Under the pieces are notes generated by a model. The model saw only the letters and a list, made by a program, of their open reading frames with translations. It had not been told where the DNA came from and searched no databases. The position numbers were made by a program, and so were the translations under genes. A stretch of 64,000 nt of DNA. Origin: Calothrix sp. NIES-4105 (GTDB lineage: Bacteria > Cyanobacteriota > Cyanobacteriia > Cyanobacteriales > Nostocaceae). The stretch is taken from positions 8,981,717-9,045,716 of the forward strand of contig NZ_AP018290.1 in NCBI RefSeq assembly GCF_002368415.1. Reading direction: 5' to 3'. Every line of letters starts with the position of its first letter. Positions within the stretch are counted from its first letter, which is position 1. Shown here in pieces: positions 1-64,000 of this stretch.

Positions 1-128
1 AATACAAGGATTTACAAAATCTTTACCAAATATAGCAAGTATTTTAGTTAACGCAAATAAAAGCATTTGCACCAATACTGATGATTTTATAGTTTTTGTA
101 ATTTAAAATACTAACTTTAATAAAATAA

Positions 129-398
129 AATTTTATACATAATCATCGGCACAAATATTTCACAAGAAACGGTATAAAAGTTTGTGCCACCTCGTATATA
201 TATAGATTAGGACAAAACGACATCGATACGAATTTACCGCAAGGTTGGGGCTTTAATTTAGAAATTATCGGCACCTTAATTTATCGTGGCGCCATTCGTA
301 ATAGTGTACCTTCTCAACCAGATAATCAAGAAACTGCTCATCACAAATTTCCTGAAGATGCAAAGCATCCCTTCAAAACCGCAGCTTTTAGCTGGTAA
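129..398 (+). pseudogene. 3' relic of an unrecognised gene
   Basis: A reading frame without stops runs about 89 codons and ends at TAA 396-398. Its last 60 or so residues look like real protein (it contains GWGFNLEIIGTLIYRGAIR and ends KTAAFSW), while the first part is AT-rich and unconvincing. No start codon with a ribosome binding site is visible, so this is more likely the tail of a truncated gene than a small gene. It contains a GGCGCC site (288-293) read as Gly-Ala. I do not recognise the family. It is adjacent to two other decayed loci. Confidence 0.4.
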
Positions 399-439
399 CT
401 CGTAGTATAGGCATTCAGTGCTACAGTATACATTTGTAA

Positions 440-457
440 GGTGGGCTTCGGCCCACC
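440..457. repeat. GGTGGGC hairpin repeat
   Basis: Perfect 7-bp stem GGTGGGC/GCCCACC with a TTCG loop. The same stem with loop CGAA (the reverse complement) occurs at 2047-2064, and a one-mismatch version at 19615-19632. It is a dispersed palindromic repeat of cyanobacterial type. In transcripts it would form a UUCG-capped hairpin. Confidence 0.75.
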
Positions 458-528
458 ATACATTTTGCTATTGTAGTTAGATATATCGGACTTTTGGCAA
501 AAATTTCTAACAGTAAAAAAGACTACCG

Positions 529-703
529 TTAAACAATGCTATTTAAGCTTTGTATGATATTATCAAGTCTTGATAAAGCTTTTTTAAATGGTAACTTTTC
601 ATCCTCAGCCGCGCAATAATTCGCATAGAATACCAATCCTTCTCAATGAAGGAGCTATCTACGCCTAATCCAACAGCTATTATCTTTATAGTTTCTAATT
701 CAA
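529..703 (-). pseudogene. Remnant of AbiEii-type nucleotidyltransferase toxin
   Basis: On the minus strand a TTG at 703-701 overlaps the stop of the antitoxin gene (700-702), the usual translational coupling of AbiE-type pairs. It opens a frame reading MIELETIKIIAVGLGVD, followed by FIEKDWYSMRIIA. The EKDW(Y/W) segment is typical of the extreme N-terminus of AbiEii/AbiGii nucleotidyltransferase toxins. The frame then shifts: a second frame gives AEDEKLPFKKALSRLDNIIQ and stops at 529-531. The whole catalytic centre (G-S/G and D-x-D region) is absent, so the gene has an internal deletion plus a frameshift. Family assignment rests on this short motif and on synteny with the antitoxin. Confidence 0.6.
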
Positions 704-1122
704 TCAAGGTACTCAAAAGCTATATACATTCCTGCATAACCTATCTTACGCTTTATGCGTGTTTTTACACCAATAAGTCTACCAGTGGGTACTTGTGTAG
801 AGCGTCCTTCATTATATGCTTGCTGATAGCTAGATGGGAATGTTTCAATTCCAAATTTCTTTAATACCTCAACACCCAACTCAGGTAGTGGTTTTCGAGG
901 AATAACACGCTTTGAGAAAGGAGATACTATGGCTTTGGCGTAAAGGCCATGCCCTATTCTTATCATTTTGCCCTTTTTTACCAAATTGCGGAGACTACGC
1001 CCGACGCTATTGTAATCACCGATACCGTTAAAATCCTTACGTGTAAAGACTTCATCTTCGGCAAGCGTTATTTTTTCAATTATCTTATCCTCCAGAGTTC
1101 TGGAAGCCTCAATGGTTTTCAT
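700..1122 (-). CDS. DUF6088 / AbiEi-type antitoxin-like protein
   Basis: 140-residue protein with an N-terminal winged-helix region (about residues 10-65, including GDYNSVGRSLRNLVKKGKMI) and a segment GRSTQVPTGRLIGV typical of the DUF6088/AbiEi antitoxin family. In type IV AbiE systems the antitoxin represses its own operon and neutralises a nucleotidyltransferase toxin. Family members are usually near 200 residues. This one ends early at AFEYLD, and a toxin remnant starts in the overlapping TTG. The antitoxin is therefore probably an orphan left after toxin loss, and may itself be shortened. Start ATG 1120-1122. Confidence 0.7.
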   Translation of the reverse strand: MKTIEASRTLEDKIIEKITLAEDEVFTRKDFNGIGDYNSVGRSLRNLVKKGKMIRIGHGLYAKAIVSPFSKRVIPRKPLPELGVEVLKKFGIETFPSSYQQAYNEGRSTQVPTGRLIGVKTRIKRKIGYAGMYIAFEYLD

Positions 1123-1350
1123 TTTAAATTAGCCTTTAAACGTAAAACTTATAATTGAGGAACGATGCCTAAATTATAACAAATAGTTTGTTTATAAGTG
1201 ACTTATACCTACTTATAAGTTATTATTATATACGTATCGATAATAACAGAATAGTATTTTTACCTTATTAGACGCAGAGGACACAGAGAGGGATTTTTCA
1301 GGAAAAGTATGTTTTGCTGTTGTTGTTAGCTATAAAATTAATGCAGTTAA

Positions 1351-2025
1351 ATGCTTAAATTTATACAACAGCAATTTATTTATACAAAAACAAAACGTTG
1401 GTTTGGGATTCGGCGCCGTTGGTTTATATTAATTCTGTTATCTTTTTGGTTTATTGTTTCATTATGGCAGGCGCCGACTGTAAGTTTAAGTAAATCTACT
1501 TTTGAAATACGCGGTATTTGGATAACGAATTTTGGTGTTGCTTTAAATTACTATACGACTCGTTTAGATGAAGCTGTAGCTAATATTGCTAAACATAATT
1601 TAAATATAGTTTACCCAGCAGTATGGAATCGTGGTTATACGTTACATCAAGCGTAATGTGGCAAAAAATGTCAGTGGTTCTGAGCGATATTATTTGACTT
1701 CGTTACCTTTGTTACCTTTTCAAGATGCACTACGCGCGATGAAGTTATAGTGCAGGTTTATCGCGAAGATTTATCAAGTCTGAAGTCTGAACTTAGAAAT
1801 GATAATTTGCTAAGTATTAAAAATAAGATTCCTGTAGCAATTGGTTTGTATACTGGCCCTTTTCTAGATGCAAAGCCAATTGAAAGGGTTAAGCAAGAAA
1901 TTAAAATTGTTAAAGAGTCAGCATATAAAGGTGTTTCTTTCTTTTGCTGGGAAACTACTTTGTGGTTTTTTAAGGGAGGTTCGCATCAGCAAGTTGAACG
2001 GAGTTTTCGTCAATTGTTTATTTAA
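1351..2025 (+). pseudogene. Broken glycosyl-hydrolase-like (GHL10-type) gene
   Basis: Three fragments of one protein lie in different frames. 1351-1656 carries a basic N-terminus, one membrane helix (about residues 24-40) and EIRGIWITNFGVALNYYTT with NIVYPAVWNRGYTLHQ, typical of the glycosyl-hydrolase-like family with a (beta/alpha)8 fold (PF02638 type). About 1665-1749, in another frame, reads KNVSGSERYYLTSLPLLPFQ. 1750-2025 is the C-terminal end (VAIGLYTGPF, GVSFFCWETTLWFF). The central catalytic part, several hundred bases, is missing. At least one frameshift, one deletion and an in-frame stop (1747-1749) show that the gene is dead. Confidence 0.75.
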
Positions 2026-2046
2026 TATTGCTACAAGGTAGAGTAA

Positions 2047-2064
2047 GGTGGGCCGAAGCCCACC
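2047..2064. repeat. GGTGGGC hairpin repeat
   Basis: Perfect stem GGTGGGC/GCCCACC with loop CGAA. The flank CCCTACTACTA is shared with the copy at 19615-19640, which shows that more than the hairpin is repeated. It lies 20 bases after the broken hydrolase gene. Confidence 0.75.
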
Positions 2065-2094
2065 CTACTACTATCTAGTATTATTATGACTCAA

Positions 2095-2125
2095 GTTAAC
2101 CTATACTTAATAATTTGCATTAACA
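2095..2125 (+). promoter_or_regulatory. Candidate Pho box upstream of alkaline phosphatase
   Basis: GTTAACCT (2095-2102) and CTTAATAA (2106-2113) lie exactly 11 bp apart, followed by CATTAACA at 2118-2125. Cyanobacterial Pho boxes bound by SphR/PhoB are tandem octamers of the form PyTTAAPyPyW separated by 3 bp. The first two units fit well (the first has G at position one); the third is offset by one base. The position, about 40-70 bp before an alkaline phosphatase start codon, supports phosphate-starvation control. This is a motif match only. Confidence 0.5.
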
Positions 2126-2163
2126 ATGAGAGAATAAAATTCGATAATTTTATGGTGGCTTAA

Positions 2164-3954
2164 ATGATTGCGATACGCCGAAAATATCAGAAATGGCTTG
2201 CTTTGATGGCATCTGCTATCTTATTAACGTTTGTAGCATTCGGCTGTAATCAAGTTCTCCAATCAACGCGCGGTAACGGTATCAATGTAATATTGATGAT
2301 TGGCGATGGTATGGGATGGCAAATGGCGCGCGCTGGAGCAGTGGGTTTGGGCGCCCCTATGTATACATCCGGCAAAGGACAAGGTTTAAATTTTCAAAAG
2401 CTTTCTGGTTATACTTTGGCAACTAACTACAGCACAATTATACAGGGCAAAGACGGTTCGTTTTCGCCTAATAATTCCGCTCTTGATGAAACAAATTTTG
2501 AAACTGGTAAAAGTGCTGTTACCTCTGGCTTTGTTTTCAAGCCTGCATTTAATAACACTGATAGTAAAAATCCAACTAGTTCCAATGGTGGTAATCTTGT
2601 TGGCTATGACCCTGTGCGCGGTGGTCAAAACCCTTGGACACTCGGTAGTGACAAAGAATATATAAAACTTAATTATCCTGATTCTGCTGGTACTGCTACT
2701 ACTCTTTATACAGGTAACAAAACTTACAACAACGCGATGGGTGTAGATATCTACGAAAGGCGCCAAACTACTATTCTTGAACAAGCTGCACTCAAAGGTA
2801 AATCTACAGGTTTAGTTACATCTGTCCCTATTAGCCATGCTACACCAGGCGCCGCTGCTTCATTCGTAAATCGACGCAGTAAATATGATGCTCCTAATGC
2901 TGATTTAGATAATATTCTCCAGCAAACATTAAAAATCTTTAAACCGACTGTGTTACTGGGTGGTGGTCATCCGCTTGACTTGGATAACAAAACAGCTAGG
3001 GGAGGATTTAATAACTATGTTTATATGATGGAGTCAACTTATAAGGAGTTTAAAGAAAAGCCCAAGGATAACTCTTATGGTTACACGTTTGTAGAACGGG
3101 GACCAAACGCGGCTCAAACTTTGTTGGAAACAGCTAAATCTCTTGACCCAAATAAGCGAGAGAAGCTTTTGGGATTATATGGCGCCCGTGGACAAAGTGG
3201 TAATTTACCTTTTAGTACGGCAAATGGTGACTACAGTAGTACCGGATTTGATAGTGCTTCTGTATATTCTACCGCTAGCAAAAATCAGCAAATTCCTAAA
3301 CCCGATACAGTACGTCCTTTATTACCTGGTGAAACTGATGCTGATTTTATCAAAAGAGAAATCAACGAAAATCCAACTTTATCAGATTTGACGCAAGCAG
3401 CATTAACTGTTTTGGGTAAAGACCCTGATGGTTTTTGGTTGATGGTCGAAGGTGGGGATATTGACTGGGCTTGTCATGATGATAATATGGACAACCTCAT
3501 CGGTACAGTGAAGGACTTTGACAAAGCTGTCGGTACCGTTGTTAGCTGGATTAATCTTAATGGTGGTTGGAAGAAGAATTTGCTAATTGTTACTGCCGAC
3601 CATGACCATTATTTAACGCTTAATCCCAATTTTGAGGAATTATTAACTACAGTAGGCGCCGAAGATTTGACGTACAACAAACATAAACCAACTGAAGCTG
3701 CCCATTTCTGGGGTAGTGATTCAAGTATTAAGTACGGCTGGGGTAATCATAGTAATCACTTAGTACCTGTTTATTATCAAGGTGGCCCGGTTAGCTTTGA
3801 TAAATATGTTGGTCAAAATGTTACCTTTATCGATCATCCCCCTGGAGGCGCCGCTAAAACTTACTCGATACCTGGAGTCAAAGGTGCTGTAGACCAGTCT
3901 CACATATATAAAGTTATGCTGGAAGCTATAACGGCGCCTGTTGCTAAAAGTTAA
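2164..3954 (+). CDS. Alkaline phosphatase (PhoA-type), lipoprotein-like
   Basis: 596-residue phosphomonoesterase releasing phosphate from organic esters outside the cytoplasm. The N-terminus has a hydrophobic signal ending AFGC (Cys28), which resembles a lipobox although Phe at -2 is unusual. Family motifs are present in order: VILMIGDGMG (metal ligand Asp48), PDSAGTATTLYTG (catalytic Asp-Ser-Ala), SHATPGAA, VEGGDIDW, TADHDH and GNHSNHLVPVYY. It is larger than E. coli PhoA (about 470), with inserted loops, as in several cyanobacterial homologues. It stands alone, with a possible Pho box upstream. It contains seven GGCGCC sites. Confidence 0.93.
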   Translation: MIAIRRKYQKWLALMASAILLTFVAFGCNQVLQSTRGNGINVILMIGDGMGWQMARAGAVGLGAPMYTSGKGQGLNFQKLSGYTLATNYSTIIQGKDGSFSPNNSALDETNFETGKSAVTSGFVFKPAFNNTDSKNPTSSNGGNLVGYDPVRGGQNPWTLGSDKEYIKLNYPDSAGTATTLYTGNKTYNNAMGVDIYERRQTTILEQAALKGKSTGLVTSVPISHATPGAAASFVNRRSKYDAPNADLDNILQQTLKIFKPTVLLGGGHPLDLDNKTARGGFNNYVYMMESTYKEFKEKPKDNSYGYTFVERGPNAAQTLLETAKSLDPNKREKLLGLYGARGQSGNLPFSTANGDYSSTGFDSASVYSTASKNQQIPKPDTVRPLLPGETDADFIKREINENPTLSDLTQAALTVLGKDPDGFWLMVEGGDIDWACHDDNMDNLIGTVKDFDKAVGTVVSWINLNGGWKKNLLIVTADHDHYLTLNPNFEELLTTVGAEDLTYNKHKPTEAAHFWGSDSSIKYGWGNHSNHLVPVYYQGGPVSFDKYVGQNVTFIDHPPGGAAKTYSIPGVKGAVDQSHIYKVMLEAITAPVAKS

Positions 3955-3972
3955 AATAAAACCGAACTATAA

Positions 3973-4749
3973 TTAATTTAATAAATCAGGTTGTTGTCGA
4001 GTAATCAGATCGTAAAGGGGTTGGAAGTTAAGCCAACCCATGTAGTGTGAACCGACTTGGTGACGTGCTAAAGTTGCTGAGTCATGGTTGATAAAGTTAG
4101 GTTTGCCTGCAGCTTCAGCAAGTAACTGCGCTTGGCTAATACGTTCCAGCGAAATAAACCACCACGCAGCTTCATCGACTGAGTGACCAACTGTTAGTAA
4201 ACCGTGATTTTTTAAAATTAAAGCTTTGTTATCGCCTAAAGTCTCAGCAATACGTCTACCTTCTTCTAGGTCTAAAACTACACCAGTATAGTCATGATGA
4301 ACTCTGTGATGATTGTAGAAAGCGCAGGCATCTTGACTTAGAGGGTCTAATTCGCGACCTAAAGTTGACCAGCTTTTTCCGTAAATTGAGTGAGTGTGAA
4401 CTATGGCAATTACATCAGGACGCGCGGCGTGAATTTGAGAATGGATAGCGAATGCAGTTTCATTACCAAGATTTTCACCTTCTACGACTTCTCCCATATT
4501 GTTAACACGGATAAGGTCACTAGCTTTAATTTCACTAAAATCCATCAAGCATGGATTTACCCAAAAACTATCCAAATATTCTGGGTCACGCACGGTAATA
4601 TGTCCACCAACTCCTTCATTGAAACCGTATTTAGCAAATAGTCGAAGTGCTGCTGCAACACGTTGTTTGCGATGTAAACGTTCTTCGCCAATACAAGTAA
4701 AGGTTGGTGGAGTGGGAGTTTTAGGTTTAAGGCGTGATGCTATTTGCAT
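3973..4749 (-). CDS. Class II aldolase/adducin family protein
   Basis: 258 residues with the zinc-site signature of class II aldolases: Glu97 region (GNETAFAIH), HTHS at 118-121 and KNHG at 180-183, plus an N-terminal GGHIT motif. Members act as sugar-phosphate aldolases, epimerases or dehydratases; the substrate cannot be read from the sequence. It converges on the alkaline phosphatase with only 18 bp between the stops and no obvious terminator. Length is normal for the family. Confidence 0.9.
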   Translation of the reverse strand: MQIASRLKPKTPTPPTFTCIGEERLHRKQRVAAALRLFAKYGFNEGVGGHITVRDPEYLDSFWVNPCLMDFSEIKASDLIRVNNMGEVVEGENLGNETAFAIHSQIHAARPDVIAIVHTHSIYGKSWSTLGRELDPLSQDACAFYNHHRVHHDYTGVVLDLEEGRRIAETLGDNKALILKNHGLLTVGHSVDEAAWWFISLERISQAQLLAEAAGKPNFINHDSATLARHQVGSHYMGWLNFQPLYDLITRQQPDLLN

Positions 4750-5032
4750 TTTTAATTTTTATATAAGGTGTGCGCGTTAGCGATAAAAATAGAATTTTTA
4801 AGGCTTTTAATACAAGTTTATACTTCTCTATATATATATGCATCCTTCAGTTTCATTTATTAACAATAATTACGAATAGTTACGAATATTTACAATAATT
4901 CCGACGAAACAAAAACGGTAACAATGTGTATCGCTGCATAAAACAGGTAAGAAAATTTCCTTACAATGAACTAAAAGACTATATATAGGGTCTTGTTTTT
5001 ACTTAGTAATACAAGAGTGCATAAGGAAAAGC

Positions 5033-5491
5033 ATGTCTAAAACCGTTGCCGATGTGATGAGCCGCAACCCAGTAGTTGTTCGGCGTGAAACTTCCTTAAC
5101 CGAAGCGATAAAAATTTTAGCAGAGCGTCGAATCAGCGGATTACCCGTTGTGGACGATAGCGGCAAGCTTGTAGGGATTATCTCGGAGACGGATTTGATG
5201 TGGCAGGAAACAGGTGTTACACCACCTGCCTACATTATGTTTCTTGATAGTGTGATTTATTTACAAAACCCTGCTACATACGAACGTGATTTACATAAAG
5301 CGCTTGGGCAAACGGTTGGAGAGGTGATGAGCAAAGACCCAATTACCGTAGCTCCAGATAAATCAGTGCGCGATGCTGCTAAACTCATGCACGATAAAAA
5401 TGTCCACCGTCTACCGATACTTGACAGCGAGGGTCAAGTCATTGGTATCCTCACACGTGGTGATATTATCCGCGCGATGGCTAGTGGTTAA
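5033..5491 (+). CDS. CBS-domain pair protein
   Basis: 152-residue protein made almost entirely of two CBS domains (about residues 3-56 and 94-150), each with the typical GLPVVDDSGKLVGIISETD or HRLPILDSEGQVIGILTRGD ending. Tandem CBS modules bind adenine nucleotides such as AMP, ATP or c-di-AMP and act as cytosolic energy sensors for partner proteins. No catalytic domain is attached. Start ATG 5033 is preceded by AAGGA. The partner is unknown. Confidence 0.92.
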   Translation: MSKTVADVMSRNPVVVRRETSLTEAIKILAERRISGLPVVDDSGKLVGIISETDLMWQETGVTPPAYIMFLDSVIYLQNPATYERDLHKALGQTVGEVMSKDPITVAPDKSVRDAAKLMHDKNVHRLPILDSEGQVIGILTRGDIIRAMASG

Positions 5492-5551
5492 TCACCACAT
5501 GTGAATGTATTCGCCTGTATTCAAGATAAGTTTTAAAAGAGAGAGATTTAG

Positions 5552-6205
5552 ATGAGCGTTACACCTGATAGTGTTAAGCAGATGCTAGCTTCAGAAAATT
5601 TAGGCGACCGTTTGCGTGCCGTAAATTTAATTAGGGACTTAGAACCATCTATTGGTTTTGAATTGATTCAATCTGCTGTGAATGATTCTAATGCGCGCGT
5701 TCGCTACTCAGCAGTTAGTCAAGTAGATACTTTAGGTGGTCAAGACTTAGATTTATCGCTTTCATTGCTGCGTCGCATGATGCAAGACCCTGAACCAGAC
5801 GTTCAAGCTGCTGCTGCTGACTGTGTTGGCGCCTTAAAGTTAGTTGCAGCATACGACGATTTGAATCAGCTATATCACAGTACAAGTGAATGGATAGTTC
5901 AACTTAGCATAATAGCCACATTAGGAGCATTAGGGGAACCACGGGGATTTGAGTTGCTAAAAGTTGCGCTCGACTCAAGTAACGAACTAGTTAAAATTTC
6001 TGCAATTAGCGCTTTGGGTGAGTTAGGGAACCCAGAAGCAATTTCTTTGATCGCACCACTCGCAGAAAACCCCGACTGGCAAATTCGTCATCGAGTTGTC
6101 CTTGCTTTACGTCTTCTAGGTGGAGAACAAGCTCAATCTATATTAGAGTCTTTGAGCAAAGACGAAGTAGAAGCAGTTGCAGTAGAAGCCAAAAGACCCG
6201 CTTAG
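5552..6205 (+). CDS. nblB: HEAT/PBS-lyase repeat protein, NblB-like
   Basis: 217 residues built of five or six HEAT-like helical repeats (for example RVRYSAVSQVDTLG, ELVKISAISALGELGNPEA, DWQIRHRVVLALRLLGG). The sequence looks like cyanobacterial NblB, a protein related to phycobilin lyase subunits (CpcE/F) that is required for phycobilisome breakdown under nutrient starvation. It lies 60 bp after the CBS protein on the same strand and is followed by a strong terminator. The repeat fold is clear; the specific NblB assignment rests on overall resemblance and length. Confidence 0.7.
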   Translation: MSVTPDSVKQMLASENLGDRLRAVNLIRDLEPSIGFELIQSAVNDSNARVRYSAVSQVDTLGGQDLDLSLSLLRRMMQDPEPDVQAAAADCVGALKLVAAYDDLNQLYHSTSEWIVQLSIIATLGALGEPRGFELLKVALDSSNELVKISAISALGELGNPEAISLIAPLAENPDWQIRHRVVLALRLLGGEQAQSILESLSKDEVEAVAVEAKRPA

Positions 6206-6238
6206 AAAAAAGTAAACTCATAAATTAGTAAATTCACT

Positions 6239-6271
6239 AGTCCGGTACAATTACTGTCCACGGACTTTTTT
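6239..6271 (+). terminator. Rho-independent terminator after nblB-like gene
   Basis: Stem AGTCCG (6239-6244) pairs with CGGACT (6261-6266), followed by a run of T. It lies 33 bases after the stop codon. Confidence 0.8.
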
Positions 6272-6646
6272 ATTGTCGCAACGTGCGGTATATACTCTAC
6301 ATTATTAGTACTTTCACCAAACACTACAAATCTTGATTAACGATGTTATTAGGTATATAAAAATTTAACAAAGTAGATACAAAGATTTATTTTTTGACCG
6401 TAAAAGCATAATTCTCGTGCTAACTTATTTGACTTACTTTGTTGCCATACTGTTGTCAAAAGTTACACTGAACTTGCGTAATTTACCAAATATTATTACT
6501 GGTATCAAGTTCAAGTAAACCTTGTCGAAAAGGGATGACGTTTGCACGGAGGCGGAAATACTATACGAATATCAATCAGAGAAAACACGCAGAAAAAACT
6601 CTAGTGTGCTTCCTGAAAGAAATACGTAATTATTTCAATTCAAACC
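6272..6646. other. AT-rich spacer upstream of PEP-CTERM gene
   Basis: No credible gene. A 75-codon frame (6535-6762) overlaps the PEP-CTERM coding start in another frame and has no coding character. The region probably holds the promoter and leader of the downstream surface-protein gene. Confidence 0.5.
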
Positions 6647-7447
6647 ATGCAAAAAGCTATGTTGTCCGCAAAAATTCTCGCAGCAGCTACTCTCGGTCTA
6701 AGTGTTCTTACTTTTGCTTCCACTGCAAGTGCTACTTCCTTAGTTCCGAATCGAGAAGGTGAAATTAAAACAGAAAATCTTGGCTGTATTGTTGCTGCTG
6801 CTAATTGTATCGACACTACTAACCCAACACAATCACCTTTTACTTATAAAGTTAAAAGCTTAGAATACGATTTTGATGGCTTGAACCCTCAATTTATCGA
6901 AAGCCGTTTGTTTGTTGATAACCGTAGCACTGAAAACGATTACGGTTTCGGTATTAAATTTGGTGAAACAGATAAAGGTACAAACCCACCTCCTGGTGAG
7001 TACTGGTTCCGTCCTGTAGCACAATATATTGATGGTGTTGATGAAGATGGTAAACCTTTGGTTAAGGCTTTTGAAGACGGGCAATTAGAAGTTGGTAGAT
7101 TCTTGTTTGATTTTCTTGGTAAAACAGTTTCTTCCGTAACTTTTGATTTATTTGATGTTGAAGATGCAGATTTCACCAAAATTTTGGAAGTTAACGATCA
7201 GGCTCTCAATCCAGAAAAGATTGCTATTGCTGGCGCCGATGGCAACAGACAGCAAATCACCATCTACGATGTCAAATCATTTAAAATTCAACTTGGCAAG
7301 CCTGGTCCTAACAGCGTATTTTCTAACACTGGTGATGGTGTAGCAATGCGTGCTAGTGTTCCTGAACCTGCTACTGTAATTAGCTTGGGTGCGTTGGCTG
7401 TGGCTGGTATGTTTGGTACTCGTCAACGTCGTAGAATGGGTGTTTGA
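6647..7447 (+). CDS. PEP-CTERM exosortase-sorted surface protein (LEVG type)
   Basis: 266 residues. An N-terminal Sec signal (AATLGLSVLTFASTASA, about residues 10-29) and a C-terminal sorting signal made of VPEP (about 238), a hydrophobic helix and RQRRR mark it as a substrate of exosortase, which moves and trims such proteins at the cell surface. The segment DGQLEVGRFLFDF matches the LEVG subgroup of cyanobacterial PEP-CTERM proteins. The middle shows no catalytic motif. No exosortase gene is in this window. The ATG at 6647 has no strong Shine-Dalgarno sequence. Confidence 0.88.
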   Translation: MQKAMLSAKILAAATLGLSVLTFASTASATSLVPNREGEIKTENLGCIVAAANCIDTTNPTQSPFTYKVKSLEYDFDGLNPQFIESRLFVDNRSTENDYGFGIKFGETDKGTNPPPGEYWFRPVAQYIDGVDEDGKPLVKAFEDGQLEVGRFLFDFLGKTVSSVTFDLFDVEDADFTKILEVNDQALNPEKIAIAGADGNRQQITIYDVKSFKIQLGKPGPNSVFSNTGDGVAMRASVPEPATVISLGALAVAGMFGTRQRRRMGV

Positions 7448-7448
7448 T

Positions 7449-7472
7449 GGAACGGGCTTTCCTGCCCATTCC
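7449..7472. terminator. Hairpin after PEP-CTERM gene
   Basis: GGAACGGGC (7449-7457) pairs with GCCCATTCC (7464-7472) with one mismatch. There is no T run, so it may be a repeat or a Rho-dependent/stabilising hairpin. Confidence 0.5.
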
Positions 7473-7484
7473 ACAATACATGCC

Positions 7485-7532
7485 CATTCCATAAGATGGC
7501 TATTCCATAAGATGGCTATTCCATAAGATGGC
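7485..7532. repeat. 16-bp tandem repeat, three copies
   Basis: TATTCCATAAGATGGC is repeated at 7501-7516 and 7517-7532, and a copy differing only in the first base lies at 7485-7500. The array ends at the stop codon of the DUF456 gene (7533). Confidence 0.9.
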
Positions 7533-8048
7533 TTAATTATAAACTTGTGGATAAGTAGTATAAATAAATACGACAACTGCAGCAATTGCGAGTAATCCTT
7601 GGATTAAATTACCCACTAGGGTGCCTACCACAATACCAAGACCTGCTTTAACAGCAGTTTGAAAATTTTTACAATACAAATATTCGCCAATAATTGCTCC
7701 TAATAATGGTCCAAGTAACATACCTACCAATGGACCACCAACAGGAAGCGCGGGCAATAAACCTAAAAATCCGACTATTAAACCAATAAAGGCGCCTATT
7801 TGTCCCCAATTACTAGCACCTGCTTTCTTGGCGCCAATGTAACCGGCTAGGAAATCAACGCCAATACTTAACAGTAAAACTATACCTGTAACAATAAGAG
7901 GAGTACTGATAGCGGCAAAAGACTTTTGCACAAAACCCCAAATAATAATCGCAATTAAAATCAAACTGCTTCCCGGTAAAGCTGGAACAACGGCGCCAAC
8001 TATCCCAATTATCATTACTATTACCAGCGACCAATAAATAATTTGCAT
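7533..8048 (-). CDS. DUF456 membrane protein
   Basis: 171 residues, almost wholly hydrophobic with five or six membrane helices and glycine-rich turns (ALPGSSLILIA, ALPVGGPLVGMLLGPLLGA). This pattern is that of the DUF456 family of small inner-membrane proteins, whose function is unknown. A 16-bp tandem repeat abuts its stop codon. It converges on the PEP-CTERM gene. Confidence 0.85.
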   Translation of the reverse strand: MQIIYWSLVIVMIIGIVGAVVPALPGSSLILIAIIIWGFVQKSFAAISTPLIVTGIVLLLSIGVDFLAGYIGAKKAGASNWGQIGAFIGLIVGFLGLLPALPVGGPLVGMLLGPLLGAIIGEYLYCKNFQTAVKAGLGIVVGTLVGNLIQGLLAIAAVVVFIYTTYPQVYN

Positions 8049-8083
8049 TTTTAAGTTAGGAGTATTGAGTTAGGAGGCGCGTC

Positions 8084-8142
8084 GGGGCGGGTTTACCTAT
8101 ATCCTGGTATATAACGGGAAACTTTGGTAAACCCGCCCGTAC
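8084..8142. repeat. GGGCGGGTTTACC inverted-repeat element
   Basis: About 59-bp imperfect palindrome with arms CGGGTTTACC and GGTAAACCCG. Related copies lie at 8869-8927, 54828-54886 and 57910-57968. The 57910 copy is almost the exact reverse complement of this one. It behaves as a small dispersed, MITE-like element with no coding capacity. Confidence 0.85.
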
Positions 8143-8167
8143 AGGAGTTGGGAGGAGCGGAGTTAAA

Positions 8168-8226
8168 CTCAGCACTCAGCACTCAGCACTCAGCACTCAG
8201 CACTCAGCACTCAGCACTCAGCACTC
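8168..8226. repeat. Heptamer repeat array (CTCAGCA)8
   Basis: Eight perfect copies of CTCAGCA, a short tandemly repeated repetitive sequence typical of filamentous cyanobacteria. The array supplies the last codons and the TGA stop of the minus-strand gene ending at 8218. Other fragments of this family lie at 11637-11660, 15134-15203, 34838-34858, 57898-57906 and 58160-58177. Confidence 0.95.
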
Positions 8227-8856
8227 TTCCAGACTAACAGCTAATTTATCAGCAATTCCAGCTATCCAGTTTTCATCTTGCTTTGTATAACTACGGGGTG
8301 CGTTGGCGCCTAATATCATTGCACCATCTTTACCTATTGGTTGACAAATTATCCCTTGCGTGTTTTCAGGTAGGTAATCAAACTCTATTCTTCCTGGATA
8401 AGCTTTGACATCAACTAAATAAACAGGCTTTTGTTTTTCGAGTACTCGGTTTAATATTGCTCCTGGTTTGACTTCTGATTTTTGCCCTAGAATTCCTCGC
8501 CGCAATAAAACTTGACCTTTATATACAATTACAATCGAGCGCGTTACTGTGTTCAGTAGCAATAATCGCGAAGCCCAGGCTAATTCATTTTTTACTTGCT
8601 CAGGTAAAGACGGCGCCATTTCAAACCCTTCTTCGCCTATCAACTCTACAGCATCAGGAATTCGGGCTTGTACTTGTTGCCATAGCATACCTGTTAGCAC
8701 CAATAACGCACTCAATATTACTCCCAAAACATCGGCGCGCGATTGGGAGTTTGTTAGTTCTTGTGTGAATATTCTATTTATAAATAATAATATGGCTCCT
8801 AATATACCTACTACTAGCGGTAGGCGCCTGATTACGCGATTTGGGTCTTTTGCCAT
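8218..8856 (-). CDS. Cofactor assembly of complex C subunit B (CCB2/CCB4 family)
   Basis: 212 residues with two N-terminal membrane helices (about 12-28 and 43-60) followed by a soluble domain containing LLLNTVTRSIVIVYKGQVLLRRG. This architecture and sequence match the CCB2/CCB4 family, which helps attach haem c(i) to cytochrome b6 during assembly of the b6f complex in thylakoids. The final codons (EEC-stop) are formed by the heptamer repeat array, so the C-terminus seems to have been set by repeat expansion. Confidence 0.85.
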   Translation of the reverse strand: MAKDPNRVIRRLPLVVGILGAILLFINRIFTQELTNSQSRADVLGVILSALLVLTGMLWQQVQARIPDAVELIGEEGFEMAPSLPEQVKNELAWASRLLLLNTVTRSIVIVYKGQVLLRRGILGQKSEVKPGAILNRVLEKQKPVYLVDVKAYPGRIEFDYLPENTQGIICQPIGKDGAMILGANAPRSYTKQDENWIAGIADKLAVSLEEC

Positions 8857-8868
8857 AAATTAAAAGGA

Positions 8869-8927
8869 GGGGCGGGTTTACTTATATTTTGGTAGATAAT
8901 GGGAAATTTAGGTGAACCCGCCCGTGC
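8869..8927. repeat. GGGCGGGTTTACC inverted-repeat element, second copy
   Basis: Related to 8084-8142, with arms GGCGGGTTTAC and GTGAACCCGCC and a diverged centre. It lies 13 bp upstream of the CCB2/4 gene start and may sit in its promoter region. Confidence 0.8.
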
Positions 8928-9114
8928 AGTAGTTATGAAGTGCAATGTATCGTGTCTATAAAAAGTTAAGAATTATGAATCTAAATTTGTCACTATCAAA
9001 TTTAATATTCACAATTCTTAATAAATATTATACAAACAAGCGATTAGCCTTCTATCAAGCCTTTCCCCTCCTAACTCTTGAATTCAGAATTCTGAATTCC
9101 GCGCCTCCTAACTT

Positions 9115-9852
9115 CTATTCTTCACCCGGTTCGATAATGCGTTGAAAAAGATAGCCGGTACCTCGTGCTGTCAATATCAATTCTGGGTTGCTTGGGTCGT
9201 CTTCGAGTTTTGCCCGGAGTCTAGAGATATGTACATCTACTACGCGCGTATCGACGTGACGTTCAGGTGTGTATCCCCAAACTTCTTGCAGAATTTCTGA
9301 GCGAGAAAAAGCTTCTCCAGAACGACTTACGAGTAATTCAAGTAAGCTAAACTCCATTCCTGTCAACCGAATGCGTTCATCACCTTTATAAACTTGACGC
9401 TTGTTGGTATCAATTTTTATTGTGCTGACATGTATCACGCCTGAACTTGGAATGCCTGAAGCGCCTGTTTTATCTACTCTACGGAGTACAGAACGTATTC
9501 GAGCTTCGAGTTCTTTCGGAGAAAAAGGTTTAACTACGTAGTCATCAGCACCTAATTCCAGCCCTGTGATGCGGTCAGCGACATCTCCTAGGGCTGTTAA
9601 CATAATGATAGGTACATCTGATTCTTTACGTAATTCCTGGCAAACCCCATATCCATCCAGTTTTGGCATCATAACATCCAAAACAACTAAGTCGGGTTCT
9701 GCTTTACGAAATGTTTCTAAAGCTTCTTCACCATCCCCAGCGGTGACTACATCGTAGCCAATCATCGAAAGGCGCGTTTCCAATATTCGACGAATGCTAG
9801 CCTCATCGTCTACCACTAGGATTTTTTCTTTATGGCTTTCCAAGTTTCTCAA
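9115..9852 (-). CDS. rpaB: Response regulator RpaB (Ycf27), OmpR family
   Basis: 245 residues: receiver domain (about 10-125) with acidic pocket DDE at 15-17, phosphoacceptor Asp59 (LDVMMP) and Lys108 (VVKPF), then an OmpR winged helix (about 145-240; RHVDTRVVDVHISRLRAKLE). RpaB, phosphorylated by the kinase NblS (Hik33), binds HLR1 elements and controls high-light and photosystem genes. It is an essential regulator in cyanobacteria. The gene diverges from radA. No kinase gene is nearby, as is usual. Confidence 0.95.
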   Translation of the reverse strand: MRNLESHKEKILVVDDEASIRRILETRLSMIGYDVVTAGDGEEALETFRKAEPDLVVLDVMMPKLDGYGVCQELRKESDVPIIMLTALGDVADRITGLELGADDYVVKPFSPKELEARIRSVLRRVDKTGASGIPSSGVIHVSTIKIDTNKRQVYKGDERIRLTGMEFSLLELLVSRSGEAFSRSEILQEVWGYTPERHVDTRVVDVHISRLRAKLEDDPSNPELILTARGTGYLFQRIIEPGEE

Positions 9853-10010
9853 CGCTCCTTAACTAAACTTCGCATGATTAATTTTTACTACCATATTATT
9901 AAGATATCATTCCTATTATTCGTTAGTAAAAACCTACAAGTATTGCGTTTACTAGCTTTTACTTTGAAGTGAAACTTAAGGAAAAATTAAGAATATTTAA
10001 CTAAATTAAA

Positions 10011-11648
10011 ATGCCAAAGTCTCGTACAATTTACGTTTGCAACGAATGCGGTTGTGAATCACCACAGTGGTTCGGTCGGTGTCCAGCTTGTGGAACGTAC
10101 AACTCGCTTGAGGAACAGGTTTCTAACCAACCTGTAAGTGATGTTTCACCAAGTCGTGGTGTTGGTAGCTGGCATAATCAATCAAGTACTAGTAAAGCTC
10201 CTAACAAACCTCCTAAAGCGCGCGCGTCTCTCAAGTTTGACCAAATTAGTGACCGTCAAGTTTTACGTTTACCTTCAGGATATGGCGAACTTGACCGTGT
10301 TTTAGGTGGGGGTGTAGTACCTGGTTCGATGGTACTCATCGGTGGAGATCCTGGTATTGGTAAATCGACGCTGCTTTTACAGGTATCGAATCAGTTAGCG
10401 CAGCGTTATCGTATTCTCTATATTTCTGGTGAAGAATCTGGACAACAAGTTAAGCTTCGCGCGTCGCGTTTAGGGGTTTCACCAAATCTAGAAATCGAGG
10501 CGCCTGATGATAATCCTGTTGAAAATGAGATTCCACAAAATGAGAGTGAGAATGGTAATGGTAGTATCGTTCTTCATGGTAATGGTAATGGAAACGTCAA
10601 TAAAAGCACCAAAGTAGAAGAGATTTCTTTACTCGAAATGCCAAAATCGGAAGGTGCCGATTTGTACATCTTGCCTGAGACTGATTTAGAGGAAATACTG
10701 CGTGAAATCGATTCACTAAAGCCAGATTTAGCGGTAATAGATAGTATTCAAACCGTATTTTTTCCAAGTCTAGCTTCGGCGCCTGGTTCAGTAGCACAGG
10801 TACGCGAATGTACTGCGGCACTAATGAAAGTCGCAAAACACGAAGATATCACGATGTTAATAGTCGGACACGTGACTAAAGAAGGTGCAATTGCAGGGCC
10901 GAGAGTATTAGAACACCTTGTAGATACGGTGCTTTATTTTGAGGGTGACAGGTTTGCTTCACACCGTTTGTTACGAACTGTTAAAAACCGTTTTGGCGCC
11001 ACTCATGAAATTGGCATTTTTGAAATGGTTGCTAACGGACTAAGAGAAGTACCGAATCCATCTGAATTGTTCTTGGGAAACCGCGATGATCCGGCGCCGG
11101 GTAGTGCAATTGTTGTAGCGTGTGAAGGAACACGTCCCATTGTAGTTGAACTACAAGCGTTAGTAAGTCCAACAAGTTACTCGTCTCCACGTCGTTCAAC
11201 AACAGGTATTGACTATAACCGTCTAGTGCAAATTCTCGCAGTGTTAGAAAAGCGAGTCGGAATTCCAATGTCAAAATTGGATTCTTATGTCGCTTCTGTG
11301 GGTGGGTTGAACGTCGAAGAACCTGCTGTTGACTTAGGAGTAGCAATTGCCTTGGTCGCGAGTTTCCGAGACAGAATAGTAGATTCGAGTACAGTGCTAA
11401 TAGGTGAAGTCGGTTTAGGTGGACAAGTGCGTCCTGTTTCGCAAATGGAAATGCGACTCAAAGAAGCTGCAAAACTTGGTTTTAAACGCGCGATTGTCCC
11501 AAAAGGGCAGAAATTCCCCGAATTAAATATCGAGATTATCCCAGTAGCAAAAGTAATCGACGCTATTATTGCCGCAATACCCCAACAATCACTTAGTGTT
11601 GAAGATTTTGCTCCTGATGATGATGAAGTCGAAAGTGCTGAGTACTGA
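10011..11648 (+). CDS. radA: DNA repair protein RadA
   Basis: 545 residues: C4 zinc finger (Cys10, 13, 24, 27), RecA-like ATPase with Walker A GGDPGIGKST (111-120), the RadA signature KNRFG (about 325) and a C-terminal Lon-like domain. It is a branch-migration helicase for recombination intermediates. A low-complexity insert (about residues 165-205, with HGNGNGN) interrupts the ATPase domain, which accounts for the length above the usual 450-520. The last residues SAEY and the stop come from the heptamer repeat family, so the C-terminus may have been altered by repeat insertion. Confidence 0.96.
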   Translation: MPKSRTIYVCNECGCESPQWFGRCPACGTYNSLEEQVSNQPVSDVSPSRGVGSWHNQSSTSKAPNKPPKARASLKFDQISDRQVLRLPSGYGELDRVLGGGVVPGSMVLIGGDPGIGKSTLLLQVSNQLAQRYRILYISGEESGQQVKLRASRLGVSPNLEIEAPDDNPVENEIPQNESENGNGSIVLHGNGNGNVNKSTKVEEISLLEMPKSEGADLYILPETDLEEILREIDSLKPDLAVIDSIQTVFFPSLASAPGSVAQVRECTAALMKVAKHEDITMLIVGHVTKEGAIAGPRVLEHLVDTVLYFEGDRFASHRLLRTVKNRFGATHEIGIFEMVANGLREVPNPSELFLGNRDDPAPGSAIVVACEGTRPIVVELQALVSPTSYSSPRRSTTGIDYNRLVQILAVLEKRVGIPMSKLDSYVASVGGLNVEEPAVDLGVAIALVASFRDRIVDSSTVLIGEVGLGGQVRPVSQMEMRLKEAAKLGFKRAIVPKGQKFPELNIEIIPVAKVIDAIIAAIPQQSLSVEDFAPDDDEVESAEY

Positions 11649-11660
11649 GTGCTGAGTAAT
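11637..11660. repeat. Heptamer repeats overlapping the radA stop
   Basis: GTGCTGA-GTACTGA-GTGCTGA are three heptamers in the reverse orientation of CTCAGCA. They encode the final radA residues and provide the TGA at 11646-11648. Confidence 0.85.
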
Positions 11661-11662
11661 TA

Positions 11663-11694
11663 GTAGAGACGCTTGGCTACCGAAGCGTTTCTAC
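11663..11694. repeat. Hairpin repeat GTAGAGACGC family
   Basis: GTAGAGACGCTT pairs with AAGCGTTTCTAC across an 8-base loop. It belongs to the dispersed GAGACG(C/T)GAT..ATC(G/A)CGTCTC family seen also at 13704, 31581 and 58137. It may end radA transcription. Confidence 0.7.
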
Positions 11695-11735
11695 AGTATT
11701 AAAAGTTTAGGTAGAATTTATTCTGTGTTAAAAAT

Positions 11736-11986
11736 ATGGCTATAAGGCTGCATCCACATGCACAAGCGCGATTAATTGAACGTGGTGCAACAGAGCAAGA
11801 AGTCATAGCTACCGTAGAAAGTGGTATTACCTTCGATGCTAAATTTAATAGAACTGGGTTCAAACAAAACTTTCCGTTTGATGCTGAGTGGAAAGGAAAA
11901 CAATATGCTACAAAAAAGTTGAAGTAATAGCCGTTCAAGAAGCTGAAGATTGGCTTGTAATTACAGTAATCGTAAAATATTTTTAA
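11736..11986 (+). CDS. DUF4258 protein, split by a frameshift at A AAA AAG
   Basis: The zero frame gives 63 residues (11736-11927). The DUF4258 family ending (VEVIAVQEAEDWLVITVIVKYF) lies in the -1 frame and stops at 11984-11986. The junction is the heptamer A AAA AAG at 11912-11918, in phase as X XXY YYZ, the same slippery sequence used by E. coli dnaX, with a GGAAAGGA segment about 12-20 nt upstream. Either one A was lost from a run of seven (pseudogene) or a -1 programmed frameshift makes the full 83-residue product. DUF4258 proteins are small, RelE-like in size and often precede DUF2283 genes, as here. Their function is unproven. Confidence 0.7.
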
Positions 11987-12000
11987 AGGAAAGCTTTGTT

Positions 12001-12240
12001 ATGAAAATTACCTATGACCCAAGATTTAATATCGCCTATATTTATTTACGCGAAAAAACAGCGCAGGTAGAAACGATTCAAGTTAGTGACGAAATGAATG
12101 TAGATATTGCTCCAGATGGAACAATATACGGAATAGAATTACTTGATGCAAATAACCAGTTAGGTATGGATGAGCAAGGTAAGCTAACTATTGTTAATGA
12201 AGCATTAGGCAAATCTACAGAGATGAAACTGTTATTATAA
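12001..12240 (+). CDS. DUF2283 small protein
   Basis: 79 residues, beginning MKITYDPRFNIAYIYLRE and containing DIAPDGTIYGIELLDA, the hallmark of DUF2283. ATG 12001 follows AAGGAAAGC at good spacing, and a longer upstream start at 11950 lies inside the DUF4258 coding region. It sits 14 bases after the -1-frame end of the DUF4258 gene. This gene pair recurs in cyanobacteria and has the layout of a toxin-antitoxin module, but no activity can be claimed from sequence. Confidence 0.85.
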   Translation: MKITYDPRFNIAYIYLREKTAQVETIQVSDEMNVDIAPDGTIYGIELLDANNQLGMDEQGKLTIVNEALGKSTEMKLLL

Positions 12241-12457
12241 TTCTTATGATTGTGGGGTTTAAACCCCATCAAAAAACGTTTTATAAACTGCAAATTTAAT
12301 TTTAACATTTGTTAGTGATAAACAATTTAGTTAATTAAAAAGGACAATTAAAAACATATTATATTAGTAATTTATTACACTTTTTTAACAATTTATTGCA
12401 AAGTATATTTATTTAATTACTGTTTCATTTCAACTTTTATTTAGATAAAAAATTGAT
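12241..12457. other. AT-rich spacer
   Basis: Very AT-rich and without a gene. A short inverted repeat (TGGGGTTTAAACCCCA) lies at 12251-12266 just after the DUF2283 stop and may act as a terminator. Confidence 0.5.
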
Positions 12458-12731
12458 GATCCCCTAACCCCCCCTTTATAAGGGCTACCGTGTACACACA
12501 TCTCTATAATCTTTCTTGTATCCTCTTTGTGCCCTTTGTGTCTAAGAAAGCGGGAAATCCTCCGGATTATGTGGTTTTTCCTTTTTTAATTAACCACAAA
12601 GGCACGAAGAACACAAAGGAAGAGAAGAAAGGGAAGAAAAGTAACTTTTAAAAACTTGTGTGTACACCGTAGCTTTATAAGGGGGGGAAAGAATGTTCTT
12701 ATACCCCCGCTCTATAAGGGGTTGGGGGGAG
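12458..12731. mobile_element. Composite MITE-like repeat, copy A
   Basis: About 274 bp beginning GATCCCCTAACCCCCCC and ending GGGGTTGGGGGGA, with inner GTGTACACA/TGTGTACAC ends and a core palindrome of the type CCTTTGTGCC/GGCACGAAGAACACAAAGG. The same nested layout occurs at 28820-29044 and 41965-42157. It has no coding capacity, so it is a non-autonomous element or a dispersed repeat. It lies just upstream of the PhnD-like gene. Confidence 0.8.
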
Positions 12732-12771
12732 CAATTCTAACAATGACCTAAACGCTATAACTTACTGCGTA

Positions 12772-13692
12772 ATGAAATTCATGAGGTTGTCGGGCGTTTT
12801 GCTGCTGCAAGTTCTAATCGTTGGACTGTTTGCGGTGGGATGCGGTACTAAAAATGATAATGATGACGACTCGAATATCGATAAGCTGAGTATTGGTGTT
12901 GTTAGCTACGGCGAAGGCGCCAACTCGCTGTCTAAGTACGAACAATTTAAGGATTATATTGCTAATAAAACTAAGAAAATTGTCGAACTTGAACCTGCTT
13001 ACAATGAACTACAAGCAGTCGCACAAGTACAGCGCAAAACGTGGGAAATTGTTTTTGCTCCACCTGGACTAGCAGCAATTGCTATAGCTTCGTCGCAATA
13101 TAAACCAATATTTTCGATGGAGGGTGTTAGTAGCACGCAGCGTTCGTTAATCTTGGTTCGTGATGATAAACCTTATCAAAAAATTGGGGACTTAGCTAAT
13201 CGAGTTATTGCATTAGGTGAAAACGGTTCAGCCGCTGCTTTTTATGTGCCGTTATACGATTTATATGGAATGACGCTAGCACAAATTAAATCGGCGCCAA
13301 CTCCAAAAGTTGCGCTAACTTGGTTGAGTGATGGAACTGTTGAAGCAATTGCGATTTCTGAAAGCGATTTTGAAACGACGAAGCGTGAATTTTCACAAAC
13401 CAAGTTTCGAGTTTTACATACGAGTCGTTGGATACCAGCAGGTGTTGTATTAGCATCACCAAATCTTGACCGTAACCTTCTTTCTGTAATCCAAAAATCA
13501 ATGCGTGAGGCGCCTCCCGATATCGTCGCAGATGCTGGGTATGTTCCTGCTGCAAAAATTCCTAATTACGAACAGTTTATTAAACTAGTCGAAAAAGTTC
13601 GACCGTTCGAGGAAAAAGTCAAGCAAACCCCTGTTGTACTAGTACAACCCACACCACCCGTCACAACACAAATCAACCAACAAACCAAATAA
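12772..13692 (+). CDS. PhnD-like substrate-binding lipoprotein
   Basis: 306 residues with a lipoprotein signal ending FAVGC (about Cys24) and a periplasmic-binding-protein fold of the phosphate/phosphite/phosphonate (PhnD) type: LSIGVVSYGEG near the start, EIVFAPPGLAAI and RSLILVRDDKPYQKIGDL. Such proteins bind phosphonate or related anions for ABC transport. No permease or ATPase gene is adjacent; a Ser/Thr kinase follows 63 bases downstream. A role as an extracytoplasmic sensor is possible, but this is inference. Confidence 0.85.
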   Translation: MKFMRLSGVLLLQVLIVGLFAVGCGTKNDNDDDSNIDKLSIGVVSYGEGANSLSKYEQFKDYIANKTKKIVELEPAYNELQAVAQVQRKTWEIVFAPPGLAAIAIASSQYKPIFSMEGVSSTQRSLILVRDDKPYQKIGDLANRVIALGENGSAAAFYVPLYDLYGMTLAQIKSAPTPKVALTWLSDGTVEAIAISESDFETTKREFSQTKFRVLHTSRWIPAGVVLASPNLDRNLLSVIQKSMREAPPDIVADAGYVPAAKIPNYEQFIKLVEKVRPFEEKVKQTPVVLVQPTPPVTTQINQQTK

Positions 13693-13703
13693 CCAAAATG
13701 TAG

Positions 13704-13723
13704 AGACGCGATACATCGCGTCT
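13704..13723. repeat. AGACGCGAT palindrome repeat
   Basis: AGACGCGAT pairs perfectly with ATCGCGTCT across two bases. It is a dispersed repeat of the same family as 11663, 31581 and 58137 and lies between the PhnD-like and kinase genes. Confidence 0.8.
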
Positions 13724-13755
13724 TCTGTGGCGTCGTGTCATCTAGGAGTAATAAT

Positions 13756-15135
13756 ATGTCTGGGTTTCCTTCGGCAGGTTCAGAAATAGCTGCTGGAACA
13801 TTAATTGATAATCGTTACATAATTCAAAAGCTACTTGGACAAGGAGGACTTGGGAGGACTTATTTAGCTTTTGATACCCGTCGTTTCAATGAAGCTTGTG
13901 TCCTAAAAGAGTTTGCCCCAATTGGTACGGGTGAAAGCGGTATAGAAAAATGCCGCAATTTATTTAAACGCGAAGCCAAAATTTTGCACCAACTCGAACA
14001 TCCACAAATTCCTCGTTTTCTGGCGTGTTTTGAAGGAGAAGGCAGATTATTTTTGGTGCAGGAATACGTAGACGGTAAGACTTATTCGGCTATATTGCGT
14101 GAACGGCAACAGCAGGATAAAGTTTTTACTGAGAATGAAGTCATTGAATGGCTGAATAAATTATTACCTGTTCTTCAGTATGTACACGAACATAATATAA
14201 TTCATCGCGATATTTCGCCTGATAATATTATGTTACCTTCAGGAAAAGATTTACCTGTATTAATTGATTTTGGGGTGGGCAAGCAAATTGCTGACCTTAA
14301 TGATGCTAGTAGCGGTGAGCAGGTAACTTTTGTTGGCAAAATGTCATTGGTTGGAAAAGTCGGATATGCACCGCGCGAGCAAATTAGCATAGGTATGTGT
14401 TCACCTAGTAGCGATTTATATGCTTTGGGTGTTACCGCAGTTGTTTTATTAACTGGTCGTGACCCGTCGTTTTTAATGGATCAATACTCTTTGGAGTGGA
14501 AATGGCGATTTTATGCATCGGTTCGCGATGGTTTTGCTCAAATTCTCGATAAAATGCTGATTGATATCCCTAAAAACCGTTACCAATCAGCATCTGAAGT
14601 TATTCAACACTTGGAACAATTAGAGGCGCCATCCACTCCACCAAAAAACGAAATAAACTTACCGTATAGTTTGTTGCCTAAATTTGAATCACCATCTGAG
14701 ACTTTATCTGTACAGCTACCGCCGCAAGTACCTACTTCACCGTGGCAACGACCATTCGTTAATACCCAACAAGAAAATACTTTAATTAATGCTCCAGTAG
14801 ATAATACTCAGTATAGTATGTTTAGTAGTACTTTAAATAGTACTTTTAGTAATACTTCAAATAACACACCAAACAATATAATAAATGAGAATAATAATAT
14901 ATCTAACGAAGATTATTCAAATACAAAACCTCGATTACCATCGCTGGATATAGAATTTATTGAGCGTTGCGAGCAGTATTTGGCTTATTATATTGGTCCA
15001 ATGGCTAATTTAATTATTGAAGAAGTACTAGCAGAAAATCCTGATATTTCTCATTATCATTTTATTCAGCTTTTATCGAGAGAAATTACTGACTCGCGCT
15101 CGGCTATCGAATTTTCACGCAAGTTACTTGGATAA
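13756..15135 (+). CDS. Serine/threonine protein kinase
   Basis: About 459 residues from ATG 13756, chosen because AGGAG (13744-13748) is 7 bases upstream; an in-frame GTG lies at 13735. Hanks-type kinase: glycine loop GQGGLGRTY (28-36), Lys51, HRDISPDN (150-157), DFG (171-173). The catalytic-loop residue after HRD is Ile-Ser rather than the usual Leu-Lys. An Asn/Ser/Thr-rich linker (about 335-390) leads to a C-terminal helical domain (YIGPMANLIIEEVLAENPD) found after many cyanobacterial kinases. There is no transmembrane helix. A heptamer repeat follows the stop immediately. Confidence 0.93.
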   Translation: MSGFPSAGSEIAAGTLIDNRYIIQKLLGQGGLGRTYLAFDTRRFNEACVLKEFAPIGTGESGIEKCRNLFKREAKILHQLEHPQIPRFLACFEGEGRLFLVQEYVDGKTYSAILRERQQQDKVFTENEVIEWLNKLLPVLQYVHEHNIIHRDISPDNIMLPSGKDLPVLIDFGVGKQIADLNDASSGEQVTFVGKMSLVGKVGYAPREQISIGMCSPSSDLYALGVTAVVLLTGRDPSFLMDQYSLEWKWRFYASVRDGFAQILDKMLIDIPKNRYQSASEVIQHLEQLEAPSTPPKNEINLPYSLLPKFESPSETLSVQLPPQVPTSPWQRPFVNTQQENTLINAPVDNTQYSMFSSTLNSTFSNTSNNTPNNIINENNNISNEDYSNTKPRLPSLDIEFIERCEQYLAYYIGPMANLIIEEVLAENPDISHYHFIQLLSREITDSRSAIEFSRKLLG

Positions 15136-15203
15136 GTGCTGAGTAATGAGTGCTGAGTGCTGAGTATAGTTAGGAGTTTACTCAGAACTCAGCACTCAGC
15201 ACT
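15134..15203. repeat. Heptamer repeat fragments, both orientations
   Basis: GTGCTGA-type heptamers (15135-15165) are followed by the reverse orientation CTCAGAACTCAGCACTCAGCAC (15181-15202), giving an imperfect hairpin directly after the kinase stop. Confidence 0.8.
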
Positions 15204-15300
15204 TTTAACTTCTTGTGTGTTTACTCAGCACGACTCACTCAGCACTTTTAACTTCTTGTGTGTTTACTCAGCACGACTCACTCAGCACTTTTAACTTCTT
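15201..15300. repeat. 43-bp tandem repeat
   Basis: The unit starting ACTTTTAACTTCTTGTGTGT recurs at 15201, 15244 and 15287, a period of 43 bp with two full copies and a partial third. The unit includes a heptamer-repeat remnant (ACTCAGCAC). The third copy contains the stop codon of the minus-strand sensor gene. Confidence 0.9.
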
Positions 15301-16199
15301 GTATTTCCGTGTGTTTTTTTGAGTCTTCGCATTGCCATTTCTAAGCTAAACTGCATCCGTTTAAATGCTTTGGCTAGGTTGCCAATTTCATCATTTGAGT
15401 ATTGCTCAAATTCTACATCCATATGACCTGTACTTACTTCTTCTGCTACGCGCGTTATGCGTTTGAGTGGACGAATTACTTGGTTGTTTAAGAACATGTT
15501 CACAAGTAAAATTACGGCGATAAAAACCCCTGATACTATACCAATAATTACAAACGATGATTTGTTGGCTTTGTCTATTACTTTGCTGGCAGGCGCCGAG
15601 ATGACTTGGGCGCCGATAATTTCATTCAACTGCCAGTTAAAACCATTCGCATTACCGTAACGGTCAATCATGCTTTTGGGAGCAATATCTGGGGTGGAAT
15701 GACACTGTAAGCAGCTTGGTTCAGAAACTGATAAGGGACGCGCGATGTAATATATGTCCCTACCTGATATTGCTCGAAAACCACTTAGCTGTTTTAATCT
15801 TCTATCACCACGAAATTGGTTAATTAAATTTGATTCAAAACTATCTGCTTTATCACGCAAATTTGTTGGATTCAGCGTTGCTTCTTTGTAGAAAAAGTCT
15901 CGATAATCTTGTTTGCCTCGTAATATCTCAAAAACCTCGCGCGCGGAATAACCAGGCACAGACTGCGGTAAAAACTTTGTTTCTAATTTGTCTACGAGTT
16001 CAGGATTGACTTGCGTACTAGTATATTTACGCACTGAAGTCATTGTCTCCATTAGCATTAGACCAGTAGAAGCAATATCGTTTTTAGCATTTTGTTGAAG
16101 TAAAGAAGATAATGTAAATCCACTGATACATAAACCAAATACTAATATTACAATTAGCAGCACTGTAAATTTTTGCTTCAAATACAGATTTTTTAGCAT
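15291..16199 (-). CDS. Haem-binding DUF3365 (Tll0287-like) HAMP protein
   Basis: 302 residues: membrane helix (about 11-31), periplasmic Tll0287-like domain with a c-type haem motif CLQCH (Cys163, Cys166, His167), a second helix (about 215-237) and a HAMP domain (238-290; RPLKRITRVAEEVSTGHMDV). This is a membrane sensor without an output domain, so it may signal to a partner such as the convergent Ser/Thr kinase or an unlinked histidine kinase. Its last residues TRS-stop lie inside the 43-bp tandem repeat. Confidence 0.88.
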   Translation of the reverse strand: MLKNLYLKQKFTVLLIVILVFGLCISGFTLSSLLQQNAKNDIASTGLMLMETMTSVRKYTSTQVNPELVDKLETKFLPQSVPGYSAREVFEILRGKQDYRDFFYKEATLNPTNLRDKADSFESNLINQFRGDRRLKQLSGFRAISGRDIYYIARPLSVSEPSCLQCHSTPDIAPKSMIDRYGNANGFNWQLNEIIGAQVISAPASKVIDKANKSSFVIIGIVSGVFIAVILLVNMFLNNQVIRPLKRITRVAEEVSTGHMDVEFEQYSNDEIGNLAKAFKRMQFSLEMAMRRLKKTHGNTRS

Positions 16200-16527
16200 A
16201 TTTTTTAACGTATTAAATATATAAACGAATCAACACGGTTTATTGGACGCGGTATATTAGGCAAAAATGCTTTTTGTTAGTTAGCAAACAGCTACTCAAC
16301 ACGTTTTAACAATATAACAATTTCAAAATATTAATGATGCTATTGATAAACAATTTTAGACATTTTTGAAAAAATCAACTAATCAATAATACCTAAAGTT
16401 TAGTGAATGTATATTGATAACATTTAGAAAAATCAATAAGTATTTAATTAGATAATCAACTGCACGCTGAGGCTATATAAAATCAAAATCAGCATAATTA
16501 GGCATTATAGTTATTTGTTAACAAAAA
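16200..16527. other. AT-rich divergent promoter region
   Basis: Non-coding spacer between the divergent sensor and kinase-WD40 genes. No palindrome stronger than chance was seen. Confidence 0.5.
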
Positions 16528-18429
16528 ATGGATTGGAATCGAGGACAGTCATTGTTTGGCGGACGCTATATTATCGAAGCTAAACTTGGTGAGGGGGGAA
16601 TAGGTATAACTTACCTAGCGAGAAACCAAATGTCGGAATTACGGGTAATCAAAACTCTTAAAGAAGAAATTTTAAATAATTGCACATGGAAATCACACCG
16701 CGATAAATTGCGGCAAGATTTCCGTTCGGAAGGAGTACGTCTTGCAGTATGTCGTCACCCTCATATTGTCCAAATCGAAAATATATTCGATGACTATGAT
16801 TTGCCTTGTATTGTCATGGAGTATATCGAAGGAGATGATTTAGGTAAGCGGTTGAGAGAACGAGGAACATTATTACAAAACGAAGCGCTTTTATATACTC
16901 AGCAAATCGGAGATGCATTAACTGTTATTCATCAGAAGGGTTTGCTGCATCGAGATATCAAACCTCGCAATATTATTATTCGCGCGGGTAAACCAGAAGC
17001 TGTATTAATTGACTTTGGCATTGCTAGAGAGTTTATACCTGGTGTTATACAACGTCACACCGTTTACCGAACTCCAGGATTTGCACCTCCTGAACAATAT
17101 CAACTTGAGGCGCCGCGCGGTGAATATATTGATGTTTATGGTTTAGCTGCGACGTTATATACACTATTAACTGGTATTGTTCCCACCAGTGCTGATGAAC
17201 GTAACCGTAATACTCCGCTTTTACCACCAAGTCATTTTAATCCTAATATCAGTAGTACTGTTGACCGGGCTATTATGCGGGCAATGGCAATGCAACCGCA
17301 GTATCGTCCCCAATCAGTAAAAGAATGGTTATCGCTTTTATCCAGTTCGGGAGATGTTGAGGATATACATTTATCTGAAACCAGATCACCCCCAACACCG
17401 CAACCAGAAATTTTATTCAATAAACCATTCAACAAACCAACGAAGGCGCCAGTAATTACTAACACCCCTGTTATTCAATCATCTAAATTACCTAAACTAC
17501 CAATCACACCCCAGTTCACATGGCAATGCGTCCGTACTATTAAAGGACACGCTGGTATGGTTCATACTGTTGCAATTAGTCCAGATGGACAATTAATTGT
17601 TAGTGGTAGCGGTGACAATAATATAAAGCTGTGGAAGTTACATACAGGTAGAAATGTACGCAATTTTGGACGCTGGTTTTCAGCACATACTGATTCAGTT
17701 TGGACAGTAGCTATTAGTCCTGATGGGCAAATACTTGCTAGCGGTGGTTGGGATAATACTATTAAGCTTTGGTTTCTAAATACTGGTAAGAATATACGTA
17801 CTCTAAATACTCATACTAATTGGGTAAATTCCCTTGCTTTTAGTCCAAATGGAAAGTTTTTAGCCAGTGGTAGTTCTGACTGTACTGTTAAGCTGACTCT
17901 GATTAGCACTGGTGATGTTATCAATACCTTTTTTGGTCATACTGATGCGGTGCGAACTGTCACTTTCAGCCCAGACGGACAATGCATTGCTAGTGCAGGC
18001 GCCGATTGTACTATCAAAGTGTGGCAAGTTAGTACTGGTCGAGAAATACGCACGTTGGTTGGTCATTCGTGTTCTGTGAATTGTCTGACTTTTGACTCAA
18101 CTGGTGAAACTCTTATTAGTGGTAGCAGTGATAAAACGATTAAATTCTGGCATGGAATTACAGGTAGAATTCTGAAAACTTTTACAGGTCATACTCATAC
18201 TGTTTCATCGATTGCACTTAGTCGAGATATGCAAATCCTTGCTAGTGGTAGTTGGGATAATACGATTAAACTTTGGCACGTAGGTATGGAAACTCAAATA
18301 TGTACTCTTACTGGTCACAAAAATTACATTAGGTCTGTAGCTTTTAGCCCTGATGGGCGCCAGATTGTTAGTGGTAGCGACGACGATACGATTAAAGTTT
18401 GGCGAAATAAAGATTGGCAACGGATGTAA
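16528..18429 (+). CDS. Ser/Thr kinase with WD40 propeller
   Basis: 633 residues: Hanks-type kinase (about 10-275) with GEGGIGITY (21-29), Lys42, HRDIKPRN (141-148) and DFG (162-164), a proline-rich linker, then seven WD40 repeats (about 335-630, for example SPDGQLIVSGSGDNNIKLW). The propeller should serve as a protein-binding scaffold. Kinase-WD40 fusions are common in filamentous cyanobacteria. The stop TAA is part of a 9-bp tandem repeat that supplies two further in-frame stops. Confidence 0.95.
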   Translation: MDWNRGQSLFGGRYIIEAKLGEGGIGITYLARNQMSELRVIKTLKEEILNNCTWKSHRDKLRQDFRSEGVRLAVCRHPHIVQIENIFDDYDLPCIVMEYIEGDDLGKRLRERGTLLQNEALLYTQQIGDALTVIHQKGLLHRDIKPRNIIIRAGKPEAVLIDFGIAREFIPGVIQRHTVYRTPGFAPPEQYQLEAPRGEYIDVYGLAATLYTLLTGIVPTSADERNRNTPLLPPSHFNPNISSTVDRAIMRAMAMQPQYRPQSVKEWLSLLSSSGDVEDIHLSETRSPPTPQPEILFNKPFNKPTKAPVITNTPVIQSSKLPKLPITPQFTWQCVRTIKGHAGMVHTVAISPDGQLIVSGSGDNNIKLWKLHTGRNVRNFGRWFSAHTDSVWTVAISPDGQILASGGWDNTIKLWFLNTGKNIRTLNTHTNWVNSLAFSPNGKFLASGSSDCTVKLTLISTGDVINTFFGHTDAVRTVTFSPDGQCIASAGADCTIKVWQVSTGREIRTLVGHSCSVNCLTFDSTGETLISGSSDKTIKFWHGITGRILKTFTGHTHTVSSIALSRDMQILASGSWDNTIKLWHVGMETQICTLTGHKNYIRSVAFSPDGRQIVSGSDDDTIKVWRNKDWQRM

Positions 18430-18452
18430 CGGATGTAACGGATGTAACGGAT
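18419..18452. repeat. 9-bp tandem repeat carrying the stop codon
   Basis: CGGATGTAA is repeated three times and followed by CGGATG. Because the unit is 9 bp, each copy gives an in-frame TAA: the stop of the kinase-WD40 gene is triplicated. Confidence 0.9.
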
Positions 18453-18475
18453 GATTGATAGATATTTATCACTAG

Positions 18476-18536
18476 GGTGTGATCAGGCTACAAAAATTTG
18501 AAAATGAAGCCAATAATCCAATAGCCTGATCGCACC
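18476..18536. terminator. Long-arm inverted repeat after kinase-WD40 gene
   Basis: GGTGTGATCAGGCTA (18476-18490) pairs with TAGCCTGATCGCACC (18522-18536) with one mismatch across 31 bases. There is no clear T run, so it could be a terminator or a dispersed element. Confidence 0.6.
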
Positions 18537-18622
18537 TTACTTCTTTAGGTAGAAATGTGGTTAGCCAAAAATTGTGAGAATAATTGGGGCAACTACTATT
18601 TTTGGAACCAAGATTAATAATT

Positions 18623-19516
18623 ATGGGCTTTGGTATCGGTGATTTATTCTGGATTTTTCTTTTGCTCTCCTCGCTGCAACCTATCTGGCAACGGCGCCAA
18701 ACCGAGTACCGCCGTTTCAGTTCGTTACAAAAGTTCCAGCAGGAACGTAAAAGCCGGGTGATTTTACTTATTCACCGCCAAGAATCGATTAGTTTGTTGG
18801 GGATTCCTTTATCTCGTTATATTACTATTGAAGATTCTGAACAAATTTTACGTGCGATTCGCCTAACCCCTGATGATGTTCCAATCGATTTGATTTTACA
18901 TACACCTGGTGGTTTGGTATTAGCTACTGAGCAAATCGCGCGTGCGTTGATTCGTCATCCCGCTAAGGTAACAGTTTTTGTACCACACTACGCGATGAGT
19001 GGCGGTACGATGTTAGCGCTTGCAGCAGATGAAATTGTTATGGATGCTAACGCGGTACTTGGACCAGTTGACCCTCAGTTAGGTAATTTCCCTGCTGCTA
19101 GCATTATTAAGGTTGTTGAAGATAAGCCAATTGGGGAAGTTGATGACCAAACATTGATTATGGCTGACTTGTCGCGTAAAGCAATCGCGCAGGTACAACG
19201 ATTTGTGCGTACACTACTTAAAGATTCGACACCCAAACAAAAGGTTTTGCCTGAGAATATCGAAAATATTATTGACGCTTTAACAACTGGACGTGTTACC
19301 CACGATTATCCAATTACTGTAGAAGAAGCTACCGAAATGGGATTACCTGTAACTGTTGGTCTTCCCCGTTCAATTTACACTTTGATGGATATGTACCCAC
19401 AACCTCAAGGCGGTAGACCTAGTGTTCAATATGTTCCTATGCCTTTTGATGATAGGCGCCCAATGTTACCTGTTCCCAAAGGTAGACCAATGGAAGAACC
19501 TACACAAAAGTTTTAA
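18623..19516 (+). CDS. SDH-type Clp-fold serine protease (SppA-like membrane protein)
   Basis: 297 residues from ATG 18623; a TTG 39 bases upstream is in frame but less likely. One N-terminal membrane helix (about 4-18) precedes a ClpP/crotonase-fold domain with HTPGG (about 93) and SGGTMLALAADEI (nucleophile Ser about 125). This matches the serine dehydrogenase proteinase (SDH) family, which is related to SppA signal-peptide peptidases. It probably acts at the membrane surface. A strong terminator follows. Confidence 0.88.
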   Translation: MGFGIGDLFWIFLLLSSLQPIWQRRQTEYRRFSSLQKFQQERKSRVILLIHRQESISLLGIPLSRYITIEDSEQILRAIRLTPDDVPIDLILHTPGGLVLATEQIARALIRHPAKVTVFVPHYAMSGGTMLALAADEIVMDANAVLGPVDPQLGNFPAASIIKVVEDKPIGEVDDQTLIMADLSRKAIAQVQRFVRTLLKDSTPKQKVLPENIENIIDALTTGRVTHDYPITVEEATEMGLPVTVGLPRSIYTLMDMYPQPQGGRPSVQYVPMPFDDRRPMLPVPKGRPMEEPTQKF

Positions 19517-19530
19517 TTTAAGACTTTATA

Positions 19531-19563
19531 AAAAAACCCGCCCTAACTTAGGACGGGTTTTTT
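19531..19563. terminator. Rho-independent terminator
   Basis: AAAAAACCCGCCCT and AGGACGGGTTTTTT form a stem with one mismatch and a 5-base loop. It is A/T-flanked on both sides, hence bidirectional between convergent genes. Confidence 0.9.
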
Positions 19564-19614
19564 GGTTGGGTATGTTTACGTAGTTGTTGCTCTAGCCCTC
19601 TAAATATTCTTTAT

Positions 19615-19640
19615 GGTTGGCTAAAGCCCACCCTACTACT
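19615..19640. repeat. GGTGGGC-family hairpin, diverged copy
   Basis: GGTTGGC/GCCCACC with loop TAAA, followed by CCTACTACTACTATCT, shared with the copy at 2047-2080. It touches the stop codon of the peptidoglycan-binding-like gene (19642). Confidence 0.7.
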
Positions 19641-19641
19641 A

Positions 19642-20382
19642 CTATCTTGTTGGTTTTGGCTTTGGAGTCGCGGTTGTTGTTGGAGTTGGTGTTGCGGTTG
19701 TTTCTGGTGTTGCGGTTGTTTCTGGTGTTGCGGTTGTTTCTGGTGTTGGGGTTTCGGTTGGCGTCGCTTCGGGTGTCGCCGTTGAGGTTGAGGTTGGAGT
19801 TGGGGTTGGTTTTGGTGCTGGTCTTGTTGTTGGTCTTGTTGTTGGTTTTGTTGTTGGTTTTGTTGTTGGTTTGGTTGGCGCCGTCGTAGTTGGTTTTTTC
19901 TCTAGAATATTACTTGCTTCTTGGTCAAGCTTTTGTCTCAAAGCAAGGTCAGCTATCCCGGTTTCAGTTAGCTGATTTTTCTTTTGATACTCCCTTACTA
20001 CTGCTTCAGTTCTGCGACTAAAGTACTGACTGCGAGGCAAAGGGGGATTAGGTTTCACTACTAAGTTGAGATTAGCTTGCAGGATTTGCATAATTTGCGC
20101 TGCAAAGTCTTGGGTTTTTGGGCCAGCTAATCCATCTGCTGGTTTTAATCTATACCCTGTTTGAAATTCTGTAATTGCTTTTTTGGCATCGGCATTTGTT
20201 AATGGTTCGTTTGAAACTTTGATGTCATAACCTAATCCACGTAACACCGCGCGAAATTGTTGCGGTGTATAATCACGTTGACGTACTGCATCCGCTGTAT
20301 CTGATATGACAACTACTGCGGACACCAAACATGCTGTTGCTATGCTAAAACTAGATTTTCCTATCCCACACCACATGGTCAA
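19642..20382 (-). CDS. Secreted peptidoglycan-binding-like protein with Thr/Pro tail
   Basis: 246 residues. Signal-like N-terminus (SIATACLVSAVVVISDTADA), two peptidoglycan-binding-like helical repeats (about 38-90, YTPQQFRAVLRGLGYDI; and about 108-155, FSRRTEAVVREYQKKNQL), then a long low-complexity tail of KPTT/TPET repeats (about 165-246). The protein is likely exported and bound to the cell wall, with the tail as a flexible or glycosylated stalk. ATG choice is uncertain (residue 1 or 3). The tail DNA is repetitive and prone to length change. Confidence 0.75.
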   Translation of the reverse strand: MTMWCGIGKSSFSIATACLVSAVVVISDTADAVRQRDYTPQQFRAVLRGLGYDIKVSNEPLTNADAKKAITEFQTGYRLKPADGLAGPKTQDFAAQIMQILQANLNLVVKPNPPLPRSQYFSRRTEAVVREYQKKNQLTETGIADLALRQKLDQEASNILEKKPTTTAPTKPTTKPTTKPTTRPTTRPAPKPTPTPTSTSTATPEATPTETPTPETTATPETTATPETTATPTPTTTATPKPKPTR

Positions 20383-20606
20383 AACTCCTGCTTAATAAAA
20401 TCTGTTGCTAGTAACTAGTTTTTCATTGATTATTAATGATTTTTGAATATTTTTACTGATGTTAATTTAATTTAAATAATTTCTTATAATTTAGCTTTGT
20501 CATCCTCCAATAGAGGTATCTTATATAATCTTGCTGATTTTGTTGATAGTCAAAAATATGCAGTATAAAAAATAATACCCAGTAACTTCAAGCGTGATCT
20601 AAAAAT

Positions 20607-22031
20607 ATGATTAGCCGAAAACCTTTGAATCGTCGGAGTCTCTGGTTTGAGAGATTAATGGCGATTACTGCCACTATTAATTTAGGATTAGTTTTGTTTG
20701 ATTTAAGTTACATTCCTTGGCGGGATTTTTACTTACGAAACTTCCCTTCTTTGACTCGTTTGTATGACCCTATAAAAGGTATACAACCTCATCGTGAGAC
20801 AGAAGCTTATTTAGCAGCAGTTAATACTATCTCCCAACAAGTTAGTCAAACGGGGTTACAGTCAAAACTTGTTGAATCCCAATTAGACTCACTACGGCGG
20901 CTTAGTAGTGAGATAATCGATACGAACCCGTTTGCAGTGGCAGACAAAAGTGGAACGCTTGAAAAAATTAAGAACCGGATGCGTGACCATACTGGAGAAA
21001 GGTCTGCAAAGAAAGCATTCGCGTCTTTCTGGAGTCAAACCAACCTACAGCAAAAGGGGTGGAATCAAGAAATAGAGTTTTTCAATTCGTTTATTAAACC
21101 ACTAATTGCTACCAACTACTACCGTGCTATTGGTGAGAACGGCGAATTTATTGATAGATTTTTTTTGATTGACTTGCCCTTCACCTTAATATTCGGAATG
21201 GAATTGCTAGCGGGCAGCTTTTTGATTAAACGTCGTCATCCTGAGTTTAGCTGGCTTGAAGCATTTATTTGGCATTGGTATAATATATTACTAATAATTC
21301 CTTTTTGGCGAATTTTGCGTGTGATTCCTGTAATCATTCGTCTTGATAAAGCCAAAATCATTAATTTTCAATCGATTCGCACACAAATACATAGAGGTAT
21401 AGTATCTAACTTTGCGGAAGAACTTACTGAGATTATTGTGGTTCGAGTAATCAACCAAATCCAGGGTTCAGTAGAGCGTGGTGAATTAACTAAGTGGTTA
21501 CTTCAAAAAGAAAGTATTCGTCCTTACATTGACATCAACAACGTTAATGAAGTTGAAGCAATTTCTACAATTCTTATTCAAACGATAATTTACCAGGTTT
21601 TGCCAAAAATTCAGCCCGAAATTACTGCAATTTTACGCCATAACATCGACGGCGCCTTGAATCAAAGCCCGGTGTATAAAAATTTGCAATCACTACCTGG
21701 TGTAAGCGTGGTTCAATCTCAAATCAGCGAACAGCTAGCATCTCAAATTGCCACGAATCTATATAATGCTATTGTTAGCGCCGTCTCTGACCCAGTTTCT
21801 GCAAATCTTTCAAGTCAACTAATTAACCGTTTTACCGATACCTTGGGCGCCGAAATGCAGAAAAAACACGTCATCAAAGAAGTGCAAACCCTACTTTCTG
21901 ACTTTTTAGAAGAAGTAAAACTTAACTACGTTCAGCGTCTGTCGCAAGAAGATATCCAACAAGTGCTTGAACAAACGCGAAACATGAAAGTTCAAGTAGT
22001 GGTTCATAATGCTTCAAAGCGTAACCGTTGA
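20607..22031 (+). CDS. Conserved membrane protein of unknown function
   Basis: 474 residues with hydrophobic segments at about 18-33 and 190-207, and another around 225-245 (WHWYNILLIIPFWRILRVIPVI). The middle and end are amphipathic helices (QIQGSVERGELTKWLLQKES). It resembles large cyanobacterial membrane proteins of unknown role; no catalytic motif was seen. It is upstream of rimP, separated by a terminator-like hairpin. Confidence 0.75.
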   Translation: MISRKPLNRRSLWFERLMAITATINLGLVLFDLSYIPWRDFYLRNFPSLTRLYDPIKGIQPHRETEAYLAAVNTISQQVSQTGLQSKLVESQLDSLRRLSSEIIDTNPFAVADKSGTLEKIKNRMRDHTGERSAKKAFASFWSQTNLQQKGWNQEIEFFNSFIKPLIATNYYRAIGENGEFIDRFFLIDLPFTLIFGMELLAGSFLIKRRHPEFSWLEAFIWHWYNILLIIPFWRILRVIPVIIRLDKAKIINFQSIRTQIHRGIVSNFAEELTEIIVVRVINQIQGSVERGELTKWLLQKESIRPYIDINNVNEVEAISTILIQTIIYQVLPKIQPEITAILRHNIDGALNQSPVYKNLQSLPGVSVVQSQISEQLASQIATNLYNAIVSAVSDPVSANLSSQLINRFTDTLGAEMQKKHVIKEVQTLLSDFLEEVKLNYVQRLSQEDIQQVLEQTRNMKVQVVVHNASKRNR

Positions 22032-22170
22032 GGAACTAAAAGCTTCTAGATTCTTAAATAAAGTTAATTTATAGCTTCTCCCTCAGAAAGAAATGCGCTA
22101 AACTCGAAGAAGAGGCGAATCATCTAACGGTTCGTCACAAGACTTCTTGAAAGATATCCTTATCGCAGGA

Positions 22171-22194
22171 AGTGGGTTGTAGCCCACTTTTTTT
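22171..22194 (+). terminator. Terminator/attenuator hairpin before rimP
   Basis: AGTGGG (22171-22176) pairs with CCCACT (22183-22188) followed by seven T. It ends only 15 bases before the rimP start codon. It may end transcription of the upstream gene or act as an attenuator controlling the rimP-nusA-infB operon. Confidence 0.8.
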
Positions 22195-22209
22195 GTTGGA
22201 ATTTATTGC

Positions 22210-22677
22210 ATGACTCATCCGTTAGTCCCACAAGTTATAGAAATGGCGACACCAGTGGCAGAAGAACTGGGGTTGGAAGTTGTTGGCGCTGTTTTTCATA
22301 CAAATCAGCGTCCTCCGGTTTTACGGGTGGATATCCGTAATAAACAGCAGGATACTGGTTTAGACGATTGTGAGCGAATGAGTCGTGCATTGGAAGCCTC
22401 ATTAGATGCAGCATCGATTATTCCAGATGCTTATGTTTTAGAAATCTCCAGTCCTGGAATTTCTAGACAGCTAGCTACTGACCGGGAGTTTATTTCCTTT
22501 AAAGGCTTTCCTGTAATTGTCTCGACTTCGCCACCCCATGATGGACAGCAGGATTGGGCTGGTCAGCTAATTCGTAGGGATGACACAAAAGTTTTTTTGA
22601 ACCTAAAAGGACGAACTGTTGAGATTCCTCGCTCTCAAATTACTAAAGTTGAACTTGATGAGCGTCGAGCCAAATAG
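22210..22677 (+). CDS. rimP: Ribosome maturation factor RimP
   Basis: 155 residues; N-terminal domain with [25 protein letters not shown] and the [12 protein letters not shown] motif of RimP (about 82), and a C-terminal SH3-like domain. It acts in 30S subunit assembly. It is the first gene of the conserved rimP-nusA-ylxR-infB order. Confidence 0.95.
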
Positions 22678-23002
22678 GAGCATAACTATTTTTTGAAAAG
22701 TCAAACGGCGCCTCGAAATTCGATAAGGAGTTCATGTCTGACTCCCTTTGAATCCGCTACGAATGCAGCCGCGCGCGTTACTAATTGGTCGTGAGACGCG
22801 AGCGTTGCTTGTTTACACAAGTTTACGCATTTTTAGACGAGGGAAACCCGTCTATTCTTTGCTCGCTGACTATACGGTGCAAAGGTTAAGGGCACACGCG
22901 CATTTGATTACAAACAACGGGTTTGTGTCCGCTGTTGTCATAACGGGTAATGAAATAACTATTAAATAATCAACTACATATAGATTTCAGGAGATTTACA
23001 CG
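22678..23002 (+). other. Spacer between rimP and nusA
   Basis: 325 bp without a convincing gene. A 73-codon frame starting TTG at 22748 lacks a ribosome binding site and coding character. A small hairpin, TAGAC-GA-GGG-AAA-CCC-GTCTA, lies near 22833-22853. GGCGCC occurs at 22707. Confidence 0.5.
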
Positions 23003-24373
23003 ATGTCGATGATTGAATTACAGGGATTAAAAGAACTTATTGAGAGTATAAGTCGTGAGCGCAATTTACCTCGTTCGGCTGTACAAGCGGCTATTCGTGA
23101 AGCATTACTTAAAGGGTACGAACGTTATCGACGCGCTCAAAATATGGAGCGCAAACAGTTTGATGAGGATTATTTTGATAATTTTGATGTTCAGCTTGAT
23201 ATTGAAGACGAAGGTTTTCGTGTAGTCGCGACTAAAACAATCGTTGAACAAGTTGCTAACTCTGACCATGAAATCTCACTTGAACAAGTCAAGGATATGG
23301 GTGGTGAGGGAGCTGAGTTAGGACAGGAGGTAATTCTTGATGTTACCCCAGATAAAAAAGAAGAGTTTGGACGCATGGCAGCGATGCAAACAAAGCAAGT
23401 GCTAGCGCAGAAGCTTCGAGACCAACAGCGTCAAATGGTGCAAGAAGAGTTTCAAGATTTGGAAAGTTCAGTTTTAACTGCGCGCGTGCTGCGGTTTGAG
23501 CGTCAATCTGTGATTTTAGCGGTCAGCAGTGGATTTGGGCAACCGGAAGTCGAAGCTGAGTTGCCAAAGCGCGAACAACTTCCGAATGATAATTATCGGG
23601 CAAATGCAACATTTAAGGTTTATTTAAAGAAAGTATCTCAAGGGCAGCAGCGTGGACCCCAACTTTTGGTATCGCGCGCTGATGCTGGTTTAGTTGTATA
23701 TTTATTTGCCAACGAAGTCCCCGAAATTGAAGACGAAGTAGTACGGATTGTCGCTGTTGCTAGAGAAGCTAACCCTCCTTCTCGTTATGTCGGACCTCGA
23801 ACCAAAATTGCCGTTGATACCTTAGACCGTGATGTAGACCCTGTTGGCGCCTGTATTGGTGCGCGGGGATCAAGAATTCAAGTTGTAGTTAACGAGTTGC
23901 GCGGCGAAAAAATTGACGTAATTCGTTGGTCCCCTGACCCTGCTACCTATATTGCTAATGCTTTGAGTCCCGCGCGCGTCGATGAGGTGCGACTGATGGA
24001 TCCAGAAACTCGTCAAACACATGTACTAGTAGCTGAAGACCAATTAAGTTTAGCAATAGGTAAAGAAGGTCAAAACGTTCGGTTAGCAGCTCGCCTAACT
24101 GGCTGGAAAATAGATATAAAAGATAAAGCGAAGTACGACCGTGAAGGAGAGGATACTAAATTTGCTGCGGCTCGTGCCAAAGCGGCAGAGGAAGCAGCAC
24201 GACTTGAGGCTCTTGAAGAGGAGTATGAGGACGAATACGATGAAGAGGAGGAGTATGATGAAAAAATGGAACTAGGTCGGGACTTAGATGATTTAGGTGA
24301 CGACTTAGATTCTGACTTGGATGAGGACTTAGATGATTTGGATGTCGATTTAGAAAAAGATGTGCGAAGATAA
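23003..24373 (+). CDS. nusA: Transcription termination/antitermination factor NusA
   Basis: 456 residues: N-terminal RNA polymerase-binding domain, S1 domain (about 140-215), and two KH domains with DPVGACIGARGSRIQVV (about 278-294) and SLAIGKEGQNVRLAARLTGW (about 348-367). It ends in a strongly acidic Glu/Asp tail (about 395-450), as in other cyanobacterial NusA. SD AGGAG precedes ATG 23003. Confidence 0.97.
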   Translation: MSMIELQGLKELIESISRERNLPRSAVQAAIREALLKGYERYRRAQNMERKQFDEDYFDNFDVQLDIEDEGFRVVATKTIVEQVANSDHEISLEQVKDMGGEGAELGQEVILDVTPDKKEEFGRMAAMQTKQVLAQKLRDQQRQMVQEEFQDLESSVLTARVLRFERQSVILAVSSGFGQPEVEAELPKREQLPNDNYRANATFKVYLKKVSQGQQRGPQLLVSRADAGLVVYLFANEVPEIEDEVVRIVAVAREANPPSRYVGPRTKIAVDTLDRDVDPVGACIGARGSRIQVVVNELRGEKIDVIRWSPDPATYIANALSPARVDEVRLMDPETRQTHVLVAEDQLSLAIGKEGQNVRLAARLTGWKIDIKDKAKYDREGEDTKFAAARAKAAEEAARLEALEEEYEDEYDEEEEYDEKMELGRDLDDLGDDLDSDLDEDLDDLDVDLEKDVRR

Positions 24374-24477
24374 AATCTTTGACACTTAGTACCGATAGTA
24401 AGTACAGTCAAAGAGAATAAAATCTTTTTTAACAAACACATCACACAAAATACAGAACACACACAAAACACACAAAG

Positions 24478-24753
24478 ATGAAACCTAATTATCGGCGCTG
24501 CATCAGTTGCCGTAAAATCGGTTTAAAACAGGAGTTTTGGCGGATTGTCCGCGTAGGACCTTCTGGGCAGGTACAATTAGATAAGGGCATGGGTCGTTCA
24601 GCCTATATTTGTCCATCCGTTAATTGTTTAGGAGTAGCTCAGAAAAAAAATCGTTTAGGGCGAGCGTTGCACTCCAGAGTCTCTGATGAAATTTATCAGG
24701 AGTTGTGGCAGATGCTAGCTCAATCCCTACCCCAAAAAGAAATTTTGGTTTAA
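24478..24753 (+). CDS. ylxR: YlxR (DUF448) RNA-binding protein
   Basis: 91 residues with the YlxR signature RRCISCRK (residues 6-13), FWRIVR and GMGRSAYICPSVNCL. YlxR proteins are small nucleic-acid-binding proteins encoded between nusA and infB in most bacteria and have been linked to RNase P and transcription control. ATG 24478 is about 100 bp after nusA. Confidence 0.95.
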   Translation: MKPNYRRCISCRKIGLKQEFWRIVRVGPSGQVQLDKGMGRSAYICPSVNCLGVAQKKNRLGRALHSRVSDEIYQELWQMLAQSLPQKEILV

Positions 24754-25221
24754 ACCCTATTAAACCGTTATCTCAAAAATGCTGTTGAAAGCAGCTTTTA
24801 TAAAAATTGCGCTACGAAAGATAATCGTGCGTAGCTTGGGGATAATGTCACAATAGTAGTTGAGTGGATGTAGATCGCGTGCGGGTTAGAATTATTTATG
24901 CTCCGGCGCGGGCAATCGCTCAAATCTCGGTATGCGAGCTATGCGTGATAATGTCGAGGTTAAACTTACGGAAACTAACAAAACAAAGAAACATAAATTG
25001 GCACTCCTACTTGGTAGCGCAAACAAGCCACAAGGCTTTAAACCGATTAAAGGCATGGGTGATGCCAGCATTAAAACAAACATCTCTCTTTCCTATATAC
25101 TTGGAGGCACCGGCAAACAGGATTCGACGGCAACCTAAAAGCAGTAACCTCTGGATGGAGATGCGCGTTCAATAGCGCTGGTAACCATCCGCAAAACTGT
25201 ATTCTTATAGGGGAAGAGTGG
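24754..25221 (+). promoter_or_regulatory. infB leader with nested hairpin
   Basis: 468-bp spacer before infB. Overlapping 60-100-codon frames exist here but none has a good start or coding character. A nested hairpin lies at 25153-25190: GGATGG pairs with CCATCC and, inside, GCGC (25163-25166) with GCGC (25175-25178). It ends about 20 nt before the GGGGAAGAG ribosome binding site, a position suited to control of infB translation. No known riboswitch class was recognised. Confidence 0.45.
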
Positions 25222-28200
25222 ATGAACAACGGCAAAGTCAGAATCTATGAATTATCAAAGGAATTGAATTTGGATAACAAAGAGCTATTAGCAATTTGCG
25301 ACCAGCTCAATATCTCAGTTAAGAGTCATAGTAGTACAATTACAGAATCAGAGGCTCAGAGCATTCGGTCAGAAGCCGAAAAGCGACCACCAGCTTCTTC
25401 AAATATCAGAAAGGATAATGGCGCCAGTCAAAAAAATAATTTACAAGTGGCTGGCAACCGCTCGACAACACCAACCAAACAACAGATTTTAGAAATTCGT
25501 AAACCTAAATTGTCAAATAACTTTAATACCAACGCCGTTGATGCTTATAGCCTCAGCAATAACCAATCTGCTTATAACGAAGCTAAATCTCCCTCAAACC
25601 CTCGACCTATCGCTCCATCAGTCTCCCCCATGAAGCCGACGGCACCTATTCGACCTGTAGCCCGTAACCAGTCTGATTCCACACAACCATCTGCACCAGC
25701 AGTAAATGTGGATAGCAAGCCTAATTCCAATCAGCCCGCTGAGAAAATCGCCGCCGAGAAACCCGAAAAATCGGCACCGTCGCGTAAATCGCCGGAAAAA
25801 CCGATTAAGCCACAGTTGTCGGCACCTCCAAGCCGACCAGATGGCAATGAAACGGTGGCAAATGCTGCAACTCCAACAGAAAAACCGATATTGAAACGCG
25901 ACCGTAGCGAAGCGCCACCGAGTAAGCCAAAAGGCAACAAAGGCGGCGGGGCAAACACCGAGCAACAGTCTGGAACACCAAAACCAGCACGTCCAGGTGG
26001 CGGTGGTGCAAAACCTGAAAGAGGAAACCGTCAAAACGCTCCATCCGGCGATAGAAGCGATGTTGCTAGACCAAATCGCCCTTCACGTAATGCCCCAGAA
26101 GCTGCTCCAGTTGCAACTCCGCCACGGCTAGTTGCGCCATCACGACCATCAGCAGCAGTCGCCGAAAAAACGACCGAAGTCCAAGCTACGATTCCAGACG
26201 AAACAATCGAACTCAGGCGCCCAACTCCACCTCGTCCAAGTAAAGGTGGTAAAAAATGGGTTGAGGAAGAAATTGAAGAAACAAAAGAAGCTAAAGCAGC
26301 AAAAGCCGCCAAAGCTAAACGTAATAAACCTCTCATCGAAGAAGAATTTGACGAAGATGATCTTCTTGATGATGACGACCCAGATGCACAAACTGCGGTT
26401 TTGGTAAGCAATGCGATTGTTCGTCCTCCAAAACCAAAAGCAACTAAACCAATTCAAGCTCCAACTGCGACTACTGTTACGACTCAAAGAGTAAAAAGAA
26501 GTGGTTCTTCTTCTTCTCGCGACCAAAATCGCCGCCGTAACGACACCGAAGTTAAGCGCGAGCGTCCCGAGACAATAATCGTAACTGGTACGATGACCGT
26601 GCCGGAATTGGCTGAAGCTTTGGCTGTTGCTGATACCGAAATCGTCAAAATTCTTTTCATCAAAGGTATTCCAGTTAGCATTACTCAAAACCTCGACATC
26701 CCCACAATTACCTTAATCGCGAATGAGCTAGAAGTTGCTGTTGAAACTCAACAGAAAGAAGCTGAAGCTCGTAAAGTTACCGAGATGATTGAAGTTGGCG
26801 ACTTAGATAGTCTCCAACGTCGTCCACCTGTCGTTACGATTATGGGTCACGTTGACCACGGTAAAACCACCTTGCTCGACTCGATTCGTAAAACTAAGGT
26901 CGCAGCAGGTGAAGCTGGTGGTATTACCCAGCACATTGGTGCCTACCACGTAGATGTTGAACACAACGGTGCCTTGCAGCAAGTAGTGTTCCTCGATACA
27001 CCTGGTCACGAAGCATTTACCGCGATGCGGGCACGAGGAGCGCGCGTAACTGATATCGCGATTTTAGTTGTGGCAGCCGATGACGGTGTACGTCCACAAA
27101 CAGTAGAAGCAATTAGCCACGCCCAAGCGGCAGGAGTGCCAATTGTTGTAGCTATCAACAAAATTGATAAAGAAGGCGCCCAGCCCGACCGCGTGAAACA
27201 AGAGCTAACGCAGTATAGTATGACACCTGAAGAATGGGGTGGCGAAACCATTATGGTACCCGTCAGCGCCATCAAGGGTGAGAATCTAGATACCTTGTTA
27301 GAGATGATTTTGCTTGTAGCAGAAGTTGAAGAACTATCAGCGAATCCAAATCGTCCAGCAAGGGGAACTGTAATTGAAGCGCATCTTGATAAAGCGAAGG
27401 GAGCGGTTGCGACTTTATTAATTCAAAACGGTACTTTGAAAGTCGGCGATATTCTCGTTGCTGGTTCCGTGTTTGGTAAAGTGCGGGCAATGGTTGATGA
27501 CCAAGGTAAGCGCGTAGAAGCAGCTTCTCCATCGTTTGCAGTTGAGGTATTAGGCTTAAGTGATGTACCTGCTGCAGGTGATGAGTTTGAAGTATTCTTG
27601 GTTGAAAAAGAAGCTCGCTCAATTGCCGCTGTACGTGCCGAGAAGATTCGTCAGTCCCGCTTGATGCAGGGACGTGTGACTTTGGCGGGTATTTCCGCGA
27701 AGGCACAGGAAGGCGAACTCAAGGAACTCAACTTGATTTTGAAAGGCGACGTTCAAGGTTCAGTCGAAGCAATTGTTGGTTCATTGAAGCAACTTCCGCA
27801 AAACGAAGTGCAAATTCGCTTATTGCTTTCAGCGGCAGGTGAGATTACTCAAACTGATATCGATTTAGCCGCAGCTTCCGGTGCGGTTATTATTGGCTTT
27901 AATACTACCTATGCCAGCGGCGCCCGTTCAGCTGCTGATGAAGCAGGTGTGGATGTTCGTGAGTACAACATTATTTACAAGTTACTCGAAGACATTCAAG
28001 ATGCTCTCGAAGGTTTATTGGAACCCGAATTGGTCGAAGAGCCACTGGGCACCGCCGAAGTCCGTGCGGTCTTCCCTGTTGGTCGTGGCGCCGTTGCTGG
28101 TTGCTACATCCAAAATGGCAAGTTGATCCGCAACTGCAAAGTACGAGTATTACGTGCAGGCAAGCAATTGTTTGAAGGTGCGCTTGACTCACTCAAGCGT

Positions 28201-28344
28201 ATGAAAGAAGACGCACGTGAAGTCAACGCTGGCTACGAATGCGGTATTGGCATCGACAAGTTCAACGACTGGGTAGAAGGCGACATCATTGAAGGCTTCC
28301 AGATGGTCACAAAACGTCGTACCCTCGCTTCTACTAGAACTTAA
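25222..28344 (+). CDS. infB: Translation initiation factor IF-2
   Basis: 1040 residues. The N-terminus holds IF2-N helices ([18 protein letters not shown]); a long Pro/Ser/Lys-rich region (about 60-440) is typical of cyanobacterial IF-2. The GTPase domain has GHVDHGKTT (G1, about 541), DTPGHEAF (G3) and NKID (G4), followed by domains II-IV. It places initiator fMet-tRNA on the 30S subunit. It is the last gene of the operon and is followed by a hairpin. Confidence 0.98.
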
Positions 28345-28381
28345 TCTCCAGGTTTGCTATTTCATTTATCAGTATTTAGAT

Positions 28382-28403
28382 GGGCACAATTTTTGTTGTG
28401 CCC
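28382..28403 (+). terminator. Terminator after infB
   Basis: GGGCACAA pairs perfectly with TTGTGCCC over a 6-base loop, 38 bp after the stop. The T run is weak. Confidence 0.75.
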
Positions 28404-28614
28404 TCTATAATTTTAAGTAGATATAAAATCAATTTTTCAAATTTCCGTAATTATTCGTGTGTTTGGTCACCGATGTAACAGAATTTGCGTAACAACAAGA
28501 TTACAAATAGAAAGGAATAGTTAAAGTTAAAGTTAATTTCTTACTTTTTCAGGGTGCTTTCTTTACACATTGCCCCAACCGAAGAGCGAAGGTCAACTAT
28601 CGGAGTTATATATA

Positions 28615-28809
28615 ATGGGTAACATTAATTTATCAGAAAATAACGGCATCGCGGATACAGAAATTTGGGACAGCTTGCAACATGCTATTGCCGCAAGCTC
28701 TGGTTTTTTACGCTGGCAACTCGAAGCTGGCGCCAAATTTCATGATTTACGTCTGGAAGAACAAGTACAAAAGTATTTACGAGAGACTTTGGAAAATTTA
28801 GCTTATTAG
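28615..28809 (+). CDS. Small conserved hypothetical protein
   Basis: 64 residues from ATG 28615, with CGGAG 9 bases upstream; an upstream in-frame start at 28570 has no ribosome binding site. The sequence (EIWDSLQHAIAASSGFLRWQ, then LEEQVQKYLRETLENLAY) is helical, soluble and charged. It resembles small cyanobacterial proteins of unknown function. A composite repeat element begins 11 bases after the stop. Confidence 0.7.
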   Translation: MGNINLSENNGIADTEIWDSLQHAIAASSGFLRWQLEAGAKFHDLRLEEQVQKYLRETLENLAY

Positions 28810-28819
28810 TATAGATTTT

Positions 28820-29044
28820 AATCCCCCCTTAATAAGGCTAACGTATACACACAAATCTCTTTTTCTTTTCTTTCTTCTCTTTCTTTGTGTCCTTAGTGCC
28901 TTTGTGGTTCTTTAAAGAGATAAACCACGTAATCCGGAGGATTTCCCGCTCTTTAGAACACAAAGGGCACAAAGGGGGGAAAAGAAGAGGGTTATTAAAG
29001 ATGTGTGTACACGCCCTGCGCGTGGAAGGCGGGTTGGGGGGATA
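28820..29044. mobile_element. Composite MITE-like repeat, copy B
   Basis: About 225 bp with ends AATCCCCCCTT and GGTTGGGGGGAT, inner GTATACACACA/TGTGTGTACAC, and the same core palindrome (TTTGTGTCCTTAGTGCC, then GAACACAAAGGGCACAAAGG) as copies A and C. Confidence 0.85.
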
Positions 29045-29054
29045 AAATTCTTTA

Positions 29055-29588
29055 TTAAAAACCCAATATATTCTGTAAGCTGCCTTGTAAAGAGCGCAAT
29101 TGGCGATAAGCTTTCTCAAGATTATCTCCATCTACCTCTACTTCTGTAGTTGGGTAGTTTCTAATAACTTCAATTAACTTGATATCATTATCCTTTGCCG
29201 CCGATAATACAAGCGCACTTCGCATTGCTTGTCTATCGGCTTTTCGCGTTGGTGTATGAATCACCTGGCTAATTTGGTCTAAAATTACATTTCCAACTGG
29301 ACTGTTTAACACCCTGTCCAAAATAACAGGATTTACGGGAACAGGCGCCGTCAGGTAGTTACGAACTTTCTGGGGGTCTTGTTTTGCTAAGGCTAAGGTT
29401 GCCCGTAACGCAAGCGATGGTTTGCCTGTATCCGCAAGAGTCGAAAGTTCTTTGACAGGAAACGACTGGCGGAAAACACGATATTTAAGAACAATTTGTT
29501 CTGCTGCAAATACAGGGGCAGTAGTGGAAAATACGTATACACTTGCAGCTATTATTAAGCAAGAGCGTATTGATACAAATTGCAGCAT
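29055..29588 (-). CDS. Secreted DUF1400 protein
   Basis: 177 residues with a cleavable signal (IAASVYVFSTTAPVFAAEQ, about residues 13-31) and a domain reading IVLKYRVFRQSFPVKELSTLA. The latter matches DUF1400, a domain in cyanobacterial secreted proteins often attached to an alpha/beta hydrolase. No hydrolase domain (G-x-S-x-G) is present, so this is the stand-alone form. Function unknown. Confidence 0.75.
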   Translation of the reverse strand: MLQFVSIRSCLIIAASVYVFSTTAPVFAAEQIVLKYRVFRQSFPVKELSTLADTGKPSLALRATLALAKQDPQKVRNYLTAPVPVNPVILDRVLNSPVGNVILDQISQVIHTPTRKADRQAMRSALVLSAAKDNDIKLIEVIRNYPTTEVEVDGDNLEKAYRQLRSLQGSLQNILGF

Positions 29589-29847
29589 ATATCTATATAT
29601 ATTGATTTTATTTTAGTAGGCGCCATAAATGCGTGACGATATTTACCACAGATTAGTTGCATGTGTTGTAGCAATAGCTTTTAATGCCATCTATCTATAA
29701 ATATAAATTCTGATTTTTGCAAGGAACTGTGCTGATATTGTATGAGTCTTCCGGTATAGTTTTGCATGGGTTTGATAGCAAAACTGCTGTTAAATACACC
29801 CAGTTCGACATGCCAATATTTCACCTTCAAAATAAACGCGAACCAAG

Positions 29848-31569
29848 ATGACACGTCAGGGTTTACACAACCAAAATAAAAATCCCCGTTTCCCACTCAG
29901 CAACGGTATGAAAAAACAACGTGCGCTGCCCGCTATTTTATCCGCTTTAGTTGTAGCTTCTGGCGCCTCTGCCATTGTGCCAGCATTTACCAACAATGGT
30001 GCTACCAACGCTCAAACCCCTGTTCGTACCGTCCAAGCACCTGCTACTGGTACTATATTATACGTTAATCCCACAAGTGGTAATGATGCAGCAGGCGCTG
30101 GAACTGCTACTGCAACACCATTTAAAACAATTACTTTTGCTCTTAGACAAGCTCAACCTGGCACTATTATTCAATTGGCGCCAGGAACTTATAATGCACA
30201 AACTGGTGAAACATTCCCCCTTGCTTTAAATCAAGGAGTCACTCTACGGGGGGATGACAGTTCTAAAGGTCAATCAGTTTTGATTAGTGGTAGTGGAGAA
30301 TATACAAGCCGTACTTTCGCGCGTCAGAATATTACAATTTTGGCAGGTAATGACGCGGTGGTTTCTGGGGTAACAGTAACTAACCCTAATACACGTGGAA
30401 CTGGGGTATGGGTAGAATCAACAAATCCTACTATTCAAAATAGTACTTTTACACAAAGCGTCCGTGAAGGTGTATTTGTCACTGGTACAGGTAATCCTAA
30501 AATCGAAAATAATATCTTTACTCTTAACCAAGGTAACGGTGTTTCATTCGCCAGAAATGCTAAAGGCGAAATTCGTAACAATCAGTTTCAAAACACAGGT
30601 TTTGGTATTGCAGTTAGCGACAACGCATCACCTTTAATTACTGATAACCAAATTACTCAGAATAACGGTGGTATAGTCATAACCAGTAGCGGAAACAATG
30701 TTGCTAGACCAGTATTAAGAAACAACTTCATCCAAGATAACCGTGACCACGGTGTAATTGCTATTTCAACCGCCGAACCCGACTTAGGTACTCAAGAAAG
30801 TCCAGGTAAAAACCTAATTCGTAACAACGGTAAAAAAGACCCGAAAAAATTCTTTGATATTTATAACTTTAATGCAAACAAAACTCTAGCTGCTGTTGGC
30901 AACGATGTAGACCCAACCCGCACATTAGGTAAACTCGAACTAGTTGTAGCAAAAGTTGAGCCACCACCAGTAGTAGGAGGTGCAACAGCTTTTAAAGATG
31001 TAACTGGTGATTATTGGGCAAAAGCGCATATTGAAGCTTTGGCTTCGCGCAATATTATTGCTGGGTTCCCCGATGGTACCTTTAGACCAAATGAACCTGT
31101 AACACGCGCGCAATTTGCAGCTATTATCGCTAAAGCCTTTAACCCAGCAGCGAAGCGAGAAGCAGCTAACTTTACTGATGTCAAAAATGACTTTTGGGCT
31201 TTCCAAGTAATTCAAACTGCTGCGCGCGGTGGTTTTATTTCTGGTTATCCTGACCGTACATTTAAACCACAGCAACAAATCGAACGTGTACAAGTACTTG
31301 TTGCACTAGCAAATGGCTTAGGTTTAACTGCTCCTAACCCAAACGTTAATTCTTTCTTTAGTGATGCTGCTCGTATCCCTGGATATGCAGCTAGTCCAGT
31401 TGCCGCTGCAACCACTAGAGGATTAGTAGTTAACTATCCTACCGTAAAACAACTTAACCCAACTCGCGAAGCAACCCGTGCGGAAGTAGCAGCTTTTGTT
31501 TACCAAGCTTTAGTTAACGCTGGTCAAGCTCAAGCTATTCCTTCCCCTTATATTGTCAGAACCCCCTAA
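29848..31569 (+). CDS. DUF1565 beta-helix protein with SLH domains
   Basis: 573 residues; start at 29848 or 29908 (the latter begins MKKQRALPAILSALVVASGA, a cleaner signal peptide). A DUF1565 segment (YVNPTSGNDAAGAGTATATP, about 70-110) leads a right-handed parallel beta-helix (about 110-340, with repeated NNxFxxN motifs). Three S-layer homology domains follow (about 380-560; FKDVTGDYWAKAHIEALASR, FTDVKNDFWAFQVIQTAARG, FFSDAARIPGYAASPVAAAT). SLH domains anchor the protein to the cell wall in cyanobacteria. The substrate of the helix domain is unknown. Confidence 0.9.
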   Translation: MTRQGLHNQNKNPRFPLSNGMKKQRALPAILSALVVASGASAIVPAFTNNGATNAQTPVRTVQAPATGTILYVNPTSGNDAAGAGTATATPFKTITFALRQAQPGTIIQLAPGTYNAQTGETFPLALNQGVTLRGDDSSKGQSVLISGSGEYTSRTFARQNITILAGNDAVVSGVTVTNPNTRGTGVWVESTNPTIQNSTFTQSVREGVFVTGTGNPKIENNIFTLNQGNGVSFARNAKGEIRNNQFQNTGFGIAVSDNASPLITDNQITQNNGGIVITSSGNNVARPVLRNNFIQDNRDHGVIAISTAEPDLGTQESPGKNLIRNNGKKDPKKFFDIYNFNANKTLAAVGNDVDPTRTLGKLELVVAKVEPPPVVGGATAFKDVTGDYWAKAHIEALASRNIIAGFPDGTFRPNEPVTRAQFAAIIAKAFNPAAKREAANFTDVKNDFWAFQVIQTAARGGFISGYPDRTFKPQQQIERVQVLVALANGLGLTAPNPNVNSFFSDAARIPGYAASPVAAATTRGLVVNYPTVKQLNPTREATRAEVAAFVYQALVNAGQAQAIPSPYIVRTP

Positions 31570-31580
31570 ATGTAATTGTA

Positions 31581-31602
31581 GAGACGTGATATATCACGTC
31601 TC
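31581..31602. repeat. GAGACGTGAT palindrome repeat
   Basis: GAGACGTGAT-AT-ATCACGTCTC, a perfect palindrome 12 bp after the stop of the SLH gene. Same family as 11663, 13704 and 58137. Confidence 0.85.
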
Positions 31603-31627
31603 ATGGGCGGAGTGTGGTTTGAAGAGC

Positions 31628-31747
31628 TGATCCCCCCCTAACCCCCCCGCGTGTCAGGGGGGGGACAAGAGGTAGTTCTTTCCCCCTTATTAAGTGGGGT
31701 TAAGAAACAATATATTTCCCCCCTGACACGCGGGGGGCAGGGGGGTT
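31628..31747. mobile_element. GC-rich inverted-repeat element
   Basis: The left arm CCCCCC-TAA-CCCCCCCGCGTGTCAGGGGGGG (31632-31664) is the near-exact reverse complement of the right arm CCCCCCTGACACGCGGGGGG-CAGGGGGG (about 31718-31746), around a roughly 55-bp AT-rich centre. The ends share the GATCCCCCC motif with the composite elements. It is probably a non-autonomous element. Confidence 0.8.
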
Positions 31748-32000
31748 GCCAATGGGTGTAATAACTCAGGTGGATTAAATTACCCGAATGAACAGACGTT
31801 TGCAAGTCCGCTTCCGGGCGGTTAGAGTGCCATCTTGAAATAGGTGGAGGAAATCGTACTTAGAACCGCGATTGTGCGTGGATTTAGGAGTTACCAGATT
31901 TACCTAGATTTTTTGAAGCGGATTAAAGTCTAAAAAAATATTGAGAGTGTTCTGATTACAGGCGCCTATTTTTAGGAACGTAAATTTTGAATAAAATGCT
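31748..32000. other. Non-coding region, possible structured RNA
   Basis: No coding frame. 31786-31900 has mixed composition with local pairing (CCGCTTCCGGGCGG at 31811-31824), unlike the surrounding AT-rich spacer. It does not match tmRNA, RNase P RNA, SRP RNA or 6S RNA as far as I can tell. A GGCGCC lies at 31961. Confidence 0.3.
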
Positions 32001-32002
32001 TT

Positions 32003-32038
32003 TGCCAAGGTAGAGCAGCGCGCATTTCTACCTTGGCA
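32003..32038. terminator. Bidirectional terminator hairpin
   Basis: TGCCAAGGTAG (32003-32013) pairs perfectly with CTACCTTGGCA (32028-32038). It lies between the SLH gene side and the convergent LRV-like gene, with T- and A-rich flanks. Confidence 0.7.
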
Positions 32039-32055
32039 TTTGCGATAGCCTAAAG

Positions 32056-32763
32056 TTAAATGTAGTTAAAATATGACTGCAACAGGGGCGCCGGATGGTT
32101 CAAATATAATAACCTTTCAAATAATGATAAGACTGAATTGTCGTTGCAATCTAATTGATAATTTAACATTAAATCTTTTGCAGCTTCTTCCCATCCTTCT
32201 GTCATTTCTCCTGCATAATTAACATGCATTTCCGCTGATAAAGCAATACTATCGCTAACTCTAGCAGCAGGATATCCCATCTGAACAAATTTAGACAATA
32301 CTGATGCAGGCGTTTTTAAGCTTTTTACCAGAGTCTCAAATACTGAATAATCATTGTGAATGTTACGGTTAGCTGCTCTTACCATCCAATCTTCTGGCAC
32401 TGTCTCTAACTTCAGTAATTCTACTAATGTTGCTGCTGGCATTTCTTCTATGAGATTTGGATTTTCTAAAAACAGTAGCGATAAAACTGAGTTATTGAAC
32501 AGTTCTTGTGGAAATTCTGCACCTAATTTTAATAGTACATTTGTTGGTGTATTTGGATTGCTTACGACACTTTGCCGAGTTTCTTTGTCCTTGCTATTGC
32601 CAAGTTTCTGTAATAACTCCGGCGCCGCATTCAGATTTTGTGCAACAACGCGCGCTAATTCAACAGTCATATTTGCTAACTCTTCTAACCGCGCTTGCGG
32701 TGTATTTTCACATTTAGCTTCTTGTGAGTGTTTAACTTTGCCAAACTCGGAAGAATTAGTCAT
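32056..32763 (-). CDS. LRV/HEAT-like repeat protein
   Basis: 235 residues made of helical repeats of the leucine-rich-repeat-variant type (VVSNPNTPTNVLLKLGAEFP, FLENPNLIEEMPAATLVELL, LKTPASVLSKFVQMG). Such proteins are scaffolds; no catalytic motif is visible. A relic of a second copy lies directly upstream (32865-32942), so the gene was once part of a tandem pair. Confidence 0.65.
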   Translation of the reverse strand: MTNSSEFGKVKHSQEAKCENTPQARLEELANMTVELARVVAQNLNAAPELLQKLGNSKDKETRQSVVSNPNTPTNVLLKLGAEFPQELFNNSVLSLLFLENPNLIEEMPAATLVELLKLETVPEDWMVRAANRNIHNDYSVFETLVKSLKTPASVLSKFVQMGYPAARVSDSIALSAEMHVNYAGEMTEGWEEAAKDLMLNYQLDCNDNSVLSLFERLLYLNHPAPLLQSYFNYI

Positions 32764-32864
32764 GAGGATAGTAGGTAAATAAAAATGCCATTAAGAACTT
32801 TTATTTAACAATGTGTCATATCTTCTTCTAAGATAACCTTTGTATTTACACGGAAATTAATCGA

Positions 32865-32942
32865 CTAAATAACAACAAATAAATTCTCAAGTGATGGCGC
32901 TGATGGTTCAAATACAATAACCCTTACATTTGCTAATTGGGT
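32865..32942 (-). pseudogene. Relic C-terminus of a tandem LRV-like paralogue
   Basis: The minus-strand frame reads QLANVRVIVFEPSAPSLENL, continues FVVI and stops at 32865-32867. It aligns with the end of the neighbouring intact gene (FERLLYLNHPAPLLQSYFNYI): the same spacing of the P-A/S-P-x-L core and the same final Ile before the stop. The DNA also matches (GGCGC-TGATGGTTCAAATA-AATAACC). Only about 25 codons survive. Confidence 0.6.
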
Positions 32943-33400
32943 CAATACGGATTCTATAAAGTACGCTTGAACTGACTATTTCATTATGTCAACCAATTTT
33001 ATGTACTAATTAGTTTAAAGGTATTTGTTTTAATACTCTTCGCGCGTGTAAGCATAGGTATCCTACACGTTCCACAAACAGAAGCTTGAAGAATGACGTT
33101 ATTTCAATCCTTTGATAGAGTTCATAAAACTTAAGACTGTTTAGACTGGTTATCAAAGTTAATTGGCAACTCAGTATAATTTTTTGTTTAGCACCCGTAT
33201 TATTCGTGTTTCTAATGACTAGTAGCGTGTAGACTGGTATGACTGGATAAAACTAAAACTCAATATTTTTTTTCAAATAAATTTTAATTTGTTGCTCTGT
33301 CATATAAGCGTTTTTGCGCTTTGTATGTTTTTTATTCGATTCCCGACTTCCTCGGAGTTGTCGGCAGTCTTGTAAACGCCAAATTTATGACGTTAGCTAG
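32943..33400. other. Intergenic spacer with small hairpins
   Basis: No gene. Hairpins include CGTGTA/TACACG around 33045-33070 and CCGACTTCC-TC-GGAGTTGTCGG around 33344-33363, the latter resembling the terminator at 43306-43338. It probably holds the promoter of the RND operon. Confidence 0.45.
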
Positions 33401-34804
33401 GTGATTAACGTGATTGACGTAGGTAAATACTTTAGGATGAAAAGTAAAAACTCGCTCTTTGCTGACGTAGCCTGCGGCAACAGTCTAACGGCTTGCAGCA
33501 ATAATACTAGAAATAGTCTACTACTTGCTTTTGTACTTAGTTTTGGATTTTTGTGTGCAGGTTGCGGTGCCAACGTTAAGGACAAAGCAGAAGCACAGTC
33601 ACAACAGCCTTCAGCGGCTGCGAATAGAGCTACACCTGTAGATGTAGCAATAGCTAAAACTGGTGTACTGCAAAAACAACCAGAGTTTACGGCAACAACG
33701 GCGCCATTCCGGACTGTATCGTTACGTTCGCAAATTGAAGGGCAGCTTTTAGCGCTTTCGGTTGACGTTGGAAGTACGGTAAAGCAAGGGCAAGTAATTG
33801 GGCAAGTAGATGATGCACTGCTTGTAACTACATTAAATCAGGCAGAAGCGGAATTAGCTTCGTTAAAATCAGAGGTTGCTAGGACAAATACACAAATAGC
33901 AAACCGAAAAGCTGAAGTTGAGCGTTTACGGTTGGAACTTGTGCAAGCGCAATCTGATGCGAAACGTCAACAACAATTATTTAAGGAAGGCGCCATTGCT
34001 GAACAAGCTGCTCAACAAAGTCGTACTGAAGCACAAACTGCTGCTCAAGCACTACGCGCAGCTATTTCACAAGTCAGTACGGAACAGCAAGCTGTTGCAA
34101 CTGCCCAAGGAAGAGTTGTAGCACAACAAGCAGTAGTTGCCGAAGCTAAAAAGCGTCGTTCTTATGCAAGGTTAGTATCTCCGATTAATGGTGTAGTGGC
34201 AGAAAAAGTTTCTGAGCCAGGAAATTTACTACAACCAGGTAATGAAGTTATAAAAATTAGTGATTTAAGTAAGGTCAAGGTCGTAGTGCAACTCTCAGAG
34301 TTAGAACTAGGAAGAGTTAGAGTCGGGCAACAAGTACAAGTTCGGTTAGACGCATTTCCCAATCAAACATATACAGGTGTAGTTGGTCGTATTTCTCCTG
34401 TTGCGGATGCTACCGCGCGCTTAGTACCTGTTGAGGTAGATATATCTAATAACAACGGGAAAATAGGGAGTGGGCTTTTAGCAAGAGTAACTTTTAATGC
34501 TAGTAATGCCGAGCGAGTAGTAATACCGTTAACAGCACTAACTGAAAGCGGACAACAAAACAAAGCAAGACAATCACAAGACACTCAAAATAGTCAACCA
34601 AGTCAAAGCACTATATTTGTACTGCAACTCGGCGCCGCAAAACCAACGGTTAGCGCTAGAAGTGTAACGCTTGGGCAAAGAAGTAATGGAAACGTTGAAA
34701 TTTTATCGGGGTTGCAACCTGGTGAGTCTTTTGTAGTAAGAAGCGGTAGACCTCTCAAAGATGGTGAAACTGTTGGACTTTCGATTCTTTCAGAGAAATC
34801 ATGA
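33401..34804 (+). CDS. RND efflux periplasmic adaptor (HlyD/AcrA family)
   Basis: 467 residues from GTG 33401, or 455 from ATG 33437; the latter places the lipoprotein signal (LLAFVLSFGFLCAGC) closer to the N-terminus. The order is lipoyl half-motif (TVSLRSQIEGQLLALSVDVG), a long coiled-coil hairpin rich in Ala/Gln (about 140-240), second lipoyl half (ARLVSPINGVVAEKVSEPGN), beta-barrel and membrane-proximal domains. It links the inner-membrane pump encoded next to an outer-membrane channel; no TolC gene is nearby. Confidence 0.93.
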   Translation: MINVIDVGKYFRMKSKNSLFADVACGNSLTACSNNTRNSLLLAFVLSFGFLCAGCGANVKDKAEAQSQQPSAAANRATPVDVAIAKTGVLQKQPEFTATTAPFRTVSLRSQIEGQLLALSVDVGSTVKQGQVIGQVDDALLVTTLNQAEAELASLKSEVARTNTQIANRKAEVERLRLELVQAQSDAKRQQQLFKEGAIAEQAAQQSRTEAQTAAQALRAAISQVSTEQQAVATAQGRVVAQQAVVAEAKKRRSYARLVSPINGVVAEKVSEPGNLLQPGNEVIKISDLSKVKVVVQLSELELGRVRVGQQVQVRLDAFPNQTYTGVVGRISPVADATARLVPVEVDISNNNGKIGSGLLARVTFNASNAERVVIPLTALTESGQQNKARQSQDTQNSQPSQSTIFVLQLGAAKPTVSARSVTLGQRSNGNVEILSGLQPGESFVVRSGRPLKDGETVGLSILSEKS

Positions 34805-34837
34805 TGTTGGGTTGAGTCTCGTTCCTCAACCTACTCA

Positions 34838-34858
34838 GCACTTAGCACTCAGCACTTT
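34838..34858. repeat. Heptamer repeat fragment
   Basis: CTCAGCA-CTTAGCA-CTCAGCA lies between the two RND genes. Confidence 0.85.
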
Positions 34859-34867
34859 CTACTCTAT

Positions 34868-37800
34868 ATGCAGCAAACTAACACCACAGGATTTAGTATT
34901 AGCGCAATTTCGATTCGTCAGCATATCGGTACGCTGATGTTGACGCTAGCGGTAATTGTAATGGGTGTCTTTTTCATCCTAAAGTTGCCAGTAGATTTAC
35001 TACCTTCGATTACTTATCCCCGGATTGGTATTAATATTACGGCGCCTGGAATATCACCAGAGGTGGCAATTGATGAAGTAACAAGACCTCTGGAAGAAGC
35101 TTTTGCAGCAACAGAAGGAGTGGTACAAATATTCTCGCAAACGCGCGAAGGACAAATAAATTTGAATTTGTTCTTTCAACCAGGGGGTAATATTGACCAA
35201 GCTTTGAATGATGCGACTGCTGCTTTTAACCGCGCGCGAAGCAATTTACCCGACACTATTGAAGAACCGCGCATTTTTAAAGTTGACCCTTCGCAGTTAC
35301 CTGTTTATGAATTTGCTTTGACTTCACCTAAATTGGAAGCAGTTCAGTTGCGCGTGTTTGCCGAAGAAGAACTCGCACGTGAACTTAGTGTAGTACCAGG
35401 AGTTGCAGGGGTTGATGTATCGGGTGGAGTTCAAGAAGAGGTTAATGTCAATATTGATTTGGATAGGTTGCAAGCGGTGGGTGTTGGTTTGACTGATGTC
35501 TTAGATGAATTGCAAAACCGTAACCAAGATATTTCTGGCGGTAGAATATTTGGTCAAAATTCTGAACCTCTTACCCGTACAGTTGGACGTTTCCAAACGG
35601 CTGATGAAATTCGTGATCTTTCCTTTGAAGTTTCTTCTGCTGCTTCTAATTCTTCAAATTCAACTTCAACTTCAACTTCAACTCCAAATAGACGTGTTTA
35701 TCTCCGTGACTTTGCTTCTGTTATTGATGGTACAGAGAACCAACGATTATTTGCTTTACTAAATAAACAACCAGCAGTAAAAGTCAGTATTCAAAAGCAA
35801 CCGGATGCTAACACTATTAATGTTGTAGATGGTGTCAAGAAGCGATTGAATGAACTGAGGCAGTCAGGGTTGGTACCGCAGGAAATGACGCTGACGGCAA
35901 CATTAGATGAGTCCAAGTTTATTAGTAATTCGATTTCTAATGTTACTAGTTCTGGATTAATTGGCGCCGGTTTAGCTGCTTTAGCTGTTTTACTATTTCT
36001 CGGTTCGCTACGCCAAACTTTTATTATTGTTATGGCTATTCCCCTTGCGACTCTTGCAGCAATTATTTTCATGGGGTTATTTGGTTTATCTATAAATGTA
36101 TTCAGCTTGGGTGGTTTGGCACTAGGTGTGGGTATTGTTGTTGATAACTCAATTGTGATGTTAGAAAACATTGCTGAGGGGGCAGGTGTAACTCCTGGTA
36201 AAGACAGCAAAAGCCGCTTGAATCAACAGGAAATGATAAATCAAGCCCAGAAAAGTAGTAGCGAAGTTGAGTCGGCACTGATTGCTTCTACAAGTACTAA
36301 CTTAGTCGCTGTGTTACCGTTTTTACTTATTGGTGGATTTATTTCACTGTTGTTTAATGAGTTGATATTGACAATTACTTTTTCTGTTGCAGCTTCAATT
36401 TTGATTGCTGTAACGGTAGTACCAATGTTAACTTCGCGATTGTTGGCTTGGCGCCTTTCTAGCGGAGTAGGAAAATTTTGGTTTTTGCGCGAATTTAATC
36501 GTCGCTTTGAAGGTGCAACCAGTGGATATGGTGGTTTCTTAAATAAGGTGTTGCGCTACCGTTTGTTAGCTGTCGGACTTGCTATTTTGCTTTTCGGTGG
36601 TGGTAGTTTATGGATGGCGCCACAAATTCCTCAAGAAATTTTACCTCGTATCAATACTGGACAAGCAAATTTAAATGCTCAGTTTCCTCCCGGTACTCCT
36701 TTGGAAACTAACCGTAAGGTAATGACCGCAGTTGATGACATTTTAACTAAACAGCCTGAAACTGAATATGTGTTTTCTACTGTAGGTGGAGCATTATTTG
36801 GTAGTAACACCAGCGAAAACCCATTACGAAGCTCAAGCACTATTACCCTGAAAGCGGGAACAGATGTAGAAGCGTATGCTGAAAAAGTTACTAAAGAATT
36901 TAACAAATTAAACTTAGCGGGTATTCGTCTCCGTGTTGCACCCGGTCAAGTTCGAGGTTTGATACTTAGTAACTCACCCGTTCGTGGCGCCGATGTTGAT
37001 GTGATACTTCAAGGCAATGATGAGCGAAGTTTGCAACAAGCTGGTCAACAAGTTTTAAGGGCTTTAGAAGAAAAAGTGCAAGCCGCTCGATTCCGTCCTG
37101 ATGCTGACGCACGTCAACCAGAAATTCAAATCCGTCCTGACTGGGAAAGAGTCGCTGCTTTAGGATTAACAACTACAGATATTGGCAACACAATTCAAAC
37201 TGCAATTGAAGGTAGTACTCCAACTCAGTTACAACGCGGCAACCGTCTAGTTGATGTTAGAGTGCAATTAGATGAAGAATCTATTACAAATGGCTCACAA
37301 TTAGAAAGAATACCTTTATTTACTGATAGTAATCGCCAAGTTCGCCTTAGCGATGTTGCCCAAATAGTCGAAGGTCAGGCTCCAGGAGAAATTCAGCGTA
37401 TTAATCAACGTCAGGTGTTCTTAATCGCTGGTAACTTGAGTGAAGGTGCCAGTCTTAGTGATGCGATTACCCAAGTTAATCAAGTAATTAGTAACCTCAA
37501 ATTACCACAAGGCGTGACAATTTTACCTAGTGCAGCGGTTGAATCAAATCGACAATTGCAAAGTTCGCTTGGAATATTAGGAGGATTAGCTGCATTTCTC
37601 GTATTTGTGGTGATGGCAGTACAGTACAACTCGCTCATCGACCCGCTAGTAATTATGTTCACAATTCCACTCGCTTTAGCTGGGGGAATTTTCGGTCTTT
37701 ATATTACCAAAACTGCTATTGGCGCCACAGTTATAGTTGGAGCAGTCTTACTAGTTGGTATTGTTGTAAACAATGCCATCATTATGGTTGAACTTGCGAA

Positions 37801-38113
37801 TCAACTTAGGGAACAAAAAGGTATCAACCGTCGAACTGCAATATTAGAAGCTGCACCACAACGTTTACGTCCAGTCTTAATGACTACAATTACCACTGTA
37901 TTGGGTATGTTTCCACTGGCTTTAGGAATTGGTGAAGGTTCTGAATTTTTACAACCTTTAGGTGTAGTTGTGTTTTCAGGGTTATCTTTAGCAACGGTAC
38001 TAACGCTGTTTATTATTCCTTGCTTCTATGTAATGCTGCATGATTTTTTTGGGTTACGCTGGGCAAAGCCGATTTTATCTCGATTGGGGGTATCGAAGAA
38101 ATATTTTGGCTAG
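34868..38113 (+). CDS. RND-family efflux permease (AcrB/HAE-1 type)
   Basis: 1081 residues with the RND plan: an N-terminal helix (IGTLMLTLAVIVMGVFFIL), two large periplasmic loops (about 40-340 and 570-870) and eleven further helices. Typical motifs include GGLALGVGIVVDNSIVMLEN and, in the second half, VGIVVNNAIIMVELAN. It is a proton-driven exporter for drugs, lipids or metals; the substrate is not readable. It is the second gene of the adaptor-pump pair. Its last 101 bp overlap, tail to tail, the glycosyltransferase on the other strand. Confidence 0.95.
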   Translation: MQQTNTTGFSISAISIRQHIGTLMLTLAVIVMGVFFILKLPVDLLPSITYPRIGINITAPGISPEVAIDEVTRPLEEAFAATEGVVQIFSQTREGQINLNLFFQPGGNIDQALNDATAAFNRARSNLPDTIEEPRIFKVDPSQLPVYEFALTSPKLEAVQLRVFAEEELARELSVVPGVAGVDVSGGVQEEVNVNIDLDRLQAVGVGLTDVLDELQNRNQDISGGRIFGQNSEPLTRTVGRFQTADEIRDLSFEVSSAASNSSNSTSTSTSTPNRRVYLRDFASVIDGTENQRLFALLNKQPAVKVSIQKQPDANTINVVDGVKKRLNELRQSGLVPQEMTLTATLDESKFISNSISNVTSSGLIGAGLAALAVLLFLGSLRQTFIIVMAIPLATLAAIIFMGLFGLSINVFSLGGLALGVGIVVDNSIVMLENIAEGAGVTPGKDSKSRLNQQEMINQAQKSSSEVESALIASTSTNLVAVLPFLLIGGFISLLFNELILTITFSVAASILIAVTVVPMLTSRLLAWRLSSGVGKFWFLREFNRRFEGATSGYGGFLNKVLRYRLLAVGLAILLFGGGSLWMAPQIPQEILPRINTGQANLNAQFPPGTPLETNRKVMTAVDDILTKQPETEYVFSTVGGALFGSNTSENPLRSSSTITLKAGTDVEAYAEKVTKEFNKLNLAGIRLRVAPGQVRGLILSNSPVRGADVDVILQGNDERSLQQAGQQVLRALEEKVQAARFRPDADARQPEIQIRPDWERVAALGLTTTDIGNTIQTAIEGSTPTQLQRGNRLVDVRVQLDEESITNGSQLERIPLFTDSNRQVRLSDVAQIVEGQAPGEIQRINQRQVFLIAGNLSEGASLSDAITQVNQVISNLKLPQGVTILPSAAVESNRQLQSSLGILGGLAAFLVFVVMAVQYNSLIDPLVIMFTIPLALAGGIFGLYITKTAIGATVIVGAVLLVGIVVNNAIIMVELANQLREQKGINRRTAILEAAPQRLRPVLMTTITTVLGMFPLALGIGEGSEFLQPLGVVVFSGLSLATVLTLFIIPCFYVMLHDFFGLRWAKPILSRLGVSKKYFG

Positions 38114-39167
38114 TGCATAAAAGTAATTCACGATAGACAGACAACGTTTCTTGATTTACCCGTTCCACACTTAACCATTCTAAATTTGAACCCGCGCGGT
38201 CTTTCCATGTTTGGAGTGTGTCAGCATCACTTAATAGTTTTGATAATGCTGAAGCCAAAGCGTCACTATTTTTAGCTGGTACTAATATACCAGCTTGTCC
38301 AGAATCTAATGTTTGAGAAATACCATCAACATCCGAGGCAATAATCGCACAATTTGCTTCGCGCGCTTCGGCAATCGCTAGTCCAAACGATTCGTAGTAA
38401 GATGCCAACACAAAAATATCTGAAGATAATAAGTAACGTTGTGGTTGAGGTTGAAATCCTTCAAAGTGGATTCTAGATGCAACCGCACTCTTCATTGCTA
38501 TTGTTTCAAACAATTTCTTATCTGGACCATCACCGACTATATATAGATGTGCCAAGGGAAAATCAAAGGCAATTTTTTCAAACGCTTTAATTAGTTCTTT
38601 AATTCCTTTACGTTTGTACATCCCAGCGACAGTTGTAATTGCTGGACGCTGCAAAGCAAGTGGTAAATAAGTTTTTATTGGTGTGCGCGGACTACCTAGT
38701 GTTCCATTCGACACGACTCTTAACTTGGACAAGGGAATACCTCGTCTTTGCATACTGTTTGCAACTGCTTGACTGACCGCAATTACACGGTCTGCTAAAC
38801 CCATTAATATGGCACTACGCTGAAATTCATTATGCACAGTAGATACAAGCACATAACGACGCGCGCGGTGCAGAAAACCTAACACCACTCCTGTCATCAT
38901 GTGAGCATGAACTATATCTGGCTCAAAGTCAGCAATTATTTCTCGGTAGCGAATACAAGCTTTAATAGTATTTACTGGAGTCCGATTTAAATTTAATGTG
39001 TAATGCTTTACACCAAATCCATCGAGTAATATCTCATACTCTCCACCGCTTGATATGACAGCTACTTGATAACCAGTCTTGGCTTGCAGACAGGCTAAAT
39101 CAATAGCGACGTTTACTATCCCGTTACCAATCTTTTGAACGTGGTTTAAGACATGTACTATTCGCAT
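38013..39167 (-). CDS. GT4-type glycosyltransferase
   Basis: 384 residues of GT-B fold: N-terminal domain with HVLNHVQKIGNGIVNVAIDLA and VHAHMMTGVV, and a C-terminal Glycos_transf_1 domain with VAGMYKRKGIKELIKAFEKI and the E-x7-E motif ASYYESFGLAIAEA. The last 33 or so residues (from SQNISSIPPIEIK) lie antisense to the RND gene and look unlike the family, so the native stop was probably lost. It probably works with the adjacent GT2 on surface polysaccharide. Confidence 0.9.
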   Translation of the reverse strand: MRIVHVLNHVQKIGNGIVNVAIDLACLQAKTGYQVAVISSGGEYEILLDGFGVKHYTLNLNRTPVNTIKACIRYREIIADFEPDIVHAHMMTGVVLGFLHRARRYVLVSTVHNEFQRSAILMGLADRVIAVSQAVANSMQRRGIPLSKLRVVSNGTLGSPRTPIKTYLPLALQRPAITTVAGMYKRKGIKELIKAFEKIAFDFPLAHLYIVGDGPDKKLFETIAMKSAVASRIHFEGFQPQPQRYLLSSDIFVLASYYESFGLAIAEAREANCAIIASDVDGISQTLDSGQAGILVPAKNSDALASALSKLLSDADTLQTWKDRAGSNLEWLSVERVNQETLSVYRELLLCTSQNISSIPPIEIKSALPSVTQKNHAALHRSKE

Positions 39168-39374
39168 GAGCAGTATATTTAATTATTGTGCAAGGAATGT
39201 GTTATTTTAGCTTCTTTATCCACAATATTACTTATGGACTTTCGTATTTGATGTTACCAAATATCTTTATTTGTTAATGAAATTAATTGTTATGATTTTA
39301 CAAAGTTTTCGTACTATTTGGATGAATAAATTAGCTTAAGGGTAAGTTAAGTTTTGATTATTTTAATATTAAGA

Positions 39375-40337
39375 TTATTGTATTAAAATATGCTTGCGTA
39401 TATGGGAATTTTGATGGCGCCAGCGTCGAACTAAGAAGGCACTGATTAATAACCACCAAGCTCTCAAAGACAAAATTGATGGCTCAAATATTTTGAAGAC
39501 GCTCTTGATGTTTTTATCTTTGAGTGCTACGAGCATCCAATGCAGTTTGAGATAACTTCGCATATCTTCTAGCTTAGGAATCTTTCCGCTGTGAGTAGCA
39601 TTAACCAAAGCGTAAATTTTTTCTTTCATTAATATATTTGTATCGAGTCGCTGCTTAAAAGCAATTTTTTGGTCATACCCCCCACTCCAATGAGTCCGAA
39701 AGGCAAGACATTGATTTAAAAAAATCGCATCCCCAAACTGACTAATCCGAATCCATGAGTCTATATCATCGCAACTCGTCATATTAATGTCCCACCCTCC
39801 CGACTCTAAAAAAGCTTGGCGCCTGCAAGCTACTTGTACTGGTGTACCAAATGGGATAATTTCTAGCAACATACCATAATGAATGTCAGCTTGGGGTATG
39901 CAATATGCTTTACCTGGACCTAATTGTGGAGTCCGACTGATTTCGATGCCATTTGGGTCTACTTGAGCGGCAACACAAGAGCAAATTGCTGCATCTTCTT
40001 GAAGCATAATTGCTTTTGTCATTTCTTCTAAACAGTTGGGCGCCAAGTAGTCGTCGTCATCCAAAAACTTAATCCAATCTCCGCTACTTTTCTCGACACC
40101 AATATTTACTGTAGCAGCATGTCCTAAGTTTTTAGAGTTGCGATGGTAAACTAAGCGAAAATCTTCGCGTGCGTACATTTGTTTATATAAAGTTTCTACA
40201 AATTCCTGTGTTCCATCAATAGAACAATCATCGACAACCACAACTTCACATTGCACAGTTTGCTGTAAAGCTGAAGTTACAGCTCTTTGTAGCAATTCCA
40301 AACGGTTATACGTTGTGATGACGACACTAAATTTCAT
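39375..40337 (-). CDS. GT2 family glycosyltransferase
   Basis: 320 residues with the GT-A signature: FSVVITTYNRLELLQRAVTS at the N-terminus, VVVDDCSIDGT (nucleotide-sugar Asp) and WIKFLDDDDYL (DxD-type metal motif). It probably transfers a sugar during cell-surface glycan synthesis. It is the first gene of a two-gene glycosyltransferase set; 207 AT-rich bases separate it from the GT4 gene. Confidence 0.92.
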   Translation of the reverse strand: MKFSVVITTYNRLELLQRAVTSALQQTVQCEVVVVDDCSIDGTQEFVETLYKQMYAREDFRLVYHRNSKNLGHAATVNIGVEKSSGDWIKFLDDDDYLAPNCLEEMTKAIMLQEDAAICSCVAAQVDPNGIEISRTPQLGPGKAYCIPQADIHYGMLLEIIPFGTPVQVACRRQAFLESGGWDINMTSCDDIDSWIRISQFGDAIFLNQCLAFRTHWSGGYDQKIAFKQRLDTNILMKEKIYALVNATHSGKIPKLEDMRSYLKLHWMLVALKDKNIKSVFKIFEPSILSLRAWWLLISAFLVRRWRHQNSHIRKHILIQ

Positions 40338-40541
40338 AGACCGAACACTTGCCTCATATTGTCATTTATTACACATTTCTATTGCAATTATTTCACTACC
40401 GGATAGTCGCTTGTCCAGTTATGTTAATTGTGCCCAGATGATAATGGTTACATACACGTCTTGACAAAATATCAAATCGGATGCCGAATTTTTGATCTAT
40501 TCTGTAATAGAAACTATTCATCCCTAAACGGAGAAAAAACG

Positions 40542-41966
40542 GTGAAGTTGCAGCGACCTATATTAGTAGGAGGACTGGGACTGTCCTTCGCGTTATGGCT
40601 GTTTGATACCTTGCAAGACTCATTTGTCCAAATTGGTGAGTTCAGCTTGTTAGGTTTAGTCGCAGTTGGTGGTTCTTTGTGGCTATTCAAACCGCGTAGC
40701 AGTAAACCAGTATTGCAAGAAGAGTTACCTCGTGACCGCGCGACTGTAGAAAAAGCGATCTCTGATGCCGAAGTAGTTATCAACCAGTTAGCAGGCGCCT
40801 GTGATCAGGATGTAGAGACAAAAAACTTTGCCTTTCTACTCCAAAACCAAATCTCTAAATTACAGAACGAAATTGACTCCAAAGAGATTCAACTTGCTGT
40901 GACTGGTGGAAAATCTGTAGGTAAATCTACTCTTATTAAGACTTTACAGCAAAATGCATCTTCATTACCTGTAGCAACATTAAAAGAAACGGCGCCGTTA
41001 TTTATCGGGGCTTCTAACACTGATAATGAAGTTATAGCTGATACTGTAACATCCGATTACGTGTTATTTGTTACTAACGGTGATTTAACCGATACGGAAT
41101 ATCAAACGCTGACTGAGCTTAATGCTACGCCAGGTCGCGTTATGGTGGTCTTTAATAAACAAGACCAATACATCCCTGATGAACGTGAAAGTATCGTGTC
41201 GTCTTTGAAACAGCGCTTGCAATGTTCAGTTACTGCAACATCAGCTTCTCCTGTACCTATTAAAGTTCGTAAGCACAACGCTGATGGTACTACCAGTGAA
41301 TGGATGGAGCAATCGGCGCCTGATATACAGCAATTAACTACTCAGTTGAGTCAAGTTATAACTAGTAGTGGTCAACAGCTAATTTGGGGTACTACCGTTA
41401 GAAAAGCAAATTTTCTCAAAACTGAAGCCAAAACAGCATTAAATATAGTAAGGGAACGAAAAGCAAATCCAATTATTGAACAACATCAATGGATAGCTGC
41501 TGCTGCTGCCTTTGCCAACCCAGTACCCGCATTAGATATTTTGGCGACTGCTGCAATAAACGCGCAAATGGTCATAGACTTGGGTAGCGTGTACCAGCAA
41601 AAATTCTCCCTTGAACAAGCTAAAACTGTAGCAGCAGAAATGGGAGGGTTAATGCTTAAACTCGGTTTAGTCGAACTTTCGACGAAAGCTATAAGTACTG
41701 TACTCAAAACTAATGCTGTTACATACGCAGTTGGTGGTGTTATTCAAGGTGTTAGTGCAGCATACCTAACGCGCGTTGCTGGTTTAGCATTGGTTGAATA
41801 TCTCCAAGCGCAGGAAGTCTCTCTTGAAACTGGAAATGCTTTGAACTTGGACAAGTTACGTTCGATAATGCAAAATGTTTTTCAGCAAAATCAACAGGTG
41901 GCGTTATTACAAGGGTTTGTTAGTCAAGGTGTGAAGCGGTTAGTGCCTGCAAGTGAAGGTGTTTGA
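40542..41966 (+). CDS. DUF697-type GTPase-like membrane protein
   Basis: 474 residues from GTG 40542, chosen because GGAG (40530-40533) is 8 bases upstream; a longer frame to 40428 lacks a ribosome site. Two short hydrophobic segments (about 6-20 and 28-42) precede a P-loop domain with TGGKSVGKSTLIK (Walker A) and NKQD (G4). The C-terminal half is Ala-rich and hydrophobic, as in DUF697 (YcjF-like) proteins. The exact role is unknown. The stop TGA overlaps the first bases of a repeat element. Confidence 0.78.
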   Translation: MKLQRPILVGGLGLSFALWLFDTLQDSFVQIGEFSLLGLVAVGGSLWLFKPRSSKPVLQEELPRDRATVEKAISDAEVVINQLAGACDQDVETKNFAFLLQNQISKLQNEIDSKEIQLAVTGGKSVGKSTLIKTLQQNASSLPVATLKETAPLFIGASNTDNEVIADTVTSDYVLFVTNGDLTDTEYQTLTELNATPGRVMVVFNKQDQYIPDERESIVSSLKQRLQCSVTATSASPVPIKVRKHNADGTTSEWMEQSAPDIQQLTTQLSQVITSSGQQLIWGTTVRKANFLKTEAKTALNIVRERKANPIIEQHQWIAAAAAFANPVPALDILATAAINAQMVIDLGSVYQQKFSLEQAKTVAAEMGGLMLKLGLVELSTKAISTVLKTNAVTYAVGGVIQGVSAAYLTRVAGLALVEYLQAQEVSLETGNALNLDKLRSIMQNVFQQNQQVALLQGFVSQGVKRLVPASEGV

Positions 41967-42157
41967 TCCCCCCCAACCCCCCTTACTAAGGCAGAGCGTG
42001 TACACGCAAGTCTCTCTTTCTTCTCTTTCTTTGTGTCCTTCGTGCCTTTGTGGTTCTTTAAAGAGATAAACCACTTTGAACACAAAGAACACACTCGTGG
42101 GGAAAGAAGAGGGTTATTAAAGATGTGTGTACAGCCTAGCATAGGGAAGGGGGGGAG
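41965..42157. mobile_element. Composite MITE-like repeat, copy C
   Basis: About 193 bp from GATCCCCCCCAACCCCCC to GGGAAGGGGGGGAG, with inner GTGTACACGCA/TGTGTGTACA and the core CTTTGTGTCCTTCGTGCC. It begins within the stop codon of the DUF697 gene. Confidence 0.85.
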
Positions 42158-42190
42158 TAAGAGTTTGTATTATAGAGAGAAGTTTGGTGA

Positions 42191-43306
42191 ATGACGCTTA
42201 AACCGAAAATATTTTCTTTTTTTGCTGGTTCTGGTTTTTTAGATTTAGGATTTGAGGCTAGTGGTTATGATGTTGTTTATGTCAGCGAGATTTTTAAGCC
42301 TTTTATGGCAGCATATAAATACTCGCGCGTCAATCTAAATTTACCTTTGCCTGAATATGGATATCATGATGGGGAAGATGGTGATGTTAATAGGCTTATA
42401 TCACACGCTAATTATTTAAAGAGCGTTGTCAAGGATTGCCGCGCGGATGATAGAAATATAATTGGATTTATTGGTGGCCCTCCATGTCCTGATTTTGCAG
42501 TGGGTGGTAAAAATCGAGGTTGTTCAGGCTCTAATGGTAAGCTTAGTAGTTCGTATGTTGAATTGATTTGTCAACAGCAGCCTGATTTTTTTGTATTTGA
42601 AAATGTTAAAGGATTGTGGAAGACGCAAAAGCATCGTTTGTTTTATGATGCGCTTAAAGCTTTATTGCAGCAAGCTGGTTATATATTGACTGAGCGCTTG
42701 ATTAATGCTGTTGAGTATGGTGTACCGCAAGATAGACAGCGAATTATATTAATTGGTTTTCATTCTAGTTATTTAAATATAAACGAAGATAGGATTAAAA
42801 ATTTCCCTTGGCTTAATTATATTTTATATTCTCAAGATACTGTTTTTGCTTATCCTTGGAGTCAGTCGGCGCCGTTTGTTGCAGATTCTAGTTTTCCTTG
42901 TCCAGAAAAAATTCCTCAAGAACTAACCGTTGAATACTGGTTTAATAAAAATAATGTCTTAAGTCATCCAAATTCATTACACCATTTTCAGCCTAAAGCT
43001 GGGTTAAAAAAGTTTGCGTCAATTGCTGAAGGTGATAATTCGAGAAAGTCTTTTAAACGCTTGCATCGTTGGCGTTATTCTCCAACCGCTTGTTATGGCA
43101 ATAATGAAGTTCATTTACACCCGTATAAACTTCGCCGTATATCTGTTGCTGAGGCGTTAGCAATTCAATCTTTACCGTCTAACTTTATCTTACCTGATAG
43201 TATGTCACTTACCAATATGTTTAAAACTATAGGTAACGGTGTGCCTTTTTTAGCTTCCAAAGCAATTGCTCAATCAATTCTTGATTTTATCCAAGGTTCC
43301 GTCTAA
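42191..43306 (+). CDS. C5-cytosine DNA methyltransferase, solitary
   Basis: 371 residues with the standard motif order: I FSFFAGSGFLDLGFE (8-22), IV GGPPCP with catalytic Cys99, VI ENVKGL (137-142), VIII QDRQRIILIG (180-189), IX RRISVAEALAIQSLP and X TIGNGVPFLASKAIA. The target-recognition region (about 200-300) is of ordinary size. No restriction endonuclease gene adjoins it: deoC follows and a repeat element precedes. An orphan regulatory or protective enzyme is likely. The target sequence cannot be deduced; GGCGCC is an interesting candidate because it is so abundant here. Confidence 0.95.
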   Translation: MTLKPKIFSFFAGSGFLDLGFEASGYDVVYVSEIFKPFMAAYKYSRVNLNLPLPEYGYHDGEDGDVNRLISHANYLKSVVKDCRADDRNIIGFIGGPPCPDFAVGGKNRGCSGSNGKLSSSYVELICQQQPDFFVFENVKGLWKTQKHRLFYDALKALLQQAGYILTERLINAVEYGVPQDRQRIILIGFHSSYLNINEDRIKNFPWLNYILYSQDTVFAYPWSQSAPFVADSSFPCPEKIPQELTVEYWFNKNNVLSHPNSLHHFQPKAGLKKFASIAEGDNSRKSFKRLHRWRYSPTACYGNNEVHLHPYKLRRISVAEALAIQSLPSNFILPDSMSLTNMFKTIGNGVPFLASKAIAQSILDFIQGSV

Positions 43307-43338
43307 GATACCCGACTTCTTAAAGAAGTCGGGTATCT
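43306..43338. terminator. Terminator after DNA methyltransferase
   Basis: AGATACCCGACTTCTT pairs perfectly with AAGAAGTCGGGTATCT (16 bp). The first base is the last base of the stop codon. The CCCGACTTC core also occurs near 33344, so it may be a dispersed palindrome used as a terminator. Confidence 0.85.
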
Positions 43339-43389
43339 TAGTGCAAAGTTTTGATAAGATTTAATAATATACAGATTATTGAAAACGTA

Positions 43390-44070
43390 ATGGCAGCAAG
43401 GTATTCAGATACAGAGTATTCGGACATTGATATTGCGCCATTTATCGACCATTCGCTGCTGGTACCGACGGCAACGCCAGATATGGTTACTCAATGGTGT
43501 GAGCAGGCTGATAGATATCGGTTTGCGTCAGTATGTGTATACCCTACTTACGTGAAGTTAGCGGCAGAACTCCTTCATAATAAAAAGCCTGTTGTTTGTA
43601 CTGTTATTGGTTTTCCTACAGGGTCAACAACTTCGGCTACCAAGCTATATGAAGCACAGGAAGCGGTGGAAAACGGCGCCACTGAGTTGGATGTTGTGTT
43701 AAATTTAGGCTGGTTGAAAGCAGGTAAAACCGATGATGTACACCGTGAAATTGCTGATATTTGTGAAGAAACAGAACAAACTGTTAAAGTAATATTAGAG
43801 ACTTCGTTACTCACGGATACTGAGAAACGCTTGGCTGCGGAAATTGCAATGGATGCAGGCGCCGCGTTTTTGAAGACGAGTACGGGGTGGAACGGGGGCG
43901 CCACTGTAGAGGATGTACGTCTTTTGAAAGAAGTTGCGCGAGATAGGGTAGGAATTAAAGCCTCAGGGGGTATTCGGACGTTACAAGCAGCCTTAGACTT
44001 AGTATTAGCGGGAGCAACTCGATTGGGAACTTCCCGCAGTGTGGAATTACTTAAAGGAGTAGCTAATTAG
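43390..44070 (+). CDS. deoC: Deoxyribose-phosphate aldolase
   Basis: 226 residues from ATG 43390. TIM-barrel aldolase motifs: [33 protein letters not shown], the Schiff-base lysine region [10 protein letters not shown] and [10 protein letters not shown]. It cleaves 2-deoxyribose-5-phosphate to glyceraldehyde-3-phosphate and acetaldehyde in deoxynucleoside catabolism. It ends 7 bases before recO, so the two are co-transcribed. Confidence 0.96.
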
Positions 44071-44077
44071 CCCAGTA

Positions 44078-45013
44078 ATGAGTAGAACCTACAAAGCAAC
44101 TGGTATTAATCTGAAAACTCAAGTATTTGGGGAATCGGATAGATTAGTAACTATTTTGACAAAAGAGTACGGTTTACTCACAGCCATTGCTCCAGGCGCA
44201 CGTAAGCACAACTCTAGTCTGGGCGGTAGAAGTGCAATGTTTGTAGTGAACGAAGTACTGATTGCCAAAGGACGGTCACTCGACAAAATTACACAAGCTT
44301 CGACTGTAAAATCATATCCGGGTTTGGCTAAAGATTTAGGAAAATTAGCCGCGAGTCAATACTTGGCCGAAATTGTTTTGTCTCAAGCTTTGAGCGAAAA
44401 CCCGCAAGAAGAACTATATGAATTACTTAACGAACATTTAGCCCGTTTAGAAAATGTCAGTAGTAATGACTCATTACAAGTGGTTCCATACCTTTGTCAT
44501 GCAGTGTTTCAATTTCTAGCTTTAGCTGGCTTTGCACCTGAAGTTGACGCTTGTTGTTTAACTCGGCGCCCAATAATAGCCGATTTTGGTGCCGCGCGTA
44601 ATCAAGTTGGATTCAGTGTTAATGCTGGTGGGACTATAAGTCTAGCTGCATGGGAAAAACTACGTTCACAAAACCAAACCCAACAGGAGGCGCCTTCGAC
44701 TGTACGTGAAGCAGGGGGAAGTTATATAGTCCCTAATACCGAATTGCCGCACGACACATACGAAACAATTCATCACTCTGTTGAATTACCTACCCTAACT
44801 AAGCGCCTAAATGCAACAGAATTATTTCTTTTTCAGCAGTTATCACAATTAGATATTTCTAACAGCGATGCTGTGCGAGATATTCAAGATAACAGTTGGT
44901 TATCTGTTGAGCAAGTATTGCGCCAATACGCTCAGTATCATTTAGGACGTTCAATCCGCTCTGCTGCCTTAATTGATTCTTATTTCGCCGCCAATTATGA
45001 TGCAACCGTCTGA
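44078..45013 (+). CDS. recO: DNA repair protein RecO
   Basis: 311 residues: OB-fold N-terminus ([29 protein letters not shown]), [18 protein letters not shown] and a helical C-terminal domain ending [14 protein letters not shown]. RecO loads RecA in the RecFOR pathway. An insertion around residues 185-230 makes it longer than E. coli RecO. It overlaps the start of the MFS gene by about 17 bases. Confidence 0.93.
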
Positions 45014-46559
45014 ACTAGAAAGAAAAACCAATTACCCATCACTTAGCCATCCTGCAAAGCCAAATCGAACACCCATTAGCAACAATAATACGCCCGATTC
45101 CAAATCGTCCTCACAGGGTTTCAAAAATATACCCTCTGTAGATTCAACTCCAAAAAATGGCGCCTCGGTGCATTCTAAAGCCGATGCTCATAATGATTTG
45201 GCTTCATTAAATGGTGCTGACTCAATTAATGGTGGTGCCGCATCTTTAAATGCGAAGGCTAGTGTAGACTCTGATAACCGAATTGGATTTTTACCTGTAT
45301 TAAAAAATCCCAACTTTTTAGCACTTTGGGGAGGTCAAGTCTTCTGCCAATTGGCTGATAAAGTTTATTTAGTATTAATGATTGCGATAATCAAAATCCA
45401 TTTTCAATCAGCCGAGCAAAGTATAAGTGGTTGGGTTTCGGCGATAATGATGGCGTTTACTATACCAGCAGTATTATTTGGTTCGGTAGCTGGTGTATTT
45501 GTAGACCGCTGGTCAAAAAAGGCTGTGTTAGTTGCTACCAATATTTTGCGTGGAATGTTTGTTTTTGCCATTCCAATAATGTTATGGCTTACACATGACT
45601 TGCAACCAGTTGGCGCCTTACCTGTAGGGTTTTTAATTATTTTGGCGGTAACTTTCTTCGTTTCTACTCTCACCCAATTTTTTGCACCTGCTGAACAAGC
45701 TGCTATTCCGTTAATTGTTGAGGAAAATAACTTACTTTCGGCAAATTCGCTATATACAGCAACGATGATGGCATCGGTGATTATTGGATTTGCCGTTGGA
45801 GAACCAATGCTCAACTTTGCGGATCGAATTTGGTGTCAGCTAGGATTTTTTGGAACTTTGGGTAAAGAATTTGTGGTCGGTGGAAGCTATGTGATTGCTG
45901 GAATAATTTTATTGCTTATTGGCACTCATGAAAAGCCTCATCCAGATAGCGAGGCGCCGCATGTGCTAGCTGATTTACGCGATGGTTTACGATATCTCAA
46001 AGGAAATCATCCGCTGCGTAGTGCCTTACTACAATTAATAGTCTTATTTTCTGTTTTTGCTGCACTGACTGTTTTAGCTGTAAGGTTAGCAGAAATTATA
46101 CCGAATATGAAAGCTGAACAGTTTGGCTTTTTGCTTGCTTCTGGAGGTGTAGGTATTGCTTTTGGTGCGATGATTATCGGTCAATTCGGTTCGCGCTTGC
46201 AGAATAGTCAGATGAGTTTATTGGGATGTTTTGGTATGGCAGCGTCCCTGATTGGATTGTCAATATTTACAAAACAACTTTATATTGTACTCGCATTAAT
46301 CATGTTACTAGGAGTCTTTGGAGCGTTAATTGGTATACCAATGCAAACCGTGCTTCAAACTCAAACTCCTCCAGAAATGCGAGGCAAAGTCTTTGGTTTA
46401 CAAAACAATGTGATTAATATTGCTCTTTCTTTGCCTTTAGCATTAGCTGGTGTTGCTGAAACATTTTTTGGACTCAAAACTGTATTTTTAGGACTTGCAA
46501 CAATAGTGATTTTGAGCTGTGCTTTGGTTTTATTTAAAAGCAAACCGAGTACAAATTAA
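44997..46559 (+). CDS. MFS transporter
   Basis: 520 residues from ATG 44997 (a second ATG follows directly). A disordered Ser/Asn-rich region of about 95 residues precedes twelve membrane helices, with the MFS motif [20 protein letters not shown] between helices 2 and 3. It resembles MFS permeases of the enterobactin/macrolide-exporter type. The cargo is unknown. It overlaps recO, implying translational coupling in a deoC-recO-MFS operon. Confidence 0.88.
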
Positions 46560-46779
46560 TTATCAATCACTTAGTGTTACATCCTCAAGAAATTTTACTT
46601 AGATTGAATGTAATCAATTTATCATAGTTGAACTTGACAAAAATTAATTTTTACTGGTTATTATATATTTCGGCGGAATTTTATGATATTAAAAGTCCAT
46701 AAAGTGTACTTCTTATCGAAGCACAGCAATAAAGGCAGAATTTAATATTTAACCTCCCGAAATTAATAACTAATAAAGA

Positions 46780-47922
46780 ATGCGTATAGCTTGGATTGGA
46801 AAAAAAACACCCTTTTGTGGTAATGTCACCTACAGTCGAGAAATTACAAACGCATTACTCGACCGAGGGCATCAGGTAAGCTTTTTGCATTTTGCCACCG
46901 AATCTCACGCTGACAATTCATGGAATTGTCAAGAGGTTCCCTTACCTTTCATCTATAAATCTCAGGTATATACGATTCCCTCGTTTAAAGCGACTAAACT
47001 ATTAACACAGTCGCTTAAACGTATCAGACCTGATATTGTACATGCCTCGCTAACGCTATCACCTTTAGATTTTGTACTACCAGAAATTTGTGAAGAACTG
47101 AATTTACCGTTAATTGCGACTTTTCACACACCGTTCGCGGGTAAAGGCGCCAAACTGGTATCAGGAACACAGCTTTTAGCGTACCAATTATACGCGCCAT
47201 TTTTATATAACTACGATTCGACAATTATCTTCTCGCAAATACAACGGGAACTATTAGCGCGTTTGGGTGTACCAGAAGATAACATTGCTGTCATCCCAAA
47301 TGGGGTAGATACAATTAAATATTCTCCTGGTGCTTCCAGAATTAAACAAGAATTTCAAGCCGAACGTTTGTTTGTTTATCAAGGACGTATTGCCGCCGAG
47401 AAAAATGTAGAATCTTTATTGCGTGCGTGGAAACAAGCACAAATGGGGTCACAAAGCAAGCTATTGATAGTTGGTGATGGTCCATTAAAGAATTCGCTCG
47501 AACCTTTTTACGGCGCCGAACATAATATAACTTGGCTAGGTTTTGTCGCAGACGAACAGCGACGTATTGAAATATTACGAGGAGCAGATGTATTTATTTT
47601 GCCTTCGTTAGTTGAAGGCTTATCGCTGTCTTTACTCGAAGCAATGGCGTGTGGAATAGCTTGTATAGCTACAGATGTCGGCGCCGATGGAGAAGCATTA
47701 GAAGGAGCAGGTGTAATATTAGATACAAAGAGTGTACGTTCACAACTACGAACATTATTGCCCTTATTCCAAGACCATCCAGAAATGGCAACGATACTTG
47801 GACAAAAAGCAAGAGCGCGCGCTATCGAACGCTACACACTCGATAAAAATGTTTCACAGTTAGAACAACTGTATACTCATGTGCTGAAAAAACCACGTTT
47901 ACAAATATTCCGTGGCGCCTGA
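46780..47922 (+). CDS. GT4-type glycosyltransferase
   Basis: 380 residues, GT-B fold: MRIAWIGKKTPFCGNVTYSR at the N-terminus, TFHTPFAGKGAK, and a C-terminal domain with FVYQGRIAAEKNVESLLRAW and the E-x7-E motif PSLVEGLSLSLLEAMACG. It may be a mannosyl- or glycolipid glycosyltransferase. The last 28 bases plus following sequence are duplicated at 49490 onward. Confidence 0.93.
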   Translation: MRIAWIGKKTPFCGNVTYSREITNALLDRGHQVSFLHFATESHADNSWNCQEVPLPFIYKSQVYTIPSFKATKLLTQSLKRIRPDIVHASLTLSPLDFVLPEICEELNLPLIATFHTPFAGKGAKLVSGTQLLAYQLYAPFLYNYDSTIIFSQIQRELLARLGVPEDNIAVIPNGVDTIKYSPGASRIKQEFQAERLFVYQGRIAAEKNVESLLRAWKQAQMGSQSKLLIVGDGPLKNSLEPFYGAEHNITWLGFVADEQRRIEILRGADVFILPSLVEGLSLSLLEAMACGIACIATDVGADGEALEGAGVILDTKSVRSQLRTLLPLFQDHPEMATILGQKARARAIERYTLDKNVSQLEQLYTHVLKKPRLQIFRGA

Positions 47923-48258
47923 CAAAACTCCCTTTAACCTCTTACCTCTGTGTCCTCTGCGCCTCTGTGGTAAAAAGAAATTATTTTTCTTACCACAGAG
48001 ACACTCAAGGGCGCAGAGAAGATTAAGACTGGCTTTTTACTGGTTGAGTTGGTGGCAACAAATAAATGACTCCAGAAATAACAGTTAGTGCAACACACAG
48101 CCAAAAAGCAGCAAGCGAGAGAACTCTCCAACTTTCTCCGAGCGGTGCAATTAAAAGCGCAATAGCAATAATTTGACTAACCGTTTTGAGCTTACCCCAA
48201 ATATTGGCGCCAGATATAGTAGCCTGATTAACACACCAACCAGCTATCGCCAACTCCC
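47895..48258. repeat. Direct duplication, copy 1 (GT4 tail + hairpin + pgsA tail)
   Basis: About 360 bp matching 49490-49845 with roughly 9 % mismatches in the pgsA part. It carries the last codons of the GT4 gene, an ACCACAGAGAC hairpin repeat (47944-48003) and a 3' fragment of pgsA on the minus strand. Confidence 0.9.
48023..48255 (-). pseudogene. 3' fragment of pgsA (duplicate)
   Basis: Encodes about 76 residues identical to the C-terminal part of PgsA (49608-50138) at all but six positions, including GWxVNQATISGANIWGKLKT. The CDP-alcohol phosphotransferase active site is absent, so it cannot be active. It is a by-product of the flanking duplication. Confidence 0.9.
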
Positions 48259-48314
48259 TGTATGTTATGTTAGTAGCTAAAAAAATAGTTTTTTAGATGA
48301 TGAGTGGGTAAGCA

Positions 48315-48752
48315 ATGTATGAACGTTTTGAAGAAGCTTCTCGTGAAGTGGTTATTTTAGCTCAGGAGGAAGCACGCCGTCTGGGCAAGAGTCGTATTGG
48401 AACTGAATTTATTCTTCTTGCCTTAATTGGTCAGGAAACTGGTCTTGCAAGCAGAATTTTGAAGTCTTTGGGTGCAAATGTTACAGAAGTAAGGTCAAAA
48501 GTTGAACAATTAACTGCCTTTTCACCAGGAACTAGCAATAATGAAATTTTTAGATATTCGCCAACTGCTGAACGTGCTGTAATAGAATCTTCAAAAAAAG
48601 CCTTGCAACTAAAATCTAACTTAATTTGTACTGAACACCTGTTACTAGCTTTAATTGAAGAACAAGAAAGCGTAGCAGTCAAAGTCCTAATGGATTTAGG
48701 AATTAGTCCTGAGCAAGTACGTATAAAAGTCTATGAAACTTTAAACGATTAA
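48315..48752 (+). CDS. Stand-alone Clp N-domain protein
   Basis: 145 residues consisting of the two Clp_N repeats found at the start of ClpC (MYERFEEASREVVILAQEEA, then RIGTEFILLALIGQETGLAS and LICTEHLLLALIEEQESVAV). There is no AAA ATPase domain. Stand-alone Clp_N proteins may act as substrate adaptors or decoys for the ClpC-ClpP protease. It lies in the cassette between the two duplicated segments. Confidence 0.92.
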   Translation: MYERFEEASREVVILAQEEARRLGKSRIGTEFILLALIGQETGLASRILKSLGANVTEVRSKVEQLTAFSPGTSNNEIFRYSPTAERAVIESSKKALQLKSNLICTEHLLLALIEEQESVAVKVLMDLGISPEQVRIKVYETLND

Positions 48753-48865
48753 CTCTACTTGAACGCACCTCACCCAAATAAAAATAAAAGGTGGGGACTG
48801 CGGTAAACATTTCTGTTCAAAGTAGCTATAAAATTTCCCCACCAAGTGTTGGCAAAAGCAATACA

Positions 48866-49450
48866 TCAAGGTTTTTGCGGATTTTCTCCAGGTATGACAC
48901 TGCCGTAGGGTAGTTTTCGTGCGGGTCGCTCTACTAGTGGTCTTGGTAGCGGTTCAGGCATACTAGGTGCTGGGGTTATGGGTTTGTTTGGTATATCTGG
49001 TAAAGTGGCATCATTAAGTACACGCCGGAAATACTCCCCTTGTACTCCTGTGGAAATAAAGCTAGGTATGCCAGCACGCAGGTCAAAAACGTAAGCAATG
49101 TATTTAACTTTGGTACGGGGTTTTAAATCGTCAAATCTACCACTAATCAAGTTGCTGATATCAAAGTCTCCTTTAACTACCACAAGCATTAGTGGCGGTT
49201 CAAGAGCAATAAAGTTAATCTCACCAAGACCAGTAGAAGGTAATTCAGCCGTTGTAATTGAGCGAGTAAAGGCTACAGTTGGCGCCCCACTCAAAATATT
49301 AAATCTGGCTTGAGTGTAGCCAATAGCAGCTTTTCCAACTTCAGATGGCGAAGCATTTACTAATGAACGTGCTTGAAATAAAGATTCAGACCTTCTAGCT
49401 CTCTCAAGACGCTCCTTGTACCGAGGATTATTCGGTTGGTTTTGAGTCAT
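48866..49450 (-). CDS. Hypothetical protein with Pro-rich tail
   Basis: 194 residues, not recognised. A charged N-terminus (RYKERLERARRSESLFQARS) is followed by a globular beta-rich middle (LGEINFIALEPPLMLVVVKG, then FDISNLISGRFDDLKPRTKV) and a proline-rich tail from about residue 155. There is no signal peptide or membrane helix. It converges with the Clp_N gene inside the duplicated-end cassette. Confidence 0.65.
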   Translation of the reverse strand: MTQNQPNNPRYKERLERARRSESLFQARSLVNASPSEVGKAAIGYTQARFNILSGAPTVAFTRSITTAELPSTGLGEINFIALEPPLMLVVVKGDFDISNLISGRFDDLKPRTKVKYIAYVFDLRAGIPSFISTGVQGEYFRRVLNDATLPDIPNKPITPAPSMPEPLPRPLVERPARKLPYGSVIPGENPQKP

Positions 49451-49489
49451 TGCACGCTTTGACCAAAAAAACTAAAGTATAAAACAACT

Positions 49490-49845
49490 ACGTATACAAG
49501 TATTCCGTGGCGCCTGATAAACGCTCTTACCTCTGTGTCTAGAGTGTCTCTGTGGTAAAAAGAAGCTTTTTATTTCACCACAGAGACGCTCAAGGGCGCA
49601 GAGAAAATTAAGACTGGCTTTTTACTGGTTGAGTTGGTGGTAACAAATAAATTACTCCAGAAATAACAGTTAGTGCTACACAAACCCAAAAAGCACCAAG
49701 CGAGGGAATTTTCCAACTTTCTCCAAGCGGCGCAATTAAAAGTGCTATAGCAATAATTTGACTAACCGTTTTGAGCTTGCCCCAAATATTCGCACCAGAT
49801 ATAGTAGCTTGATTAACACGCCATCCAGCTATCGCCAACTCTCTA
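49490..49845. repeat. Direct duplication, copy 2
   Basis: Matches 47895-48258. It contains a truncated GT4 tail (TATTCCGTGGCGCCTGA), the ACCACAGAGAC hairpin repeat (49529-49605) and the 3' part of the intact pgsA. Confidence 0.9.
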
Positions 49846-50138
49846 CCCAAAATTATAAACACCCCCCAAGCAGGTATTTGCCCAAGCTCAATTAACGAAA
49901 GTAACGGTGCCAGTACAAGTAACTTATCAACTAAAGGGTCTAGAAACTTTCCTAAGTCAGTAATTTGATTTAACTTACGCGCGAGATATCCATCCAACCA
50001 GTCAGTCAGCGCGCAGACCAAAAATATTGTCAAACATATCCACCTTGCCTGCGGTGTCGGGTTAAGCAAACCATACAGCAGAAACGGTATACCCAAAAGT
50101 CGAGAGAAAGTAATTAAGTTGGGGATATTCATGAACAA
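49608..50138 (-). CDS. pgsA: CDP-diacylglycerol-glycerol-3-phosphate 3-phosphatidyltransferase
   Basis: 176 residues, four or five membrane helices and the CDP-alcohol phosphotransferase signature D-G-x2-A-R-x8-G-x3-D-x3-D (residues 49-71: DGYLARKLNQITDLGKFLDP, then LVD). It makes phosphatidylglycerolphosphate, the precursor of phosphatidylglycerol, which is essential for photosystems. Start at 50138 or the ATG two codons later (MNIPNLITFSR). Confidence 0.95.
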   Translation of the reverse strand: MFMNIPNLITFSRLLGIPFLLYGLLNPTPQARWICLTIFLVCALTDWLDGYLARKLNQITDLGKFLDPLVDKLLVLAPLLSLIELGQIPAWGVFIILGRELAIAGWRVNQATISGANIWGKLKTVSQIIAIALLIAPLGESWKIPSLGAFWVCVALTVISGVIYLLPPTQPVKSQS

Positions 50139-50170
50139 AGAATATTTACAAAACTTTTACTATTGTCGCT

Positions 50171-50524
50171 CTACTGGTTAGAAAGTTTTAACAAAGCTTT
50201 TGCTTTTGCTATTCTAACCAAATGTTCTAAATATTCATATTGCTTCCACATTTGTTCTTCTTCTAAAGTCAATCCACAATTACAATTTTTTTCAAGTAAT
50301 GCATCTATTTGCACTTGTAATTCCTCAGATGGACGTAAAGCCAAAATCTCTTCCGGGGTAGGAAGTTGTGCCAGAAATTCTAGTATTTGTGTAACACCGC
50401 TCAAACCTGTTTGGGAGGAGGCATTTAGTTCACGCAATCCTAATTCTATTACTTGTGGTAATTTATCACCTACTAAATTTAAGCGTATGGCTAATTCTTC
50501 TGGAATGTTTAAAGTAAATTCCAT
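50171..50524 (-). CDS. Antitoxin-like hypothetical protein, orphan
   Basis: 117 residues: FTLNIPEELAIRLNLVGDKL at the N-terminus, ILALRPSEELQVQIDALLEK in the middle and QYEYLEHLVRIAKAKALLKL at the end. Proteins of this type are common in cyanobacteria and are often encoded just before an HNH endonuclease or another small toxin-like gene. Here pgsA follows, so no partner is adjacent. The function is inferred only from layout in other genomes. Confidence 0.6.
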   Translation of the reverse strand: MEFTLNIPEELAIRLNLVGDKLPQVIELGLRELNASSQTGLSGVTQILEFLAQLPTPEEILALRPSEELQVQIDALLEKNCNCGLTLEEEQMWKQYEYLEHLVRIAKAKALLKLSNQ

Positions 50525-50678
50525 AATGAGCTAAAGGGCATTATAAACTACTATAGCAATTCACGTATTCTTGTTCTTTATGCAAAACCAGGAGCAGTAT
50601 ATAGTATATATGTATAAAGTCTCGAAAAATCTCTTGAACTAGAACTAGGCTTTCCCTCCCAATTTTGGCTTGATATAA

Positions 50679-52271
50679 ATGACACCCAACGCCATAACTG
50701 CTTTCCGACTTGGTAACTTCAAAGCATTTGGTGATATTCAACGTATACCACTTCGACCCCTAACGTTGATTTATGGCGCCAATAGTGCAGGTAAATCAAG
50801 TATTATTCATAGTTTGTTACTGGCACGCCACGGCTTTGACACTGGTGAGTTGGATGTTTACCGTACCAAAATAGGTGGTGAAGCTGTTGATTTGGGTGGT
50901 TTTGGGCAATATGTGTATCAACGTAAACGTAATAATGTGGTTGAGTGGGCTGTTGAATTAGACCCGAAACAGCTACAGTTAGGGCGCCTAAGCAAATTGT
51001 TAGAGTCAGTACAAAATTTGACAGTAGGAATTACTATAGGGTTAGGCTTTAGTGGCTTTGCGAGCGAAGTTGATGGAAATAATCAAGTGCGGGTGGAATC
51101 TTTCTCACTAGAAGCAGATGGACAAAAATTGCTGAATATGAGTTTTTGCGATGACCACAAGCTGCGATTGAATAGTCTTGACTATACACATCCTCTAATT
51201 AAACAGGTAATTCCTGAATCTCAACCTTTAATTGAGGCAGTAATTAATGAATTGGCGCCAACAATTACCACTCAAGTTTTTCGTTTATTTCCAGAAAGTA
51301 TCCAGGTAAATGGCAAGCAGCTAGGAACTTATGAGGAAGACGACAAGCAAGAGCTAGTCCAAATTGGCTTTTGGTTGCTGCGTCTGTTACAAGACTTAAT
51401 TAGCCCAATCACTGAAAGCGTAGAGCGTGAAATACAACGTTTGCGCTATTTGGGTTCGTTTCGCTCGTTTCCACCACGATATTTTGGTTTGCTCCCGTCA
51501 CAGGATACTAGTTGGGATAATGGTGGTGTTGATGCTTGGAATACACTTTTGATTAACCACCAGGTGCGGCAAAAAGTAAATGCTTGGTTAGGGGATGCAA
51601 AAAAAATGAAAACCTCTTACCAATTACTTGTCCAAGATTTGATAGGTAGTGATGGAATAAATGCAGAACATGGAAAACTTATAAATAAAAGCTTGAATGA
51701 AAATTTGTTATCAGAAATCCAAAAGATGGTTTCAAACCTAACCGATACTGACACGCTTATAGATACTTGGACTCATAGCATCGTAGAAAATAGCAGCGAA
51801 CGTTTACCAAATTTAGTATTGATGGACACTCGTAATCAAACTTATGTTAGTCATCGCGATGTTGGTATTGGTGTTCGTCAAGTTATCCCCATTCTCGTTT
51901 ATGCATACGGTTCTTCAAATGCTTTAGTAGCAATAGAACAGCCAGAAACTAATTTACATCCAAAGCTACAGGCAGAATTAGGAGATGTTTTTATTGAATC
52001 TGCCCTTGGTGAAAATAAAAATAATTTTATTATAGAAACTCATAGTGAAAATCTGCTGCTACGAATAATGCGGCGAATGCGACAAACCTTTAATAATGAA
52101 TTACCAGAAGGTCTTTTGCCAGTCACACCTGAAGATGTTTCTGTACTTTATATAGAACCTATTGGTAATCAAAGTGTAGTCAGAGAAATGCCTTTGAACG
52201 AATGCGGTGAACTTGTAGAAGCATGGCCTGGTGGATTTTTTGAAGAAGGACTTGAGGAGGTATTTTCATAG
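50679..52271 (+). CDS. OLD-like AAA ATPase (DUF3696 type)
   Basis: 530 residues: ABC/SMC-type ATPase with Walker A GANSAGKSS (33-41), a helical insertion (about 90-350) and Walker B/D-loop ALVAIEQPETNLHPKLQAEL (about 420), followed by ETHSENLLLRIMRR (about 445) as in DUF3696 proteins. No TOPRIM nuclease domain is present, so catalysis would come from a partner. The gene is followed within 10 bases by a broken PLD-like gene, probably its former effector. Such pairs resemble nucleic-acid-targeting defence modules; this role is inference. Confidence 0.85.
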   Translation: MTPNAITAFRLGNFKAFGDIQRIPLRPLTLIYGANSAGKSSIIHSLLLARHGFDTGELDVYRTKIGGEAVDLGGFGQYVYQRKRNNVVEWAVELDPKQLQLGRLSKLLESVQNLTVGITIGLGFSGFASEVDGNNQVRVESFSLEADGQKLLNMSFCDDHKLRLNSLDYTHPLIKQVIPESQPLIEAVINELAPTITTQVFRLFPESIQVNGKQLGTYEEDDKQELVQIGFWLLRLLQDLISPITESVEREIQRLRYLGSFRSFPPRYFGLLPSQDTSWDNGGVDAWNTLLINHQVRQKVNAWLGDAKKMKTSYQLLVQDLIGSDGINAEHGKLINKSLNENLLSEIQKMVSNLTDTDTLIDTWTHSIVENSSERLPNLVLMDTRNQTYVSHRDVGIGVRQVIPILVYAYGSSNALVAIEQPETNLHPKLQAELGDVFIESALGENKNNFIIETHSENLLLRIMRRMRQTFNNELPEGLLPVTPEDVSVLYIEPIGNQSVVREMPLNECGELVEAWPGGFFEEGLEEVFS

Positions 52272-52277
52272 ACATGC

Positions 52278-53353
52278 TTGCCTCATTTTGCACTTTCAAC
52301 GTGTATTTTTGATATTGACTCTTATAATGGCGATGATAGATCAAGTCGTAATAGATTATGTGACTCTTCCTTAAAAAATATTAGAGACATTTTAATAGAA
52401 GAAGAAGCATTAGTACGTAATTTACATAATGGTAATTGGAGTAAATATGTATTAAGTCTTAGTTCAAAGCATCCAAACACAAAATATATAGCATTCCTAT
52501 ATGAGTTGTGAAAAATTAAATTACTGTAATGAACCACGCTCGTCACAAAGGACACAAAGGAAGAAAAAGAAGATGAATGTTTAAAATTTCATAAATGATT
52601 TAGGATTGCTATATATTGCGTATTCTGAATTTACGTTCTGTAAAATCTATCAAAACTATAGAGCCATCTAAGCACTTAGAATGGTGTTAGGAAGCATTAG
52701 AATCTCATAAACGAGAACCATTGAATGGAATTATTGCATCTCAAAGTGTGGCTGCAAATTTTTTGAATGAGAAGATAATTTCTTCAATAGAAGACCTTTC
52801 CATCGTTGGATGGTTAAAAAGTCGTAGTAGCTCCGTTCGTCTTTCTAGAACCATGAGCGACTATCTTGATAATCTACGCTTGATTTTAAGTAATGCTAAT
52901 TCAATTAAGTTTATTGACCCCTATCTTGACCCAACTGGAACAAATTACAGAGAATTTTACCAATTCATTAGCGCAATTCACAGGACTAGCGGCGCCGCTC
53001 CTCGAATTGAAGTTCATAGAAAATATTCAGGTTCTCCATCTGACCCACTATTGACCAAAGATGATTGGATAAATAGATTTAAGAAGCTTTCTGCCACTTT
53101 AACAACGGCTAAACTTAAAATTGAAGTTTTTGTTTGGGATGATTTTCACGACCCTTATCTTATCAGCAACCTTATTGGCATTAATCTTAATAATGGTTTT
53201 GATATCAGTACAGCTAACGATATTACCACATGGAATAAATTAAGTCGTCAAGTCAGAGAAGATATTAATAAGGAGTTTACCCCTGACTCATTAAGTAAAA
53301 AATCGTTAGTTGGAGAACGTAAGTTAATATACAGGTTCACTATTCCAGAATAA
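52278..53353 (+). pseudogene. Broken PLD-like partner of the AAA ATPase
   Basis: Two coding pieces of one protein in different frames. 52278-52511 reads FDIDSYNGDDRSSRNRLCDS, then IRDILIEEEALVRNL and WSKYVLSLSSKHPNTKYI. From about 52610 to 53353 a second frame reads TIEPSKHLEWC, then TAG (52688-52690), then EALESHKREPLNGIIASQSV and onward to the end. The second piece contains KFIDPYLDPTGTNYREFY and VFVWDDFHDPYLISNLIGIN, which resemble the degenerate HKD motif of phospholipase-D-like nucleases (His present, the following basic residue replaced by Pro). A CACAAAGGACACAAAGG repeat fragment (52547-52563) lies at the break. The frameshift, insertion and nonsense codon show inactivation. Confidence 0.65.
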
Positions 53354-53396
53354 CAGTTATTTTATATACTGTTAACTTCTGAAATTAAAAATAATT

Positions 53397-54815
53397 ATGT
53401 CGCAAACACAAGATTCTCAATTCCGTATCGAACGCGATTCGATGGGAGAAAAGCAGATACCTGGTAATGTATACTACGGTATTCAAACGCTACGCGCGCT
53501 CGAAAACTTCCCTATCAGCGGTATTAAGCCTTTACCTACTTACGTTGATGCGTGTATCTATATCAAAAAAGCTACAGCGATAGTAAATGGTGAACTTGGT
53601 TGTATTTCTCTTGAAATTAGTAAAGCTATTGTTCAAGCTGCTGATGAAGTACTCACTGGCAAACTTCGTGACCAATTTGTAGTTGATGTGTACCAAGCAG
53701 GCGCCGGCACGTCGCATCATATGAATGTTAACGAAGTTCTGGCAAACCGCGCGTTAGAAATTCTTGGTGACGAGAAAGGTAACTATAAACGAGTTAATCC
53801 TAACGACGATGTAAATTATGGTCAGTCTACCAATGATGTAATTCCCACTGCAATTAGAATTGGTGCGTTATTGGCATTAATGAAGACGCTGCACCCAGCT
53901 TTGGAAAATACGGTTGAAGCAATGAACGCGAAAGCTCTGGAATTTCAAAATGTTATAAAGTCAGGTCGCACTCACCTTCAAGATGCTGTTCCTGTACGGT
54001 TGGGTGATAATTTTGGCGCATGGGCACATATTTTAAGCGAACATCAAAACCGTATTTATACAGCTTCGAGTGATTTAATGGTGCTGGGGTTAGGGGGTAG
54101 TGCTGCTGGTACGGGGTTAAACACTCATCCCAAATATCGCGCGCGTGTGGTAGAAATACTTTCACAGCTTATTGATTGTCCTTTACAACCAGCATCACAT
54201 CTGATGGCGGCAATGCAAAGTATGGCGCCTTTTGTTAATGTATCCGGCGCCCTTCGTAACTTGGCTCAAGATTTAGCTAAAATATCCCATGACTTACGGT
54301 TGATGGACTCAGGCCCAAAAACTGGGTTCAAAGAAATTCAACTTCCACCAGTTCAACCCGGTTCTTCAATAATGCCAGGTAAATATAATCCTGTTATGGC
54401 AGAAATGACTAGTATGGTTTGCTTCCAAGTTATGGGTTACGATAACGCCATTACATTTGCCGCTGCTTCTGGACAACTCGAACTTAATGTCATGATGCCG
54501 CTAATTGCTTACGATTTAATCCATAGTATCGAAATTCTTGGTAACACCATAGGCGCCCTAACAGACAAATGTATCAAAGGCATCACAGCCAATACAGAAA
54601 GATGCTTACAATACGCAGAAGGTAGTTTAGCTTTAGTAACAGCATTAAATACTCATATCGGCTATCTCAACGCTGCCGCAGTTGCCAAGGAATCACTCGA
54701 AACAGGAAAATCACTTCGACAAATTGTGTTAGAAAAGGAACTAATGACCGAAGCTCAACTTACCGAAGTTCTCAACCTCGAACAAATGAGCGCAATTGTA
54801 CCACTAAGTACATGA
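53397..54815 (+). CDS. aspA: Aspartate ammonia-lyase
   Basis: 472 residues with fumarase/aspartase motifs: GTSHHMNVNEVLANRALEIL, NYGQSTNDVIPTA, SGRTHLQDAVPV and the signature GSSIMPGKYNPV (about 320). It converts aspartate to fumarate and ammonia in the cytosol. GKYN rather than GKVN in the loop is a small variation. It is monocistronic, followed by a repeat element. Confidence 0.92.
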   Translation: MSQTQDSQFRIERDSMGEKQIPGNVYYGIQTLRALENFPISGIKPLPTYVDACIYIKKATAIVNGELGCISLEISKAIVQAADEVLTGKLRDQFVVDVYQAGAGTSHHMNVNEVLANRALEILGDEKGNYKRVNPNDDVNYGQSTNDVIPTAIRIGALLALMKTLHPALENTVEAMNAKALEFQNVIKSGRTHLQDAVPVRLGDNFGAWAHILSEHQNRIYTASSDLMVLGLGGSAAGTGLNTHPKYRARVVEILSQLIDCPLQPASHLMAAMQSMAPFVNVSGALRNLAQDLAKISHDLRLMDSGPKTGFKEIQLPPVQPGSSIMPGKYNPVMAEMTSMVCFQVMGYDNAITFAAASGQLELNVMMPLIAYDLIHSIEILGNTIGALTDKCIKGITANTERCLQYAEGSLALVTALNTHIGYLNAAAVAKESLETGKSLRQIVLEKELMTEAQLTEVLNLEQMSAIVPLST

Positions 54816-54827
54816 TAGATATCGTAA

Positions 54828-54886
54828 AGGCGGGTTAACGAAAAATATAGATTCAACATTAAAAAACCTGTAAACCCGCCCCCATT
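54828..54886. repeat. GGGCGGGTTTACC element, diverged copy
   Basis: Arms GGCGGGTTAAC and GTAAACCCGCCC flank an AT-rich centre; a further AAACCCGCCC lies at 54896. It is between aspA and the DUF362 gene. Confidence 0.75.
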
Positions 54887-54920
54887 TTAGGATATAAACC
54901 CGCCCTCCCCCAACAAAAAC

Positions 54921-55886
54921 ATGGCGCCATCTGTTAGTTTAATTCGTGCAACTTCTTATGAACGTGAGATATTAAGAGACTCCCTCGAAACTCTTATAGA
55001 ACCTCTTGGTGGAATAAAAGCGTTTGTAAAACCAGGAAACCGAGTTCTTTTAAAACCGAATTTACTGACAGGCGCCCGTCCTACCAAAGAGTGTACCACC
55101 CGTCCAGAACTTGTATACGCAGTTGCCAAAATGGTAATCGAAGCTGGTGGTAAACCTTTCTTAGGTGATAGTCCAGCGTTTGGTAGTGCTAAGGGTGTTG
55201 CTATAGCTAATGGATATCAGTTTATTTTGGATGAACTGAAATTGCCTGTCGTTGAGTTTCACGGCAAACGCTATACTGCAGCAAGCGAAGATTTTAATCA
55301 TTTGCTGCTGTGTAAAGAAGCGATGGAAGCTGATGTAGTAATTAACTTACCAAAAGTTAAATCGCACGTTCAACTTGTCCTGACTATGGGGGTAAAAAAT
55401 TTATTTGGCTGTGTTCCTGGCAAAATGAAAGCTTGGTGGCACATGGAAGCTGGTAAAGATGCTAATCGTTTTGCTGATATGCTCGTAGAAACCGCGCGTG
55501 CAATTAATCCTGATTTAACTATACTTGATGGCATTATTGGACATGAAGGTAATGGACCGAGTGGAGGTGAACCACGTCAACTCGGTGTTTTAGCTGCATC
55601 TACTGATGTTTTTGCTTTAGATAGAGCAATAGTAGAAATACTTAAAGTTCCACCTCAACAAGTTCCAACGCTTGCTGCTTCGATGCGCGCGAATTTAGTC
55701 CCTGAGCTAACTAGTATTGATTTTCCACTTCTACAAACTGATATCTTACAAATCGATGATTGGCGCCTGCCTGACAAGTTTATTCCAATTGATTTTGGAA
55801 TGCCTAGAGTAATTAAATCCACCTTCAAACATCTTTACATTCGATTCATCAAAGAGCCAATGCGTGCTTACAATATGCACTCTTGA
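54921..55886 (+). CDS. DUF362 domain protein
   Basis: 321 residues with the DUF362 pattern: RVLLKPNLLTGARPTKECTT, GKPFLGDSPAFGSAKGVA, INLPKVKSHVQLVLTMGVKN and ILDGIIGHEGNGPSGGEPR. Many relatives carry a ferredoxin domain at the C-terminus; there are no Cys clusters here, so this is the short form. Function unknown. GGCGCC lies four bases into the gene. Confidence 0.88.
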   Translation: MAPSVSLIRATSYEREILRDSLETLIEPLGGIKAFVKPGNRVLLKPNLLTGARPTKECTTRPELVYAVAKMVIEAGGKPFLGDSPAFGSAKGVAIANGYQFILDELKLPVVEFHGKRYTAASEDFNHLLLCKEAMEADVVINLPKVKSHVQLVLTMGVKNLFGCVPGKMKAWWHMEAGKDANRFADMLVETARAINPDLTILDGIIGHEGNGPSGGEPRQLGVLAASTDVFALDRAIVEILKVPPQQVPTLAASMRANLVPELTSIDFPLLQTDILQIDDWRLPDKFIPIDFGMPRVIKSTFKHLYIRFIKEPMRAYNMHS

Positions 55887-55997
55887 TAACTATGCTTCGC
55901 TTTTTTGTTTATTTAAAGTTTTTAAGTGATAACTTGGCTACAACAATTCTTGTAGTAGGCAGAGTAAGCTATTAATACCCTCCGATTGCTTAACCAG

Positions 55998-56028
55998 ACC
56001 GCCCATTTAATTTTAGGGCGGTTTTTTT
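55998..56028 (+). terminator. Rho-independent terminator
   Basis: ACCGCCC (55998-56004) pairs with GGGCGGT (56016-56022), followed by seven T. It ends the DUF362 gene, about 110 bp after its stop. Confidence 0.9.
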
Positions 56029-56029
56029 A

Positions 56030-56813
56030 GCTCTTTTTTTGGTTCCCCAGCAAGAATTATAACTTGGGGGCTGGTTTCGATCAATATCTGAAATTTTGAT
56101 TACAATCGTATCAGTCGCATCAATCGTACTTATTATTTAAAAAGTGCAAATAACTTTGATTATCTGTCTTGAGAAGGATTGCATAATTTTTTTTATAGTG
56201 CATATTAAGAATTTACAATTGTTAATTTTAAGTTTTGTTGACTTTAATTAATAGATAATTACTTGCAGCTATAAAACTAGTATGTGTATTTATTCGTACC
56301 TCTCAGTAGCCACAAAGCAATTTTTGAGTTTATTTACGGACGTATGATTATTTTTGAGTATAACTACTTATATTACCGAAACTAGAATTTTTCCTTCAGT
56401 AATTGTTCGGTTGATTTTTGCTAATTGTAACAGCGGTCAATTTTGATTAATAACCCTCTGTATGCAGGCATCGAAAGCTTATATGTTCAGGATTTAAGAG
56501 ATTAATCTTGCTGATTATAAAATTCGGAATTAAGATAATACATGTACAGTGAGTGTAAATTATAATGCTAGGTCTAGCGTTAAAAGTATCGGACATGAAT
56601 TACTGGATAATCACATGCATCTAAGGATATATATAACAAAATTGAAACACAGAATACAGATTTTACGCACGCAGCTGAAAATTTGATGTGTAAAATTTTA
56701 GATGTAGAATGTAGTCTGAACGTTTTTAAGGTTATCAAATACTAGGTAATGCTCCCGTCGGATATTAGTTAAAATAATATCAAGACTCTCGCTTTTTGAG
56801 AGTCAGTGCAATA
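56030..56813. other. Long AT-rich intergenic region
   Basis: About 780 bp with no coding frame and no GGCGCC. A hairpin GACTCTC-GCTTTTT-GAGAGTC lies at 56784-56804, just before the small membrane protein. Nothing else was identified. Confidence 0.5.
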
Positions 56814-56834
56814 ATGTCAAGATTTTGGTTTTTT

Positions 56835-57023
56835 ATGAACTCTAATAGTCAGTCTGCTAATATTGATAGGTCATCTCATCGGTTGGCAGACATTGTCGGA
56901 ACTTTCATTGCAATTTTAACTTTAGGGTTGCCTTTGTTTGTTATTGCTCATTATTCATCAAGTAATGTTGAAATAAACAGGGAGCAACCAATTACGTCTA
57001 GATTGCAGCAAAGTCGAGACTAA
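56835..57023 (+). CDS. Small single-span membrane protein
   Basis: 62 residues from ATG 56835 (upstream ATG 56814 and TTG 56796 are in frame). The N-terminus is polar, followed by HRLADIVGTFIAILTLGLPL, then FVIAHYSSSN, which gives one membrane helix (about 23-43). It looks like small conserved cyanobacterial membrane proteins of unknown role. The hairpin at 56784-56804 ends just before the ATG at 56814, which favours the later start. Confidence 0.6.
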   Translation: MNSNSQSANIDRSSHRLADIVGTFIAILTLGLPLFVIAHYSSSNVEINREQPITSRLQQSRD

Positions 57024-57207
57024 CATTATACAATCTTCTTTGTTTCGCATTTCCCGCACGTGCGCGCATTGGCGACTTCATTCGGCACAACAAGCTTGTG
57101 TGCATGTACAGAACCTTAGTGTATATAATACGTGACTTATCATCAAGTTGAAACGCGCGCTCTTTAAGAATCGCTTTAGCTGAATGCACTAAATAATATA
57201 ATTTGTC

Positions 57208-57243
57208 AACTCCCTGGTTCGATCTAGGGAGTTAATTTTTTTT
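57208..57243 (+). terminator. Rho-independent terminator
   Basis: AACTCCCT (57208-57215) pairs with AGGGAGTT (57226-57233) followed by AATTTTTTTT. It separates the small membrane protein gene from ppa. Confidence 0.85.
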
Positions 57244-57315
57244 GCTCAGATATAATTAAAAATTCTGAATAAATTATCAGTCAACAAAAGTACAATATTC
57301 GCCTTAGAATCTATT

Positions 57316-57341
57316 ACGGGTAGCTTAAAAGTGCTGCCCGT
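57316..57341 (+). promoter_or_regulatory. Hairpin in the ppa leader
   Basis: ACGGGTAGC pairs with GCTGCCCGT (one mismatch, 8-base loop), 31 bp before the ppa start codon. There is no T run, so it is a leader structure rather than a terminator. Confidence 0.5.
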
Positions 57342-57371
57342 TGTATTCGTGTGCATAGAAGGAGATTTGTT

Positions 57372-57884
57372 GTGGATTTGTCGCGTATCCCAGCCCAACC
57401 GAAACCCGGTATTATCAACGTACTGATTGAAATTACAGGTGGGAGTAAGAATAAATATGAATTTGATAAGGATTTGAATGCTTTTGCTTTAGACCGCGTA
57501 TTATATTCGTCGGTGCAATATCCATACGATTACGGTTTTGTGCCCAACACTTTGGCTGATGATGGCGACCCCTTAGACGGAATGGTAATTATGGATGAAC
57601 CTACCTTTCCTGGATGCGTCATTGCCGCGCGACCAATTGGCATGTTAGAGATGATTGACGGTGGTGATCGCGATGAAAAAATCCTTTGCGTTCCTGACAA
57701 AGACCCACGCTATACTCACGTCAAATCTCTTAAAGACCTTGCTCCCCACAAACTTGATGAAATCGCCGAGTTCTTTCGCAGCTACAAGAATTTAGAAAAG
57801 AAAGTTACTGAAATTCTTGGTTGGCAAGATGTTGATCAAGTTCAACCCCTTGTTGACAAGTGTATTAAAGCTGGCGCCAAGTAA
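57372..57884 (+). CDS. ppa: Inorganic pyrophosphatase
   Basis: 170 residues from GTG 57372, preceded by AAGGAGA; the in-frame GTG 57351 would put the ribosome site inside the gene. Family I pyrophosphatase: [13 protein letters not shown] start, [20 protein letters not shown] with the metal-binding D-x-D-P-x-D motif, and VPDKDPRY. It hydrolyses PPi to drive biosynthesis. Confidence 0.96.
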
Positions 57885-57909
57885 AGTTAAAAGTTTTGAG
57901 TGCTGAGTC

Positions 57910-57968
57910 GGGGCGGGTTAACCAAAATTTCCCGTTATATACCAGGATATAGGTAAACCCGCCCGTAC
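57910..57968. repeat. GGGCGGGTTTACC element, reverse orientation
   Basis: Nearly exact reverse complement of 8084-8142 (two or three mismatches over about 57 bp), placed after a heptamer-repeat fragment (57898-57906). This high identity over a 50-kb distance suggests recent movement. Confidence 0.9.
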
Positions 57969-58136
57969 AAGAGGCGCGGGGTTAGGTGATGTGAGAACGG
58001 TAATTTAATACAGAGAATTGTGTGTACTCTATAAGATGTAATAAGTTGCGAGTACAAAAATTATCTTTCTACTCTGCTCTAAAATATAGAGGCGCCAGCG
58101 AGACTGAAACCTCTCTAAAACTTATTACTCTCGTAC
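57969..58136. other. Non-coding region before panD
   Basis: No gene seen. It contains GGCGCC at 58091 and short AT-rich stretches. Confidence 0.45.
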
Positions 58137-58177
58137 AGACGTGATTAATCACGTCTCTACACTCAGCACTCAGCACT
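58137..58177. repeat. AGACGTGAT palindrome plus heptamer repeats
   Basis: AGACGTGATTAATCACGTCT (58137-58156) is a perfect 20-bp palindrome, followed by CTCAGCA heptamers (58161-58177). It lies 14 bases upstream of panD. Confidence 0.85.
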
Positions 58178-58190
58178 CTTAACTATTAAA

Positions 58191-58568
58191 ATGTACCGCA
58201 CAATTCTTTTAGCAAAGATTCATAACTGTACTCTGACCGCAGCAAATATAAATTATGTGGGTAGTATTAGTATTGACCAAGTATTGTTAGATAAATCTGG
58301 TATTTTACCTTACGAGCAGGTACATGTTGTCAACATCAATAATGGTGAGCGTTTCACGACTTATGCAATCCCGGCGCCAGCATTTTCAGGAGCGATAGAA
58401 CTAAATGGGGCTGCGGCACGTCTAGGCATTTCAGGGGATCGCTTGATTATAATGTCTTACGGGCAGTTTACAACTTCGGAGTTAAAAACATACTCTCCTA
58501 CTGTTGTACTAGTAGATGAAAAAAATCGAATTTTAGAAGTTCGATACTATGATGATCTGCTTGCCTAG
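58191..58568 (+). CDS. panD: Aspartate 1-decarboxylase
   Basis: 125 residues with the self-cleavage site Gly-Ser in [10 protein letters not shown] (Ser about 25), which forms the pyruvoyl group, and [20 protein letters not shown]. It makes beta-alanine for pantothenate and coenzyme A. It is 27 bases upstream of the metallo-beta-lactamase-fold gene, so the two probably form an operon. Confidence 0.96.
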
Positions 58569-58595
58569 GAGCGTTCCTGTACACGAAAATGTCTA

Positions 58596-59495
58596 ATGAA
58601 ACAGATGTCACCGACTCGAAGTTACCTAAAATACGATGCAGCGAATATTCCTCTATGCTCCCAGGAACTAGGAAATTTTGCCGTACAATTTTGGGGTGTA
58701 CGGGGTTTAATTCCAACACCAGGTAGTAACACCAATCGTTATGGAGGTAATACTGCTTGTGTTGAAATGTTTGTAGCTGGTAAGCACTTGATTTTTGATG
58801 GTGGTACTGGTTTGCGAAGCTTGGGTAAAAATTTACTGTTGAACCAGAACTTACGCGCGCATTTATTTTTTACCAACTCACAGTCTAACCGTATTCAAGG
58901 ATTCCCATTTTTTGCTCCTGCGTTTGTTCCGAACAATCATCTTTGTATTTATGGCAGTGCTGCCTCTAACGGCGCCTCGATTAAACAGAGTTTGGGCGAC
59001 CAAATGTTACAACCACACTTTCCGTATCCACTACAAGTTATGCAATCGGAGTTAGCATTTTGCTATCTCACTCCAAACCGCGTAATTACACTAGATGATA
59101 TAACGATTACTACTGGTTTAATTAATAGTACTCAGAAATCGCTTGGATATCGTATTGCTTGGCAGGAGTATAGTGTTGCTTATATTACAGATTTGAGTAA
59201 TAGTGTTGATGATGTTGAACTAGCAAATATAATTGAGTTAGTACAAGGTGCGGATTTATTGATTGCCAACGCAACTTATACAGAATTGACACCGCGAAAC
59301 CATCAAAATGATGATTCACCTTGGCAAGCAGCAGTTGATTTAGCGTTGAAAAGTGATGTTAAGCGTTTGGTAATTTCACATCACCACCCTGACGACGATG
59401 ATGATTTCCTTGATGGAGTGCAAACAAAAATTAAATCGGTCTTTGAGTTAGCTATATTAGCGCGCGAAGGATTGGTTTTAAGTATAGATATATAA
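58596..59495 (+). CDS. Metallo-beta-lactamase-fold protein lacking metal ligands
   Basis: 299 residues. VQFWGVRGLIPTPGSNTNRY, then GGNTACVEM, and HLIFDGGTGLRSLG are typical of the cyanobacterial MBL-fold family usually carrying FTHTHWDHIQGFPFF. Here the same place reads FTNSQSNRIQGFPFF (91-105): His94, His96, Asp98 and His99 are replaced by Asn, Gln, Asn and Arg. Later motifs (YITDLS and ISHHHPDDDDDF) are partly kept. The fold is intact but the zinc site is lost, so this is probably a pseudoenzyme. It is co-oriented with panD. Confidence 0.85.
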   Translation: MKQMSPTRSYLKYDAANIPLCSQELGNFAVQFWGVRGLIPTPGSNTNRYGGNTACVEMFVAGKHLIFDGGTGLRSLGKNLLLNQNLRAHLFFTNSQSNRIQGFPFFAPAFVPNNHLCIYGSAASNGASIKQSLGDQMLQPHFPYPLQVMQSELAFCYLTPNRVITLDDITITTGLINSTQKSLGYRIAWQEYSVAYITDLSNSVDDVELANIIELVQGADLLIANATYTELTPRNHQNDDSPWQAAVDLALKSDVKRLVISHHHPDDDDDFLDGVQTKIKSVFELAILAREGLVLSIDI

Positions 59496-59561
59496 ATTCA
59501 AAAGCACTTGTGTATCAAATAAAACCCTTCTTAAAATTCATTTTTTAAAAATGTCCACAGC

Positions 59562-59588
59562 AAAATGTCCACCAATGGTGGACATTTT
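59562..59588. terminator. Bidirectional terminator
   Basis: AAAATGTCCACC (59562-59573) and GGTGGACATTTT (59577-59588) form a perfect 12-bp stem with a 3-base loop between convergent genes. An extra AATGTCCAC half-site lies at 59550. Confidence 0.9.
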
Positions 59589-59628
59589 AAAATCATGTTT
59601 GTATAGTTCTTTTGTACCCAAGTGGAAT

Positions 59629-60711
59629 TTAAGCTGGCTGAAAAAGATGTAGTGATGTAGCAACTGCGCTCTTTACTTCTTCGAGTTTTTTAAGAACAGT
59701 TCCATTACTGAGAAGTTCTTCAGCTTTGGCAATACCTGCAAAAATATCCTGACATACACCACTGCGCCACAGATAAAATCCTCCATTCCACAATGCACTT
59801 TGCATAACTTCACACTTTTGACCTTTTAGTGCTGCTTTGATTTCTAATATCAACTCGGATGTTGTTTTTAACGGTACGTCTTGCGTTGTAAAGTTGTAAT
59901 CACGAGGCGCCAAAAGTAATCGTTCGATTGATGCTGTTTCAGATGCAGTAGACCCTAAACCAATTATTGCTGTACGGTCGCGCGGTAAATCACAACTGCC
60001 TTCTAAGCCTTTAACAGTAGTGAATTGAGTAATACCCTGTAATGTTAAAGCGGTTTGAAACATTTCTTCGGTAGGAGGATGAACGAAGCCAGAAATAATA
60101 TGAGCATCACCCAAGTAAGGGTTCCATATTAATTCCATTGTGGCAAATGGGGGTCGTTTACCTAATTGGTCGCGGTATTCCCAGATTGCATTAGTCAGAG
60201 GAAAATGCTTGGGTGTGTATACTAAAGCAATACCTGTTTGCTCAAATACCTGTTGGGTTAGATCAAACGACATGGAAGTCCAGTCAACTCCTAATGACTG
60301 CCATACCTCAACCAAAGGTAAACCATATTTAGTTGGCAAACGACCCCCACCATGCATAACAACAGGTTGTCCTGCTGCTGCAAGTAATAAAGCTGTTATT
60401 GGACTAATTGGTGCAGTGCGAGCGCGACCGTCATAAGGTATACCTAAAACTATAATTCGCTCATTCGCAATTGGTTTAAGCTTTGGCCCTAGTTCATTAT
60501 ACGCATCCAACATCCCCGCTAATTCTTCACCTGTTGGGCGCCGAATGCGGTGAGCAATCATAAATGCACCAATTTGTGCTGGTGTTGCCTCACCCAGCAA
60601 CATCATCCTAGTAACAGTAGCAGCCGACTCACGAGTTAGATTAGAAGAAGTATGGTTTCCACTGCCGACTTTTTTTAGCAATTCCCGAAATTTATTACTC
60701 ATTTTATTCAC
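59629..60711 (-). CDS. TrpD-like (anthranilate phosphoribosyltransferase family) protein
   Basis: 360 residues with the nucleoside phosphorylase/PRT fold: an N-terminal helical domain (SAATVTRMMLLGEATPAQIG, then AFMIAHRIRRPTGEELAGML) and the alpha/beta domain. The PRPP loop of true TrpD (GTGGD) is replaced by LGIPYDGRARTAPIS, as in the TrpD paralogues found widely in cyanobacteria whose substrate is unknown. It lies downstream of the ntcB-like gene on the same strand, about 40 bp apart, suggesting an operon under that regulator or NtcA. Confidence 0.85.
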   Translation of the reverse strand: MNKMSNKFRELLKKVGSGNHTSSNLTRESAATVTRMMLLGEATPAQIGAFMIAHRIRRPTGEELAGMLDAYNELGPKLKPIANERIIVLGIPYDGRARTAPISPITALLLAAAGQPVVMHGGGRLPTKYGLPLVEVWQSLGVDWTSMSFDLTQQVFEQTGIALVYTPKHFPLTNAIWEYRDQLGKRPPFATMELIWNPYLGDAHIISGFVHPPTEEMFQTALTLQGITQFTTVKGLEGSCDLPRDRTAIIGLGSTASETASIERLLLAPRDYNFTTQDVPLKTTSELILEIKAALKGQKCEVMQSALWNGGFYLWRSGVCQDIFAGIAKAEELLSNGTVLKKLEEVKSAVATSLHLFQPA

Positions 60712-60754
60712 TGTTTATTATTTACAACTGGTGATTGCGCTGTATCACCAATAA

Positions 60755-61708
60755 TTAACTTGCGTTTCGCATCATATCCAAATTGAACTGAGGTGGTATG
60801 TGTTGACGCACCAGTTGCCAGAAATGTTGAATTGGAGGAATTTGCAAACGGTCATTAGTAGTTACCATAACGACTCGACGGGTTAAACTCGATGTCGTCT
60901 CCGGAAGAAGACTGTTGTTATTAGCAAGGGGACGAACTGCAAGAGTCGGGTCATTGCGTGCTTCGACTAAAGCTGAATATGGTAACAGCGCTACAAATTC
61001 ACCTTGTCGAACTACTCCTCTAAAAGCATCAAGCGTATTTACTTCTAAAGCCGCTTGTAAAGTTGCTTCGAGTCGCTCAAATTTATCTTGTACTAACCTT
61101 TGCATTCCATACCCGTCTTTGAATACAACTTGCGGGTAATTAACTAACTCCGACCAGGAAATTGTGTCATATTGTGCTAAAGGATGGCTAACTGCGATCA
61201 AAACCTCAATTGGTTCCTCATATAGTGTTTCTACAATCATTTCGCGACCTGTAGTCAGGAAACGATTGTTCATCACAATTGCTAAGTCAACCAAACCATC
61301 CTTAAGAACTTTCAGCGCGCGGTCACTCCCTAACGATGTCACCCGCAACTGTACATCCGGGTAATCGTGGCAAAATTGCTGTAATACTGGCGGTAAGTAA
61401 TAAGCACATAGCGAGTGAATCGCAGCAATACATAGCTCTGGTTGCTTTCCAGACACCAAATCAGCTATTTCCTGCGTCGCGCTTTGCCATTCAGCATATA
61501 TTTTACGCGCGCGCGGCAATAACCGCTCACCCGCAAGCGTTAATTTTGCCTGACTTGTACGGTGAAAAAGTTCACATCCCAAGTCCGCTTCTAATGCCTG
61601 AATTTGACGACTGATAGTCGATTGCGTGACACCGCATTTACGCGCTGCCCCTTGAAAACTACCAGCCTCAGCAATACCCAGAAAAGCTTGTAGCTGCTCT
61701 AGTCGCAT
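60755..61708 (-). CDS. ntcB: LysR-family regulator, NtcB-like
   Basis: 317 residues. Winged-helix DNA-binding domain (1-60; MRLEQLQAFLGIAEAGSFQG, then CGVTQSTISRQIQALEADLG) and effector domain (about 90-300; RVTSLGSDRALKVLKDGLVD). The sequence strongly resembles NtcB, the activator of nitrate-assimilation genes in cyanobacteria; CmpR/RbcR-type LysR proteins are the alternative. A GTA-N8-TAC sequence lies 8 bp upstream of the start codon. No nitrate or nitrite genes are in the window. Confidence 0.75.
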   Translation of the reverse strand: MRLEQLQAFLGIAEAGSFQGAARKCGVTQSTISRQIQALEADLGCELFHRTSQAKLTLAGERLLPRARKIYAEWQSATQEIADLVSGKQPELCIAAIHSLCAYYLPPVLQQFCHDYPDVQLRVTSLGSDRALKVLKDGLVDLAIVMNNRFLTTGREMIVETLYEEPIEVLIAVSHPLAQYDTISWSELVNYPQVVFKDGYGMQRLVQDKFERLEATLQAALEVNTLDAFRGVVRQGEFVALLPYSALVEARNDPTLAVRPLANNNSLLPETTSSLTRRVVMVTTNDRLQIPPIQHFWQLVRQHIPPQFNLDMMRNAS

Positions 61709-61715
61709 TGTTTAT

Positions 61716-61729
61716 GTAGCCTGAATTAC
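61716..61729. promoter_or_regulatory. Possible NtcA site upstream of ntcB-like gene
   Basis: GTA-GCCTGAAT-TAC matches the NtcA consensus GTA-N8-TAC. It is only 8 bp before the ntcB ATG, closer than an activator site (-41) should be, unless transcription starts within the coding region or the site represses. The motif is short: about 20 chance matches are expected per 64 kb. Confidence 0.3.
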
Positions 61730-62341
61730 ATTTGTGGCTTTTATCAACTTAGCTGATTTGACACTAAGTTTTAGTAGATTTTGTTACATCTTGCTGATTC
61801 GCTGCCATTTTTTGCAGCAGGTGCAATGTTGGGTTATTTACGTTCAATACGGTAAAACAACCGAGTTTTTGACGAAATCTGACTATCAGAGAATTCTAAA
61901 TATTTTCTTAAAAAATAATTCAGTCCCACAAAAAAATTAACATTTGATTCCCATATGTTAAGAAAAGTCAACAATATGGTACATTTGCATTGCATGATCA
62001 GACGCGCGTTCTAGGTAGGGTCTATTTGTTTATATTGCTTGCGCTCTAAACAAGCCTAAAAATATGAAGTGTTGATAAATCATAAACTGATGACTTTTAT
62101 ATTAAAGTTTTTTTACAATTCAGTACTGATAACTTTGCACTTTCAACATAAAGCAACCAACTAGCAGCAACATATTTTCAGCGTATTCTCGTAATTATAA
62201 GATTTATTGCACGTTAAATAAATCACATTATTTTCTGAGCCGAGGAAAATCAAAAAAATCAGGGATACCTCTGGTGTCGGAAGCTAGAAAGGATTACACA
62301 ATGGGCGTATAAACAAAAAACGTTCATTAGTGTTGACGAGA
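61730..62341. other. Promoter and leader region of the first PEP-CTERM paralogue
   Basis: About 600 bp, AT-rich, no convincing gene (a 68-codon frame at 61734 has no coding character). From about 62010 it is similar to 63270-63600 upstream of the second paralogue, including TTATATTGC(T/C)(T/C)GCGCT and CAGGGATA(C/T)CTCTGGTGTC. Confidence 0.6.
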
Positions 62342-62347
62342 ATGATT

Positions 62348-63145
62348 ATGAAAATTGCAAATTTAGTAAGTAAAGCAGCTATCGTTTCTGGTGTAATTTT
62401 GTCTGCCGCTATTGTAAGTCGCCCTGCAATGGCTGCGTCTTTTACAATAACAATTGAAGACCCAGGTGTAATGAATGCAAATTCATCAAATTTGAGTAAT
62501 CGCTATGTACAAACTTTTGATGGACAAGCAACTGGTTTTAACGAAAATGGCTTCAAATGGATTGATAGTAATGGGCAAACGATTGGTCAATATAGTACTG
62601 TTATGATCCAAGATCCAGACCAATATGGTGCTGCTGGTGGAAACGGGAAGTATTTCGATGTAAATACAGGAAGATCGGGTAACGCAAACCAAACGATTGC
62701 TACCCTAAAACTGGCAAACGCACAAAAGTACTTCGGATTTTGGTGGTCTGCGGGTGACAGTAACAACAAACTAGAGTTTCTATCAAACGGTACATCTGTA
62801 TACACGATGACTACTGCGGATTTAGTTAATCAAATAAACAGCCTATCAAATAAAGAGGCATACTACGGTAATCCTAACTCGCCATTTCAAGATCAAAATT
62901 CTGGTGAAGCCTATGCTTTCATCAACTTCTACAATACTGATGGAACCTTTGACGAAATTAGATTTACCAACATTGGTGCAACTGGTTTTGAATCAGATAA
63001 TCACACAGTAGCCGCTAATTTCACCAATACTCGTGCGGTTCCTGAGTCTTCTTTTGTGTTAGGCATTGGTTCGATTGCTTTTGTAGGTGCTGCTTCAGTT
63101 ATGACTCGCACGAAGAAGAAGAAGACCGTTTTTAAATTGTCATAA
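62348..63145 (+). CDS. PEP-CTERM exosortase-dependent surface protein
   Basis: About 265 residues from ATG 62348 (ATG 62342 and TTG 62330 are in frame). Signal peptide AAIVSGVILSAAIVSRPAMA, then a beta-rich domain containing QKYFGFWWSAGDSNNKLEFL, and a C-terminal VPESSF motif, hydrophobic helix and a basic RTKKKK tail: an exosortase substrate. It resembles the cyanobacterial Npun_F0296-type surface protein family. It has a tandem paralogue starting at 63603. No GGCGCC occurs in either copy. Confidence 0.87.
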   Translation: MKIANLVSKAAIVSGVILSAAIVSRPAMAASFTITIEDPGVMNANSSNLSNRYVQTFDGQATGFNENGFKWIDSNGQTIGQYSTVMIQDPDQYGAAGGNGKYFDVNTGRSGNANQTIATLKLANAQKYFGFWWSAGDSNNKLEFLSNGTSVYTMTTADLVNQINSLSNKEAYYGNPNSPFQDQNSGEAYAFINFYNTDGTFDEIRFTNIGATGFESDNHTVAANFTNTRAVPESSFVLGIGSIAFVGAASVMTRTKKKKTVFKLS

Positions 63146-63195
63146 GCGCACGGTTCAACCAATTCAAATAGCTATGATTCTGCTAATGACAATAT

Positions 63196-63226
63196 AAGGA
63201 TTGGGCTTGCGTCCAGTCCTTTTTTA
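63196..63226 (+). terminator. Terminator after first PEP-CTERM paralogue
   Basis: AAGGATTGG and CCAGTCCTT form a stem with one mismatch over an 8-base loop, followed by T6. Confidence 0.8.
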
Positions 63227-63602
63227 TTGGTTACTTTCATCATTCCTAGAGGAAAAATCAAACGAGTGTAGGGTTTATATCTTTATATTGCTCGCGCTTT
63301 GGACAAGCCTAAAAAAATGAATTGCTGATCAGGCATAAACTAACACATTTGTATTCAATTTTCTTAAAATTTAGTACTTATAACTTCGCATTTTCTAGAT
63401 AAAGCAATCAATAAGCAGCAGCATTTTTCTGCGTATTATCGTCATATTTAGATTAATACTTTGTTAAATAAATAACATTTTTATTTAAGCAAAGTCAAAT
63501 CAAGAAAATCAGGGATATCTCTGGTGTCAGAAGCTGAGAAAGGCTTGCAAAATAAGCATATAAACTACAGTAACGCACTTCGAGCGTTTCACAATAATGA
63601 TT
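63227..63602. other. Leader region of the second PEP-CTERM paralogue
   Basis: Non-coding, homologous to about 62010-62347. Best conserved parts are GACAAGCCTAAAAA(A)ATGAA near 63302 and the block TCAGGGATATCTCTGGTGTC at 63510-63529. Confidence 0.6.
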
Positions 63603-64000
63603 ATGAAAGTTAGAAATATTGTAAGTAAAGCAGCTATCGTTTCTGGTGTAATTTTGTCCGCTGCGATTGTAAGCCGCCCTGCAATGGCTGCGTCTTTTAA
63701 AGTAACAGTCGAAGACCCAGGTGTAATGAATGCAAATTTATCAAGTTTGCAAAATGCTTATGTACAAACTTTTGATGGACAAGCATCTGGTTTTAACAAA
63801 AACGGCTTTACATGGATTGTTAATGATCTAACGATTGGTCAATATAGTAATGTTCTGATCATAGACGCGGATCAATACGGCGGTGCTGGTGGAACCGGAA
63901 AGTATTTTGATGTAGATACAAAAAGATCGGGTGCAGGTCAAACGATTTCTACGTTAAAGCTGACAACCCCACAAAAATACTTCGGATTTTGGTGGTCTGC
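63603..64000 (+). CDS. PEP-CTERM surface protein, tandem paralogue (partial)
   Basis: Starts at ATG 63603 (or 63597) and runs off the window end. The visible 132 residues parallel the upstream gene: the same signal peptide (AAIVSGVILSAAIVSRPAMA), then EDPGVMNANLSSLQNAYVQT and KLTTPQKYFGFWWSA. About three quarters of residues are identical. It arose by tandem duplication including the upstream control region. Confidence 0.88.
   Translation, partial: MKVRNIVSKAAIVSGVILSAAIVSRPAMAASFKVTVEDPGVMNANLSSLQNAYVQTFDGQASGFNKNGFTWIVNDLTIGQYSNVLIIDADQYGGAGGTGKYFDVDTKRSGAGQTISTLKLTTPQKYFGFWWS

Follow-up and report, generated by a model that had tools for sequence, protein, structure and literature searches.

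What accounts for the recurrence of the palindrome GGCGCC in a Calothrix genome that nearly lacks HIP1? HIP1 has been known for decades, and to our knowledge no function has been agreed for it. In the 64,000-base stretch of Calothrix sp. NIES-4105 DNA analyzed here (the window; G+C 39.9%), GGCGCC occurs exactly 100 times within 288..60542; as a palindrome, it has no strand. The first bases lie at 288, 1412, 1470, 2350, 2759, 2848, 3181, 3655, 3847, 3933, 5828, 7232, 7791, 7830, 7992, 8305, 8612, 8823, 10499, 10778, 10995, 11093, 12916, 13293, 13509, 14625, 15592, 15609, 17109, 17445, 17998, 18356, 18693, 19455, 19877, 21651, 21846, 22707, 23846, 25420, 26216, 27175, 27919, 28087, 28729, 29344, 29619, 29962, 30177, 31961, 32087, 32621, 33700, 33989, 34631, 35041, 35963, 36450, 36616, 36986, 37721, 39416, 39818, 40039, 40794, 40991, 41315, 42868, 43675, 43858, 43897, 44565, 44689, 45159, 45612, 45953, 47146, 47512, 47680, 47914, 48206, 49281, 49509, 50775, 50983, 51254, 52991, 53700, 54224, 54246, 54552, 54923, 55071, 55762, 57873, 58091, 58373, 58971, 59906 and 60537. 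An earlier note on this DNA had estimated about 100 sites, one per 640 bp, where about 5 were predicted; the count agrees, with 4.0 expected from base composition and 6.6, 5.7 and 16.2 from order-1, order-2 and order-3 Markov models. Genome-wide (12.04 Mb), we counted 18,131 copies, or 1,506 per Mb, against 7 of the reversed-word control CCGCGG. A 704-kb sample of this genome, made up of the window and 32 further 20-kb stretches, had GGCGCC as its top-ranked 6-mer, with 997 copies per strand. This is 6.3 times the expectation of an order-3 Markov background itself inflated by GGCGCC, compared with the roughly 3-fold threshold set by the note, and ~34 times that of an order-3 model derived from site-masked sequence (29 expected).

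Within the window, 89 sites lie inside ORFs of at least 150 aa, in phases 0, 1 and 2 (Gly-Ala, Arg-containing and Ala-Pro, respectively) at 46, 13 and 30 sites, and 11 lie outside such ORFs. All 11 coordinates previously cited for the use of the three codon phases are indeed GGCGCC, in the phases given. No regular spacing was seen in 1-kb bins of four genomes (variance/mean 0.85–1.03), and the gaps across 264 kb (the window with the ten stretches that flank it) did not depart from an exponential distribution (KS p = 0.16); gaps shorter than 50 nt were scarce (80 versus ~140 expected). The strandless stretch 60543..64000, previously given as the longest gap, is site-free within the window, but the real gap is longer: the next site lies 888 bases past the window's end, so that 4,351 bases separate its first base from that of the site at 60537, the largest of 419 gaps in the 264 kb.

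The reported absence of HIP1 from the window was borne out: GCGATCGC and CGATCG each occur 0 times, and GATC 43 times. HIP1 was likewise absent from the 264 kb, and a count of this genome alone yielded 125 copies in 12.04 Mb, or ~10 per Mb, far below the density in the relative G009, where a 40-kb sample had 34, so a typical density is not found elsewhere in the genome either. The copies in the 704-kb sample lay mostly within GATC-rich stretches. Six genus loci of 17–21 kb contained none in five cases and one in the sixth (L154), and GATC was scarce in them (55 versus 318 expected). Most cyanobacteria outside one group carry 300–2,700 HIP1 copies per Mb (PMC4390886). GGCGCC, whose letters differ from GCGATCGC, is thus not HIP1 itself; it is a GC-rich word far above composition, at a density within the 1,000–2,000 per Mb general for the HIP class, in a genome where HIP1 is low, as described for alternate HIPs.

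We then compared genomes. All seven genomes of the genus examined, this one included, carry 1,150–1,711 GGCGCC per Mb across ~20% nucleotide divergence, whereas 18 other genera of Nostocaceae have at most 530 copies each; comparison with HIP1-carrying relatives, as the note had proposed, confines the surplus to the genus among the Nostocaceae genomes compared. An order-wide survey of 388 genomes found more than 1,000 per Mb only in the three sampled genus members and in G083 and G140, where the reversed-word control was likewise high (2,450 and 1,104). Family f9 was considered as another lineage rich in GGCGCC, and this was rejected for the two genomes sampled, G192 (20 kb) and G032 (100 kb), in which G+C was ~50% and HIP1 was on top (G061, G084 and G215 lay outside the sample). 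We read GGCGCC as an alternate HIP shared by the entire genus to which Calothrix PCC 7103 and PCC 7716 belong, genus-wide and old. Since an alternate HIP had already been described in PCC 7103 (Elhai 2015), this kind of system was known before; what is new is the genus-wide extent and age of the surplus, together with the likely marking enzyme.

Next, we asked whether individual sites are conserved, a check that the note had also called for. In syntenic DNA, with occurrences counted in both genomes and other GC-only 6-mers as comparison words, GGCGCC was conserved between G002 and G000 (14% divergence) in 336 of 446 occurrences (0.753 versus 0.439; rank 1 of 1,813 words) and between G002 and G001 in 58 of 91 (0.637 versus 0.377; rank 2 of 378). 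Intergenic sites at short distance showed no extra conservation over GC-only 6-mers (24/30 versus 83/100; 21/34 versus 53/85). Synonymous changes were examined in three comparisons (G003, G004 and G000), using other GCC codons within 300 nt as the C6 control. C6 changed at 0/96, 7/124 and 24/114 sites, compared with 26/165, 43/233 and 93/198 control codons; suppression was significant at position 6 in all three comparisons, at position 1 in two and at position 5 in one. Synonymous C3-to-T change was unsuppressed (8/96 versus 3/52, 16/123 versus 6/67 and 23/114 versus 18/57, respectively). Relative to context-matched GGC|G wobble sites, no comparison showed a significant C3-to-T excess (p = 0.75, 0.48 and 0.13), and in G000 the rate lay below the control (0.20 versus 0.32). 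What makes C3-to-T conspicuous is the suppression of the other changes, and an alternative reading is therefore that GGTGCC is tolerated. C3/G4 transitions accounted for 108 of 143 single-base differences at GGCGCC and for 22 of 32 polarised losses. This mutation pattern suggests that GGCGCC may be chemically marked and shielded from change.

Which enzyme could place such a mark? By sequence, the candidate is an orphan C5-methyltransferase of the L043 family, located outside the window (G000:C1:10505801-10506793) and matching PF00145 (1.2e-65). It is present in 7/7 genus genomes at 80–100% identity; among the matches listed, none of the 34 other relatives exceeded 45%, save a broken 129-residue piece in G009. 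The genus enzymes form one clade (support 100/99), and dN/dS of 0.05–0.17 in 21/21 pairs indicates purifying selection. In relatives of this enzyme, the neighboring gene, of which one was scanned, is RE_HindVP (E = 2e-154). Of the 29 Nostocaceae outside the genus with an L043-family homolog, 23 have RE_HindVP (PF09519), and the same search found it in none of the seven genus genomes; of the PF00145 and PF09519 pair that makes up a GRCGYC restriction-modification system, these seven therefore lack the endonuclease part. The RM/noRE labels on our tree derive from one motif and flanks of unequal length, and the RE_HindVP search disagrees with at least one of them, that of L221 (G384). An alignment of 14 of 19 chosen sequences, judged by eye, showed a target-recognition stretch common to L043-family and RE_HindVP-paired enzymes, with small differences in some members; this stretch and the C5-methylase domain place the enzyme among the GRCGYC C5-methyltransferases of the M.BsaHI family. 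From the partner in relatives and this stretch, we infer specificity for GGCGCC. M.BsaHI methylates the central C of GRCGYC, equivalent to C3 of GGCGCC, and HindVP is a putative enzyme only, inactive in vitro (PMC2413257); the HindV host, Haemophilus influenzae Rd, appears with a GRCGYC motif in a table of PMC8565308.

The orphan enzyme alone is insufficient for the surplus. Four Tolypothrix/Hassallia/Plectonema/Spirirestis loci carry an L043-family enzyme without an endonuclease nearby, HIP1 is present, and GGCGCC occurs 0–1 times in 16–21 kb; one of these genomes, G324, has no RE_HindVP genome-wide. Outside the genus, GGCGCC was weakly lower with the enzyme family than without, both in the order (median 6.5 versus 8.6 per Mb; 103 versus 282 genomes, p = 0.04) and in Nostocaceae (0.96 versus 4.4; 29 versus 39, p = 0.02). 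GACGCC/GGCGTC and GACGTC are depleted to 0.41 and 0.07 of the masked order-2 expectation, so a plain GRCGYC enzyme alone leaves an abundance of only GGCGCC unexplained. In the flanks of homologs, the depletion rank of GRCGYC among 320 was 8 in Poribacteria, 14 in other phyla and 63 in HIP1 cyanobacteria, which fits this specificity and is not diagnostic. Vsr-type repair at GGCGCC was rejected: PF03852 was found in 0/41 genomes (5/14 controls were positive), and GGTGCC was not clearly depleted (1.47 of the masked order-2 and 0.88 of the order-3 expectation).

Taken together, we consider it probable, on sequence comparison, that GGCGCC is an alternate HIP which the orphan GRCGYC-type enzyme methylates and which is constrained at the level of DNA. 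On this reading, a restriction-modification pair for GRCGYC, of the type of BsaHI, HgiDI and HindV, would have been present in an ancestor; its endonuclease would then have been lost and its methyltransferase kept as an orphan, HIP1 fading meanwhile. The orphan enzyme would methylate the inner cytosine, giving GG(5mC)GCC, and a DNA-level constraint would hold the sites by removing most changes without stopping deamination of the methylated C3, which would become the main route of site decay. The constraint would then reflect selection on a methyl-dependent function, such as marking strands for mismatch repair or some other role across the genome, and not biased repair alone.

Biased repair is the basis of Elhai's model, put forward for Calothrix PCC 7103 (PMC4390886), in which G-methyl-C-directed mismatch repair favors mutations creating GGmCGCC and the surplus is a functionless by-product. 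The model requires a G before the methylated C, which C3 has, and an enzyme of the family is known to methylate C3; the density of ~1 per 630 bp is of the same order as the model's saturation (~1 per 1,000), and depletion of GACGCC/GGCGTC is expected upon conversion. A running ratchet, however, should match losses with gains, and three tips show 32 losses versus 1 clean gain, arising from GGCACC, and 5 ambiguous gains, two of them GACGCC or GGCGTC in another genome. Other GC-only words on these tips had 66 losses and 32 gains, so that the excess of GGCGCC losses gave p = 0.0004 with clean gains only and p = 0.057 with ambiguous gains; the sites therefore seem in slow decay there. Moreover, Elhai held alternate HIPs to be transient in clades, whereas GGCGCC spans the genus at ~20% divergence. 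We regard biased repair as a serious if somewhat unlikely explanation.

That another methyltransferase marks GGCGCC, for example a C5 enzyme of the L096 family or an enzyme acting on N4 of cytosine, appears improbable. The L096 family is full-length in 6/7 genus genomes, and our search drew its candidates from C5 families. Yet G006, with L096 fragments only, still has 15,449 GGCGCC, and G017, G018, G026 and G040 carry relatives at 55–72% identity with 4–265 sites, and L096 was rejected as the main candidate; the C3 decay signature fits 5-methylcytosine. The C5-cytosine methyltransferase inside the window (42191..43306, + strand) was also rejected. Full-length homologs (53–78%) occur in 21/40 relatives, and GGCGCC is rare in the 15 outside the genus (3–169 copies in 14; 1,106 in G025). 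From its distribution, we take this enzyme to be possibly DmtD (RCCGGY).

A DNA-uptake or Chi-like recombination signal, with methylation incidental, seems improbable. Density, scatter and site-level conservation of GGCGCC resemble those of uptake sequences, and G002 DNA without alignment to congeners is nearly as site-dense as the remainder (1.75 versus 1.92–1.98 per kb); the reading has no direct support, and leaves the methyltransferase link and the free C3-to-T change unexplained unless GGTGCC is tolerated. Finally, an explanation from protein selection, codon usage or plain base composition can be practically dismissed and is refuted as sole cause: Gly-Ala is the commonest phase (46/89 coding sites in the window), but, as the note had argued for a signal at DNA level, all three phases and non-ORF sites are used, enrichment is genome- and genus-wide, synonymous change is suppressed at sites, and 40% G+C gives only 4–7 sites under orders 0–2.

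Beyond the methylated alternate HIP that we favor, a stronger version is possible, which we hold only tentatively: the orphaned restriction methylase may have come to set a genome-wide housekeeping mark, with methylated GGCGCC as an epigenetic signal under selection that took over from HIP1 genus-wide, was retained site by site over ~20% nucleotide divergence and is lost mainly by deamination. In a genus that has exchanged one word for another, the word can be distinguished from the methyl mark. One orthologous enzyme is picked out, the 2008 BsaHI work gives the likely methylated base, and the decay spectrum agrees with that base.

Among known systems, GGCGCC resembles HIP1 in being a GC-rich iterated palindrome and differs in its word and in the scarcity of GATC and CGATCG here; for HIP1, orphan methyltransferases act on part of the word (PMC4390886). 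With the BsaHI/HgiDI/HindV (GRCGYC) systems it shares the methyltransferase family, the target-recognition stretch and, probably, the methylated position; unlike them, it has no RE_HindVP match in seven genomes, and GGCGCC is in surplus, not scarce. Closest is the alternate HIP described in Calothrix PCC 7103 and D253 (Elhai 2015, Life 5:921, PMC4390886), with the same word and genus, near-absent HIP1 and GRCGYC-type methyltransferases. No methylase strictly specific for GGCGCC came out of that study, which did not establish the marked base and held alternate HIPs to be non-persistent, a view to which the persistence of GGCGCC across the genus runs contrary. Whereas that account drew on one genome and 48 D253 fragments, ours covers seven genomes, measures site-level conservation and the decay spectrum, singles out one orthologous orphan enzyme and identifies its missing endonuclease partner.

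The window contains exactly 100 GGCGCC sites in 64,000 bases at 39.9% G+C, where 4.0 would be expected from composition and 16.2 from an order-3 Markov model, whereas HIP1 (GCGATCGC), the usual iterated palindrome of cyanobacteria, and CGATCG are both absent by count. The earlier note had put the sites at about 100 and reported no HIP1, and all 11 coordinates that it named proved to be GGCGCC in the codon phase it had assigned. Overall, 89 sites are coding (46, 13 and 30 in phases 0, 1 and 2) and 11 lie outside open reading frames of at least 150 aa. The 12.04-Mb genome of Calothrix sp. NIES-4105 (G000), in which the window occupies G000:C1:8981717-9045716, carries 18,131 GGCGCC, 7 copies of the reversed word and 125 HIP1. 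In a 704-kb sample of this genome, GGCGCC was the most over-represented 6-mer, with 997 occurrences per strand: 6.3-fold over order 3, above the floor of about 3-fold that the earlier note had set for its claim, and ~34-fold over an order-3 background with the sites masked. The surplus is a true feature, correctly read from the sequence.

We compared 41 genomes, comprising G000 and 40 relatives. All seven genus members carried the surplus, with 7,475–20,380 sites (1,150–1,711 per Mb); the other 18 genera of the family had no more than 530 apiece, and the 16 genomes from other families no more than 2,493. When 388 genomes from the order were counted, 1,000 per Mb was exceeded only by the three sampled genus members and by G083 and G140, and the latter two were also rich in the reversed word (2,450 and 1,104). 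The genus includes Calothrix PCC 7716, PCC 7103, HK-06/NIES-2101, FI2-JRJ7, C42_A2020_038 and Dulcicalothrix desertica PCC 7102.

Among the congeners syntenic with the window, five are 91–94.5% identical among themselves and 83–85% identical to G000, and G001 aligns at ~80%. With G002 as the reference and occurrences counted in both genomes, GGCGCC was conserved more often than other GC-only 6-mers in all six alignments, a check that the earlier note had proposed: 364/416 versus 0.754 with G003 (rank 40 of 1,771), 394/487 versus 0.672 with G004 (134 of 1,868), 104/121 versus 0.742 with G006 (43 of 620), 94/115 versus 0.727 with G005 (49 of 530), 336/446 versus 0.439 with G000 (1 of 1,813) and 58/91 versus 0.377 with G001 (2 of 378), the ranking covering words that occurred 40 times or more. 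Synonymous C6 changes at Gly-Ala sites numbered 0/96, 7/124 and 24/114 in G003, G004 and G000, respectively, versus 26/165, 43/233 and 93/198 at GCC codons outside the sites but no more than 300 nt away (p = 5e-6, 7e-4 and 6e-6). In the same order, four-fold G1 changes numbered 1/26, 2/35 and 2/31 versus 271/1582, 457/2061 and 821/1810 in controls (p = 0.11, 0.02 and 4e-6), and C5 changes at Arg sites 1/27, 5/40 and 3/33 versus 49/331, 86/432 and 137/380 (p = 0.15, 0.30 and 0.001). Neither C3 to T (8/96, 16/123 and 23/114 versus 3/52, 6/67 and 18/57) nor G4 to A (3/54, 14/66 and 11/58 versus 36/313, 66/421 and 76/370) differed significantly from matched controls. Intergenic sites showed no extra conservation at short distance (24/30 versus 83/100; 21/34 versus 53/85) and a tendency only at G000 (19/27 versus 34/74).

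Transitions at C3 or G4 made up 108 of 143 single-base site differences, pooled over four non-independent pairs, and 22 of 32 polarised losses. This spectrum is predicted by constraint together with deamination of methylated C3, and equally by constraint that tolerates GGTGCC. On three tips, GGCGCC underwent 32 losses (18 in G004, 10 in G002, 4 in G003) against 1 clean and 5 ambiguous gains, whereas other GC-only words had 66 losses and 32 gains (p = 0.0004, rising to 0.057 once the ambiguous gains are counted); the polarisation set aside 26 sites shared by two tips and 23 shared by all three tips, all absent from G000. Because losses exceed gains, the sites look old, slowly eroding and not actively multiplying in this clade, though their near-equal density in DNA not aligning to congeners (1.75 versus 1.92–1.98 per kb) tempers this reading. 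GGCGCC pairs less than 50 nt apart were scarcer than expected in the synteny blocks of G000, G002, G003 and G004 (80 versus ~140).

Searches for C5-methylases gave 89 matches across the seven genus genomes, from which all 17 of G000 and part of the others were extracted. Among these, the window's own enzyme and the L096 and L043 families occur in all or nearly all members, and a fourth family, L048, was found in five of the seven. Full-length homologs of the window's enzyme (42191–43306, with a PCPDF motif) are present in 21 of the 40 relatives, 15 of which lie outside the genus. The enzyme is conserved in many Nostocales relatives; its distribution and the depletion of ACCGGT suggest that it is perhaps DmtD (RCCGGY). 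L096 is represented in G006 by nothing more than fragments and is present in four relatives without the surplus. A search of the 41 genomes for Vsr endonuclease found none.

L043, a 331-aa C5-methyltransferase (G000:C1:10505801-10506793), has homologs in all seven genus genomes at 80–100% identity; among the matches listed in 34 other relatives, nothing exceeded 45% bar a broken piece in G009. Outside the genus, the family recurs at 52–71% identity in 103 of 385 genomes from the order, and it is also present in other phyla. The seven genus enzymes group as a single clade in a tree of 54 rows (100/99 support), lie between the same two neighbours at five of six named loci and show dN/dS of 0.05–0.17 in all 21 pairs. 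Two paralogs, L055 and L092, ~61% identical to L043, lie on smaller contigs of G000 (C2 and C3), and G002 and G005 carry relatives of these paralogs; the branch leading to L055 is long. Outside the genus, neighbours were inspected at 20 of 44 loci, and at 15 a relative of one gene (~350 aa if complete) adjoined the L043 homolog or lay one gene off. The one copy scanned was RE_HindVP (E = 2e-154), the endonuclease partner in the GRCGYC family of M.BsaHI. RE_HindVP was found in 23 of 29 non-genus Nostocaceae with an L043 homolog (14 full-length and uninterrupted as listed) and, by the same search, in none of the seven genus genomes. By eye, across 14 aligned sequences, the catalytic motifs and target-recognition stretch of L043 match those of the paired enzymes apart from small differences: four members deviate at a single residue following the TI motif, and G006 at two residues within the motifs. 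On this family evidence, together with the methylation of the central C of GRCGYC by M.BsaHI (Neely & Roberts 2008, PMC2413257) and a table in PMC8565308 that lists Haemophilus influenzae Rd with a GRCGYC motif, L043 most likely marks GG(5mC)GCC.

In the most likely scenario, loss of the endonuclease would have left an orphan GRCGYC-family methylase behind, HIP1 would have faded, and methylated GGCGCC would have become more frequent, reaching roughly one site per 630 bp, and been retained since. The orphan methylase alone is insufficient, because the Tolypothrix/Hassallia group has the enzyme and HIP1 without the surplus. Nor does the enzyme by itself explain why, of the four forms that GRCGYC allows, GGCGCC alone rose; this would follow from Elhai's G-methyl-C idea or from a narrowed specificity.

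GGCGCC averaged 2.05 per 2-kb bin of G000 where GATC numbered at least 6 (20 bins) and 2.87 elsewhere (332 bins; p = 0.011). HIP1 in the G000 sample falls mostly inside these GATC-rich stretches, which look like imported DNA. L287 (1–8000) and L288, two HIP1- and GATC-rich loci, mostly of high G+C and with few or no GGCGCC, are probably imports from HIP1-type cyanobacteria. GATC is scarce in the window (43 in 64 kb), and TTCGAA, TGCGCA, GTCGAC, CCGCGG, CGTACG and CCATGG are at or near zero in the 704-kb sample; such scarcity of many palindromes suggests that many restriction systems act, or once acted, on this genome. A second palindrome in surplus is CGCGCG, with 64 copies in the window and 529 per strand versus ~175 by a masked order-3 model in the 704-kb sample. 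It numbers 4–15 per locus in six congeners and 0–1 in 12 other cyanobacterial loci, though a 20-kb stretch of G192, which is richer in G+C, has 10. Unlike GGCGCC, it was less conserved than the average word in five of six comparisons.

The GGCGCC surplus was known before in kind, and in the genus from one genome and fragments: Elhai 2015 (PMC4390886) describes GGCGCC in Calothrix PCC 7103, and in fragments of D253, as an alternate HIP. That paper reports two GRCGYC-type methylases, with a GGCGCC-specific one not recognisable, and notes that it had not been established which base any GRCGYC enzyme methylates. Its model, one of strand marking in mismatch repair, has repair directed by G-methyl-C create HIPs, and exceptional HIPs are said there to be sporadic rather than clade-wise. 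Titles and abstract openings, with most subscription journals outside the coverage, yielded no later paper on GGCGCC as a HIP. Our analysis extends the surplus to a whole genus, nominates an enzyme and a methylated base as candidates, and adds data on constraint at individual sites. Separately, a 14-kb stretch of G160 (L312), with no HIP1 and with GCCGGT and GCCGGC as its top words, resembles the RCCGGY alternate HIP that Elhai reported for Oscillatoria PCC 10802.
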